A stretch of DNA of 64,000 bases from Streptomyces sp. YIM 121038 (lineage in GTDB: Bacteria; Actinomycetota; Actinomycetes; Streptomycetales; Streptomycetaceae), in assembly GCF_006088715.1 (NCBI RefSeq), contig NZ_CP030771.1, positions 9,918,001 through 9,982,000 on the forward strand, given 5' to 3'. Below, one piece after another: positions 1 to 64,000 of this stretch. Every line of letters begins with the position of its first letter. Within the stretch, counting starts at the first letter, position 1. The translations under genes were made by a program, and so were the position numbers. The notes under the pieces were generated by a model. The model searched no databases. It saw nothing but the letters and a program-made list of their open reading frames with translations, and was not told the DNA's origin.

Positions 1-488
1 GGCCCGCCGACCCGCTTCCGCCCCGCGGCACACCGGCCCTCGTGGGCCGGACCGACCCCCGCAACGTCCTGATCGGCCGACCGGACGTCCGGGGCCGCGA
101 GACGCTCGCGCGCGTCGTCCCCGACCCGGCGGACCCCGTCTTCTTCGACCACCCGCTGGACCACCTCCCGGGCATGCTCCTGGTCGAGGCGGCCCGCCAG
201 TGCGCACTGGTCACCCGGGCGCGGGACAGCGGCGTGCCCGTCACCGCCCTCGTGGCCACCGCCTGCCGCGCCGCCTTCCGGGAGTTCGCCGAACACGACG
301 CGCCCCTGTGGTGCCGGGCGCGACCCGAAGGCCCCACAGGCGTACGGGTGTCGGTCGAGCAGCGTGGCCGCGCCATCGGGACGGTGGACGTCGAGTTCAC
401 CACGAGCCCCGACACCGCCCCCACGGGCGAAGGCCTGCCGAGCGGGCACGGTGGGGAACCTGCCACGGACCCAGGAGCGGGGCCATGA
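1..488 (+). CDS. AfsA-like hotdog-domain protein, C-terminal part (5' end outside window)
   Basis: The reading frame is open from position 3, so the gene starts upstream; a GTG at 42 is probably internal. The visible residues match the second hotdog repeat of the A-factor synthase (AfsA/ScbA) family: NVLIGRPD followed by VFFDHPLDHLPGMLLVEAARQ-type sequence around nt 75-200. Full-length family members have about 300 residues with two hotdog units and condense a beta-ketoacyl chain with dihydroxyacetone phosphate, or act as dehydratase/thioesterase-like tailoring proteins inside biosynthetic clusters. The stop TGA (486-488) overlaps the next ATG (485), so it is translationally coupled to the KAS III gene. 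That company favours a pathway enzyme over a stand-alone autoregulator synthase. The family call is fairly safe; the exact reaction is not. Confidence 0.72.
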   Translation, partial: PADPLPPRGTPALVGRTDPRNVLIGRPDVRGRETLARVVPDPADPVFFDHPLDHLPGMLLVEAARQCALVTRARDSGVPVTALVATACRAAFREFAEHDAPLWCRARPEGPTGVRVSVEQRGRAIGTVDVEFTTSPDTAPTGEGLPSGHGGEPATDPGAGP

Positions 489-1621
489 ATCCAGCGGCGA
501 ACCCGGCCCCGCCCGCGACGCGGGGGGCCATGCACCCCGTCCTGAGCGGCGTCGGCGCCGCCCTGCCCTCCCGCGTCATCGGCAACGACCACTTCCTGCC
601 CCTGGACGCCACCGACGCCTGGATCACCCGGCGCACCGGCATCCGCACCCGGCACCGCCTCGGCCCCGGCGAGACCCTCGCCGATCTCGCGGAGCGCGCC
701 GCGCGCGAGGCGCTCGCCGACGCGGGCCGCCACCCCCACGAGGTCGACCACGTCCTCGTGTGCACCATCACCCCGGACCGGATCACCCCCGGCATCGCCC
801 CGGAGCTGGCCGCCCGCCTGGGCGCCGACGGACCGCCCGCCATCGACCTCAACGCGGCCTGTTCGGGCTTCGTCTACGCCCTCGACCACGCCTGCGCGCT
901 CGTCGAGACCGGCCGTGCGGGCTGCGTACTGGTCTGTGCGGCGGAGGCCCTGTCCCGCATCACCGACCACCACGACCGCTCGACCGCCGTCCTGTTCGGC
1001 GACGCGGCGGGCGCCGTGGTGGTCACCGCCCACCCCACCGCCGAACGCCCCGTCTTCCTGCTCGGCTCCGACGGCAGGCACACCGAGCTGCTGTACGCGG
1101 ACCGGGACGAGCGCCTCCTGCGCATGGAGGGCCGCGAGGTCTTCGAGTTCGCCGTGGACAACATGACGGAGCAGACCCGCAAGGTCCTCGGCGCCGGCGG
1201 GATCGGCCTGGACGACGTCGACCTGTTCGTCGGCCACCAGGCCAACGCGCGGATCCTGCTGGCGGTGGCGGCCGAACTGGGGCTGCCGGACGCGCGTGTG
1301 GAAATCGCCGTCGACTCCGTGGGTAACACCTCCTCCGCCTCCATCCCGCACGCCCTGTGGCAGGCCCGTGAGCGCGGCCGACTGCCCGCGGGCGCCCGGA
1401 TCGTCATGGCGGCCTTCGGCGCGGGCTTCGTCTGGGGCGCCGGACTCATGCGCTGGAAGACGGACCGCCCACAGCACGACCGCACGCACCACCGCGACTC
1501 AGAGAGTTCCGAGCACGACCGCACGCACCACCCCGAGACAGACAGCCACGAGCACGACCGCACGCACCACACACCCACAGCCAATCCGAGTGACCAGGGA
1601 GACACCCCGTGTCAGAGGTGA
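485..1621 (+). CDS. 3-oxoacyl-ACP synthase III-like (KAS III) with repeat-expanded tail
   Basis: A 378-residue condensing enzyme. The KAS III triad is visible: Cys126 in LNAACSGF, His251 in GHQAN, Asn281 in GNTSSASIP. The family primes fatty-acid or polyketide chains with acyl-CoA, or transfers acyl groups in natural-product pathways. The ATG at 485 overlaps the upstream stop in ATGA; an internal ATG at 530 (MHPVLSGVG) is where typical FabH proteins begin, so the first 15 residues are an extension or the true start is 530. After the usual end (about residue 328) comes an unusual hydrophilic His/Asp-rich tail of about 48 residues built from three 13-residue units, each containing HDRTHH. The 3' end overlaps the radical SAM gene by 13 nt. 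A secondary-metabolism role is inferred from the neighbours rather than from this sequence alone. Confidence 0.88.
   Translation: MNPAANPAPPATRGAMHPVLSGVGAALPSRVIGNDHFLPLDATDAWITRRTGIRTRHRLGPGETLADLAERAAREALADAGRHPHEVDHVLVCTITPDRITPGIAPELAARLGADGPPAIDLNAACSGFVYALDHACALVETGRAGCVLVCAAEALSRITDHHDRSTAVLFGDAAGAVVVTAHPTAERPVFLLGSDGRHTELLYADRDERLLRMEGREVFEFAVDNMTEQTRKVLGAGGIGLDDVDLFVGHQANARILLAVAAELGLPDARVEIAVDSVGNTSSASIPHALWQARERGRLPAGARIVMAAFGAGFVWGAGLMRWKTDRPQHDRTHHRDSESSEHDRTHHPETDSHEHDRTHHTPTANPSDQGDTPCQR
1474..1590 (+). repeat. 39-bp tandem repeat (3 copies) encoding the KAS III tail
   Basis: Three units start at 1474, 1513 and 1552 with an exact 39-bp period. Each opens with GCACGACCGCACGCACCAC and then diverges. 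In frame they give a 13-residue unit beginning HDRTHH. The array ends 18 bp before the GTG start of the next gene, so it has pushed the KAS III stop into the downstream gene's 5' region. Confidence 0.9.
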
Positions 1622-3114
1622 GTTCGCAGACACAGCGCTACTACCAGGGGGACAACCCCACCCGCCCCGTACCGTTCGACGGCGTCATGACGGTCTCGCA
1701 CTACATCATGCCGAACTTCGCCACGATGGACTGGCACCAGGTTCCGCGCGAGAAGGTCGTCGAGAACATCCACAGCCTGCAGGACCCGGGCGGCAACCTG
1801 AACGACCGGATCATGATGTACATCCATGTTCCGTACTGCAAGTCGTTCTGCCACTACTGCAACTTCAACCGGTTCCACTACCCCAAGCAGGATTCGGAGC
1901 GCCTGGAGCGGTACACCGACTACCTCATCAAGGAGATCGACTGGTACATGCGGCAACCGTACGTCCAGGCGCGGGAGTTCACCGGCATCTACATCGGCGG
2001 CGGCAGCCCCTCGACGCTGCCCGTGTCCGCGGTGGAGCGCCTGAGCGACCATCTGCGCAAGGTCGTCCCGAACTTCGACACGATCGAGAAGAGCTTCACC
2101 GGTGAGCCCCGCACGCTGCGCCGCCCCGGACTCCTCGAAGTCCTGCGCGACCACGGCTGGGACCGCGTCACCTTCGGCATCGAGACGCTGAACGAGAAGA
2201 TCCACCGCAAGATCGGCCGCCTCGACACCCGCGAGGACGTCGACGCGATCTTCGACCGGATGCGGGACATCGGCTACACCGCCGACACCTGCGTGGACAT
2301 GATGTACGACCTGCCGGGTCAGACCCTCGAAGGGTTCCAGGCCGAGCTGTCCGAACTGCTCAGCTGCTACGACCCCACCGAGATCGACCTCTTCACCACG
2401 ATCTACCTGCCCTACCGGCCGCTGCACAAGCTGATCATGGACGGCAGGGTCGAACAGCCCGGCAGCCCCTGGCAGCTGCTCGCCATGCGCGAGCACCTCT
2501 ACGACACCCTGACGGACGCCGGGTACCACAACACCATCGCCGAGACCTGGTCCAAGCGCCCCGAGCGGTCCCAGTACCAGACCGCCCACTGCGCCCGCCA
2601 GGACATCATCGGCATCGGCTGTGCCGCCCGCGGGAACCTCCGCGACATGGTGTCGATCAACCCCGAGAAGGTCGACGACTGGCAGCGCAACGTCGACGAG
2701 CAGGGCGCCTCCACCGAGACCCTCCAGTCCATCGGCCCCGAGGGCGTGCTGGACCGGATCATGGTGATGTTCCCGCGCTACAAGTCCCTCGACAAGGAGC
2801 TCCTGGCCGACTTCGGGGCCCTGGTCGACGAGGAGGCCTTCGAGCGGGTCCGGGCCGTGCTCGACGGGCACCTCGCCGCCGGCGTCATCGAGGACGAGGG
2901 CGACCGGTTCACCGTCAACAAGCTGGGTGTCATCTGGCACGGCAACCTCCAGACCGACTACCTTCGGCACACCCTCAACACCAAGGGCGAAGTGCTGATG
3001 AACCACCTCACCGAGGCCCGCCAGGACTTCGACAGCGAGAACCGCTTCGAGGTGACCGCCGAGACCGTGTACATCAAGGAACACGACGCGGAGTACCCGA
3101 GGCTGATGAAGTAG
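1609..3114 (+). CDS. HemN/HemW-like radical SAM enzyme, probably a biosynthetic (not heme) member
   Basis: A 501-residue protein with the radical SAM [4Fe-4S] motif CKSFCHYC (Cys77, 81, 84; CX3CX2C), the SAM-contacting YIGGGSPSTL, FGIETLNEKIHRKIGR and DMMYDLPGQT blocks, and a HemN_C-like end (LGVIWHGNL). These define the coproporphyrinogen dehydrogenase-like branch, which also holds HemW and several natural-product methylases and cyclopropanases (the jawsamycin Jaw5 and CC-1065 type). The GTG start has AGGGAG about 7 nt upstream. Position between KAS III and an alpha/beta hydrolase argues against housekeeping heme synthesis and for acyl-chain or polyketide tailoring; this is inference. A cyclopropanation, methylation or oxidative step are all possible. 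Confidence 0.85.
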   Translation: MSEVSSQTQRYYQGDNPTRPVPFDGVMTVSHYIMPNFATMDWHQVPREKVVENIHSLQDPGGNLNDRIMMYIHVPYCKSFCHYCNFNRFHYPKQDSERLERYTDYLIKEIDWYMRQPYVQAREFTGIYIGGGSPSTLPVSAVERLSDHLRKVVPNFDTIEKSFTGEPRTLRRPGLLEVLRDHGWDRVTFGIETLNEKIHRKIGRLDTREDVDAIFDRMRDIGYTADTCVDMMYDLPGQTLEGFQAELSELLSCYDPTEIDLFTTIYLPYRPLHKLIMDGRVEQPGSPWQLLAMREHLYDTLTDAGYHNTIAETWSKRPERSQYQTAHCARQDIIGIGCAARGNLRDMVSINPEKVDDWQRNVDEQGASTETLQSIGPEGVLDRIMVMFPRYKSLDKELLADFGALVDEEAFERVRAVLDGHLAAGVIEDEGDRFTVNKLGVIWHGNLQTDYLRHTLNTKGEVLMNHLTEARQDFDSENRFEVTAETVYIKEHDAEYPRLMK

Positions 3115-3133
3115 CGCTTCGCCGCGCCGTCCC

Positions 3134-3150
3134 CGACGGTGCCCCCGTCG
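3134..3150 (+). other. Small hairpin before the hydrolase gene
   Basis: CGACGG (3134-3139), a 5-nt loop, then CCGTCG (3145-3150): a perfect 6-bp stem immediately before the GAAAGGAG ribosome binding site of the gene at 3164. It may tune translation or act as a weak attenuator between operon genes. Confidence 0.4.
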
Positions 3151-3163
3151 AAAGGAGTGCCAC

Positions 3164-4195
3164 ATGAACGGCGAGCCCCCGGACCCGGCGGCGCGGCCGA
3201 AGGAACAGCGCGCCCCGTTGCCCCTGCTGGCCCGGATCGAGCCCGCCTCCGGAGTGTCCCTGGTGGCGCGGGTACTGCGCCACCAGGACCCGACCGCGCC
3301 CGTCGCGGTGGTCCTCCCGGCCATGGGCGCCTCCGCCCGCTTCTACCTGCCGTTCGTGCGCGCGCTGCACAAGGAGGGACTGACCGTGGTCACCGCCGAC
3401 CAGCGCGGCCACGGCGAATCCGTGCCCCGGGTGGCCCGCGGCGTGCTCTTCGGCTACCGCGAACTCCTGGAGGAGGACCTGCCCGCCCTCCTGGAGACCG
3501 TCCGGCGCGAACTGCCCGACCGGCCCGTGATCCTGGTCGGGCACAGCCTGGGCGGCCAGCTCGCCCTGCTGTACGCCGCGGCCCACCCGGCCGACGTCGA
3601 CGCGATCGCCCTGGTCGCCAGCGGATCCGTCTGGTACCGCGGCTTCGAAGGGCCGCGCGCCCTGCGCAACCTCGTCGCCGGTCAGCTCTTCGCCGCGCTG
3701 GCCACCGCCATCGGCTACTGGCCCGGCAAACGCTTCCGCTTCGGCGGCACGGAGGCCACCGGCGTCATGCGCGACTGGGCCCGCCAGGGGCGTACCGGCG
3801 ACTACCGGCCCCGGGGCAGCACCGTCGACTACGAGCGGGCCCTGCGCGACCTCACCCACCCGGTCCTCGCCGTCGGCGTCGCCGGTGACCGGCTGGCCCC
3901 GGCGGGCTCCCGGCGGCACCTGCTGGCCAAGGTCCCGCGCTGCGCCCTGGAGGAGTGGGAGTACACCAGCGAGGCCGCCGACGGGAAACCGATCGACCAC
4001 TTCCGCTGGGTCCGCTACCACGCGGGCCTCTGCACCCGCCTCGCCCGGTGGGTCGGCGAGTCCGTCAAGGCAGGCGGCACGAGCACCCCGGACGGGCCCG
4101 GCACGAACTCCACGGATGAGCCCGGAACGAACCCCACGGACTCGCCCGCCGCGCACCCCACGGACGAGCATCGGAGGAGCACCAAGGATGAGTAA
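3164..4195 (+). CDS. Alpha/beta hydrolase
   Basis: A 343-residue cytosolic alpha/beta-hydrolase-fold protein. The nucleophile elbow is GHSLGG (Ser about 128), preceded by the oxyanion-side LPAMGASARFY strand and the DQRGHGES block typical of lysophospholipase/haloperoxidase-like hydrolases. The late VGVAGDRLAP segment likely supplies the acid, and DHFRW is the best candidate for the catalytic His. The start ATG has GAAAGGAG 7 nt upstream. In this operon it could act as a thioesterase or release hydrolase. The C-terminal 40 or so residues (from about 4078) are low-complexity Thr/Pro/Asp/Asn and come from a 24-bp tandem repeat; family members normally lack this tail. Confidence 0.83.
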   Translation: MNGEPPDPAARPKEQRAPLPLLARIEPASGVSLVARVLRHQDPTAPVAVVLPAMGASARFYLPFVRALHKEGLTVVTADQRGHGESVPRVARGVLFGYRELLEEDLPALLETVRRELPDRPVILVGHSLGGQLALLYAAAHPADVDAIALVASGSVWYRGFEGPRALRNLVAGQLFAALATAIGYWPGKRFRFGGTEATGVMRDWARQGRTGDYRPRGSTVDYERALRDLTHPVLAVGVAGDRLAPAGSRRHLLAKVPRCALEEWEYTSEAADGKPIDHFRWVRYHAGLCTRLARWVGESVKAGGTSTPDGPGTNSTDEPGTNPTDSPAAHPTDEHRRSTKDE

Positions 4196-4224
4196 CGGGA
4201 GGAGCACCACGGATGAGCACTGAG
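4087..4224 (+). repeat. Degenerate 24-bp tandem repeat spanning a gene junction
   Basis: CACGGAYGAG-like cores recur at 4111, 4135, 4159, 4183 and 4208 (spacing 24, 24, 24, 25). The last copy holds the GGAGGAGCACCACGGATGAGC initiation region of the FAD oxidoreductase gene at 4213. The copy before it carries a near-identical ribosome site plus ATG followed at once by the hydrolase stop TAA. The hydrolase tail therefore appears to be built from copies of the next gene's translation start. Confidence 0.8.
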
Positions 4225-5535
4225 CGCTCCGGAGCCCGCGTCATCGTCGTAGGCGGCGGCTGGTCGGGCCTGGCCGCCGCCTGGAACCTGCACCGCGCGG
4301 GCGCCCGCCCCCTTCTCATCGACGACCGCCCCACCCTCGGCGGCCGCTCCGCCACCGCCCGCCTCGGCGCGCGGGCGATCACTCTCGGCGGCAAGAACAT
4401 CGGCCGCAAGTACAGCCGGTTCCGCGCCTTCGCCGCCGAACTCGGGGCGGGCGAGGCGGCCTACGAGCACTTCGGCATCAACTCCTCGCGCATCGAGAAC
4501 GGCCGGCTGCACACCACCGACAGCACCAACAAGGCCGCCGCCCTGTACGGGATGCTGCGCGGCGTGCCCCCGCGCGATCTGAGCCGGATCCTGCGCCTCG
4601 CCTACTACGTCCGCCGCGACCGCGCGAACGCCTTCCTGTCCGGCCCCGACGTCGAGCGCTACGCCGCACGCACCGGCGATCCCACGCTGTCCGCCTTCTT
4701 CGGCACGCGCCTGTGCGAACGCCTGCTCCGCCCCGCGGTGATCCGCATGAACGGAGCGGAGCCGGAAGAGTCCCACCTCTCCACCCTGGGCACCAACCTC
4801 GGCATGCTCCTGGACGGCTTCGACCAGCTCACCGACGGTTTCGATCCGCTCCTGCACGCCTTCGCCGCCCGGGTGGAGACCCGCGCCGCGACCCGTGTCA
4901 CCGCCCTGCTCGTCACCGCCGGACGCGTCACCGGTGTACGTGCCCTCGCGCCCGACGGCACCTCGTCGGAGGAGGAGGCCGACGCCGTCGTCCTCGCCGT
5001 GCCCGCCCCCCACGCGGCCGAACTCCTCCGGCACCACCACGACGAGCTGGCCCAACACCTCTCCCACGTCCGCTACTTCCCGGTCTCCGTCGTCGTGGCC
5101 GAGTACGACCGGCCGGTCTTCGACACGCGCGTCAGGGCGCTGACCTTCCCCGCGGACAGCCCCCTCAGCAACGCCGGTGCCTACGGCGTCACGGACCGGC
5201 ACCTCGTCCGCTACACCTTCAGCGGCCGAGCGGCCCGCACCCTGCCCGGCGACGACGAGGAACTCGCCGCCCTCGCCGAGCGCCTCCTCGGCGCCCACCT
5301 CGACCTCGACGCGCCCAAGCGCCTGGACACGGCCACCGCCCGCTGGCAGCACGGACTGTGCGCCTACGCCCCCGCCCACACCCGCACCCTGTCCGCCATC
5401 GACACCCGCACCGCCGCCCTCCCGGGCCTCACCCTGACCGGCGACTACGCGCGCGGCGCGTCCATCGAGGCCTGCGTCCGGGCAGCCGAGGAACGCACGG
5501 ACCGGCTGCTGCGCCACCTCGGCCGACCTGGATGA
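4213..5535 (+). CDS. FAD-dependent oxidoreductase (amine oxidase / desaturase-like)
   Basis: A 440-residue flavoprotein with an N-terminal dinucleotide-binding fold (VIVVGGGWSGLAAAWNL, residues about 8-24) followed by the GGRSA box that defines the amine oxidase / protoporphyrinogen oxidase / phytoene desaturase superfamily. A C-terminal FAD-contacting stretch (LPGLTLTGDYARGASIEACVRAAEE) closes the fold. The ATG at 4213 has GGGAGGAG about 8 nt upstream. It is the last gene of the same-strand set that begins before the window, and no same-strand gene follows closely. Substrate is unknown. With KAS III and a radical SAM enzyme it would oxidise or desaturate an acyl or amine intermediate. Confidence 0.85.
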   Translation: MSTERSGARVIVVGGGWSGLAAAWNLHRAGARPLLIDDRPTLGGRSATARLGARAITLGGKNIGRKYSRFRAFAAELGAGEAAYEHFGINSSRIENGRLHTTDSTNKAAALYGMLRGVPPRDLSRILRLAYYVRRDRANAFLSGPDVERYAARTGDPTLSAFFGTRLCERLLRPAVIRMNGAEPEESHLSTLGTNLGMLLDGFDQLTDGFDPLLHAFAARVETRAATRVTALLVTAGRVTGVRALAPDGTSSEEEADAVVLAVPAPHAAELLRHHHDELAQHLSHVRYFPVSVVVAEYDRPVFDTRVRALTFPADSPLSNAGAYGVTDRHLVRYTFSGRAARTLPGDDEELAALAERLLGAHLDLDAPKRLDTATARWQHGLCAYAPAHTRTLSAIDTRTAALPGLTLTGDYARGASIEACVRAAEERTDRLLRHLGRPG

Positions 5536-5571
5536 TCCCCACCCGGGCGGCGGGCCGTGGAGGAGCCCGGG

Positions 5572-6627
5572 TCAGAGGCCGAGGCCCGTGTCTCCGCCCT
5601 GGGCGAGCCAGCGGGCCCGGCCCGACGCGACCGTACCGAGGTGAGGAAGAATCGCTCTGCTGAGCATCCAGGTCGCCGAGTTCCACCAGTAGGAGGGGTG
5701 GTCGTCGGCCGCGTAGTACTGGACGCCGTCGGCCCCATGCCGCACGGGGGTGAACGCGGCCGGTCTCGCCCGGCCGGGCCCTGCTCCCTGCTCCCGCGAG
5801 ACGTCCACCACGAGCGTGCCCGGTCTCAGCGGGTACGGCTGGTCCGGCGGCAGGAGCGGCAGCGGCACGTCCGCGTCCTGGCCGAGGCAGTTCACGATGA
5901 GGTCGTGCTGCGTCAGCAGGTCTCGCAAGGCGAGGTGGCCCGAGGTGGAGACCGCGTGGCACTCTCCCGCGTCGTCCACGACCAGTTGGACCGTCCGCAG
6001 CCCGTCGCGTGCCGCGTCGAGGGCGGCCGGGAAGCGCTTCGTCACGCGTGTGAGACGGGTGATCCCCTGTGCCTGGAGTGCCGCCACGGCGCCGTCACCG
6101 AGCGGACCGTCGCCGAGGACCACAGCGTGCACCGGGGGTCCCCAGCGGCCCGTCCGGCCCGTGGACGCCAGCGCGTGTGTCACAGAGCCATAGGCTGCCA
6201 TCTCCTCCAGTTGCTCACCTATCGGAGGGGCGAAGGAGCCGTTGCCCGACCCGTCCAGGGAGGGTTCCCGCGCGATGACGGCGTGCCGTCGGTCGTTGGG
6301 CGCCCAGGGAGGCTCCCCGGTCTGCTCGAAGTGCGGGAAGCCCCACAGGATCTGTCCCTCCGTCAGGTCCAGGAAGTCTTCGCGCACCGGCTTGTACAGC
6401 AGCACCACATCGCACTCGGAGAAGATCAGCCGACGCGTGCAGACGCCGCCGGACACACGCGCGAGATCGTCGTCGGTCAGGCCGAAGGGAGTGCCGTACC
6501 CCGTTTCGAAGAACAGCCGGCTGCGGACCTCGGCGTGCAGAGAGGCCAGGTGCTGTGGATGGACGGGAAGGCTCTGGCCACTCTCCCCTCGGTGTGCCGC
6601 GGTGAGACCGATCGTGAGCTCGGGCAT
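5572..6627 (-). CDS. Alanine dehydrogenase / N5-(carboxyethyl)ornithine synthase-like enzyme
   Basis: A 351-residue protein. The N-terminal half (MPELTIGLTAAHRGESGQSLPVHP ... LIFSECDVVLLYKPV) resembles the alanine dehydrogenase/transhydrogenase N-domain. The central VHAVVLGDGPLGDGAVAALQAQG is a Rossmann-type NAD(P) site, followed by DLIVNCLGQDAD and GTLVVDVSREQG, as in N5-(1-carboxyethyl)ornithine synthase and other reductive-amination enzymes. The start at 6627 has GGAGGAATT just upstream on the minus strand, which decides it over longer openings. It converges with the FAD oxidoreductase (36-bp gap), so it is a separate transcript; whether it belongs to the preceding pathway is open. Reductive coupling of a keto acid with an amino acid is the best guess. 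Confidence 0.65.
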   Translation of the reverse strand: MPELTIGLTAAHRGESGQSLPVHPQHLASLHAEVRSRLFFETGYGTPFGLTDDDLARVSGGVCTRRLIFSECDVVLLYKPVREDFLDLTEGQILWGFPHFEQTGEPPWAPNDRRHAVIAREPSLDGSGNGSFAPPIGEQLEEMAAYGSVTHALASTGRTGRWGPPVHAVVLGDGPLGDGAVAALQAQGITRLTRVTKRFPAALDAARDGLRTVQLVVDDAGECHAVSTSGHLALRDLLTQHDLIVNCLGQDADVPLPLLPPDQPYPLRPGTLVVDVSREQGAGPGRARPAAFTPVRHGADGVQYYAADDHPSYWWNSATWMLSRAILPHLGTVASGRARWLAQGGDTGLGL

Positions 6628-7107
6628 GCCAATTCCTCCGTTTCGAGAAGCAAGAGCACTGCTGATCCGGTCGGCCGCCCGTGCGTCTTCACGTCCGGTC
6701 GGCCACGGGCGGGGCGAGCCGCGAGCCGTCGGCGCAGGGCCCGGCTGCGGGCACAACCAGGAACGACCCTCAGCGGAGGCGGGGGAGGGTGCGCCGGTAC
6801 CGCAAGGCGCGGTGGTCCGATTCGGCTGGTGCAACTAGGCATGCGGGCATCTGGGGTGCAACACTCATGGCAACTCCAGCAAATCCGTTGGTGTGTGGGC
6901 CGTCTCCAGCTGTGAAGTTTTCAGGGCCTCCGGCTGGGGCGGCTCCCTCTCGCGGTCCCGGAAGAGCAAGGGTGGGCATGGCGGTGCGGACGGGAGAAGA
7001 GGCTCTCCATTCCACGCCGCCGTGCGGAATTGACATTATGACAACTTCGCACGGTGCTCAAATGGTTACGCCACCGACGCTGTGCCTGCCAGCTGATGGA
7101 GCCCGCC
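6628..7107. other. 480-bp divergent intergenic region
   Basis: Between the minus-strand dehydrogenase-like gene and the plus-strand XRE gene. I see no convincing coding sequence. It should hold both promoters. The most structured part is the dyad at 7030-7044. Confidence 0.5.
7030..7044. promoter_or_regulatory. 15-bp interrupted palindrome upstream of the XRE gene
   Basis: TTGACATTATGACAA reads TTG-N-CAT-N-ATG-N-CAA on both strands, with mismatches only at the three N positions. It lies 64 bp before the XRE start in an AT-richer patch, so it is a plausible autoregulatory operator. TTGACA within it could also serve as a -35 box, but no good -10 follows at 17 bp. Confidence 0.4.
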
Positions 7108-7968
7108 ATGCCTGCACGTCACTTTGATGGCAAGCGCCTGCGGTCAGCGCGGCTGGAAGCCGGGTACCGGAGCCAGGCCGACTTCGCCCGGGAGGTCGGG
7201 GTCTCCCGCACGGCAGTCGCCACCTGGGAGAACGGCCGCGGCCCCGACCCGGAGCGGCTGCCCGCACTGGCCCGCGCCCTCCACACGGACATCAATCTGC
7301 TCTTCCCCCGGCACGGCGCCCCCGACCTGGCCGATCTGCGGTGCGACGCCGGTCTCGCCCAGTACGAGGTCGAGCGCAAGGCGGGCACCACGGACCACGA
7401 CATCGGCAGGGCCGAGCGCGGCTCACGGCCGCTGACGCCGACCCTGCGCACGACCTTGGCGGCCCTCTACGAAGTCACCGAGGATGCCCTGCTGGCAGCG
7501 GAGCGGCGCAGCTTCGGAGCCAAGGAGGCGCCGCTCCCCGTCACGCTCGCGGAGAAGATCGAGTACCTGCTGGAGCACACGTATCCGGGCGACCAACAGC
7601 CGCCCTCGGACGCGGACATCGCCCGTGGCATCAACGCGGCCGCCGGAGCCGACGTGGTGTCCGCACAGGGTGTCAGGGACTTGCGCGAGGGCACGGTGAC
7701 GGACGCCCCCCGCGTCGTCCGGGACGGTCTGGCCGAGGTGCTGGGGGTCAGCGCCTTCTTCTTCCAGCCGAACGAGGACGCCATCGTGGCGACGATCGTG
7801 GAGGGCCTGCGCACGCTCCACCAGGTACGCAACGGCGACATCAGCAACATCAAAGCCCGCGGCCTGGGACCCGAGGGCCTGCCGGTGGAACTGCTGGCCG
7901 TCGTGAACGACCTCGCCAGCAACCTCCAGAAGTGGGGCAGGACTCAGGACGACCCGGCCGGTCGATAG
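7108..7968 (+). CDS. XRE-family multi-HTH transcriptional regulator
   Basis: A 286-residue regulator with three helix-turn-helix-like segments: residues about 8-57 (KRLRSARLEAGYRSQADFA ... SRTAVATWENG), about 72-125 (AQYEVERKAGTTDHDIGRAERG) and a C-terminal EspR-like portion (about 152-240, LAEKIEYLLEH ... DIARGIN ... VSAQGVRDLREG) common in streptomycete regulators of this kind. The ATG at 7108 is preceded by GGAG about 8 nt away; an in-frame start at 7054 has no ribosome site. It converges, with a 24-bp gap, on the membrane-protein/ImmA-like pair, a combination that recurs in actinomycetes; it is the likely regulator of that pair. Confidence 0.85.
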   Translation: MPARHFDGKRLRSARLEAGYRSQADFAREVGVSRTAVATWENGRGPDPERLPALARALHTDINLLFPRHGAPDLADLRCDAGLAQYEVERKAGTTDHDIGRAERGSRPLTPTLRTTLAALYEVTEDALLAAERRSFGAKEAPLPVTLAEKIEYLLEHTYPGDQQPPSDADIARGINAAAGADVVSAQGVRDLREGTVTDAPRVVRDGLAEVLGVSAFFFQPNEDAIVATIVEGLRTLHQVRNGDISNIKARGLGPEGLPVELLAVVNDLASNLQKWGRTQDDPAGR

Positions 7969-7992
7969 GCCCCCGGCATCCGTGCTCCCCTG

Positions 7993-9099
7993 CTACGAGA
8001 CCGACGCCGACAGCGCGTGCAGCGCCCTGGACAGGGCGACGAGTTGCTCCACCTCGGCGGTGTCGCCGTCCCGCGAAAGGGCCAGGGGGGTGCCGGGCCG
8101 CGACGGTACCTGACCGCGGCGGACCGCCACCGCCGCGCGGTGCAGGCGTTCCGCGAGCGCCTTCGGAGCCATGGACTCCCACACCGGTTCGACCGAGCTC
8201 AGGTGCGGGCTGATGCGGACCAGGCCGTCCCGGCATTCGATGACACGCCGCGCGTACCGGAAGCCGGCACGGCCCCCGCGGCCCGCCTGGGGCAGGACGG
8301 TGTCGGGGTAGGCCGAGGAGAGCAGCCGCCACAGCGGCTCCAGTTCCCGGTGGATCCGGCGGTGCTCCCGCCGCAGCCGCCATGCGGCGCAGCGGCTCCG
8401 CACCCCTGGCCAGGTGACGCCGAGGACGAACGCGGGAAGGGACACCACCAGCAGGATCCCCGTGGACACGCTGAGCCACGCGGGCACGACCCCGCCTTGC
8501 GAGCGGACGACGACGAACACCGAACGGATGCCGGTGGAGGCCGCGAGACCCAGCAACCCCGCGCTGGCCGTCCAGAGGCCGACGGCCTCGGCACCGCTGG
8601 ACATCCGGGCGAAGCGCTGGGTCCTGCGACAGGACATCGCGAGGGCGTACAGGGCGTACAGCCCGATCCCCAGGTAGAAGAGGGCGACCCGGGGGACCGT
8701 CATGTCGGCGTCCTCGAAGGTGCTGTGGAGCACGGCGTGGTGCGGCGGGGTGACCGCCGTCGCCACGATCCCGGTCACGGCGGCGAGGAACCCCACCCCC
8801 TCCCGGCGCGCACGGCGCCGGACAGCCGGTGTGTCGCCGGTGGAGTACAGATAGAAGAGCATCAGGCTGTACGTCATGCCCATGAACAGGGTGTCCATCA
8901 GGAGCTTCGCCGTACCGATGCCGAAGGTGCCGTCGATGCCTCGTGTGCCGTGCTCGATGGCCAGTGCGTAGGTCGCCACGGCACAGACCACGCACAGGGT
9001 CAGCCACCGCACCCCACGATTCTGCGGCGCACGGGAGAGCTGGTGGAACTTCCAGGCGGTCTCGGCCGCCAGGACGATGAAGAGGATCGTGAAGAACAT
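7993..9099 (-). CDS. MAB_1171c-like polytopic membrane protein
   Basis: A 368-residue protein with about seven hydrophobic helices in the first 250 residues (for example FFTILFIVLAAETAW, LTLCVVCAVATYALAI, VALFYLGIGLYALYALAM, GILLVVSLPAFVLGVTW), then a hydrophilic cytosolic C-terminal third with Arg-rich helices and LSSAYPD. This matches the actinobacterial MAB_1171c family, annotated as a putative transporter but without proven function. The ATG at 9099 shares its A with the stop of the upstream ImmA-like gene (TGATG), so the two are translationally coupled and probably act together. Confidence 0.72.
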   Translation of the reverse strand: MFFTILFIVLAAETAWKFHQLSRAPQNRGVRWLTLCVVCAVATYALAIEHGTRGIDGTFGIGTAKLLMDTLFMGMTYSLMLFYLYSTGDTPAVRRRARREGVGFLAAVTGIVATAVTPPHHAVLHSTFEDADMTVPRVALFYLGIGLYALYALAMSCRRTQRFARMSSGAEAVGLWTASAGLLGLAASTGIRSVFVVVRSQGGVVPAWLSVSTGILLVVSLPAFVLGVTWPGVRSRCAAWRLRREHRRIHRELEPLWRLLSSAYPDTVLPQAGRGGRAGFRYARRVIECRDGLVRISPHLSSVEPVWESMAPKALAERLHRAAVAVRRGQVPSRPGTPLALSRDGDTAEVEQLVALSRALHALSASVS

Positions 9100-9719
9100 C
9101 AGAGCCAGCCGTGCCGGTCGCGCATCGCGGAGTGGACCCGCCCCAGTTCGGGATGCCCGCAGGCGGTCGGGGCGACCTCGTCCAGAACCGTGGCCCACAT
9201 CGTGACGATCGTCGCCGCGCGCTCGGCTTCGCACTCCTGGTCGTCGTCGTACGTGCACCGGGCCACCACCCGGTGCACCGCCTCGGAACTGAGGCCCGGC
9301 ACCACCGAACTCCATCGGGAGCCGTCGGTCCGGTGACTCCCGCAGATGTGCCCCATCACCTCGTGCAGGATGATGTGGCGCTGATGCAGGGGGGTGGTGT
9401 GCTCCTGGTACAACACGGCGTACCCGTCGGGCGTTTCCACACAGAGCCCCTGCGGGCCGGGGACCGGCAGGGGATAGGCCCGCAGGACGATGGGGCGCTC
9501 GAGCCGTCTCGCCAGCGCGTCGCACAACGCCTCGACGCTGAGCGGTGGCTGGACATCGAGGTCACGCAACTGCTGCCGGAGCCTGCGCTCCAAGGCCCGG
9601 TCCCGCACCCGCTCGCGCCGGGCGGCCAACAGCCGCCGCGCGAACGGCCCGAGCGGCCCACCCCGACGGACCACGTCCCGTGCGCGCCGCCCGTCCCCCT
9701 GGAGATCCATGCCGTGCAT
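9099..9719 (-). CDS. ImmA/IrrE-type (ParH-like) metallopeptidase-like protein
   Basis: A 206-residue protein. The central ILHEVMGHICG is an HEXXH-like zinc site (HEVMG-H), preceded by a QEHTTPLHQRHI strand/helix as in ImmA/IrrE-like domains of toxin-antitoxin and phage-control modules. The ATG at 9719 has GAGGTGGCG just upstream; ATG at 9710 is an alternative. The gene lies directly before, and overlaps, the membrane protein, and both face a triple-HTH XRE protein. In known ImmA systems the peptidase cleaves an XRE repressor, so relief of repression by the convergent regulator is an attractive but untested idea. Confidence 0.68.
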   Translation of the reverse strand: MHGMDLQGDGRRARDVVRRGGPLGPFARRLLAARRERVRDRALERRLRQQLRDLDVQPPLSVEALCDALARRLERPIVLRAYPLPVPGPQGLCVETPDGYAVLYQEHTTPLHQRHIILHEVMGHICGSHRTDGSRWSSVVPGLSSEAVHRVVARCTYDDDQECEAERAATIVTMWATVLDEVAPTACGHPELGRVHSAMRDRHGWL

Positions 9720-9893
9720 CGCCACCTCGCCCCTCTCATCCCGTGCGGTGACCGCCGTGCACGGAGGCCCCTCGCCCGCCGGCCCCCTGCGAGCGGACAT
9801 CGCCCCCCTGCCTCGGGGGAATGTCTCACACCCCCGGGGGCCATCGCCCGGGACGGGGCTCAGGGTTCCGGACAACCTTCGCCCACGAGGGAG

Positions 9894-10823
9894 TCAGAGG
9901 GTGAGGACGACCTTCCCCCGGAGGTGACCGCGGTCGAGCAGCCGGTGCGCGTCGGCGACGCGCTCGAAGGGGAACGTCTCCTGTACGTGGACCCGAAGCC
10001 CGCCCTGTTCGACGAGTGCGACGAGGCCTCGGAGGGCGACCGGATCGGGATCGACCGCGATGCCGCTGAAACGCCTGCCGGCCGCCTCGTACCGGGCGAT
10101 GAGCCCCGCGTCCTCCTCGGCGACCGCCGTCACCAGATGACCGCCCGGGCGGAGCACGTCGAGCGAGCGCTCGACGGTGTCGCCGCCGATCGTGTCGAGT
10201 ACGACGTCGATGTCGCGGACCGCCGCGGTGAAGTCGACCGCCGTGTAGTCGACCACCTCGTCGGCGCCGAACCCCTCCACGAACGTCCGCTTGCTCCCGC
10301 TCGCGGTCGCGATCACGTGCGCGCCGAGCGCCTTCGCGATCTGGATCGCGACGTGCCCGACCCCGCCCCCACCACCGTGGACCAGGACGCGGTCGCCCTC
10401 GCCCACCCCGCCGAGGTCGACCAGGCCCTGCCACGCCGTCAGCCCGACGACCGGCAGTGCCGCCGCCTCGACGTGCGAGAGCGAGGCCGGTTTGCGTGCC
10501 AGGTGCAGCGCGGGCGCCGCCACGGCCTCGGCGTACGCGCGCGCCGCCCGCGGGAACAGCGGCATCCCGAACACCTCGTCGCCGGGCCGAAGCCGCCACG
10601 ACCCCGTCGCCTGTTCGACCACGCCGCTGACGTCCCAGCCGAGGACGAACGGCGGCCGGCCGAGCAGCGGGAACTCACCGGCGCGAAGGCGCGCCTCCAG
10701 CGGGTTCAGCCCGATCGCCTTGACGCGGACGAGGACCTCGGTCGGCAGGACCCGTGGCTCCGGCGAGTCCTCGATGGTCAGTACCTCGGGCCCGCCGAGC
10801 CGGTGCTGGGTGATGACGCGCAT
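9894..10823 (-). CDS. Zinc-independent quinone oxidoreductase-like MDR enzyme
   Basis: A 309-residue medium-chain dehydrogenase/reductase: GroES-like N-domain (LVRVKAIGLNPLEARLRAG, FVLGWDVSGVV), then the NADP Rossmann motif VHGGGGGVGHVAIQIAKALGA, and a C-terminal HLRGKVVLTL end typical of NADPH:quinone reductases. No structural-zinc cysteine cluster is visible. CAGGAGAGTC precedes the ATG at 10823. It is divergent from an HxlR regulator with 77 bp between starts, the usual arrangement of a redox- or electrophile-responsive reductase and its regulator. Confidence 0.88.
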   Translation of the reverse strand: MRVITQHRLGGPEVLTIEDSPEPRVLPTEVLVRVKAIGLNPLEARLRAGEFPLLGRPPFVLGWDVSGVVEQATGSWRLRPGDEVFGMPLFPRAARAYAEAVAAPALHLARKPASLSHVEAAALPVVGLTAWQGLVDLGGVGEGDRVLVHGGGGGVGHVAIQIAKALGAHVIATASGSKRTFVEGFGADEVVDYTAVDFTAAVRDIDVVLDTIGGDTVERSLDVLRPGGHLVTAVAEEDAGLIARYEAAGRRFSGIAVDPDPVALRGLVALVEQGGLRVHVQETFPFERVADAHRLLDRGHLRGKVVLTL

Positions 10824-10900
10824 GACTCTCCTGACATGGAGGGAAGGGGTGGGAATCCAGGCTAGGTTTCCGACAGGAACCAGTAGGTACCGTTGGCGCC
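10824..10900. promoter_or_regulatory. Divergent promoter/operator region with GGTTTCC/GGAACC dyad
   Basis: The 77 bp between the reductase and hxlR-type genes contain GGTTTCC (10865-10871) and its near-complement GGAACC (10876-10881), then TAGGTACCG, which repeats the TAGGT of the first arm. The hxlR-like ATG has no good ribosome site. These repeats are candidate HxlR operators. Confidence 0.45.
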
Positions 10901-11290
10901 ATGAGCGGATTCACCCCCGGCGACCCCTTCCTCGCCGACTGCCCGGCGCGCCTGGCGGTCGAGCTGATCGCCGACAAGTGGACGGTGGTCGTGCTCTACG
11001 GCCTCAGCCAAGGACCGGTCCGCCACGGCGAGTTGATCGAGCTGATCGGCGGGATCTCCCGCAAGATGCTCACCCAGACGCTCCGACGACTCCAGGCCCA
11101 CGGACTGGTCCGCCGCCACGCCTACGCCGAGGTGCCGCCCCGCGTCGAGTACGAGCTCACCCCGCTCGGGGAGACGCTGATCGAGCCGATCCACATGCTG
11201 ACCGAGTGGGCGAGGTCGAACGGCGACGCGGTGCTCGACGCCCTCGACGCCCTCGACGCCGATCCCGAGGCGCTCGCCCCCGGCGATTGA
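10901..11290 (+). CDS. HxlR-family winged-helix regulator
   Basis: A 129-residue protein with the HxlR fold: an N-terminal Cys in FLADCPARLAVELI, then KWTVVVLYGLSQGPVRHGEL, GGISRKMLTQTLRRLQAHGLVRR (recognition helix) and the wing EVPPRVEYELTPLGETL. The N-terminal Cys is where redox- and aldehyde-sensing HxlR members are modified. Divergence from the MDR reductase suggests it controls that gene and itself. Confidence 0.9.
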   Translation: MSGFTPGDPFLADCPARLAVELIADKWTVVVLYGLSQGPVRHGELIELIGGISRKMLTQTLRRLQAHGLVRRHAYAEVPPRVEYELTPLGETLIEPIHMLTEWARSNGDAVLDALDALDADPEALAPGD

Positions 11291-11390
11291 GGCGCGCGTG
11301 GCGCCGTCTTGCCGCCTTCCCGGCCGTGGGTTTGGATCCTGAGGTCCCGTGGTGGTCGCGGGAGCAGGAAAGCCGAGCAGGAGCCCATCG

Positions 11391-12611
11391 ATGAGACGTC
11401 GTTCCTCGTTACGCGCCCTTCACGTCCTCAGCGTTCTGCCCTTGGTCCTCACGGCCCTGGCCCTCCCGGCCGCCGCGGCCGACGACGGTGCTTCCGCCCC
11501 GCGCACCGAGCGCCTCAGCGTCGCCCCCGACGGCACGGGCGGCAACGGCCACTCGGGCAGCCCCTCGGTCAGTGCCGACGGCCGGGTCGTGGCGTTCGTG
11601 TCACAGGCCACCAACCTCGTGCCCGGCACCACCACGCGCGGCAACGTCTTCGTCCGCACCGCGCCGGGCGCGGCCCTGCGACGCGTCTCCCCGCCCGGTG
11701 AGACCACATCGACGCCCGCCCTCTCCGCCGACGGCCGCTACCTCACCTTCGCGTCGTACTCGACCGCCACGGAGCGCACTTCCGTCCACGTCATGGACCT
11801 GAAGAGCGGCCGCACCGAGCGCCTCGCCCCCGCCCTCCCCGACGGCTACGCGGTGTCGTACGGCGTCGCCCCGATCAGCGGGAACGGCCGCTACGTCGCC
11901 TTCGTCGCCCGGCCCACCGACGATTCCGACCCCCGCGGCTGCCAGTTCCACGTCCTGGACCGCGTCACCGAGCGGGTCCAGCAGGTCAGCCGTGCCTCGC
12001 AACGCGCCACCTGCCAGCAGCAGTCGATGAGCGCCGACGGCCGGAAGATCGCGTACCAGGACGGCTACACCGGGCCGAGCGACGACGACCAGGGCGACAT
12101 CCTCGTCCACGACCGCCGGACGGGCCGCACCGTCAAGGCCGACGCCACGCACGACGGGGCGCCCGCCGAGCAGTCGTCCGTGAGCCCCTCCCTCAGCGCC
12201 GACGGCTCGACGGTCTCCTTCGCCTCCACCGCCCGCAACCTGGTGCCGGGCACCGACCCCAACGACGGCTGGAACGTCTTCGTCCGTGATCTGCGCACCG
12301 GTTCCCTCACGCGCGTGGACGGCCACGCACCCACCGACCTGGTCGTCGGCGGCCAGCTGTCGACCGACGGCTCGCGGATGCTCGTCAACATCGGCAACGC
12401 CGACCGGCAGCCGCAGGGCCTGTGGCTGCGCGACCTGCGGACCGGCCAGGAGACCCTGCTGTCGCCCGGCACGGACGGCAAACCGGTCGGCGTCGGCTCC
12501 ACCGCACTGAGCGCGGACGCCTCGACGGCCGTGTTCGACTCCTTCTACCCGGGCCTGGTCCCCGACGACACGAACTGGACCGGCGACGTGTTCGTCCGAC
12601 ACCTACGCTGA
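11391..12611 (+). CDS. Secreted TolB/WD40-like beta-propeller protein
   Basis: A 406-residue exported protein: Sec signal peptide (MRRRSSLRALHVLSVLPLVL ... PAAAA) and then at least five blades with the pattern SADGRxVAF ... VFVRDLxTG, as in TolB-type and PD40 propellers. The ATG at 11391 has AGGAG about 7-8 nt upstream; an in-frame GTG at 11349 would spoil the signal peptide. Such actinobacterial proteins are extracellular and of unknown ligand. It converges with the neprosin-like gene, 17 bp apart. Confidence 0.8.
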   Translation: MRRRSSLRALHVLSVLPLVLTALALPAAAADDGASAPRTERLSVAPDGTGGNGHSGSPSVSADGRVVAFVSQATNLVPGTTTRGNVFVRTAPGAALRRVSPPGETTSTPALSADGRYLTFASYSTATERTSVHVMDLKSGRTERLAPALPDGYAVSYGVAPISGNGRYVAFVARPTDDSDPRGCQFHVLDRVTERVQQVSRASQRATCQQQSMSADGRKIAYQDGYTGPSDDDQGDILVHDRRTGRTVKADATHDGAPAEQSSVSPSLSADGSTVSFASTARNLVPGTDPNDGWNVFVRDLRTGSLTRVDGHAPTDLVVGGQLSTDGSRMLVNIGNADRQPQGLWLRDLRTGQETLLSPGTDGKPVGVGSTALSADASTAVFDSFYPGLVPDDTNWTGDVFVRHLR

Positions 12612-12628
12612 ACCTGAGGCGGCGGTAT

Positions 12629-13885
12629 TCAGCAGTTGTCCCCGCCCGGTCCTCCGAAGAACAGGTAGCTGCCCCAGTCGGGCCCCGAGTTGTTGGTGAT
12701 CTGGAGGGAGTAGCAGGGGCCGCTCACCGATCCCGCGTCGGACAGGGTCGCGTGCGCCGCGCCGCCGCTCACGGGGTTCACCGTCGCGACGCGCTGGTAC
12801 GCCGCCTGCCTGAAGCCCGCCGACGCGTGTCGTCCGGAGCCCATCGGGGGCCACTGAGTGATCAGGGTTCCGACCTCGCCGCCGAACTTGGCGCGGGTGG
12901 CATGGGTGGCCATCGGCCCGTTGTCGAACCACGCCGCCGGGTAGCACCCGATCGCGTGGTCGTCGAAGTAGAGCCACCACGCGTTGTTGGTGAAGTAGAA
13001 GCCCATCTTGTACTCGACCTGTGTGCCACCGCTCTGGGACACAGCCAGCGGGGCGCCCGGGCGCACATAGGGATTGGAGACCGGCTGGAACACCTGGCCT
13101 GCTTGGTTGTAGAAGGAGTGGCCGGCTTCGTAGTTCCGCCGGGTGGTGAAGACGAAGAAGTGGGGCGCGGCGTCGCCGTACATCGTGATGTCGACGTGCC
13201 AGCCGCACTCCACGGTCTGCAGGACGGGTCCTTCCAGTCCCGCGTAGTACCACTGTTGGCTGAAGGTGGACTGGTTCGACGCCGCGGCGAAAGGGTTCCA
13301 CACGTTGATGCGGCTTGCTCCGCCCAGGCAGGGGAGGTTCTGCTCGCCGGTCGCGTATCGCTTGCCGAGCGCGGCTGCCGGTGCCTCGGTGCCCGCGAGG
13401 CCGAGCGGCCGTTCCTTCGCTGAGGATGCCGCGAGGTTCGGGTACCGGCAGAGCGCCGAGAGGGTGGTGCGGTACAGCGGCGTGGTACCCGCGGGGGCGG
13501 CCCGCGCGGCCGGGACGTCGTGCTGTGGCGGACTCACGACGTCCCGCGACCCGGGGTCCGGCGACCTGGGGCCCGGCGTCGTCGGCTCGTCGGATTCGGT
13601 CGGCTCAGGAGGGCCTTGGTCGGGAGCGACGGCGAGGCCTCCCCAGCGGCGCGCGGCGGGATGCGCGTCCTCAGGGATGCAGTCGACGACTTGGCCGTCG
13701 GTTTCGACGTAGCTCTCGACGGCGTCGACGCCCGTGTACAGGTCGATGACGTACGCCTGGATCTCGTCGAAGTCCCGGGAACTCGCGACGGCGGCACCAG
13801 GCAGTCGGCGTGCCTCTTCGTACGTGGTGGAGGCGACGGATCTGAGAAACGCGTCCAAGGGCTGCGGGGAGAGTTCAGCGGTCAT
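12629..13885 (-). CDS. Neprosin-domain protein
   Basis: A 418-residue protein whose C-terminal 220 or so residues fit the neprosin (DUF239) domain: QQWYYAGLEGPVLQTVECGWHVD, PHFFVFTTRRNYE, YKMGFYFTNNAWWLYFDDHAIGCYPAAWF, and a Cys-containing end. Plant neprosin is a proline-specific endopeptidase with two catalytic Glu; bacterial members are mostly uncharacterised. The N-terminal half is a Pro/Ser-rich linker after an acidic helical segment (ELSPQPLDAFLRSVASTTYEEARR). No signal peptide is visible from the chosen start (AAGGAG 8 nt upstream), which is odd for a family that is normally secreted. Further in-frame codons upstream to 13921 do not add one either. Confidence 0.7.
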   Translation of the reverse strand: MTAELSPQPLDAFLRSVASTTYEEARRLPGAAVASSRDFDEIQAYVIDLYTGVDAVESYVETDGQVVDCIPEDAHPAARRWGGLAVAPDQGPPEPTESDEPTTPGPRSPDPGSRDVVSPPQHDVPAARAAPAGTTPLYRTTLSALCRYPNLAASSAKERPLGLAGTEAPAAALGKRYATGEQNLPCLGGASRINVWNPFAAASNQSTFSQQWYYAGLEGPVLQTVECGWHVDITMYGDAAPHFFVFTTRRNYEAGHSFYNQAGQVFQPVSNPYVRPGAPLAVSQSGGTQVEYKMGFYFTNNAWWLYFDDHAIGCYPAAWFDNGPMATHATRAKFGGEVGTLITQWPPMGSGRHASAGFRQAAYQRVATVNPVSGGAAHATLSDAGSVSGPCYSLQITNNSGPDWGSYLFFGGPGGDNC

Positions 13886-14459
13886 GGGGGATGCTCCTTG
13901 GTCGGATATCCGCATGCGCACGATCAGCGGCCGTCCCGGACGCCGGGCCGACGGATTGGTGATTCGCGGCTTGGTGTTTCACGGCTTGGTGTGCGGACGT
14001 CCACGCTGTCCGGGCGTCCAGGCTGTCCGGACACGCAACCGTCCAGACTGCCCGGACACGCAGCTGCCGCGTACCGGGGAGCACCGACGACGAGGGGCCA
14101 CTTCGATTACACCTTCGATCGTCGTCTGGATGTAGGGTGAGGGGCCTTCTTCACTCTTGTGGGGGGGGGGGAGGGACCGCAGGGGCCCGCGCCAGGCTCG
14201 GCATCGACGGGGCTCGTCATCATCCGGCCCGCCCCTCCCGCCTCCGTCTGTGACGCCGCTGGTTCCTCGACCGCTGGCCGGATGCGGCTGCTTCCTTTCC
14301 GGCCGCCAGCCTCACATTTTCCTCATAGTCCTCACTCGGTCTTCTCATTCAGGGCCGCACCTGCCACCCTCACCCCGGCTGCCGGACCGCCGCAGTGTGC
14401 ACTGACGCGTCCGCAGGCACCTCTCGTTTCGCGACCAACCCGAGAACAGGGGGAGTCAC
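13886..14459. other. 574-bp intergenic region with short repeats and a G11 run
   Basis: Lies between divergent genes and shows no convincing coding sequence. It holds the direct repeats described at 13967-14064, a G11 homopolymer at 14161-14171 and AT-richer patches near 14330. Promoters of both neighbours should be here. Confidence 0.55.
13967..14064. repeat. Short direct repeats in intergenic DNA
   Basis: CGGCTTGGTGT occurs at 13967 and 13982. A 25-bp unit starting CGTCCAG.CTG.CCGGACACG occurs at 14015 and 14040, with a truncated copy (CGTCCACGCTGTCCGGG) at 13998. The units contain TGTCCGGACA-like palindromic cores. Confidence 0.7.
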
Positions 14460-16709
14460 GTGCGCATTCGCTGTTCCGCTCTGTCCGCTCTCACGGCTTT
14501 CCTGCTGCTGTCCACCGGCCTGGTGATCAGCGCGCCGACGGCCGGGGCCGCTCCCGTGACGGCCGATGCCCCGGCACGGAGCACCCAGGCAGCATCAGGA
14601 GCACAGGGCACACAAAAGGCACCCAGATCCGAGGCCGCAGGCGATCCCGCCGGAGGCCAGTACGTCCCCATGAGGGCCCGCGTGCTGGACAACGTCGCGG
14701 TGGAGCCCGGCGCGACGCTGACGGTGAAGCTGTCGGGAACCGCGGGGCTTCCAGCAACGGGACTCGACTCGGTCGCCGTGAACGTGGCCGCCAAGGGCGA
14801 CAGCGACTCCGGGACAGTGGTCGTCTACCCGTCGGGCGAGCTGGAGCCGGACGCGGCCAGCGTGAGCTACGACAAGGCGCACTACGCATCCACGACCTTG
14901 GTGACCAAGGCCGGCTCCGACGGCCAGGTCAAGGTCGTCAACCAAGGCACCGCCAACGTACGCGTCTACCTGGACGTCCAGGGCTACACCCTCCGGCAGG
15001 ACGACGGCCAGGGCTCCTCCTACGTGGCCCTGCCACCGCAGCGCATCCTGGCCCCCACCAGCCTGAACGGCGGAGGCAACCTCGAACTCAAGCCGCTGGG
15101 CAAGGGCGGCGTACCCACCACCGCCGTCACCGCCGTCGCGCTGACCGTCACGGCCCAAAGCACCTCGACGGGCACCATACGGGTCTACCCCGCGGGTGAG
15201 GGGTGGCCCGCCGACGCCACCATCGACTACCCGAAGGACGCGGCCCAGCAGAACTTCGCCATCGCCAAAATCGGCACCAATGGCGCGGTCAACATCCACA
15301 ACCTCGGCTGGGGCAGCGCCGACGTCGCAGTCGACGTGGTCGGCTACTTCACCCGCTCCACAGGCACCGCTCAGCGCGCCGGCCTGCGCTCGGTGCCCCC
15401 GGCCAGGGTCGCCGAGAAGCTGGTGATCCCGGCGGGCGGCGACAAGATCGTGGACCCGCGCGGCGTGACGGGCGTCCCTGTTCTCAACACCACGGCCGTC
15501 GGCATCGCCGTCACCGCCTTCGGCACCGGATCGGGCGCCGTCCAGGTGCACCCCACCCGGACCACCGCCGCGCCGGGCCCCACCGTCAGCTACGCCCCCG
15601 ACACCGAGGCCACGGGCTTCACTCTCGCCAAGCTCGGCGACGACGGAAAGGTCAACCTCCACAACACCGGATCGAACCCCGTGACCGTCTGGGTCGACGT
15701 CCTGTCCTACGCCGAGCTCGTCGACCGCAGGTTCCCCACCCCGGCCACCGTCGGCGAGGCCATCGAGAACATCACCGGCACCGCGGACGTCAGCGGCACC
15801 GTGGAGAGCGACGGCGAGAACATCGCCATCACCTCCAGGACCGACGACTCGGGCACGACGACGGTGAAGGTGCCCCGGGACCCGCAGCAGGGCATCAAGG
15901 TGACCACCGACGCGGGAACCACCACTCTCAAGCTGCCCGCCTCCGGGTCCGCCACCCGCACGTCCGGGGGAACCATCGTCTACGACGGCACCAGCGCCAA
16001 CCACGCAATCGGCGTGCAGCCCACCACCGACGGCGGCTTCCGGACCTTCGCCCACCTCGACGACGCCTCCGCTCCGACCAGTTACTCCTTCCCGCTGGAC
16101 CTGCCCACCGGCACCCAGCTGGCCATCGACGAACTGGACGGCAGCGCCCTGATCGTCAAGGAGCACGCCAGCACCACGGAGCCCGCCGTGCTCCTCGAAG
16201 AGGTGACCCGGATCCAGAAGCCGTGGGCGAAGGACGCGAACGGGCGTACCTGGCCCACCAGTTACGCCATCGAGGGCAACACCCTCAAGCTCAGCATCGA
16301 CCTCACCCCGGTCACGGACACCTCCGGCGCCGCGGTCTCGCCCCGCTTCCCCGTGGTCGCCGACCCCTGGGTGAAGAGGAACTGCGGCATCGTCACCTGT
16401 TCCTGGTACTTCAGCAAGGCCACCACGCGCTGGATGAAGTCGAAGTTCGACAACCACGGCTGGAAGGTGGCCACGGCGAGCACCGTCATCTGCGGCAACC
16501 TCCCGCACCCCGTGGCCAAGGGGGCATGCGCCATCGCCATCGCCTACTACTACAACAGCGCCTTCAACAACACCCGTGCCGCATACAACCGGGGAGGGTG
16601 TCTGGTGGTGAGAGTCAACGTCCTGTGGGGCGCGACTCCCGCCACCGCATGGAGAACGGTGCGCTTCGACAACGTTCCGCTCAGCAACCGCTACTGCTAC
16701 AGCAGCTGA
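14460..16709 (+). CDS. Large secreted protein with three VYPSG/LDVQGY-type repeats and a Cys-containing C-domain
   Basis: A 749-residue exported protein. Sec signal peptide (residues 1-31, ending APTAGAA), then three repeats of about 110-120 residues near residues 70-180, 190-300 and 310-420, each with a VAVNVxA strand, a VYPSG or HPT strand, a GxVNxHN/N-G strand and a DVxGY end. These resemble actinobacterial surface beta-domains. A linker of about 150 residues with beta-rich sequence follows, then PVVADPWV and a terminal domain of about 115 residues with six Cys (NCGIVTCSWYFSK ... VICGN ... GACAIAIAYYY ... GGCLVV ... RYCYSS). The GTG start has GGGGGAG upstream. The C-domain recurs in unrelated streptomycete secreted proteins; I cannot assign a function, but an effector or adhesin is possible. 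Confidence 0.75.
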   Translation: MRIRCSALSALTAFLLLSTGLVISAPTAGAAPVTADAPARSTQAASGAQGTQKAPRSEAAGDPAGGQYVPMRARVLDNVAVEPGATLTVKLSGTAGLPATGLDSVAVNVAAKGDSDSGTVVVYPSGELEPDAASVSYDKAHYASTTLVTKAGSDGQVKVVNQGTANVRVYLDVQGYTLRQDDGQGSSYVALPPQRILAPTSLNGGGNLELKPLGKGGVPTTAVTAVALTVTAQSTSTGTIRVYPAGEGWPADATIDYPKDAAQQNFAIAKIGTNGAVNIHNLGWGSADVAVDVVGYFTRSTGTAQRAGLRSVPPARVAEKLVIPAGGDKIVDPRGVTGVPVLNTTAVGIAVTAFGTGSGAVQVHPTRTTAAPGPTVSYAPDTEATGFTLAKLGDDGKVNLHNTGSNPVTVWVDVLSYAELVDRRFPTPATVGEAIENITGTADVSGTVESDGENIAITSRTDDSGTTTVKVPRDPQQGIKVTTDAGTTTLKLPASGSATRTSGGTIVYDGTSANHAIGVQPTTDGGFRTFAHLDDASAPTSYSFPLDLPTGTQLAIDELDGSALIVKEHASTTEPAVLLEEVTRIQKPWAKDANGRTWPTSYAIEGNTLKLSIDLTPVTDTSGAAVSPRFPVVADPWVKRNCGIVTCSWYFSKATTRWMKSKFDNHGWKVATASTVICGNLPHPVAKGACAIAIAYYYNSAFNNTRAAYNRGGCLVVRVNVLWGATPATAWRTVRFDNVPLSNRYCYSS

Positions 16710-16714
16710 CACAC

Positions 16715-16752
16715 CCCCGGCCGCCGCCCGCCCCCAACGGCGGCGGCCGGGG
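16715..16752 (+). terminator. Strong stem-loop after the 749-residue protein gene
   Basis: CCCCGGCCGCCGCC (16715-16728) pairs perfectly with GGCGGCGGCCGGGG (16739-16752) around a 10-nt loop, starting 6 nt after the stop codon. The lack of a U-tract is normal for streptomycete terminators. Confidence 0.8.
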
Positions 16753-16930
16753 CGGATCGCGTTCCGGACCTTCGCCTGAGGTCCGAGGGCGCCAACACGC
16801 TCTCGGCCGGGAACCGGAGCCTGCCATACTGCTGCCCTGAAGTCGTAGGGCTTGCGCGGAACGCTTTTGCTCGGCGGGGTCTCTCACTATCTGTACGGCT
16901 GTACCCCTAAGAGGAAGAGGAGTTGTTCTG

Positions 16931-17662
16931 GTGCGTCGCATTCGTGTACTGCTGGTGACCGCCCTGGCGCTGGTCGCGGGCTCGGTGATGTCATCGCCCC
17001 CGGCCTTCGCCGTCATCGGCGGGAAGAAGAGCACCTACGGCCCGTGGGCGGTACGCATGCTCGTCGACGGCAAGCCGGCGTGCACCGGGACGGCGGTCAG
17101 CCGCCAGTGGATCCTCACCGCGTCGCACTGCTTCTACGAGCAGGCGCAGCCGGTCGCCGACAAGCGGATCTCCTTCCGGGTGGGCAACCTCGACATGCGC
17201 AAGGGCAAGACGGTCCGCCCCATTCCCCGCAAGCGGGTGGGCAGCGCGCACGCCGACATGATGCTCATCAAGGTCGCGCCGATGAACGTTCCCACGGCAC
17301 GCCTGTCCAAGGTCGGCGTCCACCGCGGCCAGATCGTGCGGCAGTACGGCTGGGGCGCCACCTGCACCACGGACGAGAGCGCCTGCCAGTCCCGCGTCCT
17401 CAAGCAGTCGGACCTGAAGGTCGTACGGGCCGACGACCCCCTGTGCGCGGGCCACACCGCACCGGGCGGCCCCGACTTCTGCATGAAGAAGGTGACCGGG
17501 ATTCCCGCCGGAGGCGACTCCGGAGGCCCGGTGATGACCATCGGCCCGCGCGGCAAGGAAACCCTCATCGGCGTCTTCAACGGCTCCGACCGGGAGAAGA
17601 GCGCCGAGGCCGGAGAGGTGTCCCAGCAGCTCTCCTGGATCCGCTCGGTCATCCGGCGATAG
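16931..17662 (+). CDS. Secreted trypsin-like serine protease (S1)
   Basis: A 243-residue chymotrypsin-fold protease. Signal peptide to about residue 27 (SSPPAFA), then VIGGKK as the mature N-terminus, matching trypsin's IVGG. The triad is visible: His66 in LTASHC, Asp109 in HADMMLIKV, Ser197 in AGGDSGGP. The Cys pairs seen fit family disulphides. The GTG start has GAGGAG 8 nt upstream. There is little or no pro-segment between signal and VIGG, so activation may occur on signal cleavage. Likely extracellular proteolysis; substrate unknown. Confidence 0.9.
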   Translation: MRRIRVLLVTALALVAGSVMSSPPAFAVIGGKKSTYGPWAVRMLVDGKPACTGTAVSRQWILTASHCFYEQAQPVADKRISFRVGNLDMRKGKTVRPIPRKRVGSAHADMMLIKVAPMNVPTARLSKVGVHRGQIVRQYGWGATCTTDESACQSRVLKQSDLKVVRADDPLCAGHTAPGGPDFCMKKVTGIPAGGDSGGPVMTIGPRGKETLIGVFNGSDREKSAEAGEVSQQLSWIRSVIRR

Positions 17663-17741
17663 CGCCCAAGCGCCGCTTCTCCGCACTCGGACGTTCATGA
17701 CCCGGGCCCCCGCGCACGGTCGCGCGCCCCGACCGGGCGGG

Positions 17742-17996
17742 TCAGTGCGGGGTCTCGTTGGCCTGCTGGACGACGTGCCAGCAGGCGGAACACAGGTCGA
17801 GCCACCGCGGTCCCGCCGCGGAAGAGTTGACGATGACCGCGGCGGTGGCCGGGTGGCCGCATCCCAGGCACGGATGGCCCCCGTCGCGGGCCCGGCGGGC
17901 CAGCGCGGGCCGGGACACGTCATCGGGTGCCGCGGCGAGCAGCGTGGGCTCGGCCGCGATCAGGTGCAGCAGCGCGGCCGCTGCCGCGGTGTTCAC
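17742..17996 (-). CDS. Small zinc-ribbon-like hypothetical protein
   Basis: About 84 residues from a GTG at 17996 (start uncertain, no clear ribosome site; longer in-frame openings exist up to 18185). Two Cys pairs, CLGCG and CSAC about 27 residues apart, suggest a small zinc-binding fold; the N-terminal half is an Ala/Leu helix. It sits 55 nt after the proline iminopeptidase gene on the same strand and may be co-transcribed. I do not recognise the family. Confidence 0.5.
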   Translation of the reverse strand: MNTAAAAALLHLIAAEPTLLAAAPDDVSRPALARRARDGGHPCLGCGHPATAAVIVNSSAAGPRWLDLCSACWHVVQQANETPH

Positions 17997-18051
17997 CGCG
18001 GCGCGCCCGCGCCGCCGGCCTTCGGCCCGCGCGCCCGGACCGTGCCTGCCG

Positions 18052-19068
18052 TCACTTCTCACCCGCTCCTGGTCTCGACTCGTCCTGGGTACCGTACCGG
18101 GAGCGGGCGCGGCCGTGAGCGAATCGGTCGAGGGCCCGGAGTACGTGGGTGCGTGTCCGATCGGTGCCCAGGTGACCGGCGTCATCGACGACGGTCAGTT
18201 CCGCGTCCGGCCATGCGCGGGCGAGTTCCCACGCGGTGTCGAGCGGTCCGCCCATGTCGAGCCTGCCGTGGATGAGTACGCCAGGGATACCGGCCAGGCG
18301 ATGGGCGTCGCGCAGCAGCGCGCCTTCCTCCAGGAACGCGCCGTGGGAGAAGTAGTGCGCGCAGATGCGGACCAGGGCGAGTCGCGCGACCGGGGGACGG
18401 TCGCCGTACGGGTTGGAGGCGCCGTCGGTCTCCCCGGACAGGACCGCGTCCTCCCAGCGGCACCAGTCAGCGGTGGCCTTCTCCCGTACCGCGGCGTCCG
18501 GGTGTTCCGTGAGGCGCGCGTAGGCCGCGACGACGTCACCGTCTCGCGGGGTGCCCGGGGCTCCGGCGAGGAAGCGTTCCCACTGCTCGGGGAAGTACCG
18601 GCCGACCCCTCGGTAGAGCCAGTCGATCTCGGAGCGCCGGGTGGTGGTGACGGCGGCGATGACGATCTGCGACACCCGCTCCGGGTGCGTCTCGGCGTAC
18701 GCCAGGATCAGCGTGGAGCCCCACGAGCCGCCGTACAGCAGCCAGCGGTCGATGCCCAGGTGCTCCCGCAGCCGTTCCATGTCGGCGATCAGGTGCTGCG
18801 TGGTGTTGTGCCGCATGTCCGTCGCGGGGTCGCTCGCGTGCGGTGTGCTGCGGCCGCAGCCGCGCTGGTCGAACAGGACCACCCGGTACCGGTCCGGGTC
18901 GAAGTACCGGCGCGCCCCGGTCCCGCACCCGGACCCCGGACCACCGTGAACGACGAGCGCGGGCTTGCCGTCCGGGTTGCCGCAGACCTCCCAGTACACG
19001 AGGTTGCCGTCACCGACGTCGAGCATCCCCTTCTCGTACGGCTCGATCGGCGGGTACAGCTCAGCCAT
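18052..19068 (-). CDS. pip: Proline iminopeptidase
   Basis: A 338-residue alpha/beta hydrolase with all hallmarks of S33 proline iminopeptidase: oxyanion loop HGGPGSGC (41-48), VVLFDQRGCGRS, nucleophile elbow GGSWGS (Ser115), GRLDMGG with the acid Asp, and DDAGH with the His. It removes N-terminal proline from peptides in the cytosol. AGGAGG precedes the ATG at 19068. The length is slightly above the usual 310-320 because of a basic C-terminal tail. A TetR-type gene lies upstream on the same strand. Confidence 0.93.
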   Translation of the reverse strand: MAELYPPIEPYEKGMLDVGDGNLVYWEVCGNPDGKPALVVHGGPGSGCGTGARRYFDPDRYRVVLFDQRGCGRSTPHASDPATDMRHNTTQHLIADMERLREHLGIDRWLLYGGSWGSTLILAYAETHPERVSQIVIAAVTTTRRSEIDWLYRGVGRYFPEQWERFLAGAPGTPRDGDVVAAYARLTEHPDAAVREKATADWCRWEDAVLSGETDGASNPYGDRPPVARLALVRICAHYFSHGAFLEEGALLRDAHRLAGIPGVLIHGRLDMGGPLDTAWELARAWPDAELTVVDDAGHLGTDRTRTHVLRALDRFAHGRARSRYGTQDESRPGAGEK

Positions 19069-19103
19069 GTGCAGACCTCCTGTGGATCAGATGGTACGTG
19101 TGG

Positions 19104-19706
19104 TCACGACTGGTCCAGGGCCCGTTCGATCGCGCGGCGGGCGCGGTCCGCGGCCGCCCGGTCGTGCTGGAGCTGCATGGCCGCGTTGAGGGCGAGCCCG
19201 GCGGCGACGATCTCGAACAGCGCCTGGTCGATGTCGAACTCGGCGGGCAGCTCGCCGTGGTCCACCGCCGCGGTCAGGTCCGCCCGCAGTTGGTCCCGCC
19301 AGCGCGACCACACCTCGGCCACCGCGTCGCGGACCCGTCCGGGGCGGCCGTCGTACTCGGTGAGCGCCGCGGTCATGAGGCAGCCGCCGGGCAGCAGCGG
19401 CGCTTCCAGGTAGCCCACGGAGTTGGCGCACACCGCGCGCAGCCGCCGCAGGCCCGGCGGCTCGGCCAGCGCGGGCTCGACCACCCGGTGCCAGAAGTCC
19501 ACGAACGCCTTGTCCAGCGTGGAGATCTGCAGCGTCTCCTTGGTGCCGAAGTGCTTGTGCACCCCGGACTTGCTCATCTCCAGCTCCTCGGCGAGCCGGC
19601 CGATGGTGATGCCGTCAAGGCCCTCCTCGGAGGCGATCTCGGCGGCACGGTCGAGGATCCGGCCCCTGGTGGCCTGCGCTTCGGCCGCTGAACGGCGTGG
19701 TGACAT
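19104..19706 (-). CDS. TetR-family regulator
   Basis: A 200-residue repressor. The N-terminal HTH is clear: RGRILDRAAEIASEEGLDGITIGRLAEELEMSKSGVHKHFGTKETL. The C-terminal ligand domain (residues about 75-190, with LLPGGCLMTAALTEYDGRPG) resembles the YcdC/AefR-like set. ATG 19706 is chosen because MSPRR is the usual start; GTG 19724 is in frame, and neither has a ribosome site, so a leaderless transcript is possible. It is divergent from an MBL-fold hydrolase with a palindrome between them, which it probably binds. Confidence 0.85.
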   Translation of the reverse strand: MSPRRSAAEAQATRGRILDRAAEIASEEGLDGITIGRLAEELEMSKSGVHKHFGTKETLQISTLDKAFVDFWHRVVEPALAEPPGLRRLRAVCANSVGYLEAPLLPGGCLMTAALTEYDGRPGRVRDAVAEVWSRWRDQLRADLTAAVDHGELPAEFDIDQALFEIVAAGLALNAAMQLQHDRAAADRARRAIERALDQS

Positions 19707-19740
19707 GCGCCGAGGATAGCGCACGGCCGTTCGCTATTGA

Positions 19741-19764
19741 TTTAGAGAACGCTCGTACGCTAAA
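19741..19764. promoter_or_regulatory. 24-bp imperfect palindrome, likely TetR operator
   Basis: TTTAGAGAACGC (19741-19752) and TCGTACGCTAAA (19753-19764) match as inverted halves at 9 of 12 positions. The site lies 35 bp before the TetR start, between it and the divergent hydrolase, in an AT-rich stretch, as expected for autoregulation. Confidence 0.6.
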
Positions 19765-19771
19765 TTCCGGG

Positions 19772-19807
19772 GCAGCTACTGCAGCTACTGCAGCTACTGC
19801 AGCCACG
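19772..19807. repeat. 9-bp tandem repeat, 3 perfect plus 1 degenerate copy
   Basis: GCAGCTACT at 19772, 19781 and 19790, then GCAGCCACG at 19799. It lies in the leader of the MBL-fold gene, 35 bp before its start, so copy-number change could alter promoter or leader spacing. Confidence 0.85.
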
Positions 19808-19842
19808 GCAAAACGGCAACCACGGGACCGAAGGAGTGCGCG

Positions 19843-20625
19843 ATGCGGGTGCGACGACTGGGCTGGGCCGGACTGGAGATGGAGGCGGGCGGTGAGCGCC
19901 TGGTGATCGACTATGTGCGGGACCTGACACCGCTGTTCACGGGGTGGAGGCCCGGCGAGGGCCTCACGGTGCCGAGCGGGAAGGCCGCCGCCGCGCTGGT
20001 CACCCACCTGCACCGGGACCACACCGATGCGGCCGCGCTCGCGGACGTGCTGACGCCGGGCGCGCCGGTGCTGCGACCGGCGCCCGGCCACGGCGACGAC
20101 GTGGACAACGTGACGACGCTGTTGGCCGAGCGGGAGCTGGTCCTGCACGAACTGGCCCCCGAAGTCGTGGACGCCTGGGCCGCCCGCGAAGTCGGGCCGT
20201 TCCGCGTCACCGCGGTCCCCGCCGTCGACGGCCTCGGCGACCCGCAGCTGAACTGGGTGGTGGAGGCCGACGGGCAGCGGGTCTTCCACGGCGGCGACAC
20301 GATGTTCCACGGCTACTGGTGGCTCGTCGCGCGCCGGTTCAGCCCGTTCGACGCGGTGTTCCTGCCCGCCAACGGCGCGGTGGTCGACGCACCGCACCTA
20401 CAGCCGCCGAGCCCGCTGCCCGCCGCGCTGGACCCCAGGCAGGCCGCCGCGGCCGCGGAGATCCTCGACGCCCGGTACGCGGTGCCGATCCACTACGAGA
20501 CCGAGCAGCCGGACAAGATCCCGGGCTACGTCGAGGTCTCCGACCCGGAGAAGGAGTTCCGCACACACGCCGGACGGCGCGCACGCGTGCTGGCGGTCGG
20601 GGAATGGCTGGACCTGGCCGGATGA
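19843..20625 (+). CDS. MBL-fold (UlaG-like) metallohydrolase
   Basis: A 260-residue metallo-beta-lactamase-fold protein. The zinc motif THLHRDHTD (HXHXDH) is at residues about 54-62; FHGGDTMFHGYW, DAVFLPANG and AVPIHYET supply later metal ligands, as in UlaG/RomA-like hydrolases. AAGGAG precedes the ATG. Likely a cytosolic phosphoesterase or lactonase-like enzyme under control of the divergent TetR protein. Confidence 0.87.
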   Translation: MRVRRLGWAGLEMEAGGERLVIDYVRDLTPLFTGWRPGEGLTVPSGKAAAALVTHLHRDHTDAAALADVLTPGAPVLRPAPGHGDDVDNVTTLLAERELVLHELAPEVVDAWAAREVGPFRVTAVPAVDGLGDPQLNWVVEADGQRVFHGGDTMFHGYWWLVARRFSPFDAVFLPANGAVVDAPHLQPPSPLPAALDPRQAAAAAEILDARYAVPIHYETEQPDKIPGYVEVSDPEKEFRTHAGRRARVLAVGEWLDLAG

Positions 20626-20667
20626 CGGGAAACCTCGCCGTGCCGCAGTAGTCGGGCCCGCGCGGCC

Positions 20668-21414
20668 TCACATCCGGGACCTCAGCACGTCGACCTCGCA
20701 GCCCGGCGCGAAGGGGGCGAAGCCGTGTTCGAGCAGCCAGCGAACGGCCAGCAGGCTTCGCAACGACCACCACGCGTGGAGCACGTCGAGATCGATGTCG
20801 GTGCCGTATCCGGCGAGGACGTCGTCGAGGTGTTCCTCGTGTCCCAGCGTGAAGGTGGCGAGGTCGTACAGGGCGTCACCCTGGCCCGCCTCGGACCAGT
20901 CGATGATGCCGGTGACCTCGCCGCCGTCGACGAAGACGTGCGCGATCTGCAGGTCGCCGTGGGTGAACGCCGGAGTCCACGGCCGGAGCGCGGCCTCGGC
21001 GACCTGGCGGTTGCGGGTGACCAGGTCGGCGGGCAGGATGCCGTTCGCCACGAGCACCTCGCACTCGTCGTCGAGTTCCGCCGCCAGCGCGTCAACGCTC
21101 CGTCCGGCCCGGCCCGGCAGGGGTGGCAGTGGCGCGTCGTGCAACGTGCGGATGGCGGCGCCCGCCGCGGCCCACGCCGCGGGCGACCCGGTCGACGGCC
21201 CGCCGAGGCGCCCCAGCGTCGTTCCGGGGAGCGCGGCGATCGCGAGCACGGGCGGTTTGCGCCACAGGACCTCGGGGGTGGGGACCGGCGCGAGGGACAT
21301 CGCCTCGACCTCGGCGTCGACGCGCGCCTGATCGGCGTCCACCTTCAAGAACACGTCACCGACGCGCAGGGTCGCGCGCTCGGAATGGGCGACGACGACA
21401 TTGACCTCATCCAT
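20668..21414 (-). CDS. Aminoglycoside phosphotransferase (APH)-fold kinase
   Basis: A 248-residue APH/choline-kinase-fold protein: nucleotide-binding N-lobe (RVGDVFLKVDADQARVDAEVEAM), catalytic loop FTHGDLQIAHVFVD and metal-binding IIDWSEAGQGD. The usual HGDxxxxN Asn is His here, a variant found in a common streptomycete subgroup. The ATG at 21414 starts MDEVNVVV; the ribosome site is weak. It may phosphorylate a small hydroxyl compound or an antibiotic; nothing nearby says which. It converges with the MBL gene. Confidence 0.82.
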   Translation of the reverse strand: MDEVNVVVAHSERATLRVGDVFLKVDADQARVDAEVEAMSLAPVPTPEVLWRKPPVLAIAALPGTTLGRLGGPSTGSPAAWAAAGAAIRTLHDAPLPPLPGRAGRSVDALAAELDDECEVLVANGILPADLVTRNRQVAEAALRPWTPAFTHGDLQIAHVFVDGGEVTGIIDWSEAGQGDALYDLATFTLGHEEHLDDVLAGYGTDIDLDVLHAWWSLRSLLAVRWLLEHGFAPFAPGCEVDVLRSRM

Positions 21415-21899
21415 GGGAGACCAGTATCCCGGGGATGATCGCCGACGTCGCCGGGTTTGTCGCGTGCGAGGACGCGACCGACCACGTCCCGCCACCCGGC
21501 GGCCTCGTGCCCGCCACCGACCTCTGGCCAGGTCAAGCCCACCACTTCTGCGAGGAGTCATCCCTGGCGGCGGCCGAGTCGGCTCTCCCGCTAGGCCCGG
21601 CGCGGGGCGCGATGGGCGTGCTTGTCGACGACGCTACGCGGCGGGGCTCTCCGTCCTTCGGGAGCCGGTCCGGGGACTGTTCCTTCAGGCATTGCGGTGT
21701 ACCGGCGGAAGCGACCCACCCGTCACGGCCAACCGGGTAAGTGTTCTATTCCGGTTGGAGTCATAAATTCCGGGAACGGCGGTTTTCGGCCTCTCCGTCA
21801 CATCTTTCCAGCCATGCTGCATTCGCTCTTTCTTTGATCTGGGGGCGGTGGGACGATCGGACCCCTTCGCTGCCCGGGGATCGACCGGTGGGAGTAACC
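21415..21899. other. 485-bp leader region upstream of the giant operon
   Basis: No convincing gene. GC falls between about 21735 and 21840. TTCCGG occurs twice (21749, 21768) around TCATAAATTCC, and GGAAC at 21774 could be part of an ECF-type -35 element, but I cannot fix a promoter by eye. It presumably carries the promoter of the six-gene operon starting at 21900. Confidence 0.45.
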
Positions 21900-24560
21900 A
21901 TGGCCAGCACGGTTCCTATCACCGCGGATCTTCCCGTCTTTCCGCACCTCGATCTGCACCTTGTGCTGAGCGGCGACCTCCCGCTCAAGATCCAGGTGTT
22001 CAGCCGCACTTTCACCGAGGCCGCACCCCAGCCATTCGTACTGACGGAACAGACGCAGGGCAGCACATTCCACTTCTTCGCGCCGCACCATTCCGTGGGA
22101 GACCGGCTCAACAGGCTCCCTACGGTGAACAGTCAGGGAGTCGTGACAGCTCAGGAACCCGGGGTCTATCTCTTCCAGATCACCGTCGGCGGCGGGTTCG
22201 GTGTGGTGGTGGGCAGACTCCAGGTGCACCAGGAGATCGAGGACTGGTGGTTCGGGAACACCTCCATGACCACAGCGAAGGACAGCAAGTTCGCGCACGC
22301 CCAGCCGTCGCTCTACGCCAAGTTCAGCAACGACTCCGCAGCCGGTACGGACTTGGTCGGCGATATCACAGGGCATGACTACATCGAGCTGAAATCACCG
22401 AGTTCGGACGTGGTGATCTCTTCGGGGGGAAGGCTGCGGGGAGCGGCGGAGACGACGACTCCCGTGATCATCACGGGAGAACTCAAAGGCGCCCACAAAG
22501 AGGGCACCCGCAAAGAGGGCACCGACAAAGCCCATGTCCTTCCGGTGCGCGTGGTCGACTACGCGAAATCCCGGACGACACTCACCCGGGTCAGGGCCAC
22601 GGACGTGGCGAACCATGAGGACCAGTGCAACATGGTCTTCATCGCGGAGGGGTTCCGGGCCCAGGACGCCCAGTTGTTCGACCGCATCGTCCAGCGCACC
22701 GTCCGCGACATGTTCGAAAAGCCGCGACATCAGCCCTACCCGCTGCTGAGCAAGAGTTTCAACGTCTTCTCTTCGTTCGAACCCTCCGAGCAGCAACTCG
22801 TCACCTGCGGCCCCCGCGTCGTGAGCGCGGCGGGAAACGGGGTTGATCTCACCGGCCGCCGCATTCCCGAGTCCGACCCGCGGGGCCTTCCGCCCAACAG
22901 TTACAGCGTGCAGGAGCTGGTCGAGCGCGTGGGTCTGCCCCGGCGCGGCGAGAACCGCTCTCCGCAGCAGTTGAGGGACCTGTGGAAGACGCAGAGCCTG
23001 ACGGACTTCGCCGAAGGCAGGGCGAGCGACCTGGTGGTCGAGACGTGGAAGGCGCACCAGTCGGAGGGGTTCCTCCAGGCGTCGGACACGTTCTACGGCC
23101 TGTACCTCGGCCGCCGGTGGGCCGACGGTGGCAGGTTCCACGGCCAGGGGGAACCCGCGGTCCAGCCGCCCGCCGGCGACGCGCCGAACGCCCCGCGCCT
23201 GAAGGAGTTCATCGACCGGGTCTACGAGTTCTACCGGGTCGCGGGACACCAGACGCTGGAACTCGATCCACGGCGGCACGCCCCCGAGGTGTACGCGGAC
23301 AGCAATGCGGCGAACCCGGGAAATGCGGTTCTCGGCTATCTGGCGGGGCTTCGGCTCGCGGAGCCGCCGAACCTCCCCATCGGGCAGAACTGGGTTCCCG
23401 ACGACACCCGTTTCCGCAAGAGCCGGGGGATGGTAGCGATCATCGCGTACGAATCACTCCTGGGCGGCACGGCCTTCAACAAAGGCACGATGACGGCCTC
23501 GACCGTGGGCAGGCAGGGGAAGGTCGAGTTCACCAAGGCGTCGGGGACCAGACCGGTCATGACGAGGACTCCTCCTCCGCCCGTCGTGGCGAAGGAGCCC
23601 TTGGGGGTCACCGACATCGACCACCTCGTCAACAAGGTGGCCCACGAGTTCGCCCACTCCTTCAACCTGGGGGACGAGTACGAGGACTTCGGCGGCGACC
23701 GGCAGGGAGACAACGACCCCTTCCACGACGTGATATTCGACAACCTGGCGAAGCTCAGCTTCCTGCACCAAGGAGCGCCGCCGCAGGACCGAAAACTCAA
23801 CCCCGGCCGCATCAAGTGGTTCGCGGTTCCCCGGGTGCGGATATCCGGAAAGCTCCTGAAGCCGTCTCAGACGCTGCTGCCCGACATCTTCGAAGTCACG
23901 GTCGGCACCGCCGACATGGGGAAGTGGGTCCAGGCGTTCACGGACAACGCCAAGGTGACGGTGCGCAATTTCACGACCGGCGCGGACAACCGGCAGCTGC
24001 CGCTGTCGGCGGCACCCGCCGACATGCTGACCAATCTGACCATCGCGTCCAGGCCCGATGAGAAGCAGGGCACCCTCTTCCTCCAGACCTCCGGGCCCGT
24101 CGCGGCGATCCCGGTCTTCAAGAAGGGCTCGGTGGTGTTCGTCCAGCGGACGGACCCCTCGGGGCTACCGGTCTTCGTGGTGGACAAGGCGGTGCGGGAC
24201 TTCGTCGCCGACCCCAGTCCCGCGAACCAGCGCAGCCACGGCCCGCTGAACCGGAACCGCGACACGACGAAGCCCTTCGGGAAGAAGGAAGAGGAAACAG
24301 ATCTCCCCATCAACGTGCCGGGCTTCGTGCCACCGAAGTTCGCCTACCAGATGGTGGGGATCTTCGAAGGCGGCAACCACTTCGCGGGCGGCTTCTACCG
24401 GGCGTCGGGCGAATGCAAAATGCGCGGCCAGGACAGAGGCACGACGAACGACGCGGACCTGCGGGGCGTGTTCTGCTTCCTCTGCAAATGGCTGATCGTC
24501 AATCTCATCGACCCGGCCCAGCACGCCCCGCTCGACGCGCACCAGTACCCGAGGGCGTGA
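21900..24560 (+). CDS. M64-like zinc metallopeptidase, first gene of the giant operon
   Basis: An 886-residue protein. The N-terminal 200 residues are beta-rich (LDLHLVLSGDLPLKIQVFS ... GVYLFQITVGGGFGVVVGRL). Then comes an M64-type catalytic region: NMVFIAEGFRAQDAQLFDRIV opens it, FNVFSSFEPSEQ follows, and zinc motif HEFAHSF (His582, Glu583, His586) with GDEYEDFGG closes it, as in IgA peptidase M64 (HEFGHSFxxLADEY). A C-terminal part of about 280 residues is beta-rich with Cys near the end (CKMRG, FCFLCKW). No signal peptide or membrane helix is seen from the ATG at 21900 (GGGAG upstream), unusual since studied M64 enzymes are secreted. It ends one base before the next ATG. Confidence 0.75.
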   Translation: MASTVPITADLPVFPHLDLHLVLSGDLPLKIQVFSRTFTEAAPQPFVLTEQTQGSTFHFFAPHHSVGDRLNRLPTVNSQGVVTAQEPGVYLFQITVGGGFGVVVGRLQVHQEIEDWWFGNTSMTTAKDSKFAHAQPSLYAKFSNDSAAGTDLVGDITGHDYIELKSPSSDVVISSGGRLRGAAETTTPVIITGELKGAHKEGTRKEGTDKAHVLPVRVVDYAKSRTTLTRVRATDVANHEDQCNMVFIAEGFRAQDAQLFDRIVQRTVRDMFEKPRHQPYPLLSKSFNVFSSFEPSEQQLVTCGPRVVSAAGNGVDLTGRRIPESDPRGLPPNSYSVQELVERVGLPRRGENRSPQQLRDLWKTQSLTDFAEGRASDLVVETWKAHQSEGFLQASDTFYGLYLGRRWADGGRFHGQGEPAVQPPAGDAPNAPRLKEFIDRVYEFYRVAGHQTLELDPRRHAPEVYADSNAANPGNAVLGYLAGLRLAEPPNLPIGQNWVPDDTRFRKSRGMVAIIAYESLLGGTAFNKGTMTASTVGRQGKVEFTKASGTRPVMTRTPPPPVVAKEPLGVTDIDHLVNKVAHEFAHSFNLGDEYEDFGGDRQGDNDPFHDVIFDNLAKLSFLHQGAPPQDRKLNPGRIKWFAVPRVRISGKLLKPSQTLLPDIFEVTVGTADMGKWVQAFTDNAKVTVRNFTTGADNRQLPLSAAPADMLTNLTIASRPDEKQGTLFLQTSGPVAAIPVFKKGSVVFVQRTDPSGLPVFVVDKAVRDFVADPSPANQRSHGPLNRNRDTTKPFGKKEEETDLPINVPGFVPPKFAYQMVGIFEGGNHFAGGFYRASGECKMRGQDRGTTNDADLRGVFCFLCKWLIVNLIDPAQHAPLDAHQYPRA

Positions 24561-24561
24561 C

Positions 24562-27500
24562 ATGGCCGACCAGGGCACCTTCGACAAGCTCCTCGCCGAG
24601 ATCGGGCAGGCACTGCTGCCCCTGCGGGAGGCCGTCGCCTCCCCTCAGGCGTTCATCGGCCTCCTCCACCAGCTCGGCTGGACGGTCGACGACCCCCCGG
24701 CCCCGCTGCGTGCGCTCGGCACCACCACGGACACGCTGTACGACAGCCTGCGCCGCCTGCTGGGCGACGGCGGACTCAACGAGGGCGGGCCCGGGCTCCG
24801 CACCCCGGCACCCGGAAAGCCCGAGAGGGCGAGCGCCGCCGCCTCCGCCGACGAGGCGGCCCGCGTACTCGCCGCCGTACAGGGCCTCGTGACCGCGATC
24901 CGCGCCATCGCCGACGCGCCCGACGCGGCCATCCCGCCCCACCTGCGGGCCGACGGCTTCCGCGAGCAGTTCCCCCGCCAGCTCCTCGACCACCTGGTCA
25001 TCACGTACCTGCAACGCTTCCATCCGTCCGTCGGGTTCGGACTGCGCGCGCTCGGCGTCATCAAGGCGGCCTACGTGCCGCCCACGGGCAGCCGCCCCTC
25101 CCACACCCGCATGACACTCGACGTGACCGACGTCCCCAAGGTGCTCGACGATCCGTCGCTCGTGCTGAAGAACGCGTACGGCTGGGGCGGGCCCGACCTC
25201 GACTTCGCGGAGCTGGCCTCCCAGCTCGACAACCTCTTCCTGGGCATGGGCTTCGACGTGCGCGTCGCGCAGCTGTCCGAAGGCGCGGAGACCGCTGTGC
25301 AGGGCCCGCGCACGGACCCGCTGGGCCCGACGGCGACCGCGCTCACCTTCATCGCCTTCGACCAGGCGGTGGGGGAGGAGGAGGCGCGGGCGCGCGGCGC
25401 GGTGCGGCTCGTACGGGTGCCCCCGGCCACCCCGGGCGGGGCGCCGGGCCTCGCGCTGCTGCCCTCGCTGACCGGCTCGCTCGGGGTCCGGTTCGAGCTG
25501 GCGTGCGGCATCGCCATCACGGTGCGCAGCGGCCTCGACCTCCAGGGCGGGGTGGCGCTCCTCGCCCGGCCCGGCGAGGGCGTGGACGTGATCACCGGCT
25601 TCGCGTCGGGCGGCGCCCCCGTGCACGCCAAGGGCGCCATCGAGGTCACGGCCGAGAGCATGGTCGCCGACCGGGCGCCGGTGCTGCTCCTCGGTACGCC
25701 CGACGGCACCCGGCTCCAGTTCCGCGCGCTCGCGGGCACCGGCGGCGTCCGGATCGACGGTGACGACGTGGACGTCTTCGCCGAATTCGACCTCACGGGC
25801 CTGGAGTTCGTGTTCCGGCCGGGGGAGGACGCCGACGGATTCCTCGCCGCAGTGGTTCCGGCCGACGGGTTCGCCGTCGGCGGCGACCTGACCCTCGGGG
25901 TCTCGCACCGCGAAGGACCGTACTTCCGCGGCACGTCGAACCTGGACCTCCAGATCCCGGTGCGCCGACGGCTCGGGCCGGTCGAGATCCAGAGCCTGAC
26001 CGTCTCCGTGACCCCCTCGGGAGGGTCCGTGCCGGTCAGTGTCGGCGCGACGTTCACGGCCGCACTGGGCCCCGTCACCGCAGTGGTGGACAGGGTCGGC
26101 CTCACCGCCCTGTTCGACGGACGCCCCGGGCAGGACGGGAACCTCGGCCCGCTCGACGTCTCCCTCGGCTTCAAGCCGCCCGGCGGCGCGGGCCTCTCGA
26201 TCGACACGGGCGTGGTGCGCGGGGGCGGCTTCCTCGCCTTCGACCTCGCGCGCGGCGAGTACGCCGGGGCGATGGAGCTGGAGTTCGCCGACCTCCTGGA
26301 GCTCAAGGCCATCGGCCTCGTCAGCACCCGGATGCCGGACGGCTCGAAGGGGTTCTCGCTGCTGATCGTGGTCACCGCCGACTTCGGCGAGGGCATCCAG
26401 CTCGGCTACGGCTTCACCCTGCTCGCCGTCGGCGGCCTGATCGGGCTGAACCGCGGCATGAACCTCCAGGCGCTCGCGGAGGGCATCCGCACGGGCTCGA
26501 TCGAGTCCGTGATGTTCCCGCGCGACGTGATCGCCAACGCGCCGCGCGTCCTGTCCGACCTGAACGCGTTCTTCCCGCCGGAGGCCGGCACGTTCCTCAT
26601 CGGCCCGATGGCCAGGATCGGCTGGGGCACCCCGACGCTGGTGAGCATCTCCCTCGCACTGATCATCGAGATCCCCGGCAACCTCTCCGTCCTCGGCACC
26701 CTGCGCGCCACGCTGCCGAACACGAAACTGCCCCTCCTCGACCTGCGCGTCGACTTCTTCGGCGCACTGGAACCCGGCAAGAACCGGCTGTGGTTCGAGG
26801 CCCGCCTCGTGGACTCGCACGTACTGACCATGCCCCTCGACGGGGGCATGGGCGTCCTGGTCGCCTGGGGCGACAACCCCGACCTGGTGCTCACGGTCGG
26901 CGGCTTCCACCCCTCGTACAAGGCACCGGCCCTGCCCTTCGCCGTGCCCGAGCGGGTGTCGATCGACATCCTGCACCGCGACAGGCAACTGATCCGCGTC
27001 TCCGGCTACTTCGCCCTCACCAGCAACACCGCCCAGTTCGGGTCGAAGGCAGAACTCCGGCTCGGCGTCGGCGGGTTCGGCGTCGAAGGACATCTCAGCT
27101 TCGACGCGCTGTTCCAGTTCAACCCCTTCCGGTTCGCCATCGCCATCAGCGCGGAGGTCTCCCTCAAGGCGTTCGGGGTCGGTGTGTTCAGCATCGACCT
27201 GCGGTTCCAGCTGGAGGGCCCGGCCCCCTGGCGGGCGCGCGGCAAGGGATCCATCGGGTTCCTGTTCTTCTCCGTCTCCGCCAACTTCGACATCACCTGG
27301 GGCGAGAACGCCGTCACCACCCTGCCGCCCCTCCTGGTCCTCCCGCTGCTCGCCGCCGAACTGCGCAAGACCGAGGGCTGGCAGACCCGCCTGCCCACCG
27401 GCAGCGGCAAGCCGCTGGTCAGCCTCCGCAGGCTCCCCCCGTCCGACGACCTGGTGCTGCACCCCCTGGGCACCCTGTCCGTACAGCAGCGGGCGCTGCC

Positions 27501-29319
27501 GCTCAACGTGCGCCTCGACAAGGTCGGCCCGCGGCGCGCGGCCGACGGCAGGCGCTTCACCGTCGCGCCCGCGCCGGACAGCGGGCTCGTGCGGATCTCC
27601 GACACCGGCGACAAGTTCGCCATGGCCCAGTACCAGGACATGACCGACGCGGCGAAGCTGTCGAGTCCCGCGTACGAGACCCAGGACACCGGCCTGGAGC
27701 TCACCGCCGCCACGGGCGCCCTGGCATCCGCACGCGTCGTACGCCGCAGCGCGCGCTACGAGCTGCACATCATCGACAGCGCACCCTCCACGAACGGAGT
27801 GCACGGCGCCTCCGGCCCCGACGGCCCGCGCACCGAGCCGCCCGCGCGGCTGTCCGCCGCACGCACCAAGCGGTTCCACAGCGTCAGCCCCGCCGTGTTC
27901 GACGGGTTGCTCCAGGGGAGCAGCACCAGCAGGTCGCCGCTGTCCCGGCGCGAGGCGCTGCTGCGCCAGCCGTTCGCGACGGCCGACACCGTGCGCGTCG
28001 CCGACCAGCGGTTCGTCGTCGCGTACGTGCGCAGCAACGTGCCCGCGCTGCCGCCGCGCGCGCTCGGCCGCAGGTCCACGGGCGCTCCGGTGGACTTCCG
28101 GAGCCAGGCCACGGCGGCCGACGCGCTCGCCGACTTCGTCGCCGCCGACCCGGCGCTCGACGGCCTGCTGCACGTCATCCCCACGTCCGAGGCGGCCGTG
28201 CCCGCCTTCGTGCCCGGCACCTGGGCGCCCGCGGGCACGCTGCCCGCACCGGCCGGCCAGGCGGACACCGTCGTCCTCGCCACCGGGAAGGTACTGATCG
28301 CCGGAGGGTCCGGCCCGACGGGCACGGCACTCGGCGCGACGGCGCTCTTCGACCCGACCGCCAACGCCTGGTCGGCTTCGGCCGCGCTGGCGGCACCCCG
28401 CCGCCTGCACACCACCACCCGGCTCCCCGACGGCAGGGTCCTCGCCGCCGGAGGCCGGGGTACGGACGCCGCGCCCCTGGCCTCCGCCGAGGTGTTCGAC
28501 CCGGCCGCCGCGACGTGGTCCGTGTCGGGCCCGATGGCCGCGGCCAGGTTCGCGCACTCCGCGACGCCGCTGCCCGACGGCCGGGTCCTCGCGGCCGGAG
28601 GCAGCGCCGCCCGCGGCGGGCACGGCTTCGGCGCGCTCCGCTCCGCCGAGGTGTTCGACCCCGCGACCCGGGCCTGGACCGCCACGGCGCCGATGAACGA
28701 CGCCCGCACGGGCCACCAGGCCGTCCTCCTGCACGACGGCCGGGTCCTCGTCGCGGGCGGAGCGCTGCCCACGGGCGGCACCGGCGAAGCGGCCCTCGCC
28801 CACTGCGAGCTGTACGACCCGGCCGACGGCACCTGGACCCCGACCGGCAGCCTCCACACACCCCGCAAGGGACACCAGGCGACCCTGCTGCCCGACGGCC
28901 GGGTCATCGTCACGGGCGGCGAGCCCGCCGTCGCCGCGGACGGCACGTTCAGCCCGCGTGCCCTGGCCTCCACCGAGCTCTACGACCCGGTCACCGGTGC
29001 CTGGACCCCCGCGGCCCCCCTGCCCGGCGGCCGCGCCCGGCACCGCGCGCTGCGCACGCGCGCGGGGGACGTCCTGATCATCGGAGGCACCACGGGCCCC
29101 GGCTTCACCGCGGGCTTCCGCAGCGTGATCGCGTACGCCCCGGCAGCGGGCACCTGGACGCGGCTCGCGGGCCTCGCCCAGGGCAGGTGGGCCACGGCCG
29201 TGGCCGAACTCGCCGACGACCGCGTCCTGGTGACCGGAGGCATCGCCGCGGCCGGCCCCGCCGCGCCGGGACCCGAACCACTCCAGCTCACGGCCACGGC
29301 GGAGGCACTGATCCCCTGA
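24562..29319 (+). CDS. 1,585-residue DUF6603-like protein fused to a kelch propeller
   Basis: Residues about 1-130 are helical with conserved KLLAEIGQALLPLREAV and RQLLDHLVITYLQRF. Residues about 150-930 are a very long beta-rich region; its late part (about 613-925: YGFTLLAVGGLIGLNRGM, FLIGPMARIGWGTP, FEARLVDSHVLTMPL, FSVSANFDITWGE) matches what I know as DUF6603, of unknown function. After a spacer with a Ser/Arg-rich segment (about 930-1210), six kelch blades (about 1213-1585) repeat the PDGRVLAAGG ... AEVFDP ... W pattern. No signal peptide. The ATG is one base after the upstream stop. It is plausibly a scaffold or binding protein; function unknown. Confidence 0.7.
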   Translation: MADQGTFDKLLAEIGQALLPLREAVASPQAFIGLLHQLGWTVDDPPAPLRALGTTTDTLYDSLRRLLGDGGLNEGGPGLRTPAPGKPERASAAASADEAARVLAAVQGLVTAIRAIADAPDAAIPPHLRADGFREQFPRQLLDHLVITYLQRFHPSVGFGLRALGVIKAAYVPPTGSRPSHTRMTLDVTDVPKVLDDPSLVLKNAYGWGGPDLDFAELASQLDNLFLGMGFDVRVAQLSEGAETAVQGPRTDPLGPTATALTFIAFDQAVGEEEARARGAVRLVRVPPATPGGAPGLALLPSLTGSLGVRFELACGIAITVRSGLDLQGGVALLARPGEGVDVITGFASGGAPVHAKGAIEVTAESMVADRAPVLLLGTPDGTRLQFRALAGTGGVRIDGDDVDVFAEFDLTGLEFVFRPGEDADGFLAAVVPADGFAVGGDLTLGVSHREGPYFRGTSNLDLQIPVRRRLGPVEIQSLTVSVTPSGGSVPVSVGATFTAALGPVTAVVDRVGLTALFDGRPGQDGNLGPLDVSLGFKPPGGAGLSIDTGVVRGGGFLAFDLARGEYAGAMELEFADLLELKAIGLVSTRMPDGSKGFSLLIVVTADFGEGIQLGYGFTLLAVGGLIGLNRGMNLQALAEGIRTGSIESVMFPRDVIANAPRVLSDLNAFFPPEAGTFLIGPMARIGWGTPTLVSISLALIIEIPGNLSVLGTLRATLPNTKLPLLDLRVDFFGALEPGKNRLWFEARLVDSHVLTMPLDGGMGVLVAWGDNPDLVLTVGGFHPSYKAPALPFAVPERVSIDILHRDRQLIRVSGYFALTSNTAQFGSKAELRLGVGGFGVEGHLSFDALFQFNPFRFAIAISAEVSLKAFGVGVFSIDLRFQLEGPAPWRARGKGSIGFLFFSVSANFDITWGENAVTTLPPLLVLPLLAAELRKTEGWQTRLPTGSGKPLVSLRRLPPSDDLVLHPLGTLSVQQRALPLNVRLDKVGPRRAADGRRFTVAPAPDSGLVRISDTGDKFAMAQYQDMTDAAKLSSPAYETQDTGLELTAATGALASARVVRRSARYELHIIDSAPSTNGVHGASGPDGPRTEPPARLSAARTKRFHSVSPAVFDGLLQGSSTSRSPLSRREALLRQPFATADTVRVADQRFVVAYVRSNVPALPPRALGRRSTGAPVDFRSQATAADALADFVAADPALDGLLHVIPTSEAAVPAFVPGTWAPAGTLPAPAGQADTVVLATGKVLIAGGSGPTGTALGATALFDPTANAWSASAALAAPRRLHTTTRLPDGRVLAAGGRGTDAAPLASAEVFDPAAATWSVSGPMAAARFAHSATPLPDGRVLAAGGSAARGGHGFGALRSAEVFDPATRAWTATAPMNDARTGHQAVLLHDGRVLVAGGALPTGGTGEAALAHCELYDPADGTWTPTGSLHTPRKGHQATLLPDGRVIVTGGEPAVAADGTFSPRALASTELYDPVTGAWTPAAPLPGGRARHRALRTRAGDVLIIGGTTGPGFTAGFRSVIAYAPAAGTWTRLAGLAQGRWATAVAELADDRVLVTGGIAAAGPAAPGPEPLQLTATAEALIP

Positions 29320-29392
29320 CCACGTCCCGGACCGGCTCCCCGCCCGCGGACCGGTCCACCACCCGTACGGACGGCGCACCCGAGGAGCCTCG

Positions 29393-30562
29393 ATGACCAC
29401 CACCTCCCCCCAGGCCACCGGGTCCTGGACGCCCGCTCCCGGCCTGCCCCGGGCCGCCACCTGGTACGGGCAGCACGACAACGCCGTGCCGATCGCGGGC
29501 GGAAGCGCCGTCCTGGTCGCGGGGGGCGCCGACAGCACCTCGGCAGCCGTCAGCCATGCCGCCGTCCACGATGCCGCCGCGGGAACCTGGCTCCCGGTCG
29601 GAGCCCTGAACACGCCCCGCCGACTGCACACCCTGACCCTCCTGCCGGGCGGGAAGGTCCTCGCCACCGGCGGCACCAGCGGCCCCGCACCGGGCGCCCC
29701 CGCCCTCGCGACGACCGAGCTGTACGACCCGGCGACCCGCGCCTGGACCACCAGCGGCGCCATGGCGGGACCCCGCGCGGGCCACAGCGCGGTCCTGCTC
29801 GCCGACGGCAAGGTCCTCGTCGCCGGAGGCACCACGTTCCGCTCGCCCCAGAGCGCCAAGGCCCTGCGTACGGCAGAGCTCTACGACCCCGCGGCGGGCA
29901 CCTGGTCGGCGGCCGGCGACATGACGGAGGCCCGCACGGGACACACCGCCCTGGCGCTCGCGGACGGAGCCGTCCTGGTCTGCGGCGGCACCGCACCGGT
30001 CGGCAGCGCCGACGAACCCGCCCTCGCCTTCTGCGAGCTGTACGACTCCACCACGAAGAAGTGGGCCCCGACCGGAAGCCTGCGCGCGGCCCGCAGCCAC
30101 CACCAGGCCACCAGGCTCTCCGACACCACGGTCCTGGTCACCGGCGGCCTCGCGCCCCAAGCGCCCGGCGGCGGCGTGTTCGACCCGTTCAGCCAGCGCA
30201 CCGCCGAGCTGTACGACCTGGCCGCCGGGGCGTGGAAGCCCGCGGCCGACATGCCCTCGGGACGCGCACTGCACCGCGCGCTCCCGTTCGGCCCGAGCGG
30301 GGTCCTCGTCGTCGGGGGCGCCGCCGACGACACGGACGAGGCGGGCTACCGCAGCGCCCTCCTCTACGACTCGGTCGCGGACACCTGGTCCCCGGTCGCG
30401 GGCCTCGCCGACGGCCGGTGGGCGTTCGCCGCCGCGCCGCTGCCGGGCGGGAAGGTCCTGGTCACCGGAGGCACGGCCCGCACCGGGGCGGCCGCCGCCG
30501 ACCCCGCCCTGCCCGAACTGACGGCGAGCACGGAGGTCTTCACCGGCGGGGGCGCCTCGTGA
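29393..30562 (+). CDS. Free-standing kelch-repeat beta-propeller
   Basis: A 389-residue protein that is kelch repeats throughout: six blades with GGKVLATGG, ELYDPATRAWTTSG, DGAVLVCGG, LYDSVADTWSPV and similar. It is clearly paralogous to the kelch end of the preceding 1,585-residue protein (shared PRRLHT, RTGH and RALHRAL signatures), so one arose by duplication of the other. GAGGAG precedes the ATG. No export signal. Its stop overlaps the next start in GTGA. Likely a binding or assembly module of the same system. Confidence 0.85.
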   Translation: MTTTSPQATGSWTPAPGLPRAATWYGQHDNAVPIAGGSAVLVAGGADSTSAAVSHAAVHDAAAGTWLPVGALNTPRRLHTLTLLPGGKVLATGGTSGPAPGAPALATTELYDPATRAWTTSGAMAGPRAGHSAVLLADGKVLVAGGTTFRSPQSAKALRTAELYDPAAGTWSAAGDMTEARTGHTALALADGAVLVCGGTAPVGSADEPALAFCELYDSTTKKWAPTGSLRAARSHHQATRLSDTTVLVTGGLAPQAPGGGVFDPFSQRTAELYDLAAGAWKPAADMPSGRALHRALPFGPSGVLVVGGAADDTDEAGYRSALLYDSVADTWSPVAGLADGRWAFAAAPLPGGKVLVTGGTARTGAAAADPALPELTASTEVFTGGGAS

Positions 30563-33500
30563 CCACGAACGCGTACTCCTTCCTGCCCTGGCTGCGCGCC
30601 GGGATCGCCACCCGCATCGCGGGCGACCCAGGGACCTCGGCGCGCGCCAGCCTGCCGGTCCGTCTGCGGATCTCCGGCGAGCCCCTCGAGGGCGGGCCGC
30701 TGACACAGGAGATCGAGCGGAGCGTCCAGCTCTACGGACCCGGAGACGTGACCGGCGTCGACCCCCGCGCGATCTCCCGCAGGGAACCGCGGCCCGGCAC
30801 CACCAACTACGAGCCGAACTACCTCGCCCACATCGAGTTCTGCGACGAGGACTTCCCCTGGCGCTACAGCCCCGCCCCGCCCGACGACGCCACCAAGCGC
30901 CTCACCCCCTGGCTCGCCCTCGTCGTCCTCGCCGCCCAGGCCCCGGCGGACGGCACGGCACCGGAGTTCACCGAGAGCCCCCAGGGCAGCGGGCCGCTGC
31001 CCGTGATCGCCGTACGGGACACCGCCGCCACCCTGCCCCGGCCCGACCAGCTCGGCGCCTGGGCCCACGTGCACGTCAACGGCTCGCTGACGGGCCCCGT
31101 CGCCTCCGACAGCACGGCACCCGCCCTCGCCGCGCTCGCCGAGGTGCTCCGCACCCACGCCGACGACGCCTGCTCGCGGCTGATGTGCCCGCGCAGGCTG
31201 CGCCCGGACACGGCCTACGAGGCGTTCCTGGTACCGGCGTTCGAGACCGGTCGCCTCGCCGGGCTCGGCCTCGACCCCGCGGGCTCGCCCGGCGCCGTGT
31301 ACCTGGCCTGGGGCCCGCCGTACGCGGGCAGGCCCGCCTCGGGGCACCTGCCGTACTACCACCGCTGGCAGTTCACCACGGGCAGCACCGGCGACTTCGA
31401 ATCCCTCGTCCGGCTCCTTCGCCCCCAGCGGCCCGACCCGCGCGTGGGGCGCCGGGACATCGACGTCCACCGCTCGCCCGGCCTCGGGCTGCCCGGAATC
31501 CAGACACCCGTGGCGCTCGGCGGCGTCCTGCCGATGGGCGGCGCGCTCAAGGTGCCGCAGCCGCCGGGCACCGAGCCCGACGAGGCGGAGAACTGGGACA
31601 ACTTCCACGACCGGCCGCCGCCCGCGGTCCCGTACCCGCACCCCTTCCAGAGCGCCCTGGCCGCGCTGCTCAACCTCGCCGACGACTACCAGCGCCACAC
31701 TCCGGCCGCGGCGCACGCCGCGCTCGCGGCGACGCCTCTCGACGCGCCGCCGCCCGCGGCGGAGCCCGACCCGATCCTCACCCCCTCGCTGTACGGCAGG
31801 TGGCACGCCCTCACCCCCCGGCTCCTCACCCGCCAGGACGGCACCCCCGTCCCCGCGCCCGAGAACCGCAACTGGGTCCACCGGCTCAACCTCGACCCGC
31901 GCTTCCGCGCCGCCGCGCAGTGGGGTACGCGGGTCGTCCAGGCACGCCAGGAAGAGCTGATGGGCGCCGCCTGGGAACAGGTCGGGGACGTCCTGGCCGC
32001 CAACGCCCGGATCCGCGCCGCGCAGCTGGCGCGCGAGGTCGGGCACGTACTCCAGACCAAGCACCTGGACCCGGTGGGAGGCACCACGGCGGCGGAACGA
32101 TCCGCCGCCGCGTCGGGGCGCTCACTGCGTCTGACCGCGCCCGCGCACGCGCGGGTGACGTCCGCCGTCACCGGGACCCCCGCCGCGGCCGCGGCGCCCG
32201 ACGGGCAGGCGGAGAAGGTGGCGGTCGGGTTCCGGGTGGCCGCCAGCCAGGTCGCGGGCGCGCCGCTGTCCCCGGCGATGCGACGGATCACGCGGCCCGG
32301 ATCGCGCCTGATGCGGACGCTGCCCTTCACCCCCGACCGCCCGCCGGACGCGCTCGTGCCCCGCATGGACGCCGCCTCCGGGGCGGTCACAGCCGCACCC
32401 GTGAAGACCACCCCGGCCGGGCTCGTCACCGCCGAACGGCTCGCCGCCGCACTGCACCCCGGCCCGCCACCGACGGACCCGGTCGACAGCCTCCCGCACA
32501 GCCCCGACTTCCGGCTCCGCGAGATCGGCGACGCGGTGGTGCCGAGGACGGGCACCACCGACAGCCCGGAAGCGGCCCGCTTCAAAGGCGCACTGCGCGA
32601 GCTGTACCAGACCCTGAACGTCGCCACCTCGGTCGGCAGGGCCGCTCCGCGCACGCGGCTCGAAGTCGCCGCCGCCACCGGCGCGGTGCTCTCCGCACTG
32701 CGCGCCGACACGACCGTGCCCAGAACGCTGCTCGGCTCGGTCGGCCTGCCCGAGCGGCTCCGCCCGTTCGCCGACGACTTCATCGAGGCGATGGCGTACC
32801 CGGTCTTCGACCTGCCCACCTACCAGGCACTCCTCGACCAGTCGGTCGACGCGTTCGTCCCGCACCTCGACCTGCTCCCGCAGAACTCGATCACCCTGCT
32901 CGCCAACAACCGCGAGTTCATCGAGTCCTACCTCGCCGGACTCAACCACGAGATGGCCCGCGAACTGCTCTGGCGGGAGTACCCCACCGACCAGCGAGGC
33001 ACCCCCTTCCGGCAGTTCTGGGACCCCCGCACCGCACAGCCCAGGCCGGGGGAGAGCGCCGAGCAGCGGCGCGAGCGGTGCTACGACATCCCGCCCGTCC
33101 ACACCTGGCCGACCACCGGACGGCTCGGCCGGAACGCCCATGACCGCGCCGGCACCGGACCCCAGAAGGAAGACCTGGTCCTGGTCGTGCGCGGCGAACT
33201 GCTCAAGAGGTACCCGACGGCCGCCGTCTACGCCCAGCGGGCCGAGTGGCCGCTCGGCACCGACGGCCTGCCCGACCTGACGCAGGAGCGGGTGCCCGTG
33301 CTCCTTCCCGACGAGGAGAGGCCGCCGCCCTCACTGGTGCGGTTCCCGCTGTACGAGGCGAGGATCGAGCCCGACATCACCCTCCTCGGGTTCGACCTGG
33401 ACGCCGACGAGGCACGCGGCGCCCCACCCGCCGACGCGGGCTGGTTCTTCCTCCTCAAAGAGCGCCCGGGGGACCCCAGGTTCGGGGTCGACGACGCCGA

Positions 33501-33768
33501 GCCGACACCGGTGGAGGTGTGGAACGACCTGTCGTGGGCCGACGTCGACCCGCGCGGGCGCGGCTTCCTCGAACTCGACCCCCACCTCACCGTGCCCCTG
33601 GCCCACTTCGACGGCTCCGAGGACGACCAGGAGAAGCGCGAACAACGCGCCGAGGACGAGAACCTGCCGCTCTGGCACGCCGGCCTCAGCTCCGCCGACC
33701 TCGCCTACATCCTCTTCCAGGTGCCGGTCCTGGTGGCCGTCCACGCACAGGAAATGCTGCCGCGATGA
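30559..33768 (+). CDS. 1,069-residue unassigned giant-operon protein
   Basis: Starts at GTG 30559 inside a GTGA overlap: MTTNAYSFLPWLRAGIA. I do not recognise a named domain. Visible features are the conserved-looking opening, an EFCDEDFPWRYSPA segment followed by LTPWLALVVLAA, a central proline-rich part with PTDPVDSLPHSPDFRLREIGD, a helical region (VDAFVPHLDLLPQNSITLLANNREFIESYLAGLNHEMARELLWREYPTDQRG) and a C-terminal beta-rich part. No signal peptide and no convincing membrane helices. The length, coupling and tone suggest a large structural or assembly subunit. Stop and next start overlap as ATGA. Confidence 0.62.
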   Translation: MTTNAYSFLPWLRAGIATRIAGDPGTSARASLPVRLRISGEPLEGGPLTQEIERSVQLYGPGDVTGVDPRAISRREPRPGTTNYEPNYLAHIEFCDEDFPWRYSPAPPDDATKRLTPWLALVVLAAQAPADGTAPEFTESPQGSGPLPVIAVRDTAATLPRPDQLGAWAHVHVNGSLTGPVASDSTAPALAALAEVLRTHADDACSRLMCPRRLRPDTAYEAFLVPAFETGRLAGLGLDPAGSPGAVYLAWGPPYAGRPASGHLPYYHRWQFTTGSTGDFESLVRLLRPQRPDPRVGRRDIDVHRSPGLGLPGIQTPVALGGVLPMGGALKVPQPPGTEPDEAENWDNFHDRPPPAVPYPHPFQSALAALLNLADDYQRHTPAAAHAALAATPLDAPPPAAEPDPILTPSLYGRWHALTPRLLTRQDGTPVPAPENRNWVHRLNLDPRFRAAAQWGTRVVQARQEELMGAAWEQVGDVLAANARIRAAQLAREVGHVLQTKHLDPVGGTTAAERSAAASGRSLRLTAPAHARVTSAVTGTPAAAAAPDGQAEKVAVGFRVAASQVAGAPLSPAMRRITRPGSRLMRTLPFTPDRPPDALVPRMDAASGAVTAAPVKTTPAGLVTAERLAAALHPGPPPTDPVDSLPHSPDFRLREIGDAVVPRTGTTDSPEAARFKGALRELYQTLNVATSVGRAAPRTRLEVAAATGAVLSALRADTTVPRTLLGSVGLPERLRPFADDFIEAMAYPVFDLPTYQALLDQSVDAFVPHLDLLPQNSITLLANNREFIESYLAGLNHEMARELLWREYPTDQRGTPFRQFWDPRTAQPRPGESAEQRRERCYDIPPVHTWPTTGRLGRNAHDRAGTGPQKEDLVLVVRGELLKRYPTAAVYAQRAEWPLGTDGLPDLTQERVPVLLPDEERPPPSLVRFPLYEARIEPDITLLGFDLDADEARGAPPADAGWFFLLKERPGDPRFGVDDAEPTPVEVWNDLSWADVDPRGRGFLELDPHLTVPLAHFDGSEDDQEKREQRAEDENLPLWHAGLSSADLAYILFQVPVLVAVHAQEMLPR

Positions 33769-36700
33769 CGCACTCGACGCCACCCCCTGCCCCGCCCTCG
33801 GCCACAGCGGCGACCGCCACGCAGCTCAGTGACGACTTCCCCGTCCTCCTCGGCCCCGTACGGATCGAGACCCGCTTCACCCCGACCGAGCTCCTGATCC
33901 GGGTCTTCCCCGACGAGTGGGCCGTCGACAAGTTCGAGCCCCGGCCCACACCGGCCGAGATCGCCGCCCTCGACGCGTACTGGACCGCGCGCTGGGCCGC
34001 CGCGCGCGAGCCCGCCGCGCTCCGCGCCGCCCAGCTGGAGCTGGCCGGGCGGATCGCCCCCGGGCGGGCGGCCTGGCTCCTCGGCGTGCGGCTCCCGGCC
34101 AACCCCGGCGAGGAGCCGACCGCCGTCCCCGCCGGCACGACGGTGCTCGTGGTCGTGGGCCCCAAGCCGGTGGCCGCCGCGGACCGGCAGCCGACCTCCG
34201 CCTACTGGACCGCGGTCTGGCGCGCCCACGGCGACCGCCACCTGCTGCGGCAGGCCGACACCGCGCTGCTCACCGCGGTCGGCGCCACCCGGGCCGCCGC
34301 CATCAGGGGCCTGCGCCCCGCAGGTGTCGAAGGGGCGCCCGCCGGCACGGGCGACGCCGTCCACGTGGCCTTCCTGGTGCTGCCGCCCCCCGCGGCGGGA
34401 TCCACCGAACCCGAGTCATGGACCCGTGCCGCGCGCGCCCGGCTCCTTCCCGAGCGCTTCCAGGCACTGGGCTACGCCGACGGAGAGCAGGTCCTGTCCG
34501 CGACCGGCGCGCCCGTGCCCGACACGCTGCCCGTGAGCCCCGACCCCACAGCCGCCGACCAGATCTCCGTGAACCCGGTCACCGGGGCCCTGCACGTCCC
34601 CGACGAACTGCGCTGGCTCACCGACTTCGACCGCGCCGTCGCCCTCGGCATGGGCCTGCGCGTCCCGCTGGACGACCGCACGCGCGGCGGCCTCGACCGG
34701 CTGCTCGTGTTCGGCCTGCGCAAGGAGACCGACCCGCTCGCGTCAGCGCAGCAGCTCACCGACCTGATCACCCGGCAGCTGCGCGGCCCCGACGGATACG
34801 CGCTGCTGCCGCAGGGCACCCCGACCAACAACACCGAACGGCTGCCCGCGGGACGCGGCGACGCCGACGAGGCGGAGTCGGCCCTGCGCCCGGCCGCGGC
34901 ACCGGCCGCCGAGGCCACCGACTGGACCACCGAGACCGACGGCCGGCGCTTCGCCGAACTCCTCGGCCTCCCGGCCACAGTCCTCGACGGCATGCCGCAC
35001 GCGGACGGCACCGACCAGCGCGAGGCCCGCGCCGCCAACACCGCCCTGTGGCCCGTGACGTGGGGCTCCTTCCTCCAGACCGCCCTGCACCCCGTCCTCG
35101 ACGCCGAGACCGTCCGCAAGACCAGGGACTTCTTCCTGCGCCACGTCTCCGGGCGGGGCCCGGTCCCGGCCGTCCGCATCGGCAGCCAGCCGTACGGCAT
35201 CCTGCCCACCACCGCGTTCTCCCGCCTCGCCTGGCCCGACTCGGCCGCGCACCTGCGCGGCCTGCACCGGCTGCTGAGCGCGGCGGCCCAGGACTGGCAG
35301 GCCGCCGCGGACAAGGTCGCCCACCTCGGTGAGGACACCGGCGACCCCCACCAGCTCCTCCTGGACATCCTCGCCCTGCACCCCACCTCGGCCGAGTACC
35401 ACCAGCGGTACGCACACAGCGTCGAGGACCTCTTCAACCGCGAGAACCTCGGCGGCCGCGGCGCCGACGTCCTCCCCGCGCTCGACCGCCTGAACATGCC
35501 CGGACCGCTGCGCGCACTCCTCGCCCGCCTCGGCCACCCCGACGGCGGCCCGGACCACGACCCCGACCTGCTGCGCAAGCTGTTCACCGACGCCCAGCAG
35601 CCGTTCCTCGCCCCCCTGGTCGACGACCGGCCCCTGTCCGAGACCGACCCCGTACGCGCCTGCACCTCCGACGGCCGCAACTACCTGCGCCTGCTCGCCG
35701 ACGAAGCGGGCGTCAGCCTCGACGCGGTCCGCCTCGAACGCGGCTTCACCGACGACGCGCCGCCCGCCGCGCTGCTGTACCTGCTGCTGCGGCACGCGGT
35801 GCTGCTCGGCTGGGCCGACGCCGCCCGCGACCTCGCCGTCGCCGCCGGTGCGGCCACGCCCGACGAACTCGCCGCCGACCCGCCGTTCGTGCACGTACGG
35901 ATACCGGAGCCCGGACAGGCACTGCCGAGCGAGAGCCGCTTCCGCAGGCTGTACTCGCCCGAGCGCGCCGTGACGGGAAGCCCCGACCAGCTCCTGGCCG
36001 ACTTCCTCCCGGGCGTGCTCGGCAAGACGCCCGCCACCGCCGAACTCGCCGAGCAGATCAAGGCCCTCGGCATCCTCGCCGACCTGCCCACGGCCCGCCT
36101 GGAGCGGCTCCTCGCCGAACACCTCGACCTCGCCACCTACCGGCTCGACGCCTGGCGCATCGGCCTGGCCACCGCACGCCTGGAGGAACTGCGGTTCGGC
36201 CCGAACGGCGGCGCGGTGCCCCGCCCGGGCCTGCACCTCGGCGCCTACGGCTGGCTGGAGGACGTCCGGCCCTGGGCGGCGCAGCTCACCCCCGTCGAGC
36301 TGACCGGCGAACTCGCGGAGATCTTCGGTGACGGCGAGCCGCTCCTGCACGACCCGCGGAACGCGGGCTTCGTCCACGCGCCCTCGCCCGGCCACGCCAG
36401 GACCGCCGCCGTCCTGCGCGCCGGATACACGGCCAACGCCGGCCCCGACCACCCCGACACCTTCGCCGTGAACCTCAGCTCGGAGCGGGTGCGGACCGCG
36501 CTCGGCCTGCTCGACGGCCTGCGGCAGGGCCAGCCGCTCGGCGCGCTGCTCGGCTACCGGCTCGAACGCGGCCTGCACGACCGGCACGACGAGGCGGAGG
36601 TCGACCGCTTCGTCACCGCGCTGCGCGCACAGTTCCCGCTGCGCGCCGGAAAGATCCCGCAGACGGCGCCCGACCCCGCCGACCACGTCCCGATCGAACA

Positions 36701-39014
36701 GGTCGAGGCGCGCAACGTCGTGGACGGCCTCGCCCTGGTCCGGCACGTGACCCGTACCGGGGTCCCGGACACCTACCCGTTCGGCCTGGACGGCGTGCTG
36801 CCCCCCGCCACCCCGGGCCAGGCCGCGGCCCTGACCGCCGAAGTCCGCGCGCTCCTCGACGTGCACGACGCGCTCGCCGACCTCGCCGTGGCCGAAAGCG
36901 CCCACCAGGCCCTCGCCGGGAACACCGAGCGCGCCTCCGCGACCCTCGACGCCTACGCCAAGGCGGGCTTCCCGCCCCCGCCCTCCGTGGTCGAGACCCC
37001 GCGCGGCGGCACCACCCTCACCCACCGCCTCGCCCTGCGGCTGCGCCCCGGCCTGCGCCCGGACGGCCGCGCGACCCCCAGGGCACAGGCCGAACCCGCC
37101 GTCGACGACTGGCTGGAGGGGCTGCTGCCGGACGCGGACGACGTCGTCGCCCGCGTCACCTGGACCGACCCGGTGAACGGACAGGACCGAAGCCGGAACA
37201 TCGCCCTCGACGACCTCGGACTCGACCCGATCGACCTGCTGTGGACGGTCCGCTCCACGGGCGCCGAGGCGATGACCGACCTGGAGGACCGGATCATCGG
37301 CGCCGTCATCGACCGCGACCACCCGCGACCGGACACGGCCCTGACCATCCGCCACACCGCACGCGTCCCCGGCAAGGTCACCTTCTTCGAACTCTCCCCG
37401 CTCATCGGGGCGTTGCGCACCCTGCTGACCACCTCGCGGCCCCTGCGCACCAGCGACCTCGTGCCCGCCGCGGGCACCGCGCCCGTCGACCGCGCCGCCG
37501 ACGACGCGGTGTCCCTGCCCCGCGCCCGCCCGGCCGCCGTACGCGCCTCCCTCGCCGCACTCGACGAGGAGGCCGCCGACTACGTCCACGACTTCGCACC
37601 GCTCTACCCCGGCCCGCCCGCGCCGCCGGCGCGGGCCGCGGTGCTCACCGCCATCGACGGCTTCCTCACCCGATACGCCGCGCTCGCCACCACGGCGTCC
37701 GGATTCGGGATGGTACGCAGCGGCTGGGGCGAGCTCGTCCAGTGGCGCGGGAGCGCCTACGCCGACGTGCTCGCCGCGGTCGCCACCACCGCGGCACGCA
37801 TGACACGGGCACTGGCCGACGCCGACGCGCTGCTCGCCCGCTACGACGCGCTGCCGCCCGCCACCGCCGACAGCGAACGCTTCCGCGTGCTCCAGCAGGC
37901 CGAGCGCCTCCTCACCACCCGCCCGACCACCCCCCTCCCCAACAGGCCCGCGCAACTGCGCGGGATCGTCGGCAGTCGCCGCACCACCTTCCGCAACCGG
38001 CTCCAGGCCCTCAACCGGCAGGCACAGACGGCGAAGAGCACGCTCAGCGGGCTGCTCGCCGAGGTGTCCGACCTGCTGCCGCTCACCGACATCGACCCCG
38101 CCGGGCTCGACCTGACACCCGTCGAGGACCGGGTCGTCGCCTTCGGCCGCGAACTCCTCGACCGGACCCGCGCCCTGCGCACCGACATCGCCGACCGACT
38201 GGCCTCGGCGGACACCGCGCTCACCGCGTACGACCAGGCGGTGACCGCCCCCGACCGGGTCGCGGCGGGCACCGAGGCACTCCGGGCGATGCTCGGCCCC
38301 GAGGCCGTCGTCGTACCCGAGTTCACGCCGCCCGCCGCGCTCACCGCCGAGTGGACCAAGGCCCGCAGGGACAGCGGCAAGCTCCTGGAGCACCTGACCC
38401 GGCCCCCGGTGGACAGGGACTTCCCGCTCGACGACTGGATCCACGGGCTCGCGCGGGTCCGCGAGACGCCCCGCCTCTGGGAGCGCGCCGTGCAGCTCAG
38501 CTCCGCCCTGCGCGACGACGACGAGGAGCCCGAGCTGGCTCCCGTCCAGCTCCCGTACCGCCAGAACGACCACTGGCTCGGCATGGAGTTCGCCCCCGGC
38601 GCCGCGATCACCGAGGACAGGCTGCTGTTCACGGCGCACTACGCCGACGGCGCGGACGAGGACGAGCCGCACTGCGGACTGCTCCTCGACGAGTGGACCG
38701 AGGTCATCCCCGCCGAGCGGGAGACCACCGGGATCACCGCCGACGTGGACCGCCCCGACTCCGAGCCGCCCCAGGCCATGCTCCTCGTCGCACCGCCCGT
38801 ACGCACCGGCACCTGGGACACCTCCGACCTGGTGGCCGCGGTCCACGAGACCTTCGCGATGGCCAGGGCCCGCGCCGTGGAGCCCGTACATCTGGAGGAC
38901 AGCGCCTACGCGCACCTGCTGCCCGCCACGCTCCTGTCGGCGACCACCCCGCCGATCACCATCAGCACCGATCTGTCGATCGCGAACGTCCGCTGGAAGG
39001 CCGACCATGACTGA
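33765..39014 (+). CDS. 1,749-residue unassigned giant-operon protein
   Basis: ATG 33765 in an ATGA overlap. After a Thr/Pro/Ala-rich lead the sequence opens with FPVLLGPVRIETRF ... LLIRVFPDEWAVDKFEP, and later has RIGSQPYGILPTTAFSRL, NYLRLLADEAGV and long Ala/Leu/Arg-rich helices. A coiled-coil-like stretch (RLQALNRQAQTAKSTLSGLLAEVSDLL) lies near residue 1415, and the end (LLPATLLSATTPPITISTDLSIANVRW) is beta-like. No signal peptide, no membrane segment and no catalytic signature that I can name. It is the largest product of the operon and overlaps the next gene by 8 nt. I infer a structural role; it could also be a large enzyme of a family I do not know. Confidence 0.6.
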   Translation: MTHSTPPPAPPSATAATATQLSDDFPVLLGPVRIETRFTPTELLIRVFPDEWAVDKFEPRPTPAEIAALDAYWTARWAAAREPAALRAAQLELAGRIAPGRAAWLLGVRLPANPGEEPTAVPAGTTVLVVVGPKPVAAADRQPTSAYWTAVWRAHGDRHLLRQADTALLTAVGATRAAAIRGLRPAGVEGAPAGTGDAVHVAFLVLPPPAAGSTEPESWTRAARARLLPERFQALGYADGEQVLSATGAPVPDTLPVSPDPTAADQISVNPVTGALHVPDELRWLTDFDRAVALGMGLRVPLDDRTRGGLDRLLVFGLRKETDPLASAQQLTDLITRQLRGPDGYALLPQGTPTNNTERLPAGRGDADEAESALRPAAAPAAEATDWTTETDGRRFAELLGLPATVLDGMPHADGTDQREARAANTALWPVTWGSFLQTALHPVLDAETVRKTRDFFLRHVSGRGPVPAVRIGSQPYGILPTTAFSRLAWPDSAAHLRGLHRLLSAAAQDWQAAADKVAHLGEDTGDPHQLLLDILALHPTSAEYHQRYAHSVEDLFNRENLGGRGADVLPALDRLNMPGPLRALLARLGHPDGGPDHDPDLLRKLFTDAQQPFLAPLVDDRPLSETDPVRACTSDGRNYLRLLADEAGVSLDAVRLERGFTDDAPPAALLYLLLRHAVLLGWADAARDLAVAAGAATPDELAADPPFVHVRIPEPGQALPSESRFRRLYSPERAVTGSPDQLLADFLPGVLGKTPATAELAEQIKALGILADLPTARLERLLAEHLDLATYRLDAWRIGLATARLEELRFGPNGGAVPRPGLHLGAYGWLEDVRPWAAQLTPVELTGELAEIFGDGEPLLHDPRNAGFVHAPSPGHARTAAVLRAGYTANAGPDHPDTFAVNLSSERVRTALGLLDGLRQGQPLGALLGYRLERGLHDRHDEAEVDRFVTALRAQFPLRAGKIPQTAPDPADHVPIEQVEARNVVDGLALVRHVTRTGVPDTYPFGLDGVLPPATPGQAAALTAEVRALLDVHDALADLAVAESAHQALAGNTERASATLDAYAKAGFPPPPSVVETPRGGTTLTHRLALRLRPGLRPDGRATPRAQAEPAVDDWLEGLLPDADDVVARVTWTDPVNGQDRSRNIALDDLGLDPIDLLWTVRSTGAEAMTDLEDRIIGAVIDRDHPRPDTALTIRHTARVPGKVTFFELSPLIGALRTLLTTSRPLRTSDLVPAAGTAPVDRAADDAVSLPRARPAAVRASLAALDEEAADYVHDFAPLYPGPPAPPARAAVLTAIDGFLTRYAALATTASGFGMVRSGWGELVQWRGSAYADVLAAVATTAARMTRALADADALLARYDALPPATADSERFRVLQQAERLLTTRPTTPLPNRPAQLRGIVGSRRTTFRNRLQALNRQAQTAKSTLSGLLAEVSDLLPLTDIDPAGLDLTPVEDRVVAFGRELLDRTRALRTDIADRLASADTALTAYDQAVTAPDRVAAGTEALRAMLGPEAVVVPEFTPPAALTAEWTKARRDSGKLLEHLTRPPVDRDFPLDDWIHGLARVRETPRLWERAVQLSSALRDDDEEPELAPVQLPYRQNDHWLGMEFAPGAAITEDRLLFTAHYADGADEDEPHCGLLLDEWTEVIPAERETTGITADVDRPDSEPPQAMLLVAPPVRTGTWDTSDLVAAVHETFAMARARAVEPVHLEDSAYAHLLPATLLSATTPPITISTDLSIANVRWKADHD

Positions 39015-40875
39015 GCCACGCATCGCGGACCTCGCCGCGGCGCTGCGGGACCGCGCGCACCCCGCCGTCGGCGTCTGGAACCGGCTCGAAGGCAGGCCGC
39101 GCACCACCGACTTCGACCGCGCGCTGCGCGCGGAGGTGCGGGACGCGCTGTGGCTGCTGACCCGGCAGTGGCAGCTGGGCGAGTTCCGGGGCGCCGACGC
39201 GGGCTCGCCCGTGACCGCCCGGTACGCCGTGACCACCAGCACGCCCAGCCGGTTCCGCCCGGGGAACGGACCGGCCGAGCCGCTGCCCACCGACAGGCCG
39301 CTGGAGACGGTCGCCGAACGCCGGCCCCTGCCCTTCACCCTCGGTGCCGACCGGATCTCCTTCGACCTGCGCCTCGCGCTCGGCCGCCGCTGGCTCAAGC
39401 TGGTCTCCGGCGTGCCGGTGCTGCGGGCGCACGACGTGCCCGAGCAGTTCACGGCGCGCTATCCCGTCGCGCTGCCCGACCCCGCGGACGAGGCCGACCG
39501 CGCGCTGGTCGCGCACCCGGAGGTCTGGGCGACCCTGCAGGCGCTCGCGGGCCGCCGCATGGACGGGCACCTGCTGTACCAGCACCTGAAGGCGGGTGGA
39601 CACCCCTCGGACGGCATCGACCTGCCCCGCCCGCACCGCGCGACCCTGGACGCGCTCGGACCCCGACTGACCTCCTGGTTCGACCAGTTGATCGACTCCC
39701 CGGCCGGGGTGACCGCGGAGCGGCCGCAGGGGAACGCCACCTGGGACGCCAGGCGCCTCGAGCACTCCTTCGCCATCTCGGCACCCGCCCCCGGCGGCGG
39801 GGAGCGCGTCCTCACGGCCGCCGAGCACCCGGGCGGCCCACTCGACTGGCACGCCTTCTCCACCGACTCCGGCGGCTCGCTCGGCGGCACGGATCCGGCA
39901 CCCGTACCGGCCGCACGCACCGTGTTCCCGGCGCCGGTCAGCTTCGCGGGGATGCCCCTGCCGCGCTGGTGGGCGGTGGAGGACGGCAACACGAACTTCG
40001 CCGCCGTCACCCCGGACAGCACCGACCTGGCCCGGCTCGTCTTCCTGGAGTTCGCGCTCGTCTTCAGCAACGACTGGTACCAGCTTCCCTGCGACGTGCC
40101 CGCCGGAACACTGGCCACCGTCCAGGGACTCGCGGTCACCGACGTCTTCGGGCAGCGCCGGTGGATCACCCCGGCGGGCACGGGCGAGCGCCACGACTGG
40201 CAGCGCTGGTCGATGTTCACGCTCGGCACCGACGGCGAGACCGGCCTGCTCCTGCCGCCGGGCACCCCGAAGGTCGCCACCGGCCCCCCGCTGGAGGGCG
40301 TGGCGCTCGTACGGGACGAGAGCGCCAACCTCGTCTGGGGCATCGAGGAGACGGTCCAGCTCGCCCACGGCGGAGGGCGCAACGGCGACGAGGCCGCCGC
40401 CGAGAGCCTCGCCCAGCGCCGCAGGCTCCACCCGCCGCCACCGGCGGACGACCCGCGCGCCGACCTCACCTACGAGATCGCGAGCCCGGTCCCCGAGAAC
40501 TGGATCCCCTTCATCCCCGTCCATGTGCCGGGGGACAGCCGGAACGTGCAACTCCAGCGTGCCGCGATGCCCAGCGAGGTGGACGGCACCCCGGTCCGGC
40601 CCCGCACGTCCCTGCTGCGGGAGGGCCTTGACGCGGGGCGGCCGTACTTCCTCAACGAGGAGGAGGTCACGCGCACCGGAACCCGGGTCACCGTCGCCTT
40701 CAACAGGACCCGGTGGCGGGACGGCCGCGTCGTCGTCTGGCTCGCGGCCCAACGCGCCACGGGCCACGGCGAACGCTCCAGCGGCCTCGCCTTCGACCTC
40801 CTGAAGAACGCCTCCGCCTCCCCGCCGCAGATGTCCGACGCGGACCGCCGGGCCCGGCGGACGCCGTCCTCGTAG
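39007..40875 (+). CDS. 622-residue unassigned last gene of the giant operon
   Basis: The start ATG lies in ATGACTGA, overlapping the upstream stop by 8 nt. Early residues contain a striking block, DALWLLTRQWQLGEFRGADAGSPV, then RISFDLRLALGRRWLKLV and several Trp-rich segments (MPLPRWWAVEDGNTNFA; FSNDWYQLPCDVPAG). The rest is beta-rich and ends in a basic tail. No signal peptide or membrane helix. I cannot name the family; the tight coupling makes it part of the same complex or pathway as the other five proteins. The gene ends in a 243-bp convergent gap. Confidence 0.62.
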   Translation: MTEPRIADLAAALRDRAHPAVGVWNRLEGRPRTTDFDRALRAEVRDALWLLTRQWQLGEFRGADAGSPVTARYAVTTSTPSRFRPGNGPAEPLPTDRPLETVAERRPLPFTLGADRISFDLRLALGRRWLKLVSGVPVLRAHDVPEQFTARYPVALPDPADEADRALVAHPEVWATLQALAGRRMDGHLLYQHLKAGGHPSDGIDLPRPHRATLDALGPRLTSWFDQLIDSPAGVTAERPQGNATWDARRLEHSFAISAPAPGGGERVLTAAEHPGGPLDWHAFSTDSGGSLGGTDPAPVPAARTVFPAPVSFAGMPLPRWWAVEDGNTNFAAVTPDSTDLARLVFLEFALVFSNDWYQLPCDVPAGTLATVQGLAVTDVFGQRRWITPAGTGERHDWQRWSMFTLGTDGETGLLLPPGTPKVATGPPLEGVALVRDESANLVWGIEETVQLAHGGGRNGDEAAAESLAQRRRLHPPPPADDPRADLTYEIASPVPENWIPFIPVHVPGDSRNVQLQRAAMPSEVDGTPVRPRTSLLREGLDAGRPYFLNEEEVTRTGTRVTVAFNRTRWRDGRVVVWLAAQRATGHGERSSGLAFDLLKNASASPPQMSDADRRARRTPSS

Positions 40876-41003
40876 TGCGGGCGCAGATCGCGCTCCGCGA
40901 TGTGCAGATCCCGTCCGGCCTGGTAGATCCGGTCCCGACGGGAGGCCAGGGCTCGCAGCACCGTCCGCTCGCCACCGGGGGCACGTTGGTCCGGCCCGGT
41001 CAT
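40860..41003 (-). pseudogene. Possible N-terminal remnant of an XRE/STAND-type regulator
   Basis: From ATG 41003 the minus strand reads MTGPDQRAPGGERTVLRA, then RIYQAGRDLHIAERDLRPHY, which recalls the N-terminal glycine/asparagine-rich lead of streptomycete STAND/WD40 proteins. It then runs without a stop into sequence antisense to the end of the giant operon, so at most a truncated start survives. Similarity is from memory and short. Confidence 0.3.
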
Positions 41004-41118
41004 GGCCCGGTGATCTGCTGGTCGCTGTCGGCGTGCGGACCGCCGCGAGCTACGGCAACACCCCGACGGGCATCGCCCCGCAGCGCCCGCACCAGGACGG
41101 TTCGCCACCGGTGCCCGG

Positions 41119-41736
41119 CTACAGATACGGCAGCACGAAGTCGTAGCCGGCCTTGCGGTGGGCGCCACCGGCGGGGCAGACGCCGTCGGTGGGGTAGCCG
41201 TAGAAGAAGAGGCCGTAACACTTGTCGCAGAAGCGCCAGTTGCGCTGCGACTTGCCGTTCTCGGGAATGTCGTGCGGCAGCACGAAGTCGTAGCCCGCCA
41301 TGCGGTGCGCGCCGCCGGTGGGGCAGCGGCCGTTGGTCGGGTAGCCGTAGAAGAACTGGCCGTAGCACTTGTCGCAGAAGCGCCAGTTGCGCTGCGCGGT
41401 CGGCGTCTCCGGTACGTCGTGGGGCAGGTTGAAGTTGAATCCGGCAGAGTCGTGGCCGCCGCCCGCCGGGCACGCGCCGTCCGACGGGTAGCCGCGGAAG
41501 AACAGGCCGTAGCACTTCACGCAGAACCGCCAGTCCGCCTGGCTCGCGCGGACCGATACGGGACTCCGCCTCGGTCCTGCCGCCGCCGCGGGCCCGGCGA
41601 AGGCCCCGGCCATCGCGGTGGCGCCCGCCGCGCCCGCGGTCGCCTTGAGCACGGTGATGAGCATGGTGCGCCGGTCCGGGTTCTCGGTGTCGCCGCCGCC
41701 CTGCGGCGACCCCGGCTTGGGCTGTCTCACGTCCAT
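41119..41736 (-). CDS. Tat-exported protein with three zinc-ribbon-like repeats
   Basis: A 205-residue protein. The N-terminus has a twin-arginine signal (DRRTMLITVLKATAGAAGA ... PAAAAGP, residues about 20-55). The mature part is three near-identical units of about 48 residues: WRFC(V/D)KCYGxFFxGYPxxGxCPxGGxHxxAGxxFxLPHD. Each has C-X2-C-X13-C-X5-H, which would suit one zinc ion. AAGGAG lies 7 nt before the ATG at 41736. Units are about 80% alike, so they arose by internal duplication. Export in folded form through Tat fits a metal-bound protein. It converges on the giant operon; any functional link is a guess. Confidence 0.8.
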   Translation of the reverse strand: MDVRQPKPGSPQGGGDTENPDRRTMLITVLKATAGAAGATAMAGAFAGPAAAAGPRRSPVSVRASQADWRFCVKCYGLFFRGYPSDGACPAGGGHDSAGFNFNLPHDVPETPTAQRNWRFCDKCYGQFFYGYPTNGRCPTGGAHRMAGYDFVLPHDIPENGKSQRNWRFCDKCYGLFFYGYPTDGVCPAGGAHRKAGYDFVLPYL

Positions 41737-41916
41737 GTGTGACTCCTTGGCTCCGTCGGTTCCCGTCATCACGGATCACGGGAACCGGCGCCTGCGGCAC
41801 GGGATGTCAAAGGCTCACCCCGGCACCAGGCCTCCCTGGGACTCCGGTTCACCGAGGCGCCCTCACCGTGCCCCAAGGCTCCGTAGGCTGCCAGTGCGGT
41901 TCCGGTCAGTGGAACG

Positions 41917-42594
41917 TCAAGGCCTTCGGTGGGGCTGGGAGCGGTGACCGCCCGACCGGGAAGCCGCCGCTCCCGGGGCGGCGGAGTGGCGTTGCCCGGC
42001 CCAGTGGTACAGCAGCACCGAAGCCACCGCGGCGGCCGCGCACCAGGTGGAGATGAACTCCCGCCGCCACAGGACGAAGGACACCGCGGCCCCGATCGCG
42101 GTCAGGACACCGAGGAGGATGAGGACGCGGTCCCCGGAGAGGAGCAGGGCGCCGATGGTGGCGAGCAGATAGCCCGCGATGGTCAGCTCCGTGTGGGACA
42201 GCCCGAGGGCGTAGCCGACCGTGTGCCCGCGAATCTCGGCGCTTACGGTACGAGTGACCAGCGCGTACGCGAGCACTGCCGCTGTCGCGATGCCCGCGGC
42301 GAGGGGGATGAGCAGGCGGCGGTGGGCGCGGGGCGGCGCGGCGCACAGGACAGCGGCGGGTACCCACAGCGGGAGCAGGGGCAGGGCGATGACGGCCCAC
42401 GCGACGGTGGCGGGCCCGGTCCCGCCGTCGTGGTGCCAGACGGCGGCTTCGATCAGCTGGTGGACTCCCAGGAGGACGGGAAGCGCGGCCAGGGGCAGGT
42501 CGCGGGGGCGTCGGGCCGCCCGGGCCACGGTGGCGACTCCTACGGCCGTGATGCCCGTACCCGCGATGAGGTCGGCTGTCGCGCTCCAGCACAT
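41917..42594 (-). CDS. DUF6629-like integral membrane protein
   Basis: A 225-residue protein starting MCWSATADLIAG, the typical opening of the actinobacterial DUF6629 family, with about seven hydrophobic helices (LPLAALPVLLGVHQLIEAAVW, ATVAWAVIALPLLPLWVPAAVL, LLIPLAAGIATAAVLAYALV, LTIAGYLLATIGALLLSG, VLILLGVLTAIGAAVSFVL) and a basic cytosolic tail. The family has no known function. No strong ribosome site precedes the ATG. Confidence 0.8.
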   Translation of the reverse strand: MCWSATADLIAGTGITAVGVATVARAARRPRDLPLAALPVLLGVHQLIEAAVWHHDGGTGPATVAWAVIALPLLPLWVPAAVLCAAPPRAHRRLLIPLAAGIATAAVLAYALVTRTVSAEIRGHTVGYALGLSHTELTIAGYLLATIGALLLSGDRVLILLGVLTAIGAAVSFVLWRREFISTWCAAAAVASVLLYHWAGQRHSAAPGAAASRSGGHRSQPHRRP

Positions 42595-43238
42595 GGGGCC
42601 AACGGTACGGCTGCGCCGGGCTTGTCGGGAGTGGGCTCGCCAGGGCTGTGCAGGGGTCCTCCCCAGAGGCCCGCATGCGGTCGACCGGGGCGCGCGTCGA
42701 GCACGTCCGCGATTGTCGAGGCTCCGGCGCGGCGCCGGGTCCGACTCGGCCGTCACCTCCCCTTGAGTGCCCACAGGGGGGGGCGTGGTCCGGCTCCACC
42801 TCCTCCGTGCGGCGCCCGTACCGGGCGCGCAGGACCAGCAGGACGATGCCGCCCACGACGCCGGCACCGGCGTACCCGACGACCATGTCCTGCTCGACCG
42901 GCGACTCGCTGATGTGGGCAACACCGTTCCGCGACACCCAGACGCGGTCACCGCCGGAGCGGCTGCCCACAGCACGACCGTCACCACCACGGAGAGCCGA
43001 GATTCCGGCTGCCCCGCACGCCGAACGTCCCTCACCGCCTCGTCCCCGGGCTGCTGACAGCGTCGAGGCGGTGTCGTCGGCAAGGAGGTGGGGTTGGCCC
43101 CCGACCGGATACGGCGACGAGCCCCATCGCGACGGAGTGGCCGCTCCAGCAAGCTCATTGTTCACGGGGCCGACCGCATGGCAGGCCCTGCGACGGGGAC
43201 GGATGCGAGTCGTCAGCACTGCTGATCGGGAGGCCGGG
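42595..43238. other. 644-bp region with only a broken gene fragment
   Basis: Between the DUF6629 gene (minus) and the serine hydrolase (plus). No intact gene is convincing. The minus strand carries the degraded membrane-protein fragment listed separately; the rest is presumably promoter DNA. Confidence 0.5.
42766..43046 (-). pseudogene. Frameshifted small membrane-protein remnant
   Basis: On the minus strand one frame begins MRDVRRAGQPESRLSVVVTVVLW (GTG near 43040), a basic head plus a membrane helix. Near 42955 the coding sense moves to another frame: GDRVWVSRNGVAHISESP, EQDMVVGYAGAGVVGGIVLL, then LRARYGRRTEEVEPDHAP. Joined by a one-base frameshift this resembles the two-helix actinobacterial membrane proteins with a VWVxRDG periplasmic segment. 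No stop ends it cleanly before the next gene. Confidence 0.4.
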
Positions 43239-44354
43239 ATGAAGCGCGTGCAGCGCGTGCTGGTGACGGTGGCGACGGCGGTTGCGGTGCTCGCGGCACC
43301 GACCGCCGCGCTCGCCGTGTCGGGGACGGCGGATCGCACCGGGTTGCAGGGAGGGCTGGACGAGATCACCGCGCAGAGCGCCGTGGGCGCGCTGATGGAG
43401 GTACGTGACGAAGACGGCGTGTGGCAAGGCACCAGCGGGGTCGCCGAGCGGGGCACGACGCGGCCGGTCCCGGCACACGGCCGCTTCCGGATGGGCAGCA
43501 TCACGAAGACGTTCCTGGCCACCACCGTCCTGCAACTCGTGGCCGAGGGCCGCCTGCGGTTGGACGACACGCTCGGAAGGTGGCTGCCCGGTGTCGTCCC
43601 CCGCGGTCACCGGATCACCGTGCGGCAGCTGCTCAACCACACGAGTGGAGTGCCGGACTACCGCCGCGCGCTGCCGCTGCCACCGGCGCCGGAGTTCCTG
43701 GACAACCGCCTGCGGACCTGGTCCGCGGCCGAGCTGATCCAGCGGGCGGTGGCCGATCCGCCGACGTTCGAACCCCCGGGCTCCGGCTACGCGTACTCCA
43801 ACACCGGCTACCTGCTGCTCGGCCAGATCGTCGAGAAGGCGACCGGCCGTCCGTACGGCGAGGAGATCGAACGCCGGATCATCCGACCCCTGCGGTTGCG
43901 CGGCACCTCGGTGCCGGGGACGTCCCCGCGCCTGCGGGGGCCGCACCCGCACGGCTACGTACCGATACAGCGGGCCACCGGAAGACAACTCGTCGACCTC
44001 ACCGTGATGAATCCGTCGCTGCTGGGCGCCGGCGGCGAGATGATCTCCACGACGAGTGACCTCAACCGGTTCATGGCCGCACTGCTCGCTGGACGCCTCC
44101 TGCCCGGCCACCTGCTCGACGCCATGCGGACACCAGGAACCAAGGACCGTACGTACGGGCTGGGACTGCGCCGACAGGACACCTCGTGCGGGATCCGCGT
44201 GTACGGCAACGACGGTGACGCCCTGGCCTACCAGGCCTGGTCGTTCACTACCGAGGACCGGCGCCGCCAGGTCACCGTCGCGCTCACGCCCGACTTCCGC
44301 GGCGATCCGGACGACGCCGTCGACGCGCTCCTCGACAAGGCGTTCTGCGGCTGA
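43239..44354 (+). CDS. Secreted serine hydrolase, class C beta-lactamase / D,D-peptidase fold (S12)
   Basis: A 371-residue protein. Signal peptide to about residue 26 (APTAALA). SxxK motif SITK (Ser87, Lys90) and YxN motif YSN (186-188) are present, with HTSG and SNTGYLLLG context typical of D-alanyl-D-alanine carboxypeptidase and esterase-like S12 members. The third motif, normally H/KxG, reads as GNDGDALAY, which is atypical. GGGAGG precedes the ATG. Likely cell-wall or extracellular ester/peptide hydrolysis rather than true antibiotic resistance. Three bases separate it from the convergent LysR gene. Confidence 0.87.
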   Translation: MKRVQRVLVTVATAVAVLAAPTAALAVSGTADRTGLQGGLDEITAQSAVGALMEVRDEDGVWQGTSGVAERGTTRPVPAHGRFRMGSITKTFLATTVLQLVAEGRLRLDDTLGRWLPGVVPRGHRITVRQLLNHTSGVPDYRRALPLPPAPEFLDNRLRTWSAAELIQRAVADPPTFEPPGSGYAYSNTGYLLLGQIVEKATGRPYGEEIERRIIRPLRLRGTSVPGTSPRLRGPHPHGYVPIQRATGRQLVDLTVMNPSLLGAGGEMISTTSDLNRFMAALLAGRLLPGHLLDAMRTPGTKDRTYGLGLRRQDTSCGIRVYGNDGDALAYQAWSFTTEDRRRQVTVALTPDFRGDPDDAVDALLDKAFCG

Positions 44355-44357
44355 CCC

Positions 44358-45290
44358 TCACCCGGCGGACCGAAGAGGCGGCTCGGGCAGCCAGTCCCGG
44401 GTCGGGTCGTACTCCAGCCACCGGCTCCGTTTCGCCTCCTCCGCACAGGCGGTGGCGAGCCCGTCGAGGCCCGGATGCCCGTTGCCGGTGCGCCACAGCA
44501 GCGACCAGGCGTACAGCGGCGTGGGAGCGACGAGGGGCACCGAGCGCAGTCCGGGGACCTCCGGCAGAGGTACGTCCGCGGGGACCAGTGAGAAGCGTCG
44601 TGGCCCCTGTGCCACCTCGGCGAGGAAGTGGGCGAGCCCCAGGTTGACGCTTGCGGCCGTGTCCCGGATGTCGAACCGGACGGCGAACTGGTGGAGGAAG
44701 TCGAGCCGGTCCAGAGCGCCGGGCGTCCACAGCACGCTGTCGCGCAACTGGTCCGGCCGCAGCGCCGGTTCGGCCGCGAGGGGGTGGTCCGCGCTGAGTA
44801 CGGCGTCCACCGGTTCGAGGCGGACGAGGCGATGGGCCAGGCCGCCGGGCAGCGGAGGGTGGACACGGCCGAAGGCGGCGTCGGTGTCGCCGTGCAGCAG
44901 TGCCGCAGATACCGAGGCCAGGTCGCGCCCGTGCCCCAACGCCAGTTCCCCGGCTCGCCCGGCGACCTGGGCCAGCGAACGCATCGGCGCGTAGAGGTGC
45001 CCCCAGACGTCCACGCGCAGCGGACGGTCCTCGCCGACCACCGCCGTGACGGCGGCGTCGGCCGCGGCGACGGCCTGCCGGGCCGGCGCGAGGAAGCGCT
45101 GTCCGGCCTCGGTGAGGCGTACGCCGCTGCCGCCGCGGTGGAACAGCTCGGTGCCGAGCAGGGACTCCAGCCGCGCGATCCTCTTGGACAGGGCCTGCTG
45201 GGACAGGGCGAGCGTCCCGGCCGCCCGCCCGAAGTGCAGCTCGTCGGCGGTGCGCACGAAGGCACGTACCTGCGCCACGTCGAGATCCAT
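44358..45290 (-). CDS. LysR-family regulator
   Basis: A 310-residue LTTR with a standard N-terminal HTH (DVAQVRAFVRTADELHFGRAAGTLALSQQALSKRIARLESLLGTELF) and a C-terminal co-inducer domain. ATG 45290 is chosen (GGTGAG upstream); an in-frame ATG at 45302 is possible. It is divergent from the MDR/hydrolase operon at 45380 with a perfect inverted repeat between the starts, so it most likely controls that operon. Confidence 0.9.
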   Translation of the reverse strand: MDLDVAQVRAFVRTADELHFGRAAGTLALSQQALSKRIARLESLLGTELFHRGGSGVRLTEAGQRFLAPARQAVAAADAAVTAVVGEDRPLRVDVWGHLYAPMRSLAQVAGRAGELALGHGRDLASVSAALLHGDTDAAFGRVHPPLPGGLAHRLVRLEPVDAVLSADHPLAAEPALRPDQLRDSVLWTPGALDRLDFLHQFAVRFDIRDTAASVNLGLAHFLAEVAQGPRRFSLVPADVPLPEVPGLRSVPLVAPTPLYAWSLLWRTGNGHPGLDGLATACAEEAKRSRWLEYDPTRDWLPEPPLRSAG

Positions 45291-45306
45291 GGCTCTCACC
45301 ATAGGT

Positions 45307-45323
45307 GACAACTGATGGTTGTC
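45307..45323. promoter_or_regulatory. LysR-type operator palindrome
   Basis: GACAAC-TGATG-GTTGTC: a perfect 6-bp inverted repeat with a 5-bp spacer, centred 25 bp upstream of the LysR start and 65 bp upstream of the divergent reductase start. Size and placement suit the recognition site of the adjacent LysR regulator. Confidence 0.68.
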
Positions 45324-45379
45324 GGCCTCGCCCGGTCGTTGTTGGATCCCGTGGGGCCGTACGGGGTTGCATCCTGGGC

Positions 45380-46300
45380 ATGCACAGACTGATCCCCACG
45401 GGGCGAGCGGCGTGCCCCGTCGCTTTCGCCGAGGTCCCCCAGCCCGTGCCGGAGCCCGACGAGGCACTGGTCAAGGTCGAGGCGTTCGCGCCCAACCGGG
45501 GCGAGACCTTCCTTCTCGAACACCCCCGGCCGGAACTGCTGCCCGGCAAGGACGTCGCGGGGCTCGTCGTCCAGGCGGCGGCCGACGGCTCCGGCCCCGG
45601 CATCGGCACCCGCGTCGTCGGGCATCCGGCACAGGGCGGCTGGGCCGAGTACGCTGCCGTGCCCACGCACTCGCTCGCGGTGCTCCCGGACGGCATCGAC
45701 AGCACACGGGCCGCGGCCCTTCCCCTGGCCGGGATCACCGCCCTGCGGCTGCTGCGTACGGCCGGTTCCCTGGCCGGCCGCAGGGTGCTGCTGACCGGCG
45801 CCTCCGGTGGCGTCGGCCACTACGTCACCGAGATGGCCATCGGGGCCGGAGCGGAGCTGACCGCGGTGACGGCCACGCCGTCGCGCGGTGAGCGGCTCGT
45901 GGAGCTCGGCGCGCGGGTGGTGCACGAGGTCGCCGCGGCGCGGGGGCCGTTCGACCTCGTGCTGGAGTCCACGGGTGGCCCTGATCTGCCGCTGGCCCTG
46001 TCGAAGACGCGCCCGGGCGGCACCCTCGTCTGGTTCGGCCAGGCGAGCCGCACCCCGGCGACCCTCGACTTCTTCCAGCTCCTCCGCGGCCCCGAGCGCG
46101 CCACGATCCAGCACTTCCACTACGCCGGCGCCCCGTACGACTCCGATCTCGCCGCACTGGTACGCCTTGTCGAACAGGGCCGACTGCACCCGGAGATCGG
46201 CCGCACCGCCGACTGGGCACACACCGCCGACACCCTTGTCGACCTGCGAGAGCGCCGGATACGCGGCAAGGCCGTCCTGACGATCGGAGGAGCACGATGA
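45380..46300 (+). CDS. Quinone oxidoreductase-like MDR enzyme
   Basis: A 306-residue medium-chain reductase. N-domain with FAPNRGETFLLEHPRPELLPGKDVAGLVV, Rossmann motif LLTGASGGVGHYVTEMAIGAGA, and an end (RIRGKAVLTIGG) typical of the QOR branch without zinc. It begins the LysR-controlled operon and its TGA overlaps the next ATG (ATGA). It likely reduces an enone or quinone substrate using NADPH. Confidence 0.87.
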   Translation: MHRLIPTGRAACPVAFAEVPQPVPEPDEALVKVEAFAPNRGETFLLEHPRPELLPGKDVAGLVVQAAADGSGPGIGTRVVGHPAQGGWAEYAAVPTHSLAVLPDGIDSTRAAALPLAGITALRLLRTAGSLAGRRVLLTGASGGVGHYVTEMAIGAGAELTAVTATPSRGERLVELGARVVHEVAAARGPFDLVLESTGGPDLPLALSKTRPGGTLVWFGQASRTPATLDFFQLLRGPERATIQHFHYAGAPYDSDLAALVRLVEQGRLHPEIGRTADWAHTADTLVDLRERRIRGKAVLTIGGAR

Positions 46301-47277
46301 ACGCCACCGAGTACGCCGCCGCCCAGTGGACCCGCGCCACCGGTGCGGGCGTGGACCCGCACGAGTACCGACGCGTCACCGAGGACCTCACCTCCGTCAC
46401 CGACTGGGGACCCGCCTTCCTGCACACCGGGCACACCTACCTCCAGCGCGCGGACAACGCGGAATCGCCCCTTTCCGCAGGTGAGTACCTGCTGACGGCG
46501 GCCCGATGGTTCCACCTGGCCACCCTCGCGCCGTACGCGGAAGCACATCGGGCGGCCGCCGAAGCGGATCGCGCCCTGGGCCGGGCACTGGCGGTGCTGG
46601 AACCCGGTGCGCGGCGGGTGAGCGGCGAGGGCTTCACCGGCTGGCTGCGCGGCCCCGCCGACGCGCCGGGGACCGTGGTCGTCGTCCCCGGCCTGGACTC
46701 GGCCAAGGAAGAGTTCCTGGATCTGGTGTCCGCGCTGCTGGCCAGGGGGCTCGCGGTGTTCGCGATGGACGGCCCCGGACAGGGCGCCCTCGCGGCCACC
46801 ACGACGTTCGTGCCGGACTACGAGAGGGCCGTGGGCCGAGTCGTCGACGCCCTGGGCGTCACCCGCATCGGTCTCGTCGGCCTCAGCCTGGGCGGCTACT
46901 TCGCGGCCCGGACCGCGGCGCTGGAGCCGCGCGTGGCGGCCGCCGCCACCGTCAGCGGCCCCTTCCGCCTCGACTGGCAGGAACTGCCCCCGCCCGTACG
47001 CGACCTCATGGCCCAGCGCGCCGGAGGGCCCGACGCCGCCCACGCGTTCGTACGCCACGTGGATCTCGTCCCCCTGGCACCCCGCATCGCGGCGCCGCTC
47101 CTGGTCGTGGACGGCGGCCAGGACGTCATCCCCGGCGTGACCAACGGCGAGCCCCTGGCCCGCCTTGCACCGCGCGGCAGCTACCTGTCCGTCCCGCACG
47201 GCGACCACCTGCTCGGCAACGCACGCCCTGACTGGCTGCCGCGGCTCGGCGACCACATGGCCGACAGCCTGACGTGA
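46297..47277 (+). CDS. Alpha/beta hydrolase of the DHPON-hydrolase/FrsA-like group
   Basis: A 326-residue hydrolase with an N-terminal helical cap (GEYLLTAARWFHLATLAPYAEAHRAAAEADRALGRA), then PGLDSAKEEF (oxyanion), AMDGPGQG, nucleophile elbow GLSLGGY, LVVDGGQDVI with the acid, and PHGDHLLGN with the His. This is the cap arrangement of 2,6-dihydroxypseudooxynicotine hydrolase-like and acyl-hydrolase enzymes that split C-C or ester bonds. Translationally coupled to the reductase, so reduction followed by hydrolysis of one catabolic substrate is likely. Confidence 0.82.
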   Translation: MNATEYAAAQWTRATGAGVDPHEYRRVTEDLTSVTDWGPAFLHTGHTYLQRADNAESPLSAGEYLLTAARWFHLATLAPYAEAHRAAAEADRALGRALAVLEPGARRVSGEGFTGWLRGPADAPGTVVVVPGLDSAKEEFLDLVSALLARGLAVFAMDGPGQGALAATTTFVPDYERAVGRVVDALGVTRIGLVGLSLGGYFAARTAALEPRVAAAATVSGPFRLDWQELPPPVRDLMAQRAGGPDAAHAFVRHVDLVPLAPRIAAPLLVVDGGQDVIPGVTNGEPLARLAPRGSYLSVPHGDHLLGNARPDWLPRLGDHMADSLT

Positions 47278-47383
47278 CCTGCTACCGCGGGAAGCGGGTC
47301 GGTGCGCTGGGCACCGCGGCCGCGGACGAGAGCCGGACCGGGCCCGCCGCCAGACGCTCACGAACGGGCGAGCGAACGCCGCG

Positions 47384-48052
47384 TTAGGCCACGGCGGACC
47401 GGAAAGTCTGCGGCTCTTGTTCCTGTCGCCGAAGGAGGGCAAGGGCCTCGCGCAGCGTGAGGTGTGCCCGAGCGCGCCATTCGTGTTCGAGGATGGTGAA
47501 CATGTAGCAGTCCCACCAGCGTCCGTCGCGGAAGTAGAGCTCCCGGACCTTCCCGTCCCGCGTGCTCCCGGAGGCGAGGAAGAGCCGCTGGGCGGCGAGG
47601 TTGTCGACCGCTGTCATGAACCACAGCCGATGGACACCGAGTTCGTCGAAGGCGAGGCCCGCGACGAGCTGGCTCGTCTCATAGCCCGCCGAGAGGTTCG
47701 CCAGGTGGGGCCGCAGGATGATCGAGTGGCTGTAGACACTCGAGTACTGCTCGCGCTCCACCGTCACCGTGCCGACGAGGGCGCCGTCCTCCCGCTGGAC
47801 GATGGCGAGCCGGTGTCGGCTCCGAGCGGGATCCGCCTGGTCCGCCTCGGCCTCACGCACCAGATCGACGACGGCCTCGTACGACATCGCACCGGACGAG
47901 GTGTGGCGCATGACATGAGGGTCGCCAAGGATCTCGGCCAGCACGTCGGCGTCGGACGGGACGAACTCCCGCAGCGCGAGCGTGGCACCCTCGCGCACGA
48001 CACGAGCGGTGGGCGGAAGACAAACGACCGAGGAGAGGGCGACTGTACTCAC
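47384..48052 (-). CDS. GNAT-family acetyltransferase (RimJ/RimL-like)
   Basis: A 222-residue protein from GTG 48052 (start decided by MSTVALSS context; ribosome site weak). GNAT features: LREFVPSDADVLAEILGDPHVMRHTSSG at the N-terminus, VGTVTVEREQYSSVYSHSIILRPHLANLSAGYE (beta4/acetyl-CoA loop, degenerate Q/RxxGxG) and the ELGVHRLWFMTAVDNLAAQRLFLASG helix. The set resembles N-terminal amino-acid or small-molecule acetyltransferases. Substrate unknown. Confidence 0.8.
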   Translation of the reverse strand: MSTVALSSVVCLPPTARVVREGATLALREFVPSDADVLAEILGDPHVMRHTSSGAMSYEAVVDLVREAEADQADPARSRHRLAIVQREDGALVGTVTVEREQYSSVYSHSIILRPHLANLSAGYETSQLVAGLAFDELGVHRLWFMTAVDNLAAQRLFLASGSTRDGKVRELYFRDGRWWDCYMFTILEHEWRARAHLTLREALALLRRQEQEPQTFRSAVA

Positions 48053-48307
48053 GGTGTTCTTACTGATCCTCTGTGTATGAGTGAGAAGGGCCGGCGAGGT
48101 ACCCCCACCCCACAGACTTCCGGCGGACGGGACCCTTCGATCCTCTCGGATCGTTAGACGTGGCTGTTGTCTGGTGGAGGGCGGTACGTGAGGTCCCGAA
48201 GAGCGGGGCATCACGTGTAGTGAACCGCCCACCGATCAACAACCGATCAACACCGGCGTGACGAGGTGCCCCTGAAGCCGGGAACAACCCTCTGGATCCG
48301 TGCCCAT

Positions 48308-48332
48308 GAGATCTTCGTCCGAGATCTTCGTC
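48308..48332. repeat. 12-bp direct repeat
   Basis: GAGATCTTCGTC occurs at 48308 and 48321, one base apart. Nearby, CCGATCAACA also occurs twice (around 48232-48251). Both look like scars of local duplication in decaying DNA. Confidence 0.7.
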
Positions 48333-48339
48333 ATCTGCG

Positions 48340-49790
48340 TTGTCCGGCGGTGCTGGGTGTGGGGGTGCCCGCTGTGTGGGGCGTTCAGCGGGCGTTGGTT
48401 GTGGGTGGGTGAGCGGGTACCGGGGGTTTGCTGTGGGTGGCTGTTTGTTGGTGGGTTGGTGGGTTGGTTCTAGGGGTGGGGTGTGGTGGTGATGGTGCTG
48501 GTGAAGGCGGTTTGGTTGTTCTGGGTGGCGGTGATGTGGGTGGTGGCTGTGCCGGTGCCGGTGCCGGTGCCGGTGCCGGTGGTGTGGGTGTCGGTTGTGC
48601 TGGTGGTGGTGATGTGGGTGGGGTGGTGTATTCGATGAACTGAGGAATGTGGGTGGGGGGGTGGGGGGGTGGGGTGGGGCGGTGGTGTGTGGGGGGGGCG
48701 GGTGAGGGTGCATGGCGTGCCGATCCCGGCAATCAATCCGGTCGGTGTTGTCTGCGGCGTTGTGGTGGCGGTCAGGCGCGTATCGCCGTGTCGGTGGCGA
48801 TGGGCTGGCGGTGGGTGGCGTGTGGCGAGCTGGCCTTCGATGAGCATGCCTGGCGTGGTTGACGATTGGCGAAACGGGGAGCGGGTGGCGTCGTCGGAGG
48901 TCCATGGTGGGGTGGGGTGGGGAGACGTCGTGAGGGTTCCGGCGGTCGAGTGGGGTGGGTGGGTGGGGGGAAGTGGTGGGGTTTAGGGGGATTGCGACGC
49001 GCTGGCAGATTTGCGGTGAGCGGAAGGTTTTGCGGTCGCGCGGTGGGGTGATCGGAGGATTACGTGGAGGTGGCGGTGAGGCGGCCGTCTGCGCGGCGGC
49101 TGATCGGACGGACATGGGTGGGTGGGGTGGTGGGGGTGTGTTGCATGGCGTGGGGGCTGATGTCGGTGGGGAGTGCCAGATGAGGTGGTGGTTGTGGGGG
49201 TGGTAGGCGTTGTGGGCGAGGAGGGGAAGCTGGCGGATGGTTTCGATGAACGGGGAGGGTCGTTGAGGTGGGGGTGGGGTGTAGAGGGGTGGTGCCGGCC
49301 ATCACGGTGACGGTGCAGGTGTCGGGGCGCAGGGTGTCGTAGTGAGGATCCCGGCGGGTTGTGTTTGTTAACGTGGTGGGGTGCGGAGGGTGGGCTGTGC
49401 GGGTGTGTGGGTGGGGTGTGCGGGTGTCGGGTGAGGTGCTGGGTGACAGGCATGGTGAGCCCCGCTGAGTGGTTGCGAGTGACCGCTTGCACTTGTGCTC
49501 GGTTGGCGCTGTCTCGCCGTCCAGCAACATAACGAGTGTTCTTTTTGTTGTCGAGGGGTGTCCGGATCCTGCCCGTGGCACGGGGTGCCGTGGCTGGGGG
49601 GCGGGGTGCGGGGCGGTGGGGGAAGGGCGGCTCGTCGGGCGGGTGCACCCGGAGGCGCGGCGAGTGCCGGTGCGGGGTGCGGCGGGGGCGGGGGTGGTGG
49701 CGGAGTTGACCGGAACTGTTCGCCCGGGGCGGGGAGTTGGGGGTGCGGGGCGGGGTGTGAGGGGCGGTTGGGTGGCTGAAAGTGGAAGGT
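48340..49790 (-). pseudogene. Strand-skewed tract of degraded minus-strand coding DNA
   Basis: The plus strand is mostly G and T, with many GGGG and GGTGGG runs. Read on the minus strand, short patches look like former protein with C-ending codons but in different frames: THITATQNNQTAFTSTITTT ending in TAG at 48470, FIETIRQLPLLAHNAYH near 49230-49280, and YDTLRPDTCTVTVMAGT near 49300-49345. No frame is intact through the region. I infer one or more Thr-rich proteins in decay; their identity is unknown. Confidence 0.35.
48551..48580. repeat. GCCGGT hexamer array, 5 copies
   Basis: Five perfect tandem copies of GCCGGT. On the minus strand it would encode a Gly-Thr run (GTGTGTGTGT) in the Thr-rich degraded frame. 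Confidence 0.9.
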
Positions 49791-50003
49791 CGTCATCCGT
49801 GGTGGGGGCGGGTGGCTGTTTCCCGCCCCTTGGCTGTGGCTTGACGGTGCATCAGTTTTCTGGCGCCTTCACCCCCGCCGGGTACCTCGCCGCCCCCGGC
49901 GCTGTCGCTCTCCGCCGAGTTTCCCGCCGCTCTGGTGTCTTTGGCTCTTTCTGCCGTCCTGGGTTGTTCGTCTGCGGGCTTGCCACACCGCGGCCCTGAC
50001 ACG

Positions 50004-50038
50004 AGCCCGCGATCGGCGGGGCGGGCCGGTCGCGGGCT
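50004..50038. terminator. Terminator-like hairpin
   Basis: AGCCCGCGA (50004-50012) pairs perfectly with TCGCGGGCT (50030-50038), with an inner TCGGC/GCCGG extension and a G-rich loop. No intact gene now ends just before it, so it may be a relic or act bidirectionally. Confidence 0.5.
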
Positions 50039-50093
50039 GCGGGGCATCAAATACCCTCTGTTCGTAGTGTGTTGAGTGACTCAGGCCCCCGCT

Positions 50094-50130
50094 GCCCTAG
50101 GTTGCCGATATCCATTTCGACACCTAGGGC
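50094..50130. repeat. Perfect 9-bp inverted repeat
   Basis: GCCCTAGGT (50094-50102) and ACCTAGGGC (50122-50130), separated by 19 bp. Its place at the edge of the decay zone and near a STAND fragment would suit a mobile-element end or a regulatory dyad; I see no target-site duplication. Confidence 0.5.
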
Positions 50131-50254
50131 CTGTGCGGAGTCGTGATCAGGTTGTGGCTGGACACCGATCGGAGTGCCTGGACGGAGGTGCCGTGCGCTG
50201 GGCAGCGGCCGGGCTTCGCCGTCGTCCTACGGCGTATGGAGCAGCGGGCGGTGG

Positions 50255-50450
50255 AAGCAGTGCGCAGGGTCGGGACCGGTCCGGCGCGCGGGAGCGAGGA
50301 CTCACCACTGCCAGACGGGCCGGCCAGCACCGGCAAGGGCCTCTCGCGCACCATGACCATCAGCTCCTGGACGGGGTCGTCTCGGCCGAAGAAGCGGTCT
50401 TGGTCACCTGTTTCGTAGCGCGTCAGCCCCAGATACGGGGCCTGGTCGGC
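50255..50450 (-). pseudogene. nSTAND1-type NTPase fragment with broken Walker A
   Basis: The minus strand reads PYLGLTRYETGDQDRFFGRD, then a short helix and VLAGPSGSGESSLPRAG, closely following the start of the nSTAND1 NTPase domain of bacterial WD40 proteins (PYRGLxxFExxDxxxFFGR ... GxSGSGKSSLLRAG). The Walker A lysine is Glu, and nothing recognisable follows the PVPTL that ends the match. No start of a full gene and no WD40 part remain, so this is a decayed fragment. Confidence 0.6.
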
Positions 50451-50596
50451 GGTGTTTCGGACCATCACGGTGACGGAATCAAGGTGACGGAACCAAAGGG
50501 CACGCAATCTTCCCGCCGTGCTTCCGTGATGCTTCGATATCTGATGGCGGCTGGGCGAAGCCGTGCAGGAGTGACGACGCTCCGAAGGAGGACCGC

Positions 50597-52123
50597 TTGC
50601 CGGGATTCGACTTCGTCATCGTGGGCGCGGGGACGGCCGGCTGTGTGCTGGCGGCGAGGCTGTCACAGGACGTGAACACTCATGTCCTGCTGATCGAGGC
50701 GGGGGGCTCAAAGGTGCTGCCCGCGCAGACCTCGCCTCCCGCATGGCCGACCCTGCTCCAGACCCCCGCGAACTGGGGGGACTGCACCGTCGAGCAGTCG
50801 GCCACCGGCACATCCATACGGCTGCCGCGAGGGCGCGGGCTCGGCGGATCCTCGGCGATCAACGGCATGGTCTTCGCCCGCGGCCACCACTTGGGCTACG
50901 ACCGGTGGCCCAGCCAGGGCGCCAGGGGCTGGGGCTTCGACGATCTGCTGCCGTACTTCCGGCGCAGTGAGACCGCGGTGGGCCGCGATCCGGCACTGCG
51001 CGGGATCGGCGGCCCCCTGACCGTGGGACCCGCTGACCCGCCGCATCCGGTCATCGAAGCGTGCCTGGAAGCGGCCGCGGAGACGGGGTATGCCAGGGCC
51101 GCCGACATCAGCGGCGGCCTGGAGGAGGGCTTCGGACTGGCGGACCTCAACATCGTCGACGGCAGGCGGCAGAGCGCCGCCGACGCCTATCTCGCGCCAG
51201 CCCTGGAGCGGCCCAACCTGAGCGTCGTGACCGACGCCCTGGTGCGACGGCTGCGCATCAGCGGCGGGCGCTGTGTCGGCGTGGAGTACCGCACCGGTAC
51301 CGACGAGGTGACCGTCGACTGCGCGGGTGAAGTCGTCCTGACTGCCGGTGCCGTCGGCTCCGCGCAGCTGCTGCTCCTGTCGGGGGTCGGCCCGCAGGCC
51401 CATCTGGCCGACGTGGGCGTCACGACCGTCCTCGACCTGCCGGGCGTCGGCGCCCGGCTCCACGACCATCCGATCGTCAGCGTCACGTCGAGCGCGGCCC
51501 GCCCGCTGCCGCCACGGCGCAACAACCACGGCGAAGCCATCGGTCTCATACGCAGTGACCCCGCTGTCGAAGAGCCGGACCTCCAGGTCGTCTTCGTCGA
51601 CTTGCCTTCCCATCTGGCCTCGGCCAACCCGGAGGACGGCTACACCATCGCTGTCTCCGCGATCCGCCCGTACAGCCGCGGCACGCTGCGGCTGGCAAGC
51701 GACGATCCCGGTGCGGCGCCGGTGCTCGATCCGGGTTACTACACCGACGAGCGTGACCTGGCAGCGGTCGTCGCCGGTGTGCGGCTCGTCCGGGAGATCG
51801 GCTACGCCCCGGCGCTCGCGCCGTGGCGTGGTCGGGAGGTGGTTCCCGGGCCGGACGCGGACGACGACGATGCCGTGCGCGGGTTCGTGCGCCGGACCCT
51901 CACCTCGTACTGCCATCCGGTGGGCACCTGCCGGATGGGGGCCGATCCCCTCTCTGTCACCGGTCCCGACCTGCGGGTCCACGGCATCGACGGACTCCGG
52001 GTCGCCGACGCCTCGGTGTTCCCGTCCATTCCGTCGGCCAATACGGTCGCCACGGTGTACGCCGTGGCCGAACGAGCCGCGGACCTGCTGCGCGGCACCG
52101 ACTCCAGGAGGGCATCGTCATAA
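50597..52123 (+). CDS. GMC-family FAD oxidoreductase
   Basis: A 508-residue flavoenzyme of the glucose-methanol-choline family. FAD motif FVIVGAGTAGCVLAARLS at the N-terminus, GMC signature RGRGLGGSSAINGMVFARG, second signature TAGAVGSAQLLLLSGVGP, and the catalytic CHPVGTCRMG with the C-terminal SIPSANTVATVYAVAERAADLL. The start is TTG 50597, decided by GAAGGAGG six or so bases upstream; no in-frame ATG or GTG lies nearby. Close relatives are alcohol/choline dehydrogenases that act on primary alcohols. It is intact although surrounded by decayed DNA, and has normal GC-rich codon use. Confidence 0.9.
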   Translation: MPGFDFVIVGAGTAGCVLAARLSQDVNTHVLLIEAGGSKVLPAQTSPPAWPTLLQTPANWGDCTVEQSATGTSIRLPRGRGLGGSSAINGMVFARGHHLGYDRWPSQGARGWGFDDLLPYFRRSETAVGRDPALRGIGGPLTVGPADPPHPVIEACLEAAAETGYARAADISGGLEEGFGLADLNIVDGRRQSAADAYLAPALERPNLSVVTDALVRRLRISGGRCVGVEYRTGTDEVTVDCAGEVVLTAGAVGSAQLLLLSGVGPQAHLADVGVTTVLDLPGVGARLHDHPIVSVTSSAARPLPPRRNNHGEAIGLIRSDPAVEEPDLQVVFVDLPSHLASANPEDGYTIAVSAIRPYSRGTLRLASDDPGAAPVLDPGYYTDERDLAAVVAGVRLVREIGYAPALAPWRGREVVPGPDADDDDAVRGFVRRTLTSYCHPVGTCRMGADPLSVTGPDLRVHGIDGLRVADASVFPSIPSANTVATVYAVAERAADLLRGTDSRRASS

Positions 52124-52232
52124 ACGTGCTGTCCACCCTGCCGCCGGAGCGGCTCTCTGTCCCCCACCCGCACGAGCTGTCGCCGCACCGCCTGCCCGCC
52201 GTCGCATACCTTTCTAGACGGAGTTCGGGTCT

Positions 52233-52535
52233 TCAAGTGAGGCTGCGGAGCCAGATGATCGCGCCGTGGAGGTGGAGTGCGGCGAGGTAGCTCTCGGGGG
52301 TCTTGTCGTAGCGGGTGGCGATACCGCGCCACGCTTTGAGTTTGTTGATCAGGCGCTCGACCGTGTTGCGGTCCCGGTAGAGGCCGGCGTCGTAGGTGAG
52401 GGGACGCCCGCCGCGGCGGCCTGCCCGGGGGCGAGCGCGAAGGACAGCGGACGGCAGCGCCGTTCGGCCGCCAGGCGCACCGTGCTGGTCAGCCCGCCCC
52501 GCGAACGCCCCAGGGCGGCGGCCTTCGCACAGGCC
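52233..52535 (-). mobile_element. IS5-type transposase remnant with internal deletion
   Basis: Minus strand. 52233-52418 encodes the C-terminus of a DDE transposase: RGGRPLTYDAGLYRDRNTVE, NKLKAWRGIATRYDKT, then LHLHGAIIWLRSLT and a stop. 52418-52535 encodes an upstream piece, ALGRSRGGLTSTVRLAAE and RPLSFALAPGQA, in another frame. The 50 or more residues normally between them, with part of the catalytic core, are missing, so the element is dead. No terminal inverted repeats are evident. Confidence 0.75.
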
Positions 52536-52802
52536 CTAACGGGAGGGGCAGGGTGCCCGATGAAGGGCGTGGCGGGCGACGGCGGCGCGTCGGAGCGCGT
52601 CGTGCCAGGGTGCGCACACGCACTCCCGGGCGCCGTGCGGGATGCGCCCGGCGCCCGGTGAGCGTCATGAGTGAGCCTCCGCAGCCTGGATGCGGGCCCG
52701 CTCCTTCCTCCTTGTGAGTGATCGACTGATGTGCGGCACGGGCCGAGCATGGAGGCAGGGCCTCGTGTGGGGCCGTTCGTTCCTCCTTGATGAGGTGTGG
52801 TT

Positions 52803-53186
52803 GTGTGGTGTCAGAAAGCGGCTCCGCGCCTCGTGCTCGGCTGCGCGCTCACCGCTGCTGTGATCGGTCTGGCGCCGGGTGCGGTCCACGCGGAACCTCG
52901 GGCCCAGGCGCGTGCCTTGGAGCCGGCCTGTGACGCACCGAGCACTGGTGAGTGCTACGTGCAATGGTTTGATCGCTTAGGCAACCGGACCATCGATCGC
53001 GACCCGGAGATCGGCGTCTGCCGCAACGTGGCCGCGGGCGCGGTGAGCGGCACCAATCGCACCAACCTCCCGCTGCACTTCTGGCCCAGAGCCAACTGCC
53101 GCGACAGCCCGACGTTCCTGCTCCCCGCGGGCTTCTCCTGGAACGACCCCTTCCAGCCCTACTTCTCGTACATGCCTGCCCGCTGA
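52803..53186 (+). CDS. Small secreted hypothetical protein
   Basis: About 127 residues from GTG 52803 (GAGG 7 nt upstream; GTG 52797 is also in frame). Signal peptide VLGCALTAAVIGLAPGAVHA, then a mature domain with four Cys (ACDAPSTGECYVQWF, IGVCRNVAAG, ANCRDSP) and aromatic-rich LHFWPRANC and WNDPFQPYFSYMPAR segments. Two disulphides are likely. I do not recognise the family; small streptomycete extracellular proteins of this kind include enzyme inhibitors. The gene stands between IS and ALF-repeat debris but looks intact. Confidence 0.6.
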   Translation: MWCQKAAPRLVLGCALTAAVIGLAPGAVHAEPRAQARALEPACDAPSTGECYVQWFDRLGNRTIDRDPEIGVCRNVAAGAVSGTNRTNLPLHFWPRANCRDSPTFLLPAGFSWNDPFQPYFSYMPAR

Positions 53187-53289
53187 GGCGCGTCGGGCAA
53201 GGGGTGCCCTCCCCCCCCTGGAGCCGGGCGCGCAGCTCCGTCTCTGTGCTCTCGCTGCTGCGCAGGATGAGCGTGCCCTCACGCGCGTG

Positions 53290-53880
53290 GGGCTGGGAGC
53301 TGGCGGAGGGCACCCTGCGTGCAGACCGTGCCGTGTCGGGCACGGCCGCGGACGTGGAGTGGTTCCTCGACACCGGCCAGCACATCGCCCGCGCCCGCGA
53401 CCAGGAGTCCGCCACCATCGAGGAACTCGTGGCGGTGGTCGAACGCGAGGGCAAGAAGGCCGACGCGAAGACGAAGCAGGCCGAAGAGGCCGCCGCCCGC
53501 GCCCAGACCGCCGCGGAGAAGGCCAAGGAAGCGGCGGAGAAGGCCGCGGCCGAGGCCAAGGCGGCCCGGGCCGACGTGGTGAAGTCCGGCAGAGCCGCAC
53601 GCAAAGCCGCCGAGTCGGCCAAAGGCCCGGCCAACTCCGCCCGGGCCGCGATCCGCGCCTCCCACGCCGCCGTTCAGGCCTCGCGCCGCGCCGCCTACGC
53701 CTCCACCGCAGCGAGCCAGGCCGCCGCCAGCGCGGGTCCGCCGCCGCAGCCGCCTACGGGGCCGCCATCGCCGCGTCCAAGGACGCCCGCGCGCGGCCGC
53801 CGCCAAGAACGCCGCCGTCGCCGCGCGCAACGCCGTAGCCAAGGCCCGCACCGCGTGGCCGATGAGTTTGTGGCCCCCGG
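53290..53880 (+). pseudogene. Frameshifted ALF-repeat-like protein fragment
   Basis: The plus strand starts mid-protein: DVEWFLDTGQHIARARDQES matches the ALF repeat (FLxTGQxxARxxD) of actinobacterial polymorphic-toxin-like proteins. A long Ala/Lys coiled-coil follows (AAARAQTAAEKAKEAAEKAA). Near 53740 sense moves to a second frame (AAAAYGAAIAASKDARA) and near 53800 to a third (AAAAKNAAVAARNAVAKAR). No proper start and at least two frameshifts: a dead gene missing its head and any toxin tip. Confidence 0.65.
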
Positions 53881-53919
53881 CCGGTCCAAGCTCGTGACAC
53901 CTCAGGAAAGGACACTGCC

Positions 53920-54525
53920 ATGTCGGAGCTTCTCGTCGACTTCATCACTTCCCTCGACGGTCACGCATCGGGAGAGGGATGGCCCGGGTTCTGGGGCCTG
54001 GAGGGCCCGGAGTACCTCGCATGGCTCGGGAAGCAGCCCGAGGTCACCTATCTGATGGGAGCGAACACCTACCGCCTGATGTCGGGCTTCGCCGCGGGCG
54101 AGGTCCCCGGCGGCCAGGACGAGTTCAGGCCCGAGGAAGAGGCGTCCGTGGACGAGCTCACGCAAGCGTCCAAGGTGGTGTTCTCCTCCTCCATCGAGGA
54201 GCCGCTGACGTGGGCCAACTCCACGCTCGTGCGCGGCGACGCCGTCGAGGCGGTCCGTGCCATGAAGTCGGGCGGCTCGGGGCTCCTCAGCACGATCGGC
54301 AGCCTCAGTCTGTGCCGGTCCCTGCTGCGGGCCGGACTCGTCGACCGCTTCCGGGTCGTGATGTTCCCGGTGATCACCGGGGCCACGGGCGCGGAACGCA
54401 TCTACGACGGCTATCCGGACGTCGCCCTGGAGATGACCGAGCACCGCACCTTCGACGGCCGCATCCAGCTCGTCGAGTACAAGCCCCGCGTGCTCGAGCA
54501 CCCACCGCTCCACACCCCCGCGTGA
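53920..54525 (+). CDS. Dihydrofolate reductase / RibD C-terminal-like protein
   Basis: A 201-residue protein of the RibD_C/DHFR-like family: ELLVDFITSLDGHASGEGWPGFWG at the N-terminus (YVxxSLDG signature), VTYLMGANTYRLMSGF, KVVFSSSIEEPLTWANSTLV and a C-terminal VVMFPVITGATGAERIY core. GGAAAGGAC precedes the ATG. Family members are NADPH-dependent reductases of unclear substrate, frequent in streptomycetes. Intact within the decay zone. Confidence 0.88.
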   Translation: MSELLVDFITSLDGHASGEGWPGFWGLEGPEYLAWLGKQPEVTYLMGANTYRLMSGFAAGEVPGGQDEFRPEEEASVDELTQASKVVFSSSIEEPLTWANSTLVRGDAVEAVRAMKSGGSGLLSTIGSLSLCRSLLRAGLVDRFRVVMFPVITGATGAERIYDGYPDVALEMTEHRTFDGRIQLVEYKPRVLEHPPLHTPA

Positions 54526-54639
54526 CCTCACCCCGCCCGCCGGTCTGCACGGCCGCCAGGCCGCGCCGACGGGCGCAGAGCAAGACCTGATAGGGGGCGA
54601 ACGGCCAACGTCAGGACGCCCGGGGACCTCGAGGACGAC

Positions 54640-54828
54640 GTGGTGGAGCTGGCCCGCGCGGAGGCCCGGCAGTGGCTGACGGTGGGTGCCACCTCGCCGG
54701 TCACCGTGGCGGTTGACACCCTGGGCGGCGCGGCCGCGGAGCAGCACTACGGCTCCGACTTGGTGCGCCGTGGTCTGGAGCTGGTGAGCGGTGCCCGCGA
54801 CTCGCTGATGACCTTCGGGCGCCGGTAG
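54640..54828 (+). CDS. Doubtful 62-residue protein
   Basis: GTG 54640 with GAGG about 8 nt upstream; encodes MVELARAEARQWLTVGATSP then a helical region with VDTLGGAAAEQHYGSDLVRR and a stop. Codon third positions are strongly G/C as in real genes, but the frame is also open further upstream, so this may be the end of a truncated protein. Family unknown. Confidence 0.3.
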   Translation: MVELARAEARQWLTVGATSPVTVAVDTLGGAAAEQHYGSDLVRRGLELVSGARDSLMTFGRR

Positions 54829-55264
54829 GCGGGTGGGATGAGCGAGACGACCACGCCCGTCGCGCGGCCGGAGCTGCCCGCCACCGACACGCCGGAGCTG
54901 TGCGGCGGCCTTGCCTGCGTTGCGCTGTATGCCGCTCGTGAGGCCGCCAGGAAGCGACGACTACGCCCGGGGCGGGCTCACCGCGATGGCCCAGGGCGAC
55001 ACGCAGCCTCGCGAAGTCGCTGGGTATCAACGGGGCCAGCAGAAGGTGTGCCACCGCCTTTCCTTCCGGATCATGCGGAGACGGAAGGCGATAGCGCCGC
55101 CCCTGCTCGATCAACGCCTGCGCGTCAGTGATCGCACGCTCACATTTCCTCGTCACCGCGACCGCGGCGCGCTGGGTGCCGGTTCCTGGCTCAATTTCGA
55201 TGCCTGGCGTGATGGCCGGAAAAGAAGGTCTGAGGGCGGCGTTCCCCAGCTACCTTGACGCCGT

Positions 55265-55840
55265 CTGGAGGAAGTGCATGGAATTCAGGCCTGGAGTCGT
55301 ACTGCCGGCCCTTGCGCTCGTATCGCACGGTGCGGCGGTGGTGGCCGAACAGCCACGAGAGCGACCGCTCGACCTTCCAGCGGTGTCACCGAGCCGCTTG
55401 CTGGAGTCGATCCGGGGGCGGCTGACGCGCGGGACGAAGGTGCGTTCTCGCAGTCAGGCGAGGTACTCGGCGGAGCGGAGCTTGCCGCCGGGGCGGCGCC
55501 TGCGGTGCCTGCGCCGAGCGCATCCGGTGGGCACCCCGAGCCGAGCCCGTCCAAGACCTTCCGATGCAACTGCCGCCACACCTCCGTCGCCTCGGCCCAG
55601 GCGGTGCACCGGCGACGTGCCCTGGCCGGGAAGACCTCGAAGATCTTCGGCAGGTGCCGCCAGGCGCGCCCACCGGTGACGACGTACACCACGGCCGTGC
55701 ACATCGCTCGCTCATCGACCGGAGCGGTCCCACCGCCCGGCGGACGGGTGGAGTAGAAGGAAGGCAGCAACGGGGCGGCCGAATCCCGCAGTTCGTCACG
55801 AACCAATCGGTGCGACAGACACATGTCCACGGCCCGACAT
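55265..55840 (-). mobile_element. Second IS5-type transposase remnant
   Basis: Minus strand. The N-terminal part (about 55840-55560) reads LVRDELRDSAAPLLPSF, VDERAMCTAVVYVVTGGRAW, RHLPKIFEVFPARARRRCTAW and LHRKVLDGLG, the usual opening of streptomycete IS5-type transposases. The middle is deleted; GGKLRSAEYLA is followed by an in-frame stop, then RERTFVPRVSRPRIDSSKRLG and, in a shifted frame, RWKVERSLSWLFGHHRRTVR and YERKGRQ, the family's C-terminal catalytic block. The element is therefore inactive and lies 55 bp or more beyond any intact gene. Confidence 0.75.
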
Positions 55841-55972
55841 GTCGCCTTGAGTACCACCACGTGAAAGCGCTTACGACAGAACCTGGTCACGGCTGGCGTC
55901 CCGTTCGGCGCGGTCATCAGTGTCTATCCATCATCCGCCCAGTCCCGGTTGGGCTCGCGAAGGGAATGCTCA

Positions 55973-56920
55973 TTGTTAGGCGTGGAGATATTACGTAGCC
56001 TGGGACTTCCAGAACAGGACGACTACAGCCTCAGTCGTTCACCGCATTCTTTCCCCGATGGTGCCGACTTCCGGATCGAAGTGCCGGTCGTCAACAGCTT
56101 CAGCACCTTCCGAGCACTGGTGGATCAGGCCCGGCGCAGAGGCATGACCGTGAACAGAGTGACCGAGACGGTCGGTCTCTTCCGGCACACCAGGGAAGAA
56201 CTGACCGACTATCTGAGGCTGGCCGCGGACGAAGGCATCACCACGGTCTTCTCGGTGGGCCCGCGTGCCACGTACGACACGTGCCCCACCCGATTGACTC
56301 AGCACGGCAGTTTCATCGGGTACCGGCTGCGCGGGTTCGACCAGATCCGGCGCGCGCTCGACGACGTGCTGCGCGGCCTCGAATTGGGCTGCCGTTCGTT
56401 CGTCGTGTACGACGAGGGATTGCTGAAGACACTCGGGCAGGCCAGGAAGGCGGGTCTGCTGCCGGCGGACACCACGTTCAAGGCCTCCGCGCACCTCGGC
56501 TACGCCAATCCCATCAGCATCTCGATGCTGGAGGAGTTCGGCGCGGACAGCATCAACCCGGTCAGGGACCTCCCCCTGCCCGCCATCGCGGCTGTCCGGC
56601 AGCAGATCGCCGTGCCGCTCGACGTGCATACGGACAACCCGCCGTCATCCGGCGGGTTCATCAGAACGTACGAGGCACCCGACATCGTGCGCGTCGCACG
56701 ACCGGTGTATCTGAAGACGGGCAATTCAGTGGTCGGTGCGCACGGCCAGTTCACCGGAGCCGAGGACGGCGAGAGAATGGCGGACCAGGCCTCCATCACG
56801 CTGGAGACGGTACAGCGGTTCGCACCCGAAGTGAGGCAGAGTCCCGCGGGTTCACCAGCACCGGGAGGCGCGGTTTCCAGCCGGGCTGCGAGCGAGGAGC
56901 CCGCCGGGAGCATACGATGA
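55973..56920 (+). CDS. U32-peptidase-like TIM-barrel protein, first gene of the coupled pathway
   Basis: About 315 residues from TTG 55973 (AAGGGA 8 nt upstream; GTG 55982 and TTG 55949 are alternatives). Alternating strand/helix pattern of a TIM barrel: FRIEVPVVNSFSTFRALVDQARRRG, ITTVFSVGPRATYDT, GCRSFVVYDEGLLKTLGQARKAG, TTFKASAHLGYANPISISMLEEFGADSI, VPLDVHTDNPPSSGGFIRTYEAPDIVRVARPVYLKTGN. The last block resembles U32 peptidase-like proteins (COG0826), several of which act in tailoring reactions rather than proteolysis. No signal peptide. It overlaps the aminotransferase gene as ATGA. The reaction in this pathway is unknown. Confidence 0.6.
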   Translation: MLGVEILRSLGLPEQDDYSLSRSPHSFPDGADFRIEVPVVNSFSTFRALVDQARRRGMTVNRVTETVGLFRHTREELTDYLRLAADEGITTVFSVGPRATYDTCPTRLTQHGSFIGYRLRGFDQIRRALDDVLRGLELGCRSFVVYDEGLLKTLGQARKAGLLPADTTFKASAHLGYANPISISMLEEFGADSINPVRDLPLPAIAAVRQQIAVPLDVHTDNPPSSGGFIRTYEAPDIVRVARPVYLKTGNSVVGAHGQFTGAEDGERMADQASITLETVQRFAPEVRQSPAGSPAPGGAVSSRAASEEPAGSIR

Positions 56921-58128
56921 CGCATCCGGCGCTGGTGGCCACCCTGCTCGATGGCCCGGTCATGCGCAGTGGCAGCGGCTCCTGGCTCGTCGACATCGAG
57001 GGAAACCGCTATCTGGACTGTGTCGCGGGGCCCGGTGTGCACCTGCTGGGCCACGGTCATCCGGCGGTGGTCTCGGCAATCGAGCGGCAAGCGGGCGCAC
57101 TCGTTCATTCGAGTTTTCAGCTCAATGAACCGGTCATCGCATTGGCGGAAGAGCTCACCGAACTGGCCGGTGGCTCGTTTCAGCGCGTCTTTTTCGCCAA
57201 CAGCGGCTCCGAAGCGATCGAGACCGCGGTCAAGCTGGCCAAGAAGTTCCAGGCCTCCCGCGGCAGGTTCGGCCATTCCATCGCCGCGCTGGAGAACGGT
57301 TATCACGGGCGGTCCGGCATCGCGCTCGCACTCACCGGGATGAACATCTACAAGACGGGTCTGCCCGGTTTCAGTCTCTATCCGGGGATCGTGCACCTGC
57401 CGGTGCCCCGAACCGGCGAGGTGGACCTCGACGAGCTGGGACGCCAACTGGACGCGCGGTCCCAGGACGACCTGCTCGCCGTCGTCGCGGAACCGGTGCT
57501 TGGAGTGGGCGGGGTGATCGTGCCTGCCGATGGCTTCCTCCGCGCGCTGCGCGAACTGTGCGACGCACGGGGTGCGCTGCTGATCTTCGACGAGATCTTC
57601 ACCGGCCTCGGCAGGACAGGCACGACGTTCGCCTTCGAGCGCTCCGGAGTGAGGCCGGACATCCTGGTGGTCGGCAAGCCGCTCGGCGCCGGCCTGCCGG
57701 TCGGCGCCGTCCTGACCCCGGACGACCTCGGCTCGTGCTGGGCACCCGTCGACCACTCGACCACGTTCGGCGGGAACGGGGCCCTGGTGGGCGCGGTGGG
57801 CAAGGCGGTGCTCCGGGAGCTGACCGCGGGCGGCCTGGCAGACGCGTCGGAACGAGCGGGCAACCAGCTGATGGACGCGCTGCGTTCCGCGGCGCCGGCG
57901 GACGTCGAGGTGCGCGGGCAGGGGCTGCTCATCGGCCTGGAGTGGCCCTCGCCCGATCAGGCCATGGCGTTCCGGCGCCAGATGATGGCGCGCGGCGTCC
58001 TCGTGGGCGTCGGCGGCCAGCGACGCTCGGTCGTGCGTCTCACCCCGCCGCTGAACATCACCTCCGAGGACCTCAAGCTCCTGGAGAGCACCACGCTCTC
58101 CGTGTTCGACGAGGTGGTGCGCCGGTGA
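56917..58128 (+). CDS. Class III PLP aminotransferase
   Basis: A 403-residue fold-type I aminotransferase of the ornithine/GABA/acetylornithine group: RYLDCVAGPGVHLLGHGHPAVV, VFFANSGSEAIETAVKLAKKF, YHGRSG, LLIFDEIFTGLGRTG and the PLP lysine in VVGKPLGAG (Lys254), then STTFGGNGALVGAVG. It moves amino groups to or from terminal aldehydes. Directly following is a ProA-like reductase that makes such an aldehyde, so the two should act in sequence, as in ornithine or acetylornithine synthesis. Starts and stops overlap both neighbours by 4 nt. Confidence 0.92.
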   Translation: MTHPALVATLLDGPVMRSGSGSWLVDIEGNRYLDCVAGPGVHLLGHGHPAVVSAIERQAGALVHSSFQLNEPVIALAEELTELAGGSFQRVFFANSGSEAIETAVKLAKKFQASRGRFGHSIAALENGYHGRSGIALALTGMNIYKTGLPGFSLYPGIVHLPVPRTGEVDLDELGRQLDARSQDDLLAVVAEPVLGVGGVIVPADGFLRALRELCDARGALLIFDEIFTGLGRTGTTFAFERSGVRPDILVVGKPLGAGLPVGAVLTPDDLGSCWAPVDHSTTFGGNGALVGAVGKAVLRELTAGGLADASERAGNQLMDALRSAAPADVEVRGQGLLIGLEWPSPDQAMAFRRQMMARGVLVGVGGQRRSVVRLTPPLNITSEDLKLLESTTLSVFDEVVRR

Positions 58129-59369
58129 CCGGGGACGTGGTCGACCGGCGGGCCGCGGCGGCAGCGGCACGGTTGACAGGAGACCAGAAGCGCGCCGCCC
58201 TGCACGCGGTGGCGGATGCGATGGCGGAGCGGTTCGGCGAGATCGCTGAGACCAACAAGGACGAGTTCGCACGGGCGGAGCGGACAGGCTCGGTCACGGG
58301 CAAGGCGCTGCGGCGGATGCTGGTGGAACGCCCCCGGTTCGACCGGATCATCAACGGTGTCCGGTGGCTCGCCGAGTGCCCGGACCCGGTGGGAGAGATC
58401 TCTGAACTCCGTCCGCAGCCGAACGGCCTCCTGGTCGGCCGGATGCGCGTTCCGCTCGGAGTCATCGCTGCCGTGTACGAAAGCCGTCCCGAGGTGACCC
58501 TCGAGGCCGCGGCGATGGCGCTGAAGAGCGGCAACGCCATCGTCCTCCGGGGTGGCAGGGAATCGACGCGGACGAACCGGCTACTGGTGCGGATCATCCA
58601 GGACTGCCTGAAGGACGTCGGTGTCCCACCGGGCACCATCCGGTACGTCGACGATCCGTCACGGGAGGCACTGTGGGACCTGCTCGGCGGCGACCACCGG
58701 ATCGACCTGGTCGTGGCCAGGGGCAGCGACGCCTTCATCGCTGAGGTGCGGCGGCGCTCTCCCTGGCCGGTCCTCGCGTCCGGCGGCGGCAACTGCCACA
58801 TCTACGTCGACGCGTCGGCGGACCTCGACTCGGCGACCCGGATCGTGCTCAACGCGAAACTCTCCGCGCCGACCATGTGCAACGCGGTGGAGACCGTGCT
58901 GGTGCACGCCGCGCACGCGCCGGGCTACGTCAGCAGCCTGGTCGCCGAACTGCACCGGGCCGAGGTCGCCGTGCACGGCTGCCTCCAGGTGTGCGCGGCG
59001 GCCCCGGAGGCCACCCGGGCCGACGAGAAGGACTGGCGCGCGGAGTTCCTCGGCCCGACCGTGGCCATGCGCGTGGTGCCGGACCTGGAGACCGCCGTCG
59101 ACCACATCAACACGTACGGCACCGGGCATTCGGAGGCGATCGTGACGGCCGACCTGGCGAACGCCCGCCAGTTCCAGTACGCGGTGGACGCGGCCGCCGT
59201 CTTCGTCAACGCGTCGACCCGGTTCACCTACGGTTATGAGTTCGGTCTCGGGCCGATGCTGGGCGTCTCCACGCAGAAGCTGCACGCGCGAGGGCCGATC
59301 GGCGTCACCGACCTCACGTCGAGGAAGTTCGTCGTGACGGGTGCCGGTCAGTTGCGGACGGCGCCATGA
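58125..59369 (+). CDS. ProA-like gamma-glutamyl-phosphate (acyl-phosphate) reductase
   Basis: A 414-residue aldehyde dehydrogenase-superfamily protein close to glutamate-5-semialdehyde dehydrogenase: RMRVPLGVIAAVYESRPEVTLEAAAMALKSGNAIVLRGG, catalytic Cys252 in LSAPTMCNAVETVLVH, and STQKLHARGPIGVTDLTSRK. ProA reduces gamma-glutamyl phosphate to the semialdehyde with NADPH. Here no glutamate kinase is adjacent, and the usual RFTDGGEFGLG block reads RFTYGYEFGLG, hinting at an altered substrate. GTG 58125 overlaps the upstream stop; the next gene overlaps its own stop. Probably a dedicated pathway enzyme, not the housekeeping proA. Confidence 0.85.
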   Translation: MTGDVVDRRAAAAAARLTGDQKRAALHAVADAMAERFGEIAETNKDEFARAERTGSVTGKALRRMLVERPRFDRIINGVRWLAECPDPVGEISELRPQPNGLLVGRMRVPLGVIAAVYESRPEVTLEAAAMALKSGNAIVLRGGRESTRTNRLLVRIIQDCLKDVGVPPGTIRYVDDPSREALWDLLGGDHRIDLVVARGSDAFIAEVRRRSPWPVLASGGGNCHIYVDASADLDSATRIVLNAKLSAPTMCNAVETVLVHAAHAPGYVSSLVAELHRAEVAVHGCLQVCAAAPEATRADEKDWRAEFLGPTVAMRVVPDLETAVDHINTYGTGHSEAIVTADLANARQFQYAVDAAAVFVNASTRFTYGYEFGLGPMLGVSTQKLHARGPIGVTDLTSRKFVVTGAGQLRTAP

Positions 59370-59419
59370 GCGGGCCGGCAGGTGACGGGGCCATGAGCGG
59401 GCCGGCAGGTGACGGGCTG
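59366..59419 (+). repeat. 27-bp tandem duplication of a gene start
   Basis: ATGAGCGGGCCGGCAGG at 59366 and again at 59393; 24 of the first 24 bases are identical before the units differ (GCC versus CTG). The duplication carries the start codon of the ThiM-like gene and is in frame, giving MSGPAGDGAMSGPAGDG. Confidence 0.93.
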
Positions 59420-60214
59420 ATCGCCGCGATCCGCGAGCGCCGCCCGCTCGTACACATGATCACCAACCTGGTGTCGATGGCCGCCTGCGCGCAGACCGTG
59501 AAGTCGCTGGGCGCTGCGACCATCTTCGCGCACGCGGCCGAGGAGGCGGCGGAGATCGCCGGGACGGCGGACGCGGTCGTGCTGAACGTCGGGACCTCGG
59601 TGCCGGGCATGGACCGGACCGTACTGCGGGTGGCCGAGACCTGTGCGGCACGGTCGATCCCCGTCGTCCTCGACCCGTTGGGCTCCGGAGCCAGCCGGTT
59701 CCGCTCGAACCTCGCCAGGGCGCTGCTCGACACCGGAGCCGTCCGCATGGTGTCCGGCAATGTCGCCGAGCTGGCGGACCTGTGCGGTGTCCCCTCGGTG
59801 ATGCGTGGCGCCGACGCCGTCAGCGCCACAGCTCCGGCGGATGAGGTGTGCCGGAAGCTGGCCGAGTCCGCTCAGGTCGTCGCCGCCGTCTCCGGCCGCA
59901 CCGACTACGTCGGCGACGGACGGCGGCTGGCCGCGATCGCCAACGGACATCCGGTCATGGGGCAGGTGGTCGGCACCGGCAGTGCGCGGTCCGCGGTGCT
60001 CGGCGCCTTCGCGGCCGTCGCGGGTGAGGACGTGTTCACCGCGACGGTCACCGGGGTCTGCGCCTATGGCATCGCCGGTGAACTGGCGGCGGCCACCGGC
60101 AAAGGACCCGGATACTTCCTGCCCGAGCTCTGCAATCAGCTGTTCGCCATCGACGACGAGGTGGTCGCGACCCGGTCACAGGTCACCACGTCCGCCCCCA
60201 GGGAGACATCGTGA
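59366..60214 (+). CDS. ThiM-like (hydroxyethylthiazole kinase family) kinase
   Basis: A 282-residue ribokinase-superfamily protein of the ThiM group: PLVHMITNLVSMAACAQTVKSLGA (substrate pocket), GTADAVVLNVGT, IPVVLDPLGSGASRFRS, VSGNVAEL and the catalytic/ATP region VVGTGSARSAVLGAFAAV. Canonical ThiM proteins have GTGCxxSA in this place; here it is GTGSARSA. With no other thiamine genes nearby, it more likely phosphorylates a pathway hydroxyl compound. Its first 17 residues repeat themselves (MSGPAGDG twice), so translation may begin at 59366 or 59393. Confidence 0.78.
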   Translation: MSGPAGDGAMSGPAGDGLIAAIRERRPLVHMITNLVSMAACAQTVKSLGAATIFAHAAEEAAEIAGTADAVVLNVGTSVPGMDRTVLRVAETCAARSIPVVLDPLGSGASRFRSNLARALLDTGAVRMVSGNVAELADLCGVPSVMRGADAVSATAPADEVCRKLAESAQVVAAVSGRTDYVGDGRRLAAIANGHPVMGQVVGTGSARSAVLGAFAAVAGEDVFTATVTGVCAYGIAGELAAATGKGPGYFLPELCNQLFAIDDEVVATRSQVTTSAPRETS

Positions 60215-60816
60215 AGTGGGTGGAGTGGCTGCCCGAGCTCACCAGGATCGGTGACGACGGCCTGCGGGACAGGACGGTCGACGTGCTGACCGAGGCCGCG
60301 AGGCGCGGTGGCTGGGCCGACCCGAGCATCATGTGGTACGTCGAGGAGACCGCGTCCGGAGCGCCACCGGTCGTCCGCACGGAGGTGAGGCTGGTCGATC
60401 ACCTCCGGCTGGTGGCGGCCGCCGCGGCCGACATGGCGGAGGAGTGCAACCGGATCGTGGGCTCCCGCACCAGGGTGGACCACGTCCTGGCCGGCGGGCT
60501 GCTGCACGACGTCGGCCTGTTCGAGCTCTTCGGACCGAAGAGCCCGGCCGAACCGGCGGTGCCGGTGCTGCGCCGGCCGTTGCTGCTGCGCCACCCGTAC
60601 ACAGGCGCGCGGCTCGCCGAGGAGATGGGCCTGCCGACCGAGGTGGTGCACATCATCGCGACCCACTCCGTCGAGGGGGAGCACACCAAGCGCAGCAAGG
60701 AGTCGGCGCTGGTGCACTGGGCGGACTGGGCGACCTACGACGTGATGCGGGAGGCACTGTTCCCGAACGCGCCGCAAGAACGAGCCTTTTACTACTCTCC
60801 GGGGGGCGCGTCATGA
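60211..60816 (+). CDS. HD-domain phosphohydrolase-like protein
   Basis: A 201-residue HD-superfamily protein: RLVDHLRLVAAAAADMAEE, the metal pair HD in AGGLLHDVGLFELFG, HPYTGARLAEEMGLPTEVVHIIATHSVEGE and SALVHWADWATYD give the H...HD...H...D pattern. Such proteins hydrolyse nucleotides or phosphoesters, or with a di-iron site oxidise C-P or C-C bonds (PhnZ, MIOX). Which applies here is unclear. GTG 60211 and TGA 60816 overlap both neighbours. Confidence 0.8.
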   Translation: MKWVEWLPELTRIGDDGLRDRTVDVLTEAARRGGWADPSIMWYVEETASGAPPVVRTEVRLVDHLRLVAAAAADMAEECNRIVGSRTRVDHVLAGGLLHDVGLFELFGPKSPAEPAVPVLRRPLLLRHPYTGARLAEEMGLPTEVVHIIATHSVEGEHTKRSKESALVHWADWATYDVMREALFPNAPQERAFYYSPGGAS

Positions 60817-62144
60817 GGGTGCTCATCGTCTACGACTACGGCGGCCCGCCGCTGTCCTACTTTCTGCCCGTGCTGCGAGCTCGGGCCCGCATCGCGGTCT
60901 ACGTGCCGCGCCCCGAACGCCTCGACCCGGTGGAGCGTGCCGTGCTCACCGCCGGAGCGGAACGTGTTCTGCTGGACGACGGCCCATGGGACCGGCGGGA
61001 CGAGCAGGAGACCGAACGACGCGTCGTCGTGGCGGCGCAGGACTGGCGTGCCGACGCTCTGGTGTGCTTCAGCGAGCTCTACGCCACTCAGACGGCCGGC
61101 GCGGCGGAAAAGCTCGGGCTGCGCGGTCCCGGCGCGGCCGGTGCCGAACGCGCCAGGGACAAACTCCTGATGCGGGACGCCCTCACGGCGGGAGGACTGA
61201 CGAACGTGCGCTACCGCCCGCTGCGGTCGGAGGAGGACATCGTCGCCCTGATGTCCGAAGTGGGTGGCCCCGTGCTGATCAAGCCACGGCGCGGTATGTC
61301 CGCGGCCGGCATCCAGCGAGTCGATCGCGCCGACCAGGCGCAGCAGGTGTTCGCCTCGGCACGGGAGTCGCTGGCCGGTTTCGACGTTCCGGCCGATGCC
61401 GAAGGGGCCTTCCTGGTGGAGGAACTGCTCCATGGCGATCCGGACCTGTGGTATCCGGTACCGGGCTTCAGCGACCAGGTCTGTGTGGAAGGCCTGGTGG
61501 TGGCCGGCGCGTACGTACCGGTCGCCATCACCGACGTGACCCCGAAAGTGCCTCCGCTCACACAGAGCGGTCACGTCTCACCGACGTCCATGGACGCGGA
61601 CGCCCGCCGCCGGGTGATCGACACGGCCGAACGGGCCGTCGCCGCACTCGGCCTTGACACCTGCGGCACGCACGTCGAGCTCAAGCTCATGCCCGACGGC
61701 GGCTGCGCCGTAGTGGAGATCGCGGCTCGCTACGCGGGCCGCACGATCATCCCGGAGACGGACTTCGCCCACGGCTGCGACCTGGTCGGCGCCCTCGCGG
61801 ACGCGCTGCTGCACGGTACGTGCACCACCCGGCGCTTCGATCCCGACGCGGAGCCGTCGCGGGCGGCGGCCACCGTCCATCTCTACGGCAGCGAGTGCCT
61901 GGGCACCCATCGGACCCCCGTCCGGTTCGGCGGCTTCGCCGTACACCCGGCCGAGCTCCTGGACCGGACCGTGCGGATCGCGGGCTACGCCGAGCGGGAG
62001 CGTGGCTGGGTCGTCGAGGACCGGGTGCACGAGCAGCCGTACTGGCTCGCGCAGCTCCACCTGCAGAGCACCTCCCTCGTCGAGCTGCGGAACTCGGTGA
62101 CGCGCGTGCGCCGGGAGCTGCGACTGGTGCCGGAGGACGAGTGA
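60813..62144 (+). CDS. ATP-grasp carboxylate-amine ligase
   Basis: A 443-residue ATP-grasp protein. N-terminal Rossmann-like part (MRVLIVYDYGGPPLSYFLPVL), the RDKLLMRDALTAGGL block, ATP-binding lysine in GGPVLIKPRRGMSAAGI, hinge FLVEELLHGD, and metal-binding HVELKLMPDGGCAVVEIAARYAGR. This matches BacD/carnosine-synthase-like dipeptide and amide ligases that activate an acid as acyl phosphate. It is the likely bond-forming enzyme of the pathway, either peptide formation or acyl-phosphate supply. Overlaps both neighbours by 4 nt. Confidence 0.88.
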   Translation: MRVLIVYDYGGPPLSYFLPVLRARARIAVYVPRPERLDPVERAVLTAGAERVLLDDGPWDRRDEQETERRVVVAAQDWRADALVCFSELYATQTAGAAEKLGLRGPGAAGAERARDKLLMRDALTAGGLTNVRYRPLRSEEDIVALMSEVGGPVLIKPRRGMSAAGIQRVDRADQAQQVFASARESLAGFDVPADAEGAFLVEELLHGDPDLWYPVPGFSDQVCVEGLVVAGAYVPVAITDVTPKVPPLTQSGHVSPTSMDADARRRVIDTAERAVAALGLDTCGTHVELKLMPDGGCAVVEIAARYAGRTIIPETDFAHGCDLVGALADALLHGTCTTRRFDPDAEPSRAAATVHLYGSECLGTHRTPVRFGGFAVHPAELLDRTVRIAGYAERERGWVVEDRVHEQPYWLAQLHLQSTSLVELRNSVTRVRRELRLVPEDE

Positions 62145-63079
62145 AGGGTCGGGGTTCCGCGCTGCTCGCCCTGTCGACCACCGTGCTGATCTGGGCCTCG
62201 ACCTTCGTCGTGAGCGACCGCGTACTGGCCGAGACCGGGCCGGCCCAGCTCACGTTCCTGCGGTTCGCCATCGGATCCCTGGTGCTCCTGCCGTTCGGCA
62301 TCGCCGGTGGGCTGAGGGCGCGTGACCTGTTCAGGTCCTCGTACGTGGTGTGCGGACTCACCGGCGTCGCCCTGTACTACGGACTGCAGAACGTGGGACT
62401 GCTGTTCACCTCACCCGACAGCGCCGCGCTCCTGCAGGCGGCACTGCCGGTGCTCACCGTGATGCTGGGTCTGCTGTGGCTGCGCGAGAGGCTCCGTGCC
62501 GGCCGGGCGCTGGGACTGGTCCTTGCGGTGCTCGGCGTGCTGCTCGTGGTTGGGCACGGCGGGCCCCGGTTCGACCTGCTCGGCAACATGATCGTGCTCG
62601 GTGGTGTCGCCGCGTACGCGTATTACACCGCCTACGTACGGCGCTTCTGCACTCACCTCAAGCCGGTCGTCCTGGCCTCGGCGTCCAGCCTGTGGGGCCT
62701 GGTGTTCCTGACACCGTGGCTGGGGTGGGAGATCGGTGAGAAGGGGTTCCGGCCGCCCTCCACCGACGGCTGGCTCGCGATCACCTACCTCGGTGTCGTG
62801 GCGTCCGGCCTCACCCTGATCCTGTGGACCTTCGCACTGCGCAGGGTGCCGGCATCCGTGGCAGGCACGTTCACCGGCGGCATCCCAGCCGTCGGTTACC
62901 TGTTCGCGGTCCTGACCGGGGCACCGTTGATCTGGTCCCAACTCATGGGAGGAGCACTGGCGTTGGCGGGTGTGATCCTGAGTGCGACGAGCCGGCCGGA
63001 CCCCGTGCCGGGCCAGCCGGAGCGTGCGGTGATCCGGCAGGAGCGCGGACGAGTCGATGCCTGGCACCGCGGCTCCTGA
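62141..63079 (+). CDS. EamA/DMT-family transporter
   Basis: A 312-residue membrane protein with ten hydrophobic helices in two EamA halves (LLALSTTVLIWASTFVVS, FLRFAIGSLVLLPFGIAGG, VCGLTGVALYYGLQNVGLLF, LLQAALPVLTVMLGLLWLRE; then LGNMIVLGGVAAYAYYTAY, LASASSLWGLVFLTPWLGW, LAITYLGVVASGLTLILWTF and further). Members export amino acids, nucleosides and drug-like metabolites. GTG 62141 overlaps the ATP-grasp stop, so it should export the pathway product or provide self-protection. Confidence 0.9.
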   Translation: MKGRGSALLALSTTVLIWASTFVVSDRVLAETGPAQLTFLRFAIGSLVLLPFGIAGGLRARDLFRSSYVVCGLTGVALYYGLQNVGLLFTSPDSAALLQAALPVLTVMLGLLWLRERLRAGRALGLVLAVLGVLLVVGHGGPRFDLLGNMIVLGGVAAYAYYTAYVRRFCTHLKPVVLASASSLWGLVFLTPWLGWEIGEKGFRPPSTDGWLAITYLGVVASGLTLILWTFALRRVPASVAGTFTGGIPAVGYLFAVLTGAPLIWSQLMGGALALAGVILSATSRPDPVPGQPERAVIRQERGRVDAWHRGS

Positions 63080-63407
63080 CGGCAACCACGCCGACGTGCT
63101 GTGGCGAAGCGGTGCCGTGGCGGGAGGCCACCACACATGTCCGCTCCGTGGGGCACGCATGGGTGTCCGCCGCCTATCGCCGCGTCGTACGGGGTGAGCC
63201 GGCCGCTGTTCCCAACGGCTCACACCGGGCGGTGAGGTGATCTCGCTCAGCACCGGCCGACCTGTGCGGTTCGGGGCCCAGCCCTAGCCGGGCCTGGGGC
63301 CCCTTGGAGGAGGATCGCCCCCCGGGTCACCCCAACCAGCCGGACTCCGTGCGACGGCCACCGGCGGCCGGGGGAGCGCGGCTTCACCACCGTTCAAGGA
63401 GACGATG
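63080..63407. other. 328-bp intergenic region
   Basis: After the transporter. No convincing gene. It contains the terminator-like hairpin at 63273-63303 and, near 63396, the AAGGAG site of the next gene. Confidence 0.6.
63273..63303 (+). terminator. Terminator-like hairpin after the coupled pathway
   Basis: GGGGCCCAG (63273-63281) pairs with CTGGGGCCCC (63294-63303), with one bulged G, around a GC-rich loop. It lies about 195 bp after the transporter stop and before the dehydrogenase gene, so it may separate the two transcripts. Confidence 0.55.
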
Positions 63408-64000
63408 ATGCATATCGCTGTGATCGGCCTCGGCGAGGCCGGCTCCCGTTACGCGACGGCCTTGGCCGCCGCCGGACACGAGACGACCGGATTCGACCCC
63501 GGCCCCGCCGCCACCCCCGGCGGTGTCCGCCGCGTGGCAGACCTGGCCGACGCCGTACGCGACGCCGAGATGGTGCTGCTGCTCACCCCGGCGTCATGGA
63601 GCGTCCGCCTCGCGACGCAGGCCCGCCCCGCTCTCGCCCCTGGCACCTGCTGGGCCGATCTCACCGCGGGTTCCCCGGCGGCGATGACCGCGGCCGCCGA
63701 GGCCTTGGCCGATGCGCCGGTGTCCTTCGCCGATGTCGCGATCCTCGGCACGGTACCGCTCACGGGCGCACGGACGGCCGTGGCCGCCAGCGGCCCCGGT
63801 GGCCCCGCCGTCACCCGGGTACTGCGGGGACTCGGCGCACCCGTCGAGCTGCTGCCGTTCCCTGCCGGTGCTGCCGCCGCCCGCAAACTGCTGCGCAGCG
63901 TGCTGATGAAGCCGCTCGCCCTGGTGATCTGTGAGGCAGTGGAGGCCGCTCGCGCGGCGGGCTGCGAAGAGTGGATGCGCGAGCAGATCACGGACCAGCT
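63408..64000 (+). CDS. NAD(P)-binding 3-hydroxyisobutyrate / 6-phosphogluconate dehydrogenase-like protein (3' end outside window)
   Basis: 197 residues are visible. MHIAVIGLGEAGSRYATALAAAGHETTGFD is a classical Rossmann N-terminus, followed by ADAVRDAEMVLLLTP, GTCWADLTAGSPAAM, VSFADVAILGTVPLTGARTAVAASG and RKLLRSVLMKPLALVICEAVEAA, the order of the 3-hydroxyacid dehydrogenase family (substrate site DVAILG, catalytic Lys in MKPLALV). ATG 63408 is favoured over ATG 63405 by the spacing to AAGGAG. The gene may continue the preceding pathway or start a new unit; the terminator-like hairpin argues for the latter. Confidence 0.83.
   Translation, partial: MHIAVIGLGEAGSRYATALAAAGHETTGFDPGPAATPGGVRRVADLADAVRDAEMVLLLTPASWSVRLATQARPALAPGTCWADLTAGSPAAMTAAAEALADAPVSFADVAILGTVPLTGARTAVAASGPGGPAVTRVLRGLGAPVELLPFPAGAAAARKLLRSVLMKPLALVICEAVEAARAAGCEEWMREQITDQ

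What the first reader, a model, noticed from the sequence alone, without database searches (positions are those of the whole stretch)
21900..40875. Six-gene, 19-kb operon of giant unassigned proteins with an M64-like peptidase and two kelch propellers
Gene spacing is 1 nt, 73 nt, then three overlaps of 4, 4 and 8 nt, so the six products should be made together. They total about 6,300 residues, yet four lack a named function and none has a signal peptide or membrane helix. I see no tail-sheath, baseplate, tube, AAA+ or secretion ATPase sequence, so it does not look like a phage tail or contractile injection system. Inference: a large cytosolic or non-classically released protein assembly, processed or armed by the peptidase.
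Basis: partly seen in the sequence, partly recalled or inferred. Interest (0 to 1): 0.85.

Follow-up and report, generated by a model that had tools for sequence, protein, structure and literature searches.

The report
Four-protein platform with swappable enzyme
Bacteria from at least ten phyla share an undescribed set of four large proteins made together with one enzyme that differs from strain to strain (various proteases, a phospholipase, a phosphatase, an oxidase), which looks like a carrier with an exchangeable working part.

Summary
The six genes are real and spaced as described and are no local oddity. The DUF6603 protein, g4, g5 and g6 form a fixed-order cassette in ten phyla. In the window g4, g5 and g6 match no Pfam, NCBIfam or PADLOC family and no solved structure. 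The gene before DUF6603, an M64 peptidase here, is an exchangeable enzyme slot: trypsin/NAL1-like, two kinds of S8, M64, M14, phospholipase D, PhoD-like, GlxA-like. It lies within 100 nt of DUF6603 in 50 of 53 loci; its class is scattered almost randomly over the g6 tree. A C-terminal domain (WHR, my name) is shared by slot trypsin-like and S8 enzymes; all 26 matches in 50 cassette genomes lie in the slot. Thirty of 66 g4 proteins carry a two-helix membrane hairpin; the 31 kelch-bearing loci, the window's clade, lack it. Best reading: a platform that docks and deploys an enzyme at a membrane. The gene system is strongly supported; whether deployment is outward or inside the cell is not. I found no description in print.

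The parts
21900..24560 (+). g1, slot enzyme: M64-like metallopeptidase (886 aa)
   Evidence: PF09471, weak PDB matches 4df9 and 3p1v, start conserved; same enzyme class in the slot of 8 fetched actinobacterial loci
23643..23678 (+). zinc-site motif HEFAHSFNLGDE of g1
24562..29319 (+). g2, core: helical N-part, DUF6603, C-terminal kelch propeller (1585 aa)
   Evidence: PF20248 E 1.8e-122 at residues 468-1030, kelch families at about 1236-1560
25963..27651 (+). DUF6603 domain; residues 301-1030 of g2 have strong amphipathic-strand periodicity
   Evidence: moment at 170 degrees z 5.9 against shuffles
28267..29247 (+). C-terminal kelch propeller of g2 (clade-specific; limits approximate)
29393..30562 (+). 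g3, kelch propeller (389 aa, clade-specific)
   Evidence: kelch in 31 of the 66 loci with a scored g4, one change on the g6 tree
30559..33768 (+). g4, core (1069 aa), no known family
   Evidence: 2639 homologues
32449..32478 (+). approximate place in g4 (residues 631-640) where relatives carry a two-helix membrane hairpin; absent here
33765..39014 (+). g5, core (1749 aa), no known family
   Evidence: 1470 homologues
39007..40875 (+). g6, core (622 aa), no known family, last gene of the cassette
   Evidence: 2142 homologues; model pLDDT 79.3, pTM 0.73 without PDB or viral match at E<=0.001

Best explanation
This is one member of a pan-bacterial, patchily distributed cassette in which four large proteins (DUF6603 protein, g4, g5, g6) form a platform and one enzyme, encoded directly upstream and probably translated with them, is the exchangeable working part. 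Steps: (1) platform and enzyme are co-produced in the cytosol (shown at gene level; no classical export signals by a crude test). (2) The enzyme is recruited to the platform: in trypsin-like and S8 types by the C-terminal WHR domain, in GlxA-like and M14 types perhaps by the CFI-box (inferred from domain sharing). (3) In about half of the relatives g4 ties the assembly to the inner face of the cytoplasmic membrane through a two-helix hairpin, and the long amphipathic strand region of DUF6603 is a candidate membrane- or lipid-facing part (sequence evidence, inferred role). (4) The enzyme is deployed at or across a membrane against something outside the cell, most likely competitors or their material (inferred, the weakest step). 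In the window's clade the hairpin is absent and two kelch propellers are present, which I read as a soluble or surface-binding version. The M64 peptidase would then be the payload here, not a processing factor.
For: Fixed order across ten phyla with small gaps: 66 of 70 g4-g5 gaps lie between -20 and +51 nt and 70 of 72 g5-g6 gaps between -26 and +44 nt. Slot gene on the same strand and within 100 nt of DUF6603 in 50 of 53 loci, against 4 of 75 for the gene after g6. Eight enzyme classes in one slot. Enzyme class changes at least 27 times on a g6 tree with 47 labelled rows; 200 shuffles mean 31.4, minimum 25, 3 at or below 27. WHR: in 25 of 77 upstream proteins, ending within 24 residues of the C-terminus, on two unrelated peptidase folds; 26 matches in 18 of 50 cassette genomes, all 26 on the same strand and 1.3-3.0 kb upstream of the DUF6603 match; 0 of 296 sampled actinobacterial genomes. 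g4 hairpin with positive flanks on both sides: K+R 70 and 77, D+E 35 and 33 in 12-residue flanks of 30 proteins. No signal-peptide-like start in 80 g6, 72 g5 and 70 g4, and in 1 of 40 DUF6603 proteins.
Against: No experiment, and no fold for any core protein: the g6 model matches nothing, and g4, g5 and DUF6603 were not modelled. WHR was not found in 276 core proteins, so the docking partner is unknown; the window's own genome has no WHR. 52 of 77 upstream proteins have no WHR. A diverged WHR-like tail occurs on a Chloroflexota protein whose 13-kb contig holds no cassette gene. No ATPase, multi-pass channel or secretion component was recognised. Absence of the hairpin and presence of kelch coincide on one clade, so they are not independent observations (kelch 1 change, hairpin 2). 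30 of 40 DUF6603 proteins and 7 of 72 g5 also have a borderline hydrophobic stretch, so a membrane helix there is not excluded. Three of 53 slot genes are farther than 100 nt away, and L076 and L083 carry g6 without g5 beside it.
Confidence: 0.5

Rival explanations
1. Intracellular conflict system: the platform senses an invader (for example a phage) at the membrane and releases the docked enzyme inside the producing cell, in the manner of effector-associated-domain (EAD) systems.
For: Exchangeable peptidases recruited by small terminal domains resemble the EAD principle as described in passages of PMC8195603 and PMC7159879; enzymes mostly lack export signals; patchy presence: 7 of 296, 4 of 198 and 4 of 251 sampled genomes, each count including the centre genome.
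Against: No NTPase recognised (one of 33 g4 relatives touches the inactive-STAND profile at E 0.092), no copy of WHR in the core, no PADLOC hit. GlxA-like oxidase, M14 and PhoD-like enzymes are usually extracytoplasmic (recalled).
Confidence: 0.25
2. A dedicated non-classical export route or injection device for signal-less enzymes.
For: Enzyme classes typical of secreted hydrolases, with a signal-like start in only 3 of 52 nearest slot proteins; membrane hairpin in g4 and amphipathic strand region in DUF6603.
Against: No energy-coupling protein, no multi-pass channel, no tail-type homology recognised.
Confidence: 0.12
3. Protein shell or nanocompartment: g4, g5 and g6 enclose a hazardous enzyme, like encapsulins with different cargo enzymes.
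For: One conserved chassis with varied enzymes and C-terminal domains resembles cargo loading (recalled analogy); no export signals.
Against: Core sizes (622-1749 aa) and the membrane hairpin are unlike known shells (recalled); the g6 model has no significant structural match of any kind.
Confidence: 0.1
4. Unrelated neighbours: an ordinary operon whose enzyme neighbour is fortuitous.
For: Several slot proteins have no family.
Against: 50 of 53 slot genes within 100 nt against 4 of 75 downstream of g6; WHR confined to the slot in cassette genomes.
Confidence: 0.03

Closest known systems
Effector-associated-domain (EAD) conflict systems (Kaur et al. 2020, 2021; passages seen)
   Same: small terminal domain shared by different peptidase effectors that go with a conserved core
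   Different: no STAND/MoxR/vWA NTPase recognised; the core lacks the WHR domain; the slot also holds phospholipase D, phosphatase and oxidase; the core proteins belong to no named family except DUF6603
Extracellular contractile injection systems and type VI secretion (recalled)
   Same: conserved apparatus with exchangeable enzymes
   Different: no sheath, tube, spike, baseplate or AAA+ match in g1-g6 and none recurring in relatives; g6 model without a significant viral or PDB match
Bacterial gasdermins with neighbouring proteases (recalled)
   Same: variable protease beside a protein with amphipathic strands
   Different: the amphipathic region is about 730 aa, there are four core proteins, and non-protease enzymes occur in the slot
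Encapsulins (recalled)
   Same: one chassis, varied cargo enzymes
   Different: no shell-protein match seen, membrane hairpin in g4 of relatives
M64 (IgA) peptidase family, PF09471
   Same: g1 scores just over the cut-off and has HExxH
   Different: no signal peptide by a crude test, long N-terminal part, sits in the slot

Membership tests
DUF6603 (PF20248) | profile match over the cut-off across the domain | tested here: met
   409.9 bits against 27, positions 2-501 of 502
Peptidase M64 (PF09471) | profile match over the cut-off and HExxH | tested here: met
   27 against 26 bits (in pieces); HEFAH; a relative scores 38.7
Contractile injection system / phage tail | sheath, tube, baseplate or AAA+ homologue among the genes | tested here: not met
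   Pfam, NCBIfam and PHROGs on g1-g6. PHROG matches lie in the kelch parts of g2 and g3 (one, phrog_16120, is annotated virion structural protein, E 1.8e-12, over kelch repeats) plus one of unknown function for g5 (E 0.017). Pfam at E<=10 on 29, 33 and 26 relatives of DUF6603, g4 and g5 gave no recurring tail family (one DUF6603 protein touches Phage_portal at 0.31)
Contractile injection system / phage tail | fold of a core protein like a tail protein | tested here: inconclusive
EAD conflict system | tag domain shared between core protein and effectors (homotypic) | tested here: not met
   WHR in 0 of 276 core proteins at E<=10; the named EAD families themselves were not searched
EAD conflict system | NTPase core | tested here: not met
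   no NTPase profile among g1-g6; among relatives a single g4 touches iSTAND at E 0.092
Known anti-phage defence system | PADLOC component | tested here: not met
   0 of 6 proteins match at E<=0.1
Encapsulin / nanocompartment | closed shell | not testable with these tools
   needs microscopy

The most novel reading that the evidence does not exclude
An undescribed kind of bacterial molecular device, present in at least ten phyla, in which a private four-protein platform (three of the proteins without any recognised relative outside the system) captures one exchangeable enzyme through dedicated docking domains and deploys it at or across a membrane; the window's clade has kelch propellers in place of membrane anchoring.
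Probability: 0.45. Interest if true: 0.92.

Novelty: categorically new. Interest (0 to 1): 0.8.

Why it matters
A conserved multi-protein system with over a thousand homologues each of g4, g5 and g6 has no name, apart from DUF6603 no family model, and no paper that I could find. If it is an enzyme-deploying platform, it adds a new kind to the short list of modular bacterial delivery or conflict machines. It also offers a ready test: the WHR domain predicts which enzymes dock, and can be removed or attached to a reporter.

Tried and rejected
Considered and rejected: phage tail or injection system (no homology recognised); prophage origin (44 stretches of viral contigs matched a pattern, none encodes a relative); peptidase as maturation factor (the slot also holds non-peptidases); chance neighbourhood.

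Weak points of the labels: 'CD?', 'abH', 'M15?', 'PKDonly' and 'unk' are my reading of sequences without a decisive Pfam hit; I count these nine rows as unassigned. The trypsin-like class rests on weak Pfam/NAL1 scores, mutual similarity and GDSGS in 14 of 19 such proteins. The S8 and S8b motif patterns were incomplete in several members. Gene calls in fetched loci come from my own codon-usage script and have uncertain starts; the slot search looked only at same-strand genes. One search left out two cassette genomes (L041, L050), and L050 has WHR in its slot.

Papers: DUF6603, 0 papers; CFI-box, 0 papers; other term searches, seen as listings of the best 4 to 12 papers, showed no description of this gene set. 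PMC8195603 and PMC7159879 were seen as passages only. No bioRxiv and few subscription papers are held.

Full report
Observation. The window lies at G000:C1:9918001-9982000 of an 11.1-Mb genome; the closest listed g4 homologue, 98% identical, is from Streptomyces sp. MNP-20. The start of g1 at 21900 is supported by a conserved ATG and GGAG in three relatives. Family searches name only DUF6603 and kelch repeats in g2, kelch in g3, and M64 in g1; g4, g5 and g6 match nothing in Pfam, NCBIfam or PADLOC at E<=0.1. PHROG matches fall on the kelch parts, and one weak match of unknown function on g5 (E 0.017).

Distribution. Protein searches gave 2639, 2142 and 1470 homologues of g4, g6 and g5 at E<=0.001 (each limited to about 8000 candidates, 120 listed). 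Listed names are almost all 'hypothetical' or 'uncharacterized'; UniRef names one g6 homologue 'Phage tail protein' and one g4 homologue 'DUF2169 domain-containing', which no profile search here bore out. They come from ten phyla: Actinomycetota 40, Pseudomonadota 12, Bacteroidota 11, Chloroflexota 8, Cyanobacteriota 3, Acidobacteriota 2, and one each of Myxococcota, Vulcanimicrobiota, Gemmatimonadota and Bacillota. Presence is sparse: 7 of 296 sampled actinobacterial genomes, four of them with partial matches of under 200 residues or split, 4 of 198 in the phylum of a Chitinophaga, 4 of 251 in the phylum of an Anaerolineaceae genome, two of them partial; each count includes the centre genome. 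No relative was found among viral contigs.

Core cassette. In the 80 loci, g5 (whole or a piece) lies just upstream of g6 in 77; the exceptions are L064, whose contig begins in g6, and L076 and L083. g4 was called in 70; of the ten others, seven contigs begin inside g5 or g6 and three (L057, L076, L083) remain unexplained. A DUF6603 or kelch piece is found in 66. By whole-genome search DUF6603 is in 31 of 32 and 29 of 30 of the genomes asked, six genomes being in both sets; the two misses are those of L089 and L060. Of the six further actinobacterial genomes that rang, four keep DUF6603-g4-g5-g6 in this order although g6 is only 30-36% identical, one with g5 and g6 fused; the other two gave only a g6 piece or nothing in my script. 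Downstream of g6 nothing is conserved: the most frequent cluster occurs in 7 of 80 loci, and the next gene is on the same strand in 37 of 75 and also within 100 nt in only 4.

The slot. I fetched 60 regions around DUF6603 genes, some of them second copies in one genome. 54 held a DUF6603 gene that my query found; in one the contig ends before any upstream gene. Of the other 53, the nearest upstream same-strand gene lies between -71 and +85 nt in 50. In the window this gene is the M64 peptidase. Elsewhere it is trypsin/NAL1-like, subtilase S8 of two kinds (three tandem copies in L170), M64 in eight loci, M14 carboxypeptidase, phospholipase D, PhoD-like phosphatase, or a GlxA-like kelch oxidase; several have no family. 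Of 47 labelled rows on a g6 tree, 38 fall in these eight classes and nine are unassigned. The class changes at least 27 times (18 times for the 38 assigned rows); shuffled labels give means of 31.4 and 22.9, with 3 of 200 and 2 of 200 shuffles at or below the observed value. So there is slight clustering, but the enzyme is exchanged almost independently of the platform. The tree is a quick one; 35 of 77 inner branches are well supported.

Docking domains. Twenty-five of 77 upstream proteins, trypsin-like and S8 alike, end in a domain of about 120 residues with invariant E, L, W, R and P, mostly reading W-H-R, which I call WHR (alignment A6). In 50 cassette genomes it occurs 26 times in 18 genomes, and all 26 lie on the same strand 1.3-3.0 kb upstream of the DUF6603 match. 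It was found in 0 of 296 sampled actinobacterial genomes, of which 7 have g6; the tool notes that an empty answer alone shows nothing, and one search is the positive counterpart. In the Chloroflexota sample it was found in 3 of 251: the centre's cassette, a diverged tail lacking the W-H-R motif on a contig without cassette genes, and a weak match in a frame that looks like a glycosyltransferase and is probably chance (that reading is mine). g6 was found in 4 of the same 251, only the centre in common. A6 was built from slot proteins, so it favours them. The CFI-box domain NF041770 occurs on a GlxA-like oxidase (38.8 bits, just under the cut-off of 40) and on the M14 enzyme (56.3 bits).

Membrane hairpin and kelch. 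Of 66 g4 proteins that were scored, 30 have an uncharged hydrophobic block, mostly 35-51 residues, around residues 590-690, flanked by positive charge on both sides. By the positive-inside rule (recalled) this places most of g4 in the cytosol, tied to the membrane. The 31 loci with kelch lack it, 5 loci have neither, none has both. Kelch changes once and the hairpin twice on the tree, so these are one or two evolutionary events, not a statistical association. The window belongs to the kelch clade.

Interpretation. That these genes are one system, that the enzyme place is exchangeable, and that a private C-terminal domain marks many of the enzymes are shown at the level of sequence and gene order. 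That WHR docks the enzyme on the platform is an inference from its confinement to the slot. That the platform works at a membrane is an inference from the hairpin in relatives. Whether the enzyme acts outside the cell or inside, as in EAD systems described in PMC8195603 and PMC7159879 (passages), cannot be decided here. I prefer outside because the enzyme classes are mostly extracytoplasmic elsewhere (recalled), although only 3 of 52 nearest slot proteins gave a signal-like start in a crude test.

Novelty. No known system shares g4, g5 or g6 with this one in the searches made, and no paper naming it was found in the open-access library. I therefore rate the gene system as categorically new, with the mechanism unproven.

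Noticed in passing
L180, L181, L183, L184 (and part in L178): A second kind of DUF6603 cassette: DUF6603 protein, then a protein of about 560-790 aa, then in four of the five loci one of up to about 1260 aa. About 100 residues near the N-end of the second protein are distantly related to g4 (hhalign probability 86.8).
   Followed up: partly
L013 12191-18496: g5 and g6 are fused into one open frame of 2101 aa in genome G193.
   Followed up: no
L076, L187, L188 (Nitrosomonas MAG_20): DUF6603 is split between two distant places of the chromosome and g6 stands without g5; rearrangement or assembly fault.
   Followed up: no
L170 4842-10704: Three tandem slot enzymes of one cluster (the one scanned is S8) before one DUF6603 gene.
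   Followed up: no
L216 2695-4449: A 584-aa Chloroflexota protein with a diverged WHR-like tail on a 13-kb contig without recognised cassette genes.
   Followed up: partly
L149 and L174, upstream of the GlxA-like slot gene: Two further small genes are shared by these two loci, in operon-like array with the oxidase.
   Followed up: no
window 24505-29859, strand -: A 1784-aa open frame runs antisense to g2; probably only an effect of high G+C.
   Followed up: no
window 21750-21900: The stretch upstream of g1 is partly conserved in three Streptomyces relatives, a possible leader or promoter.
   Followed up: no
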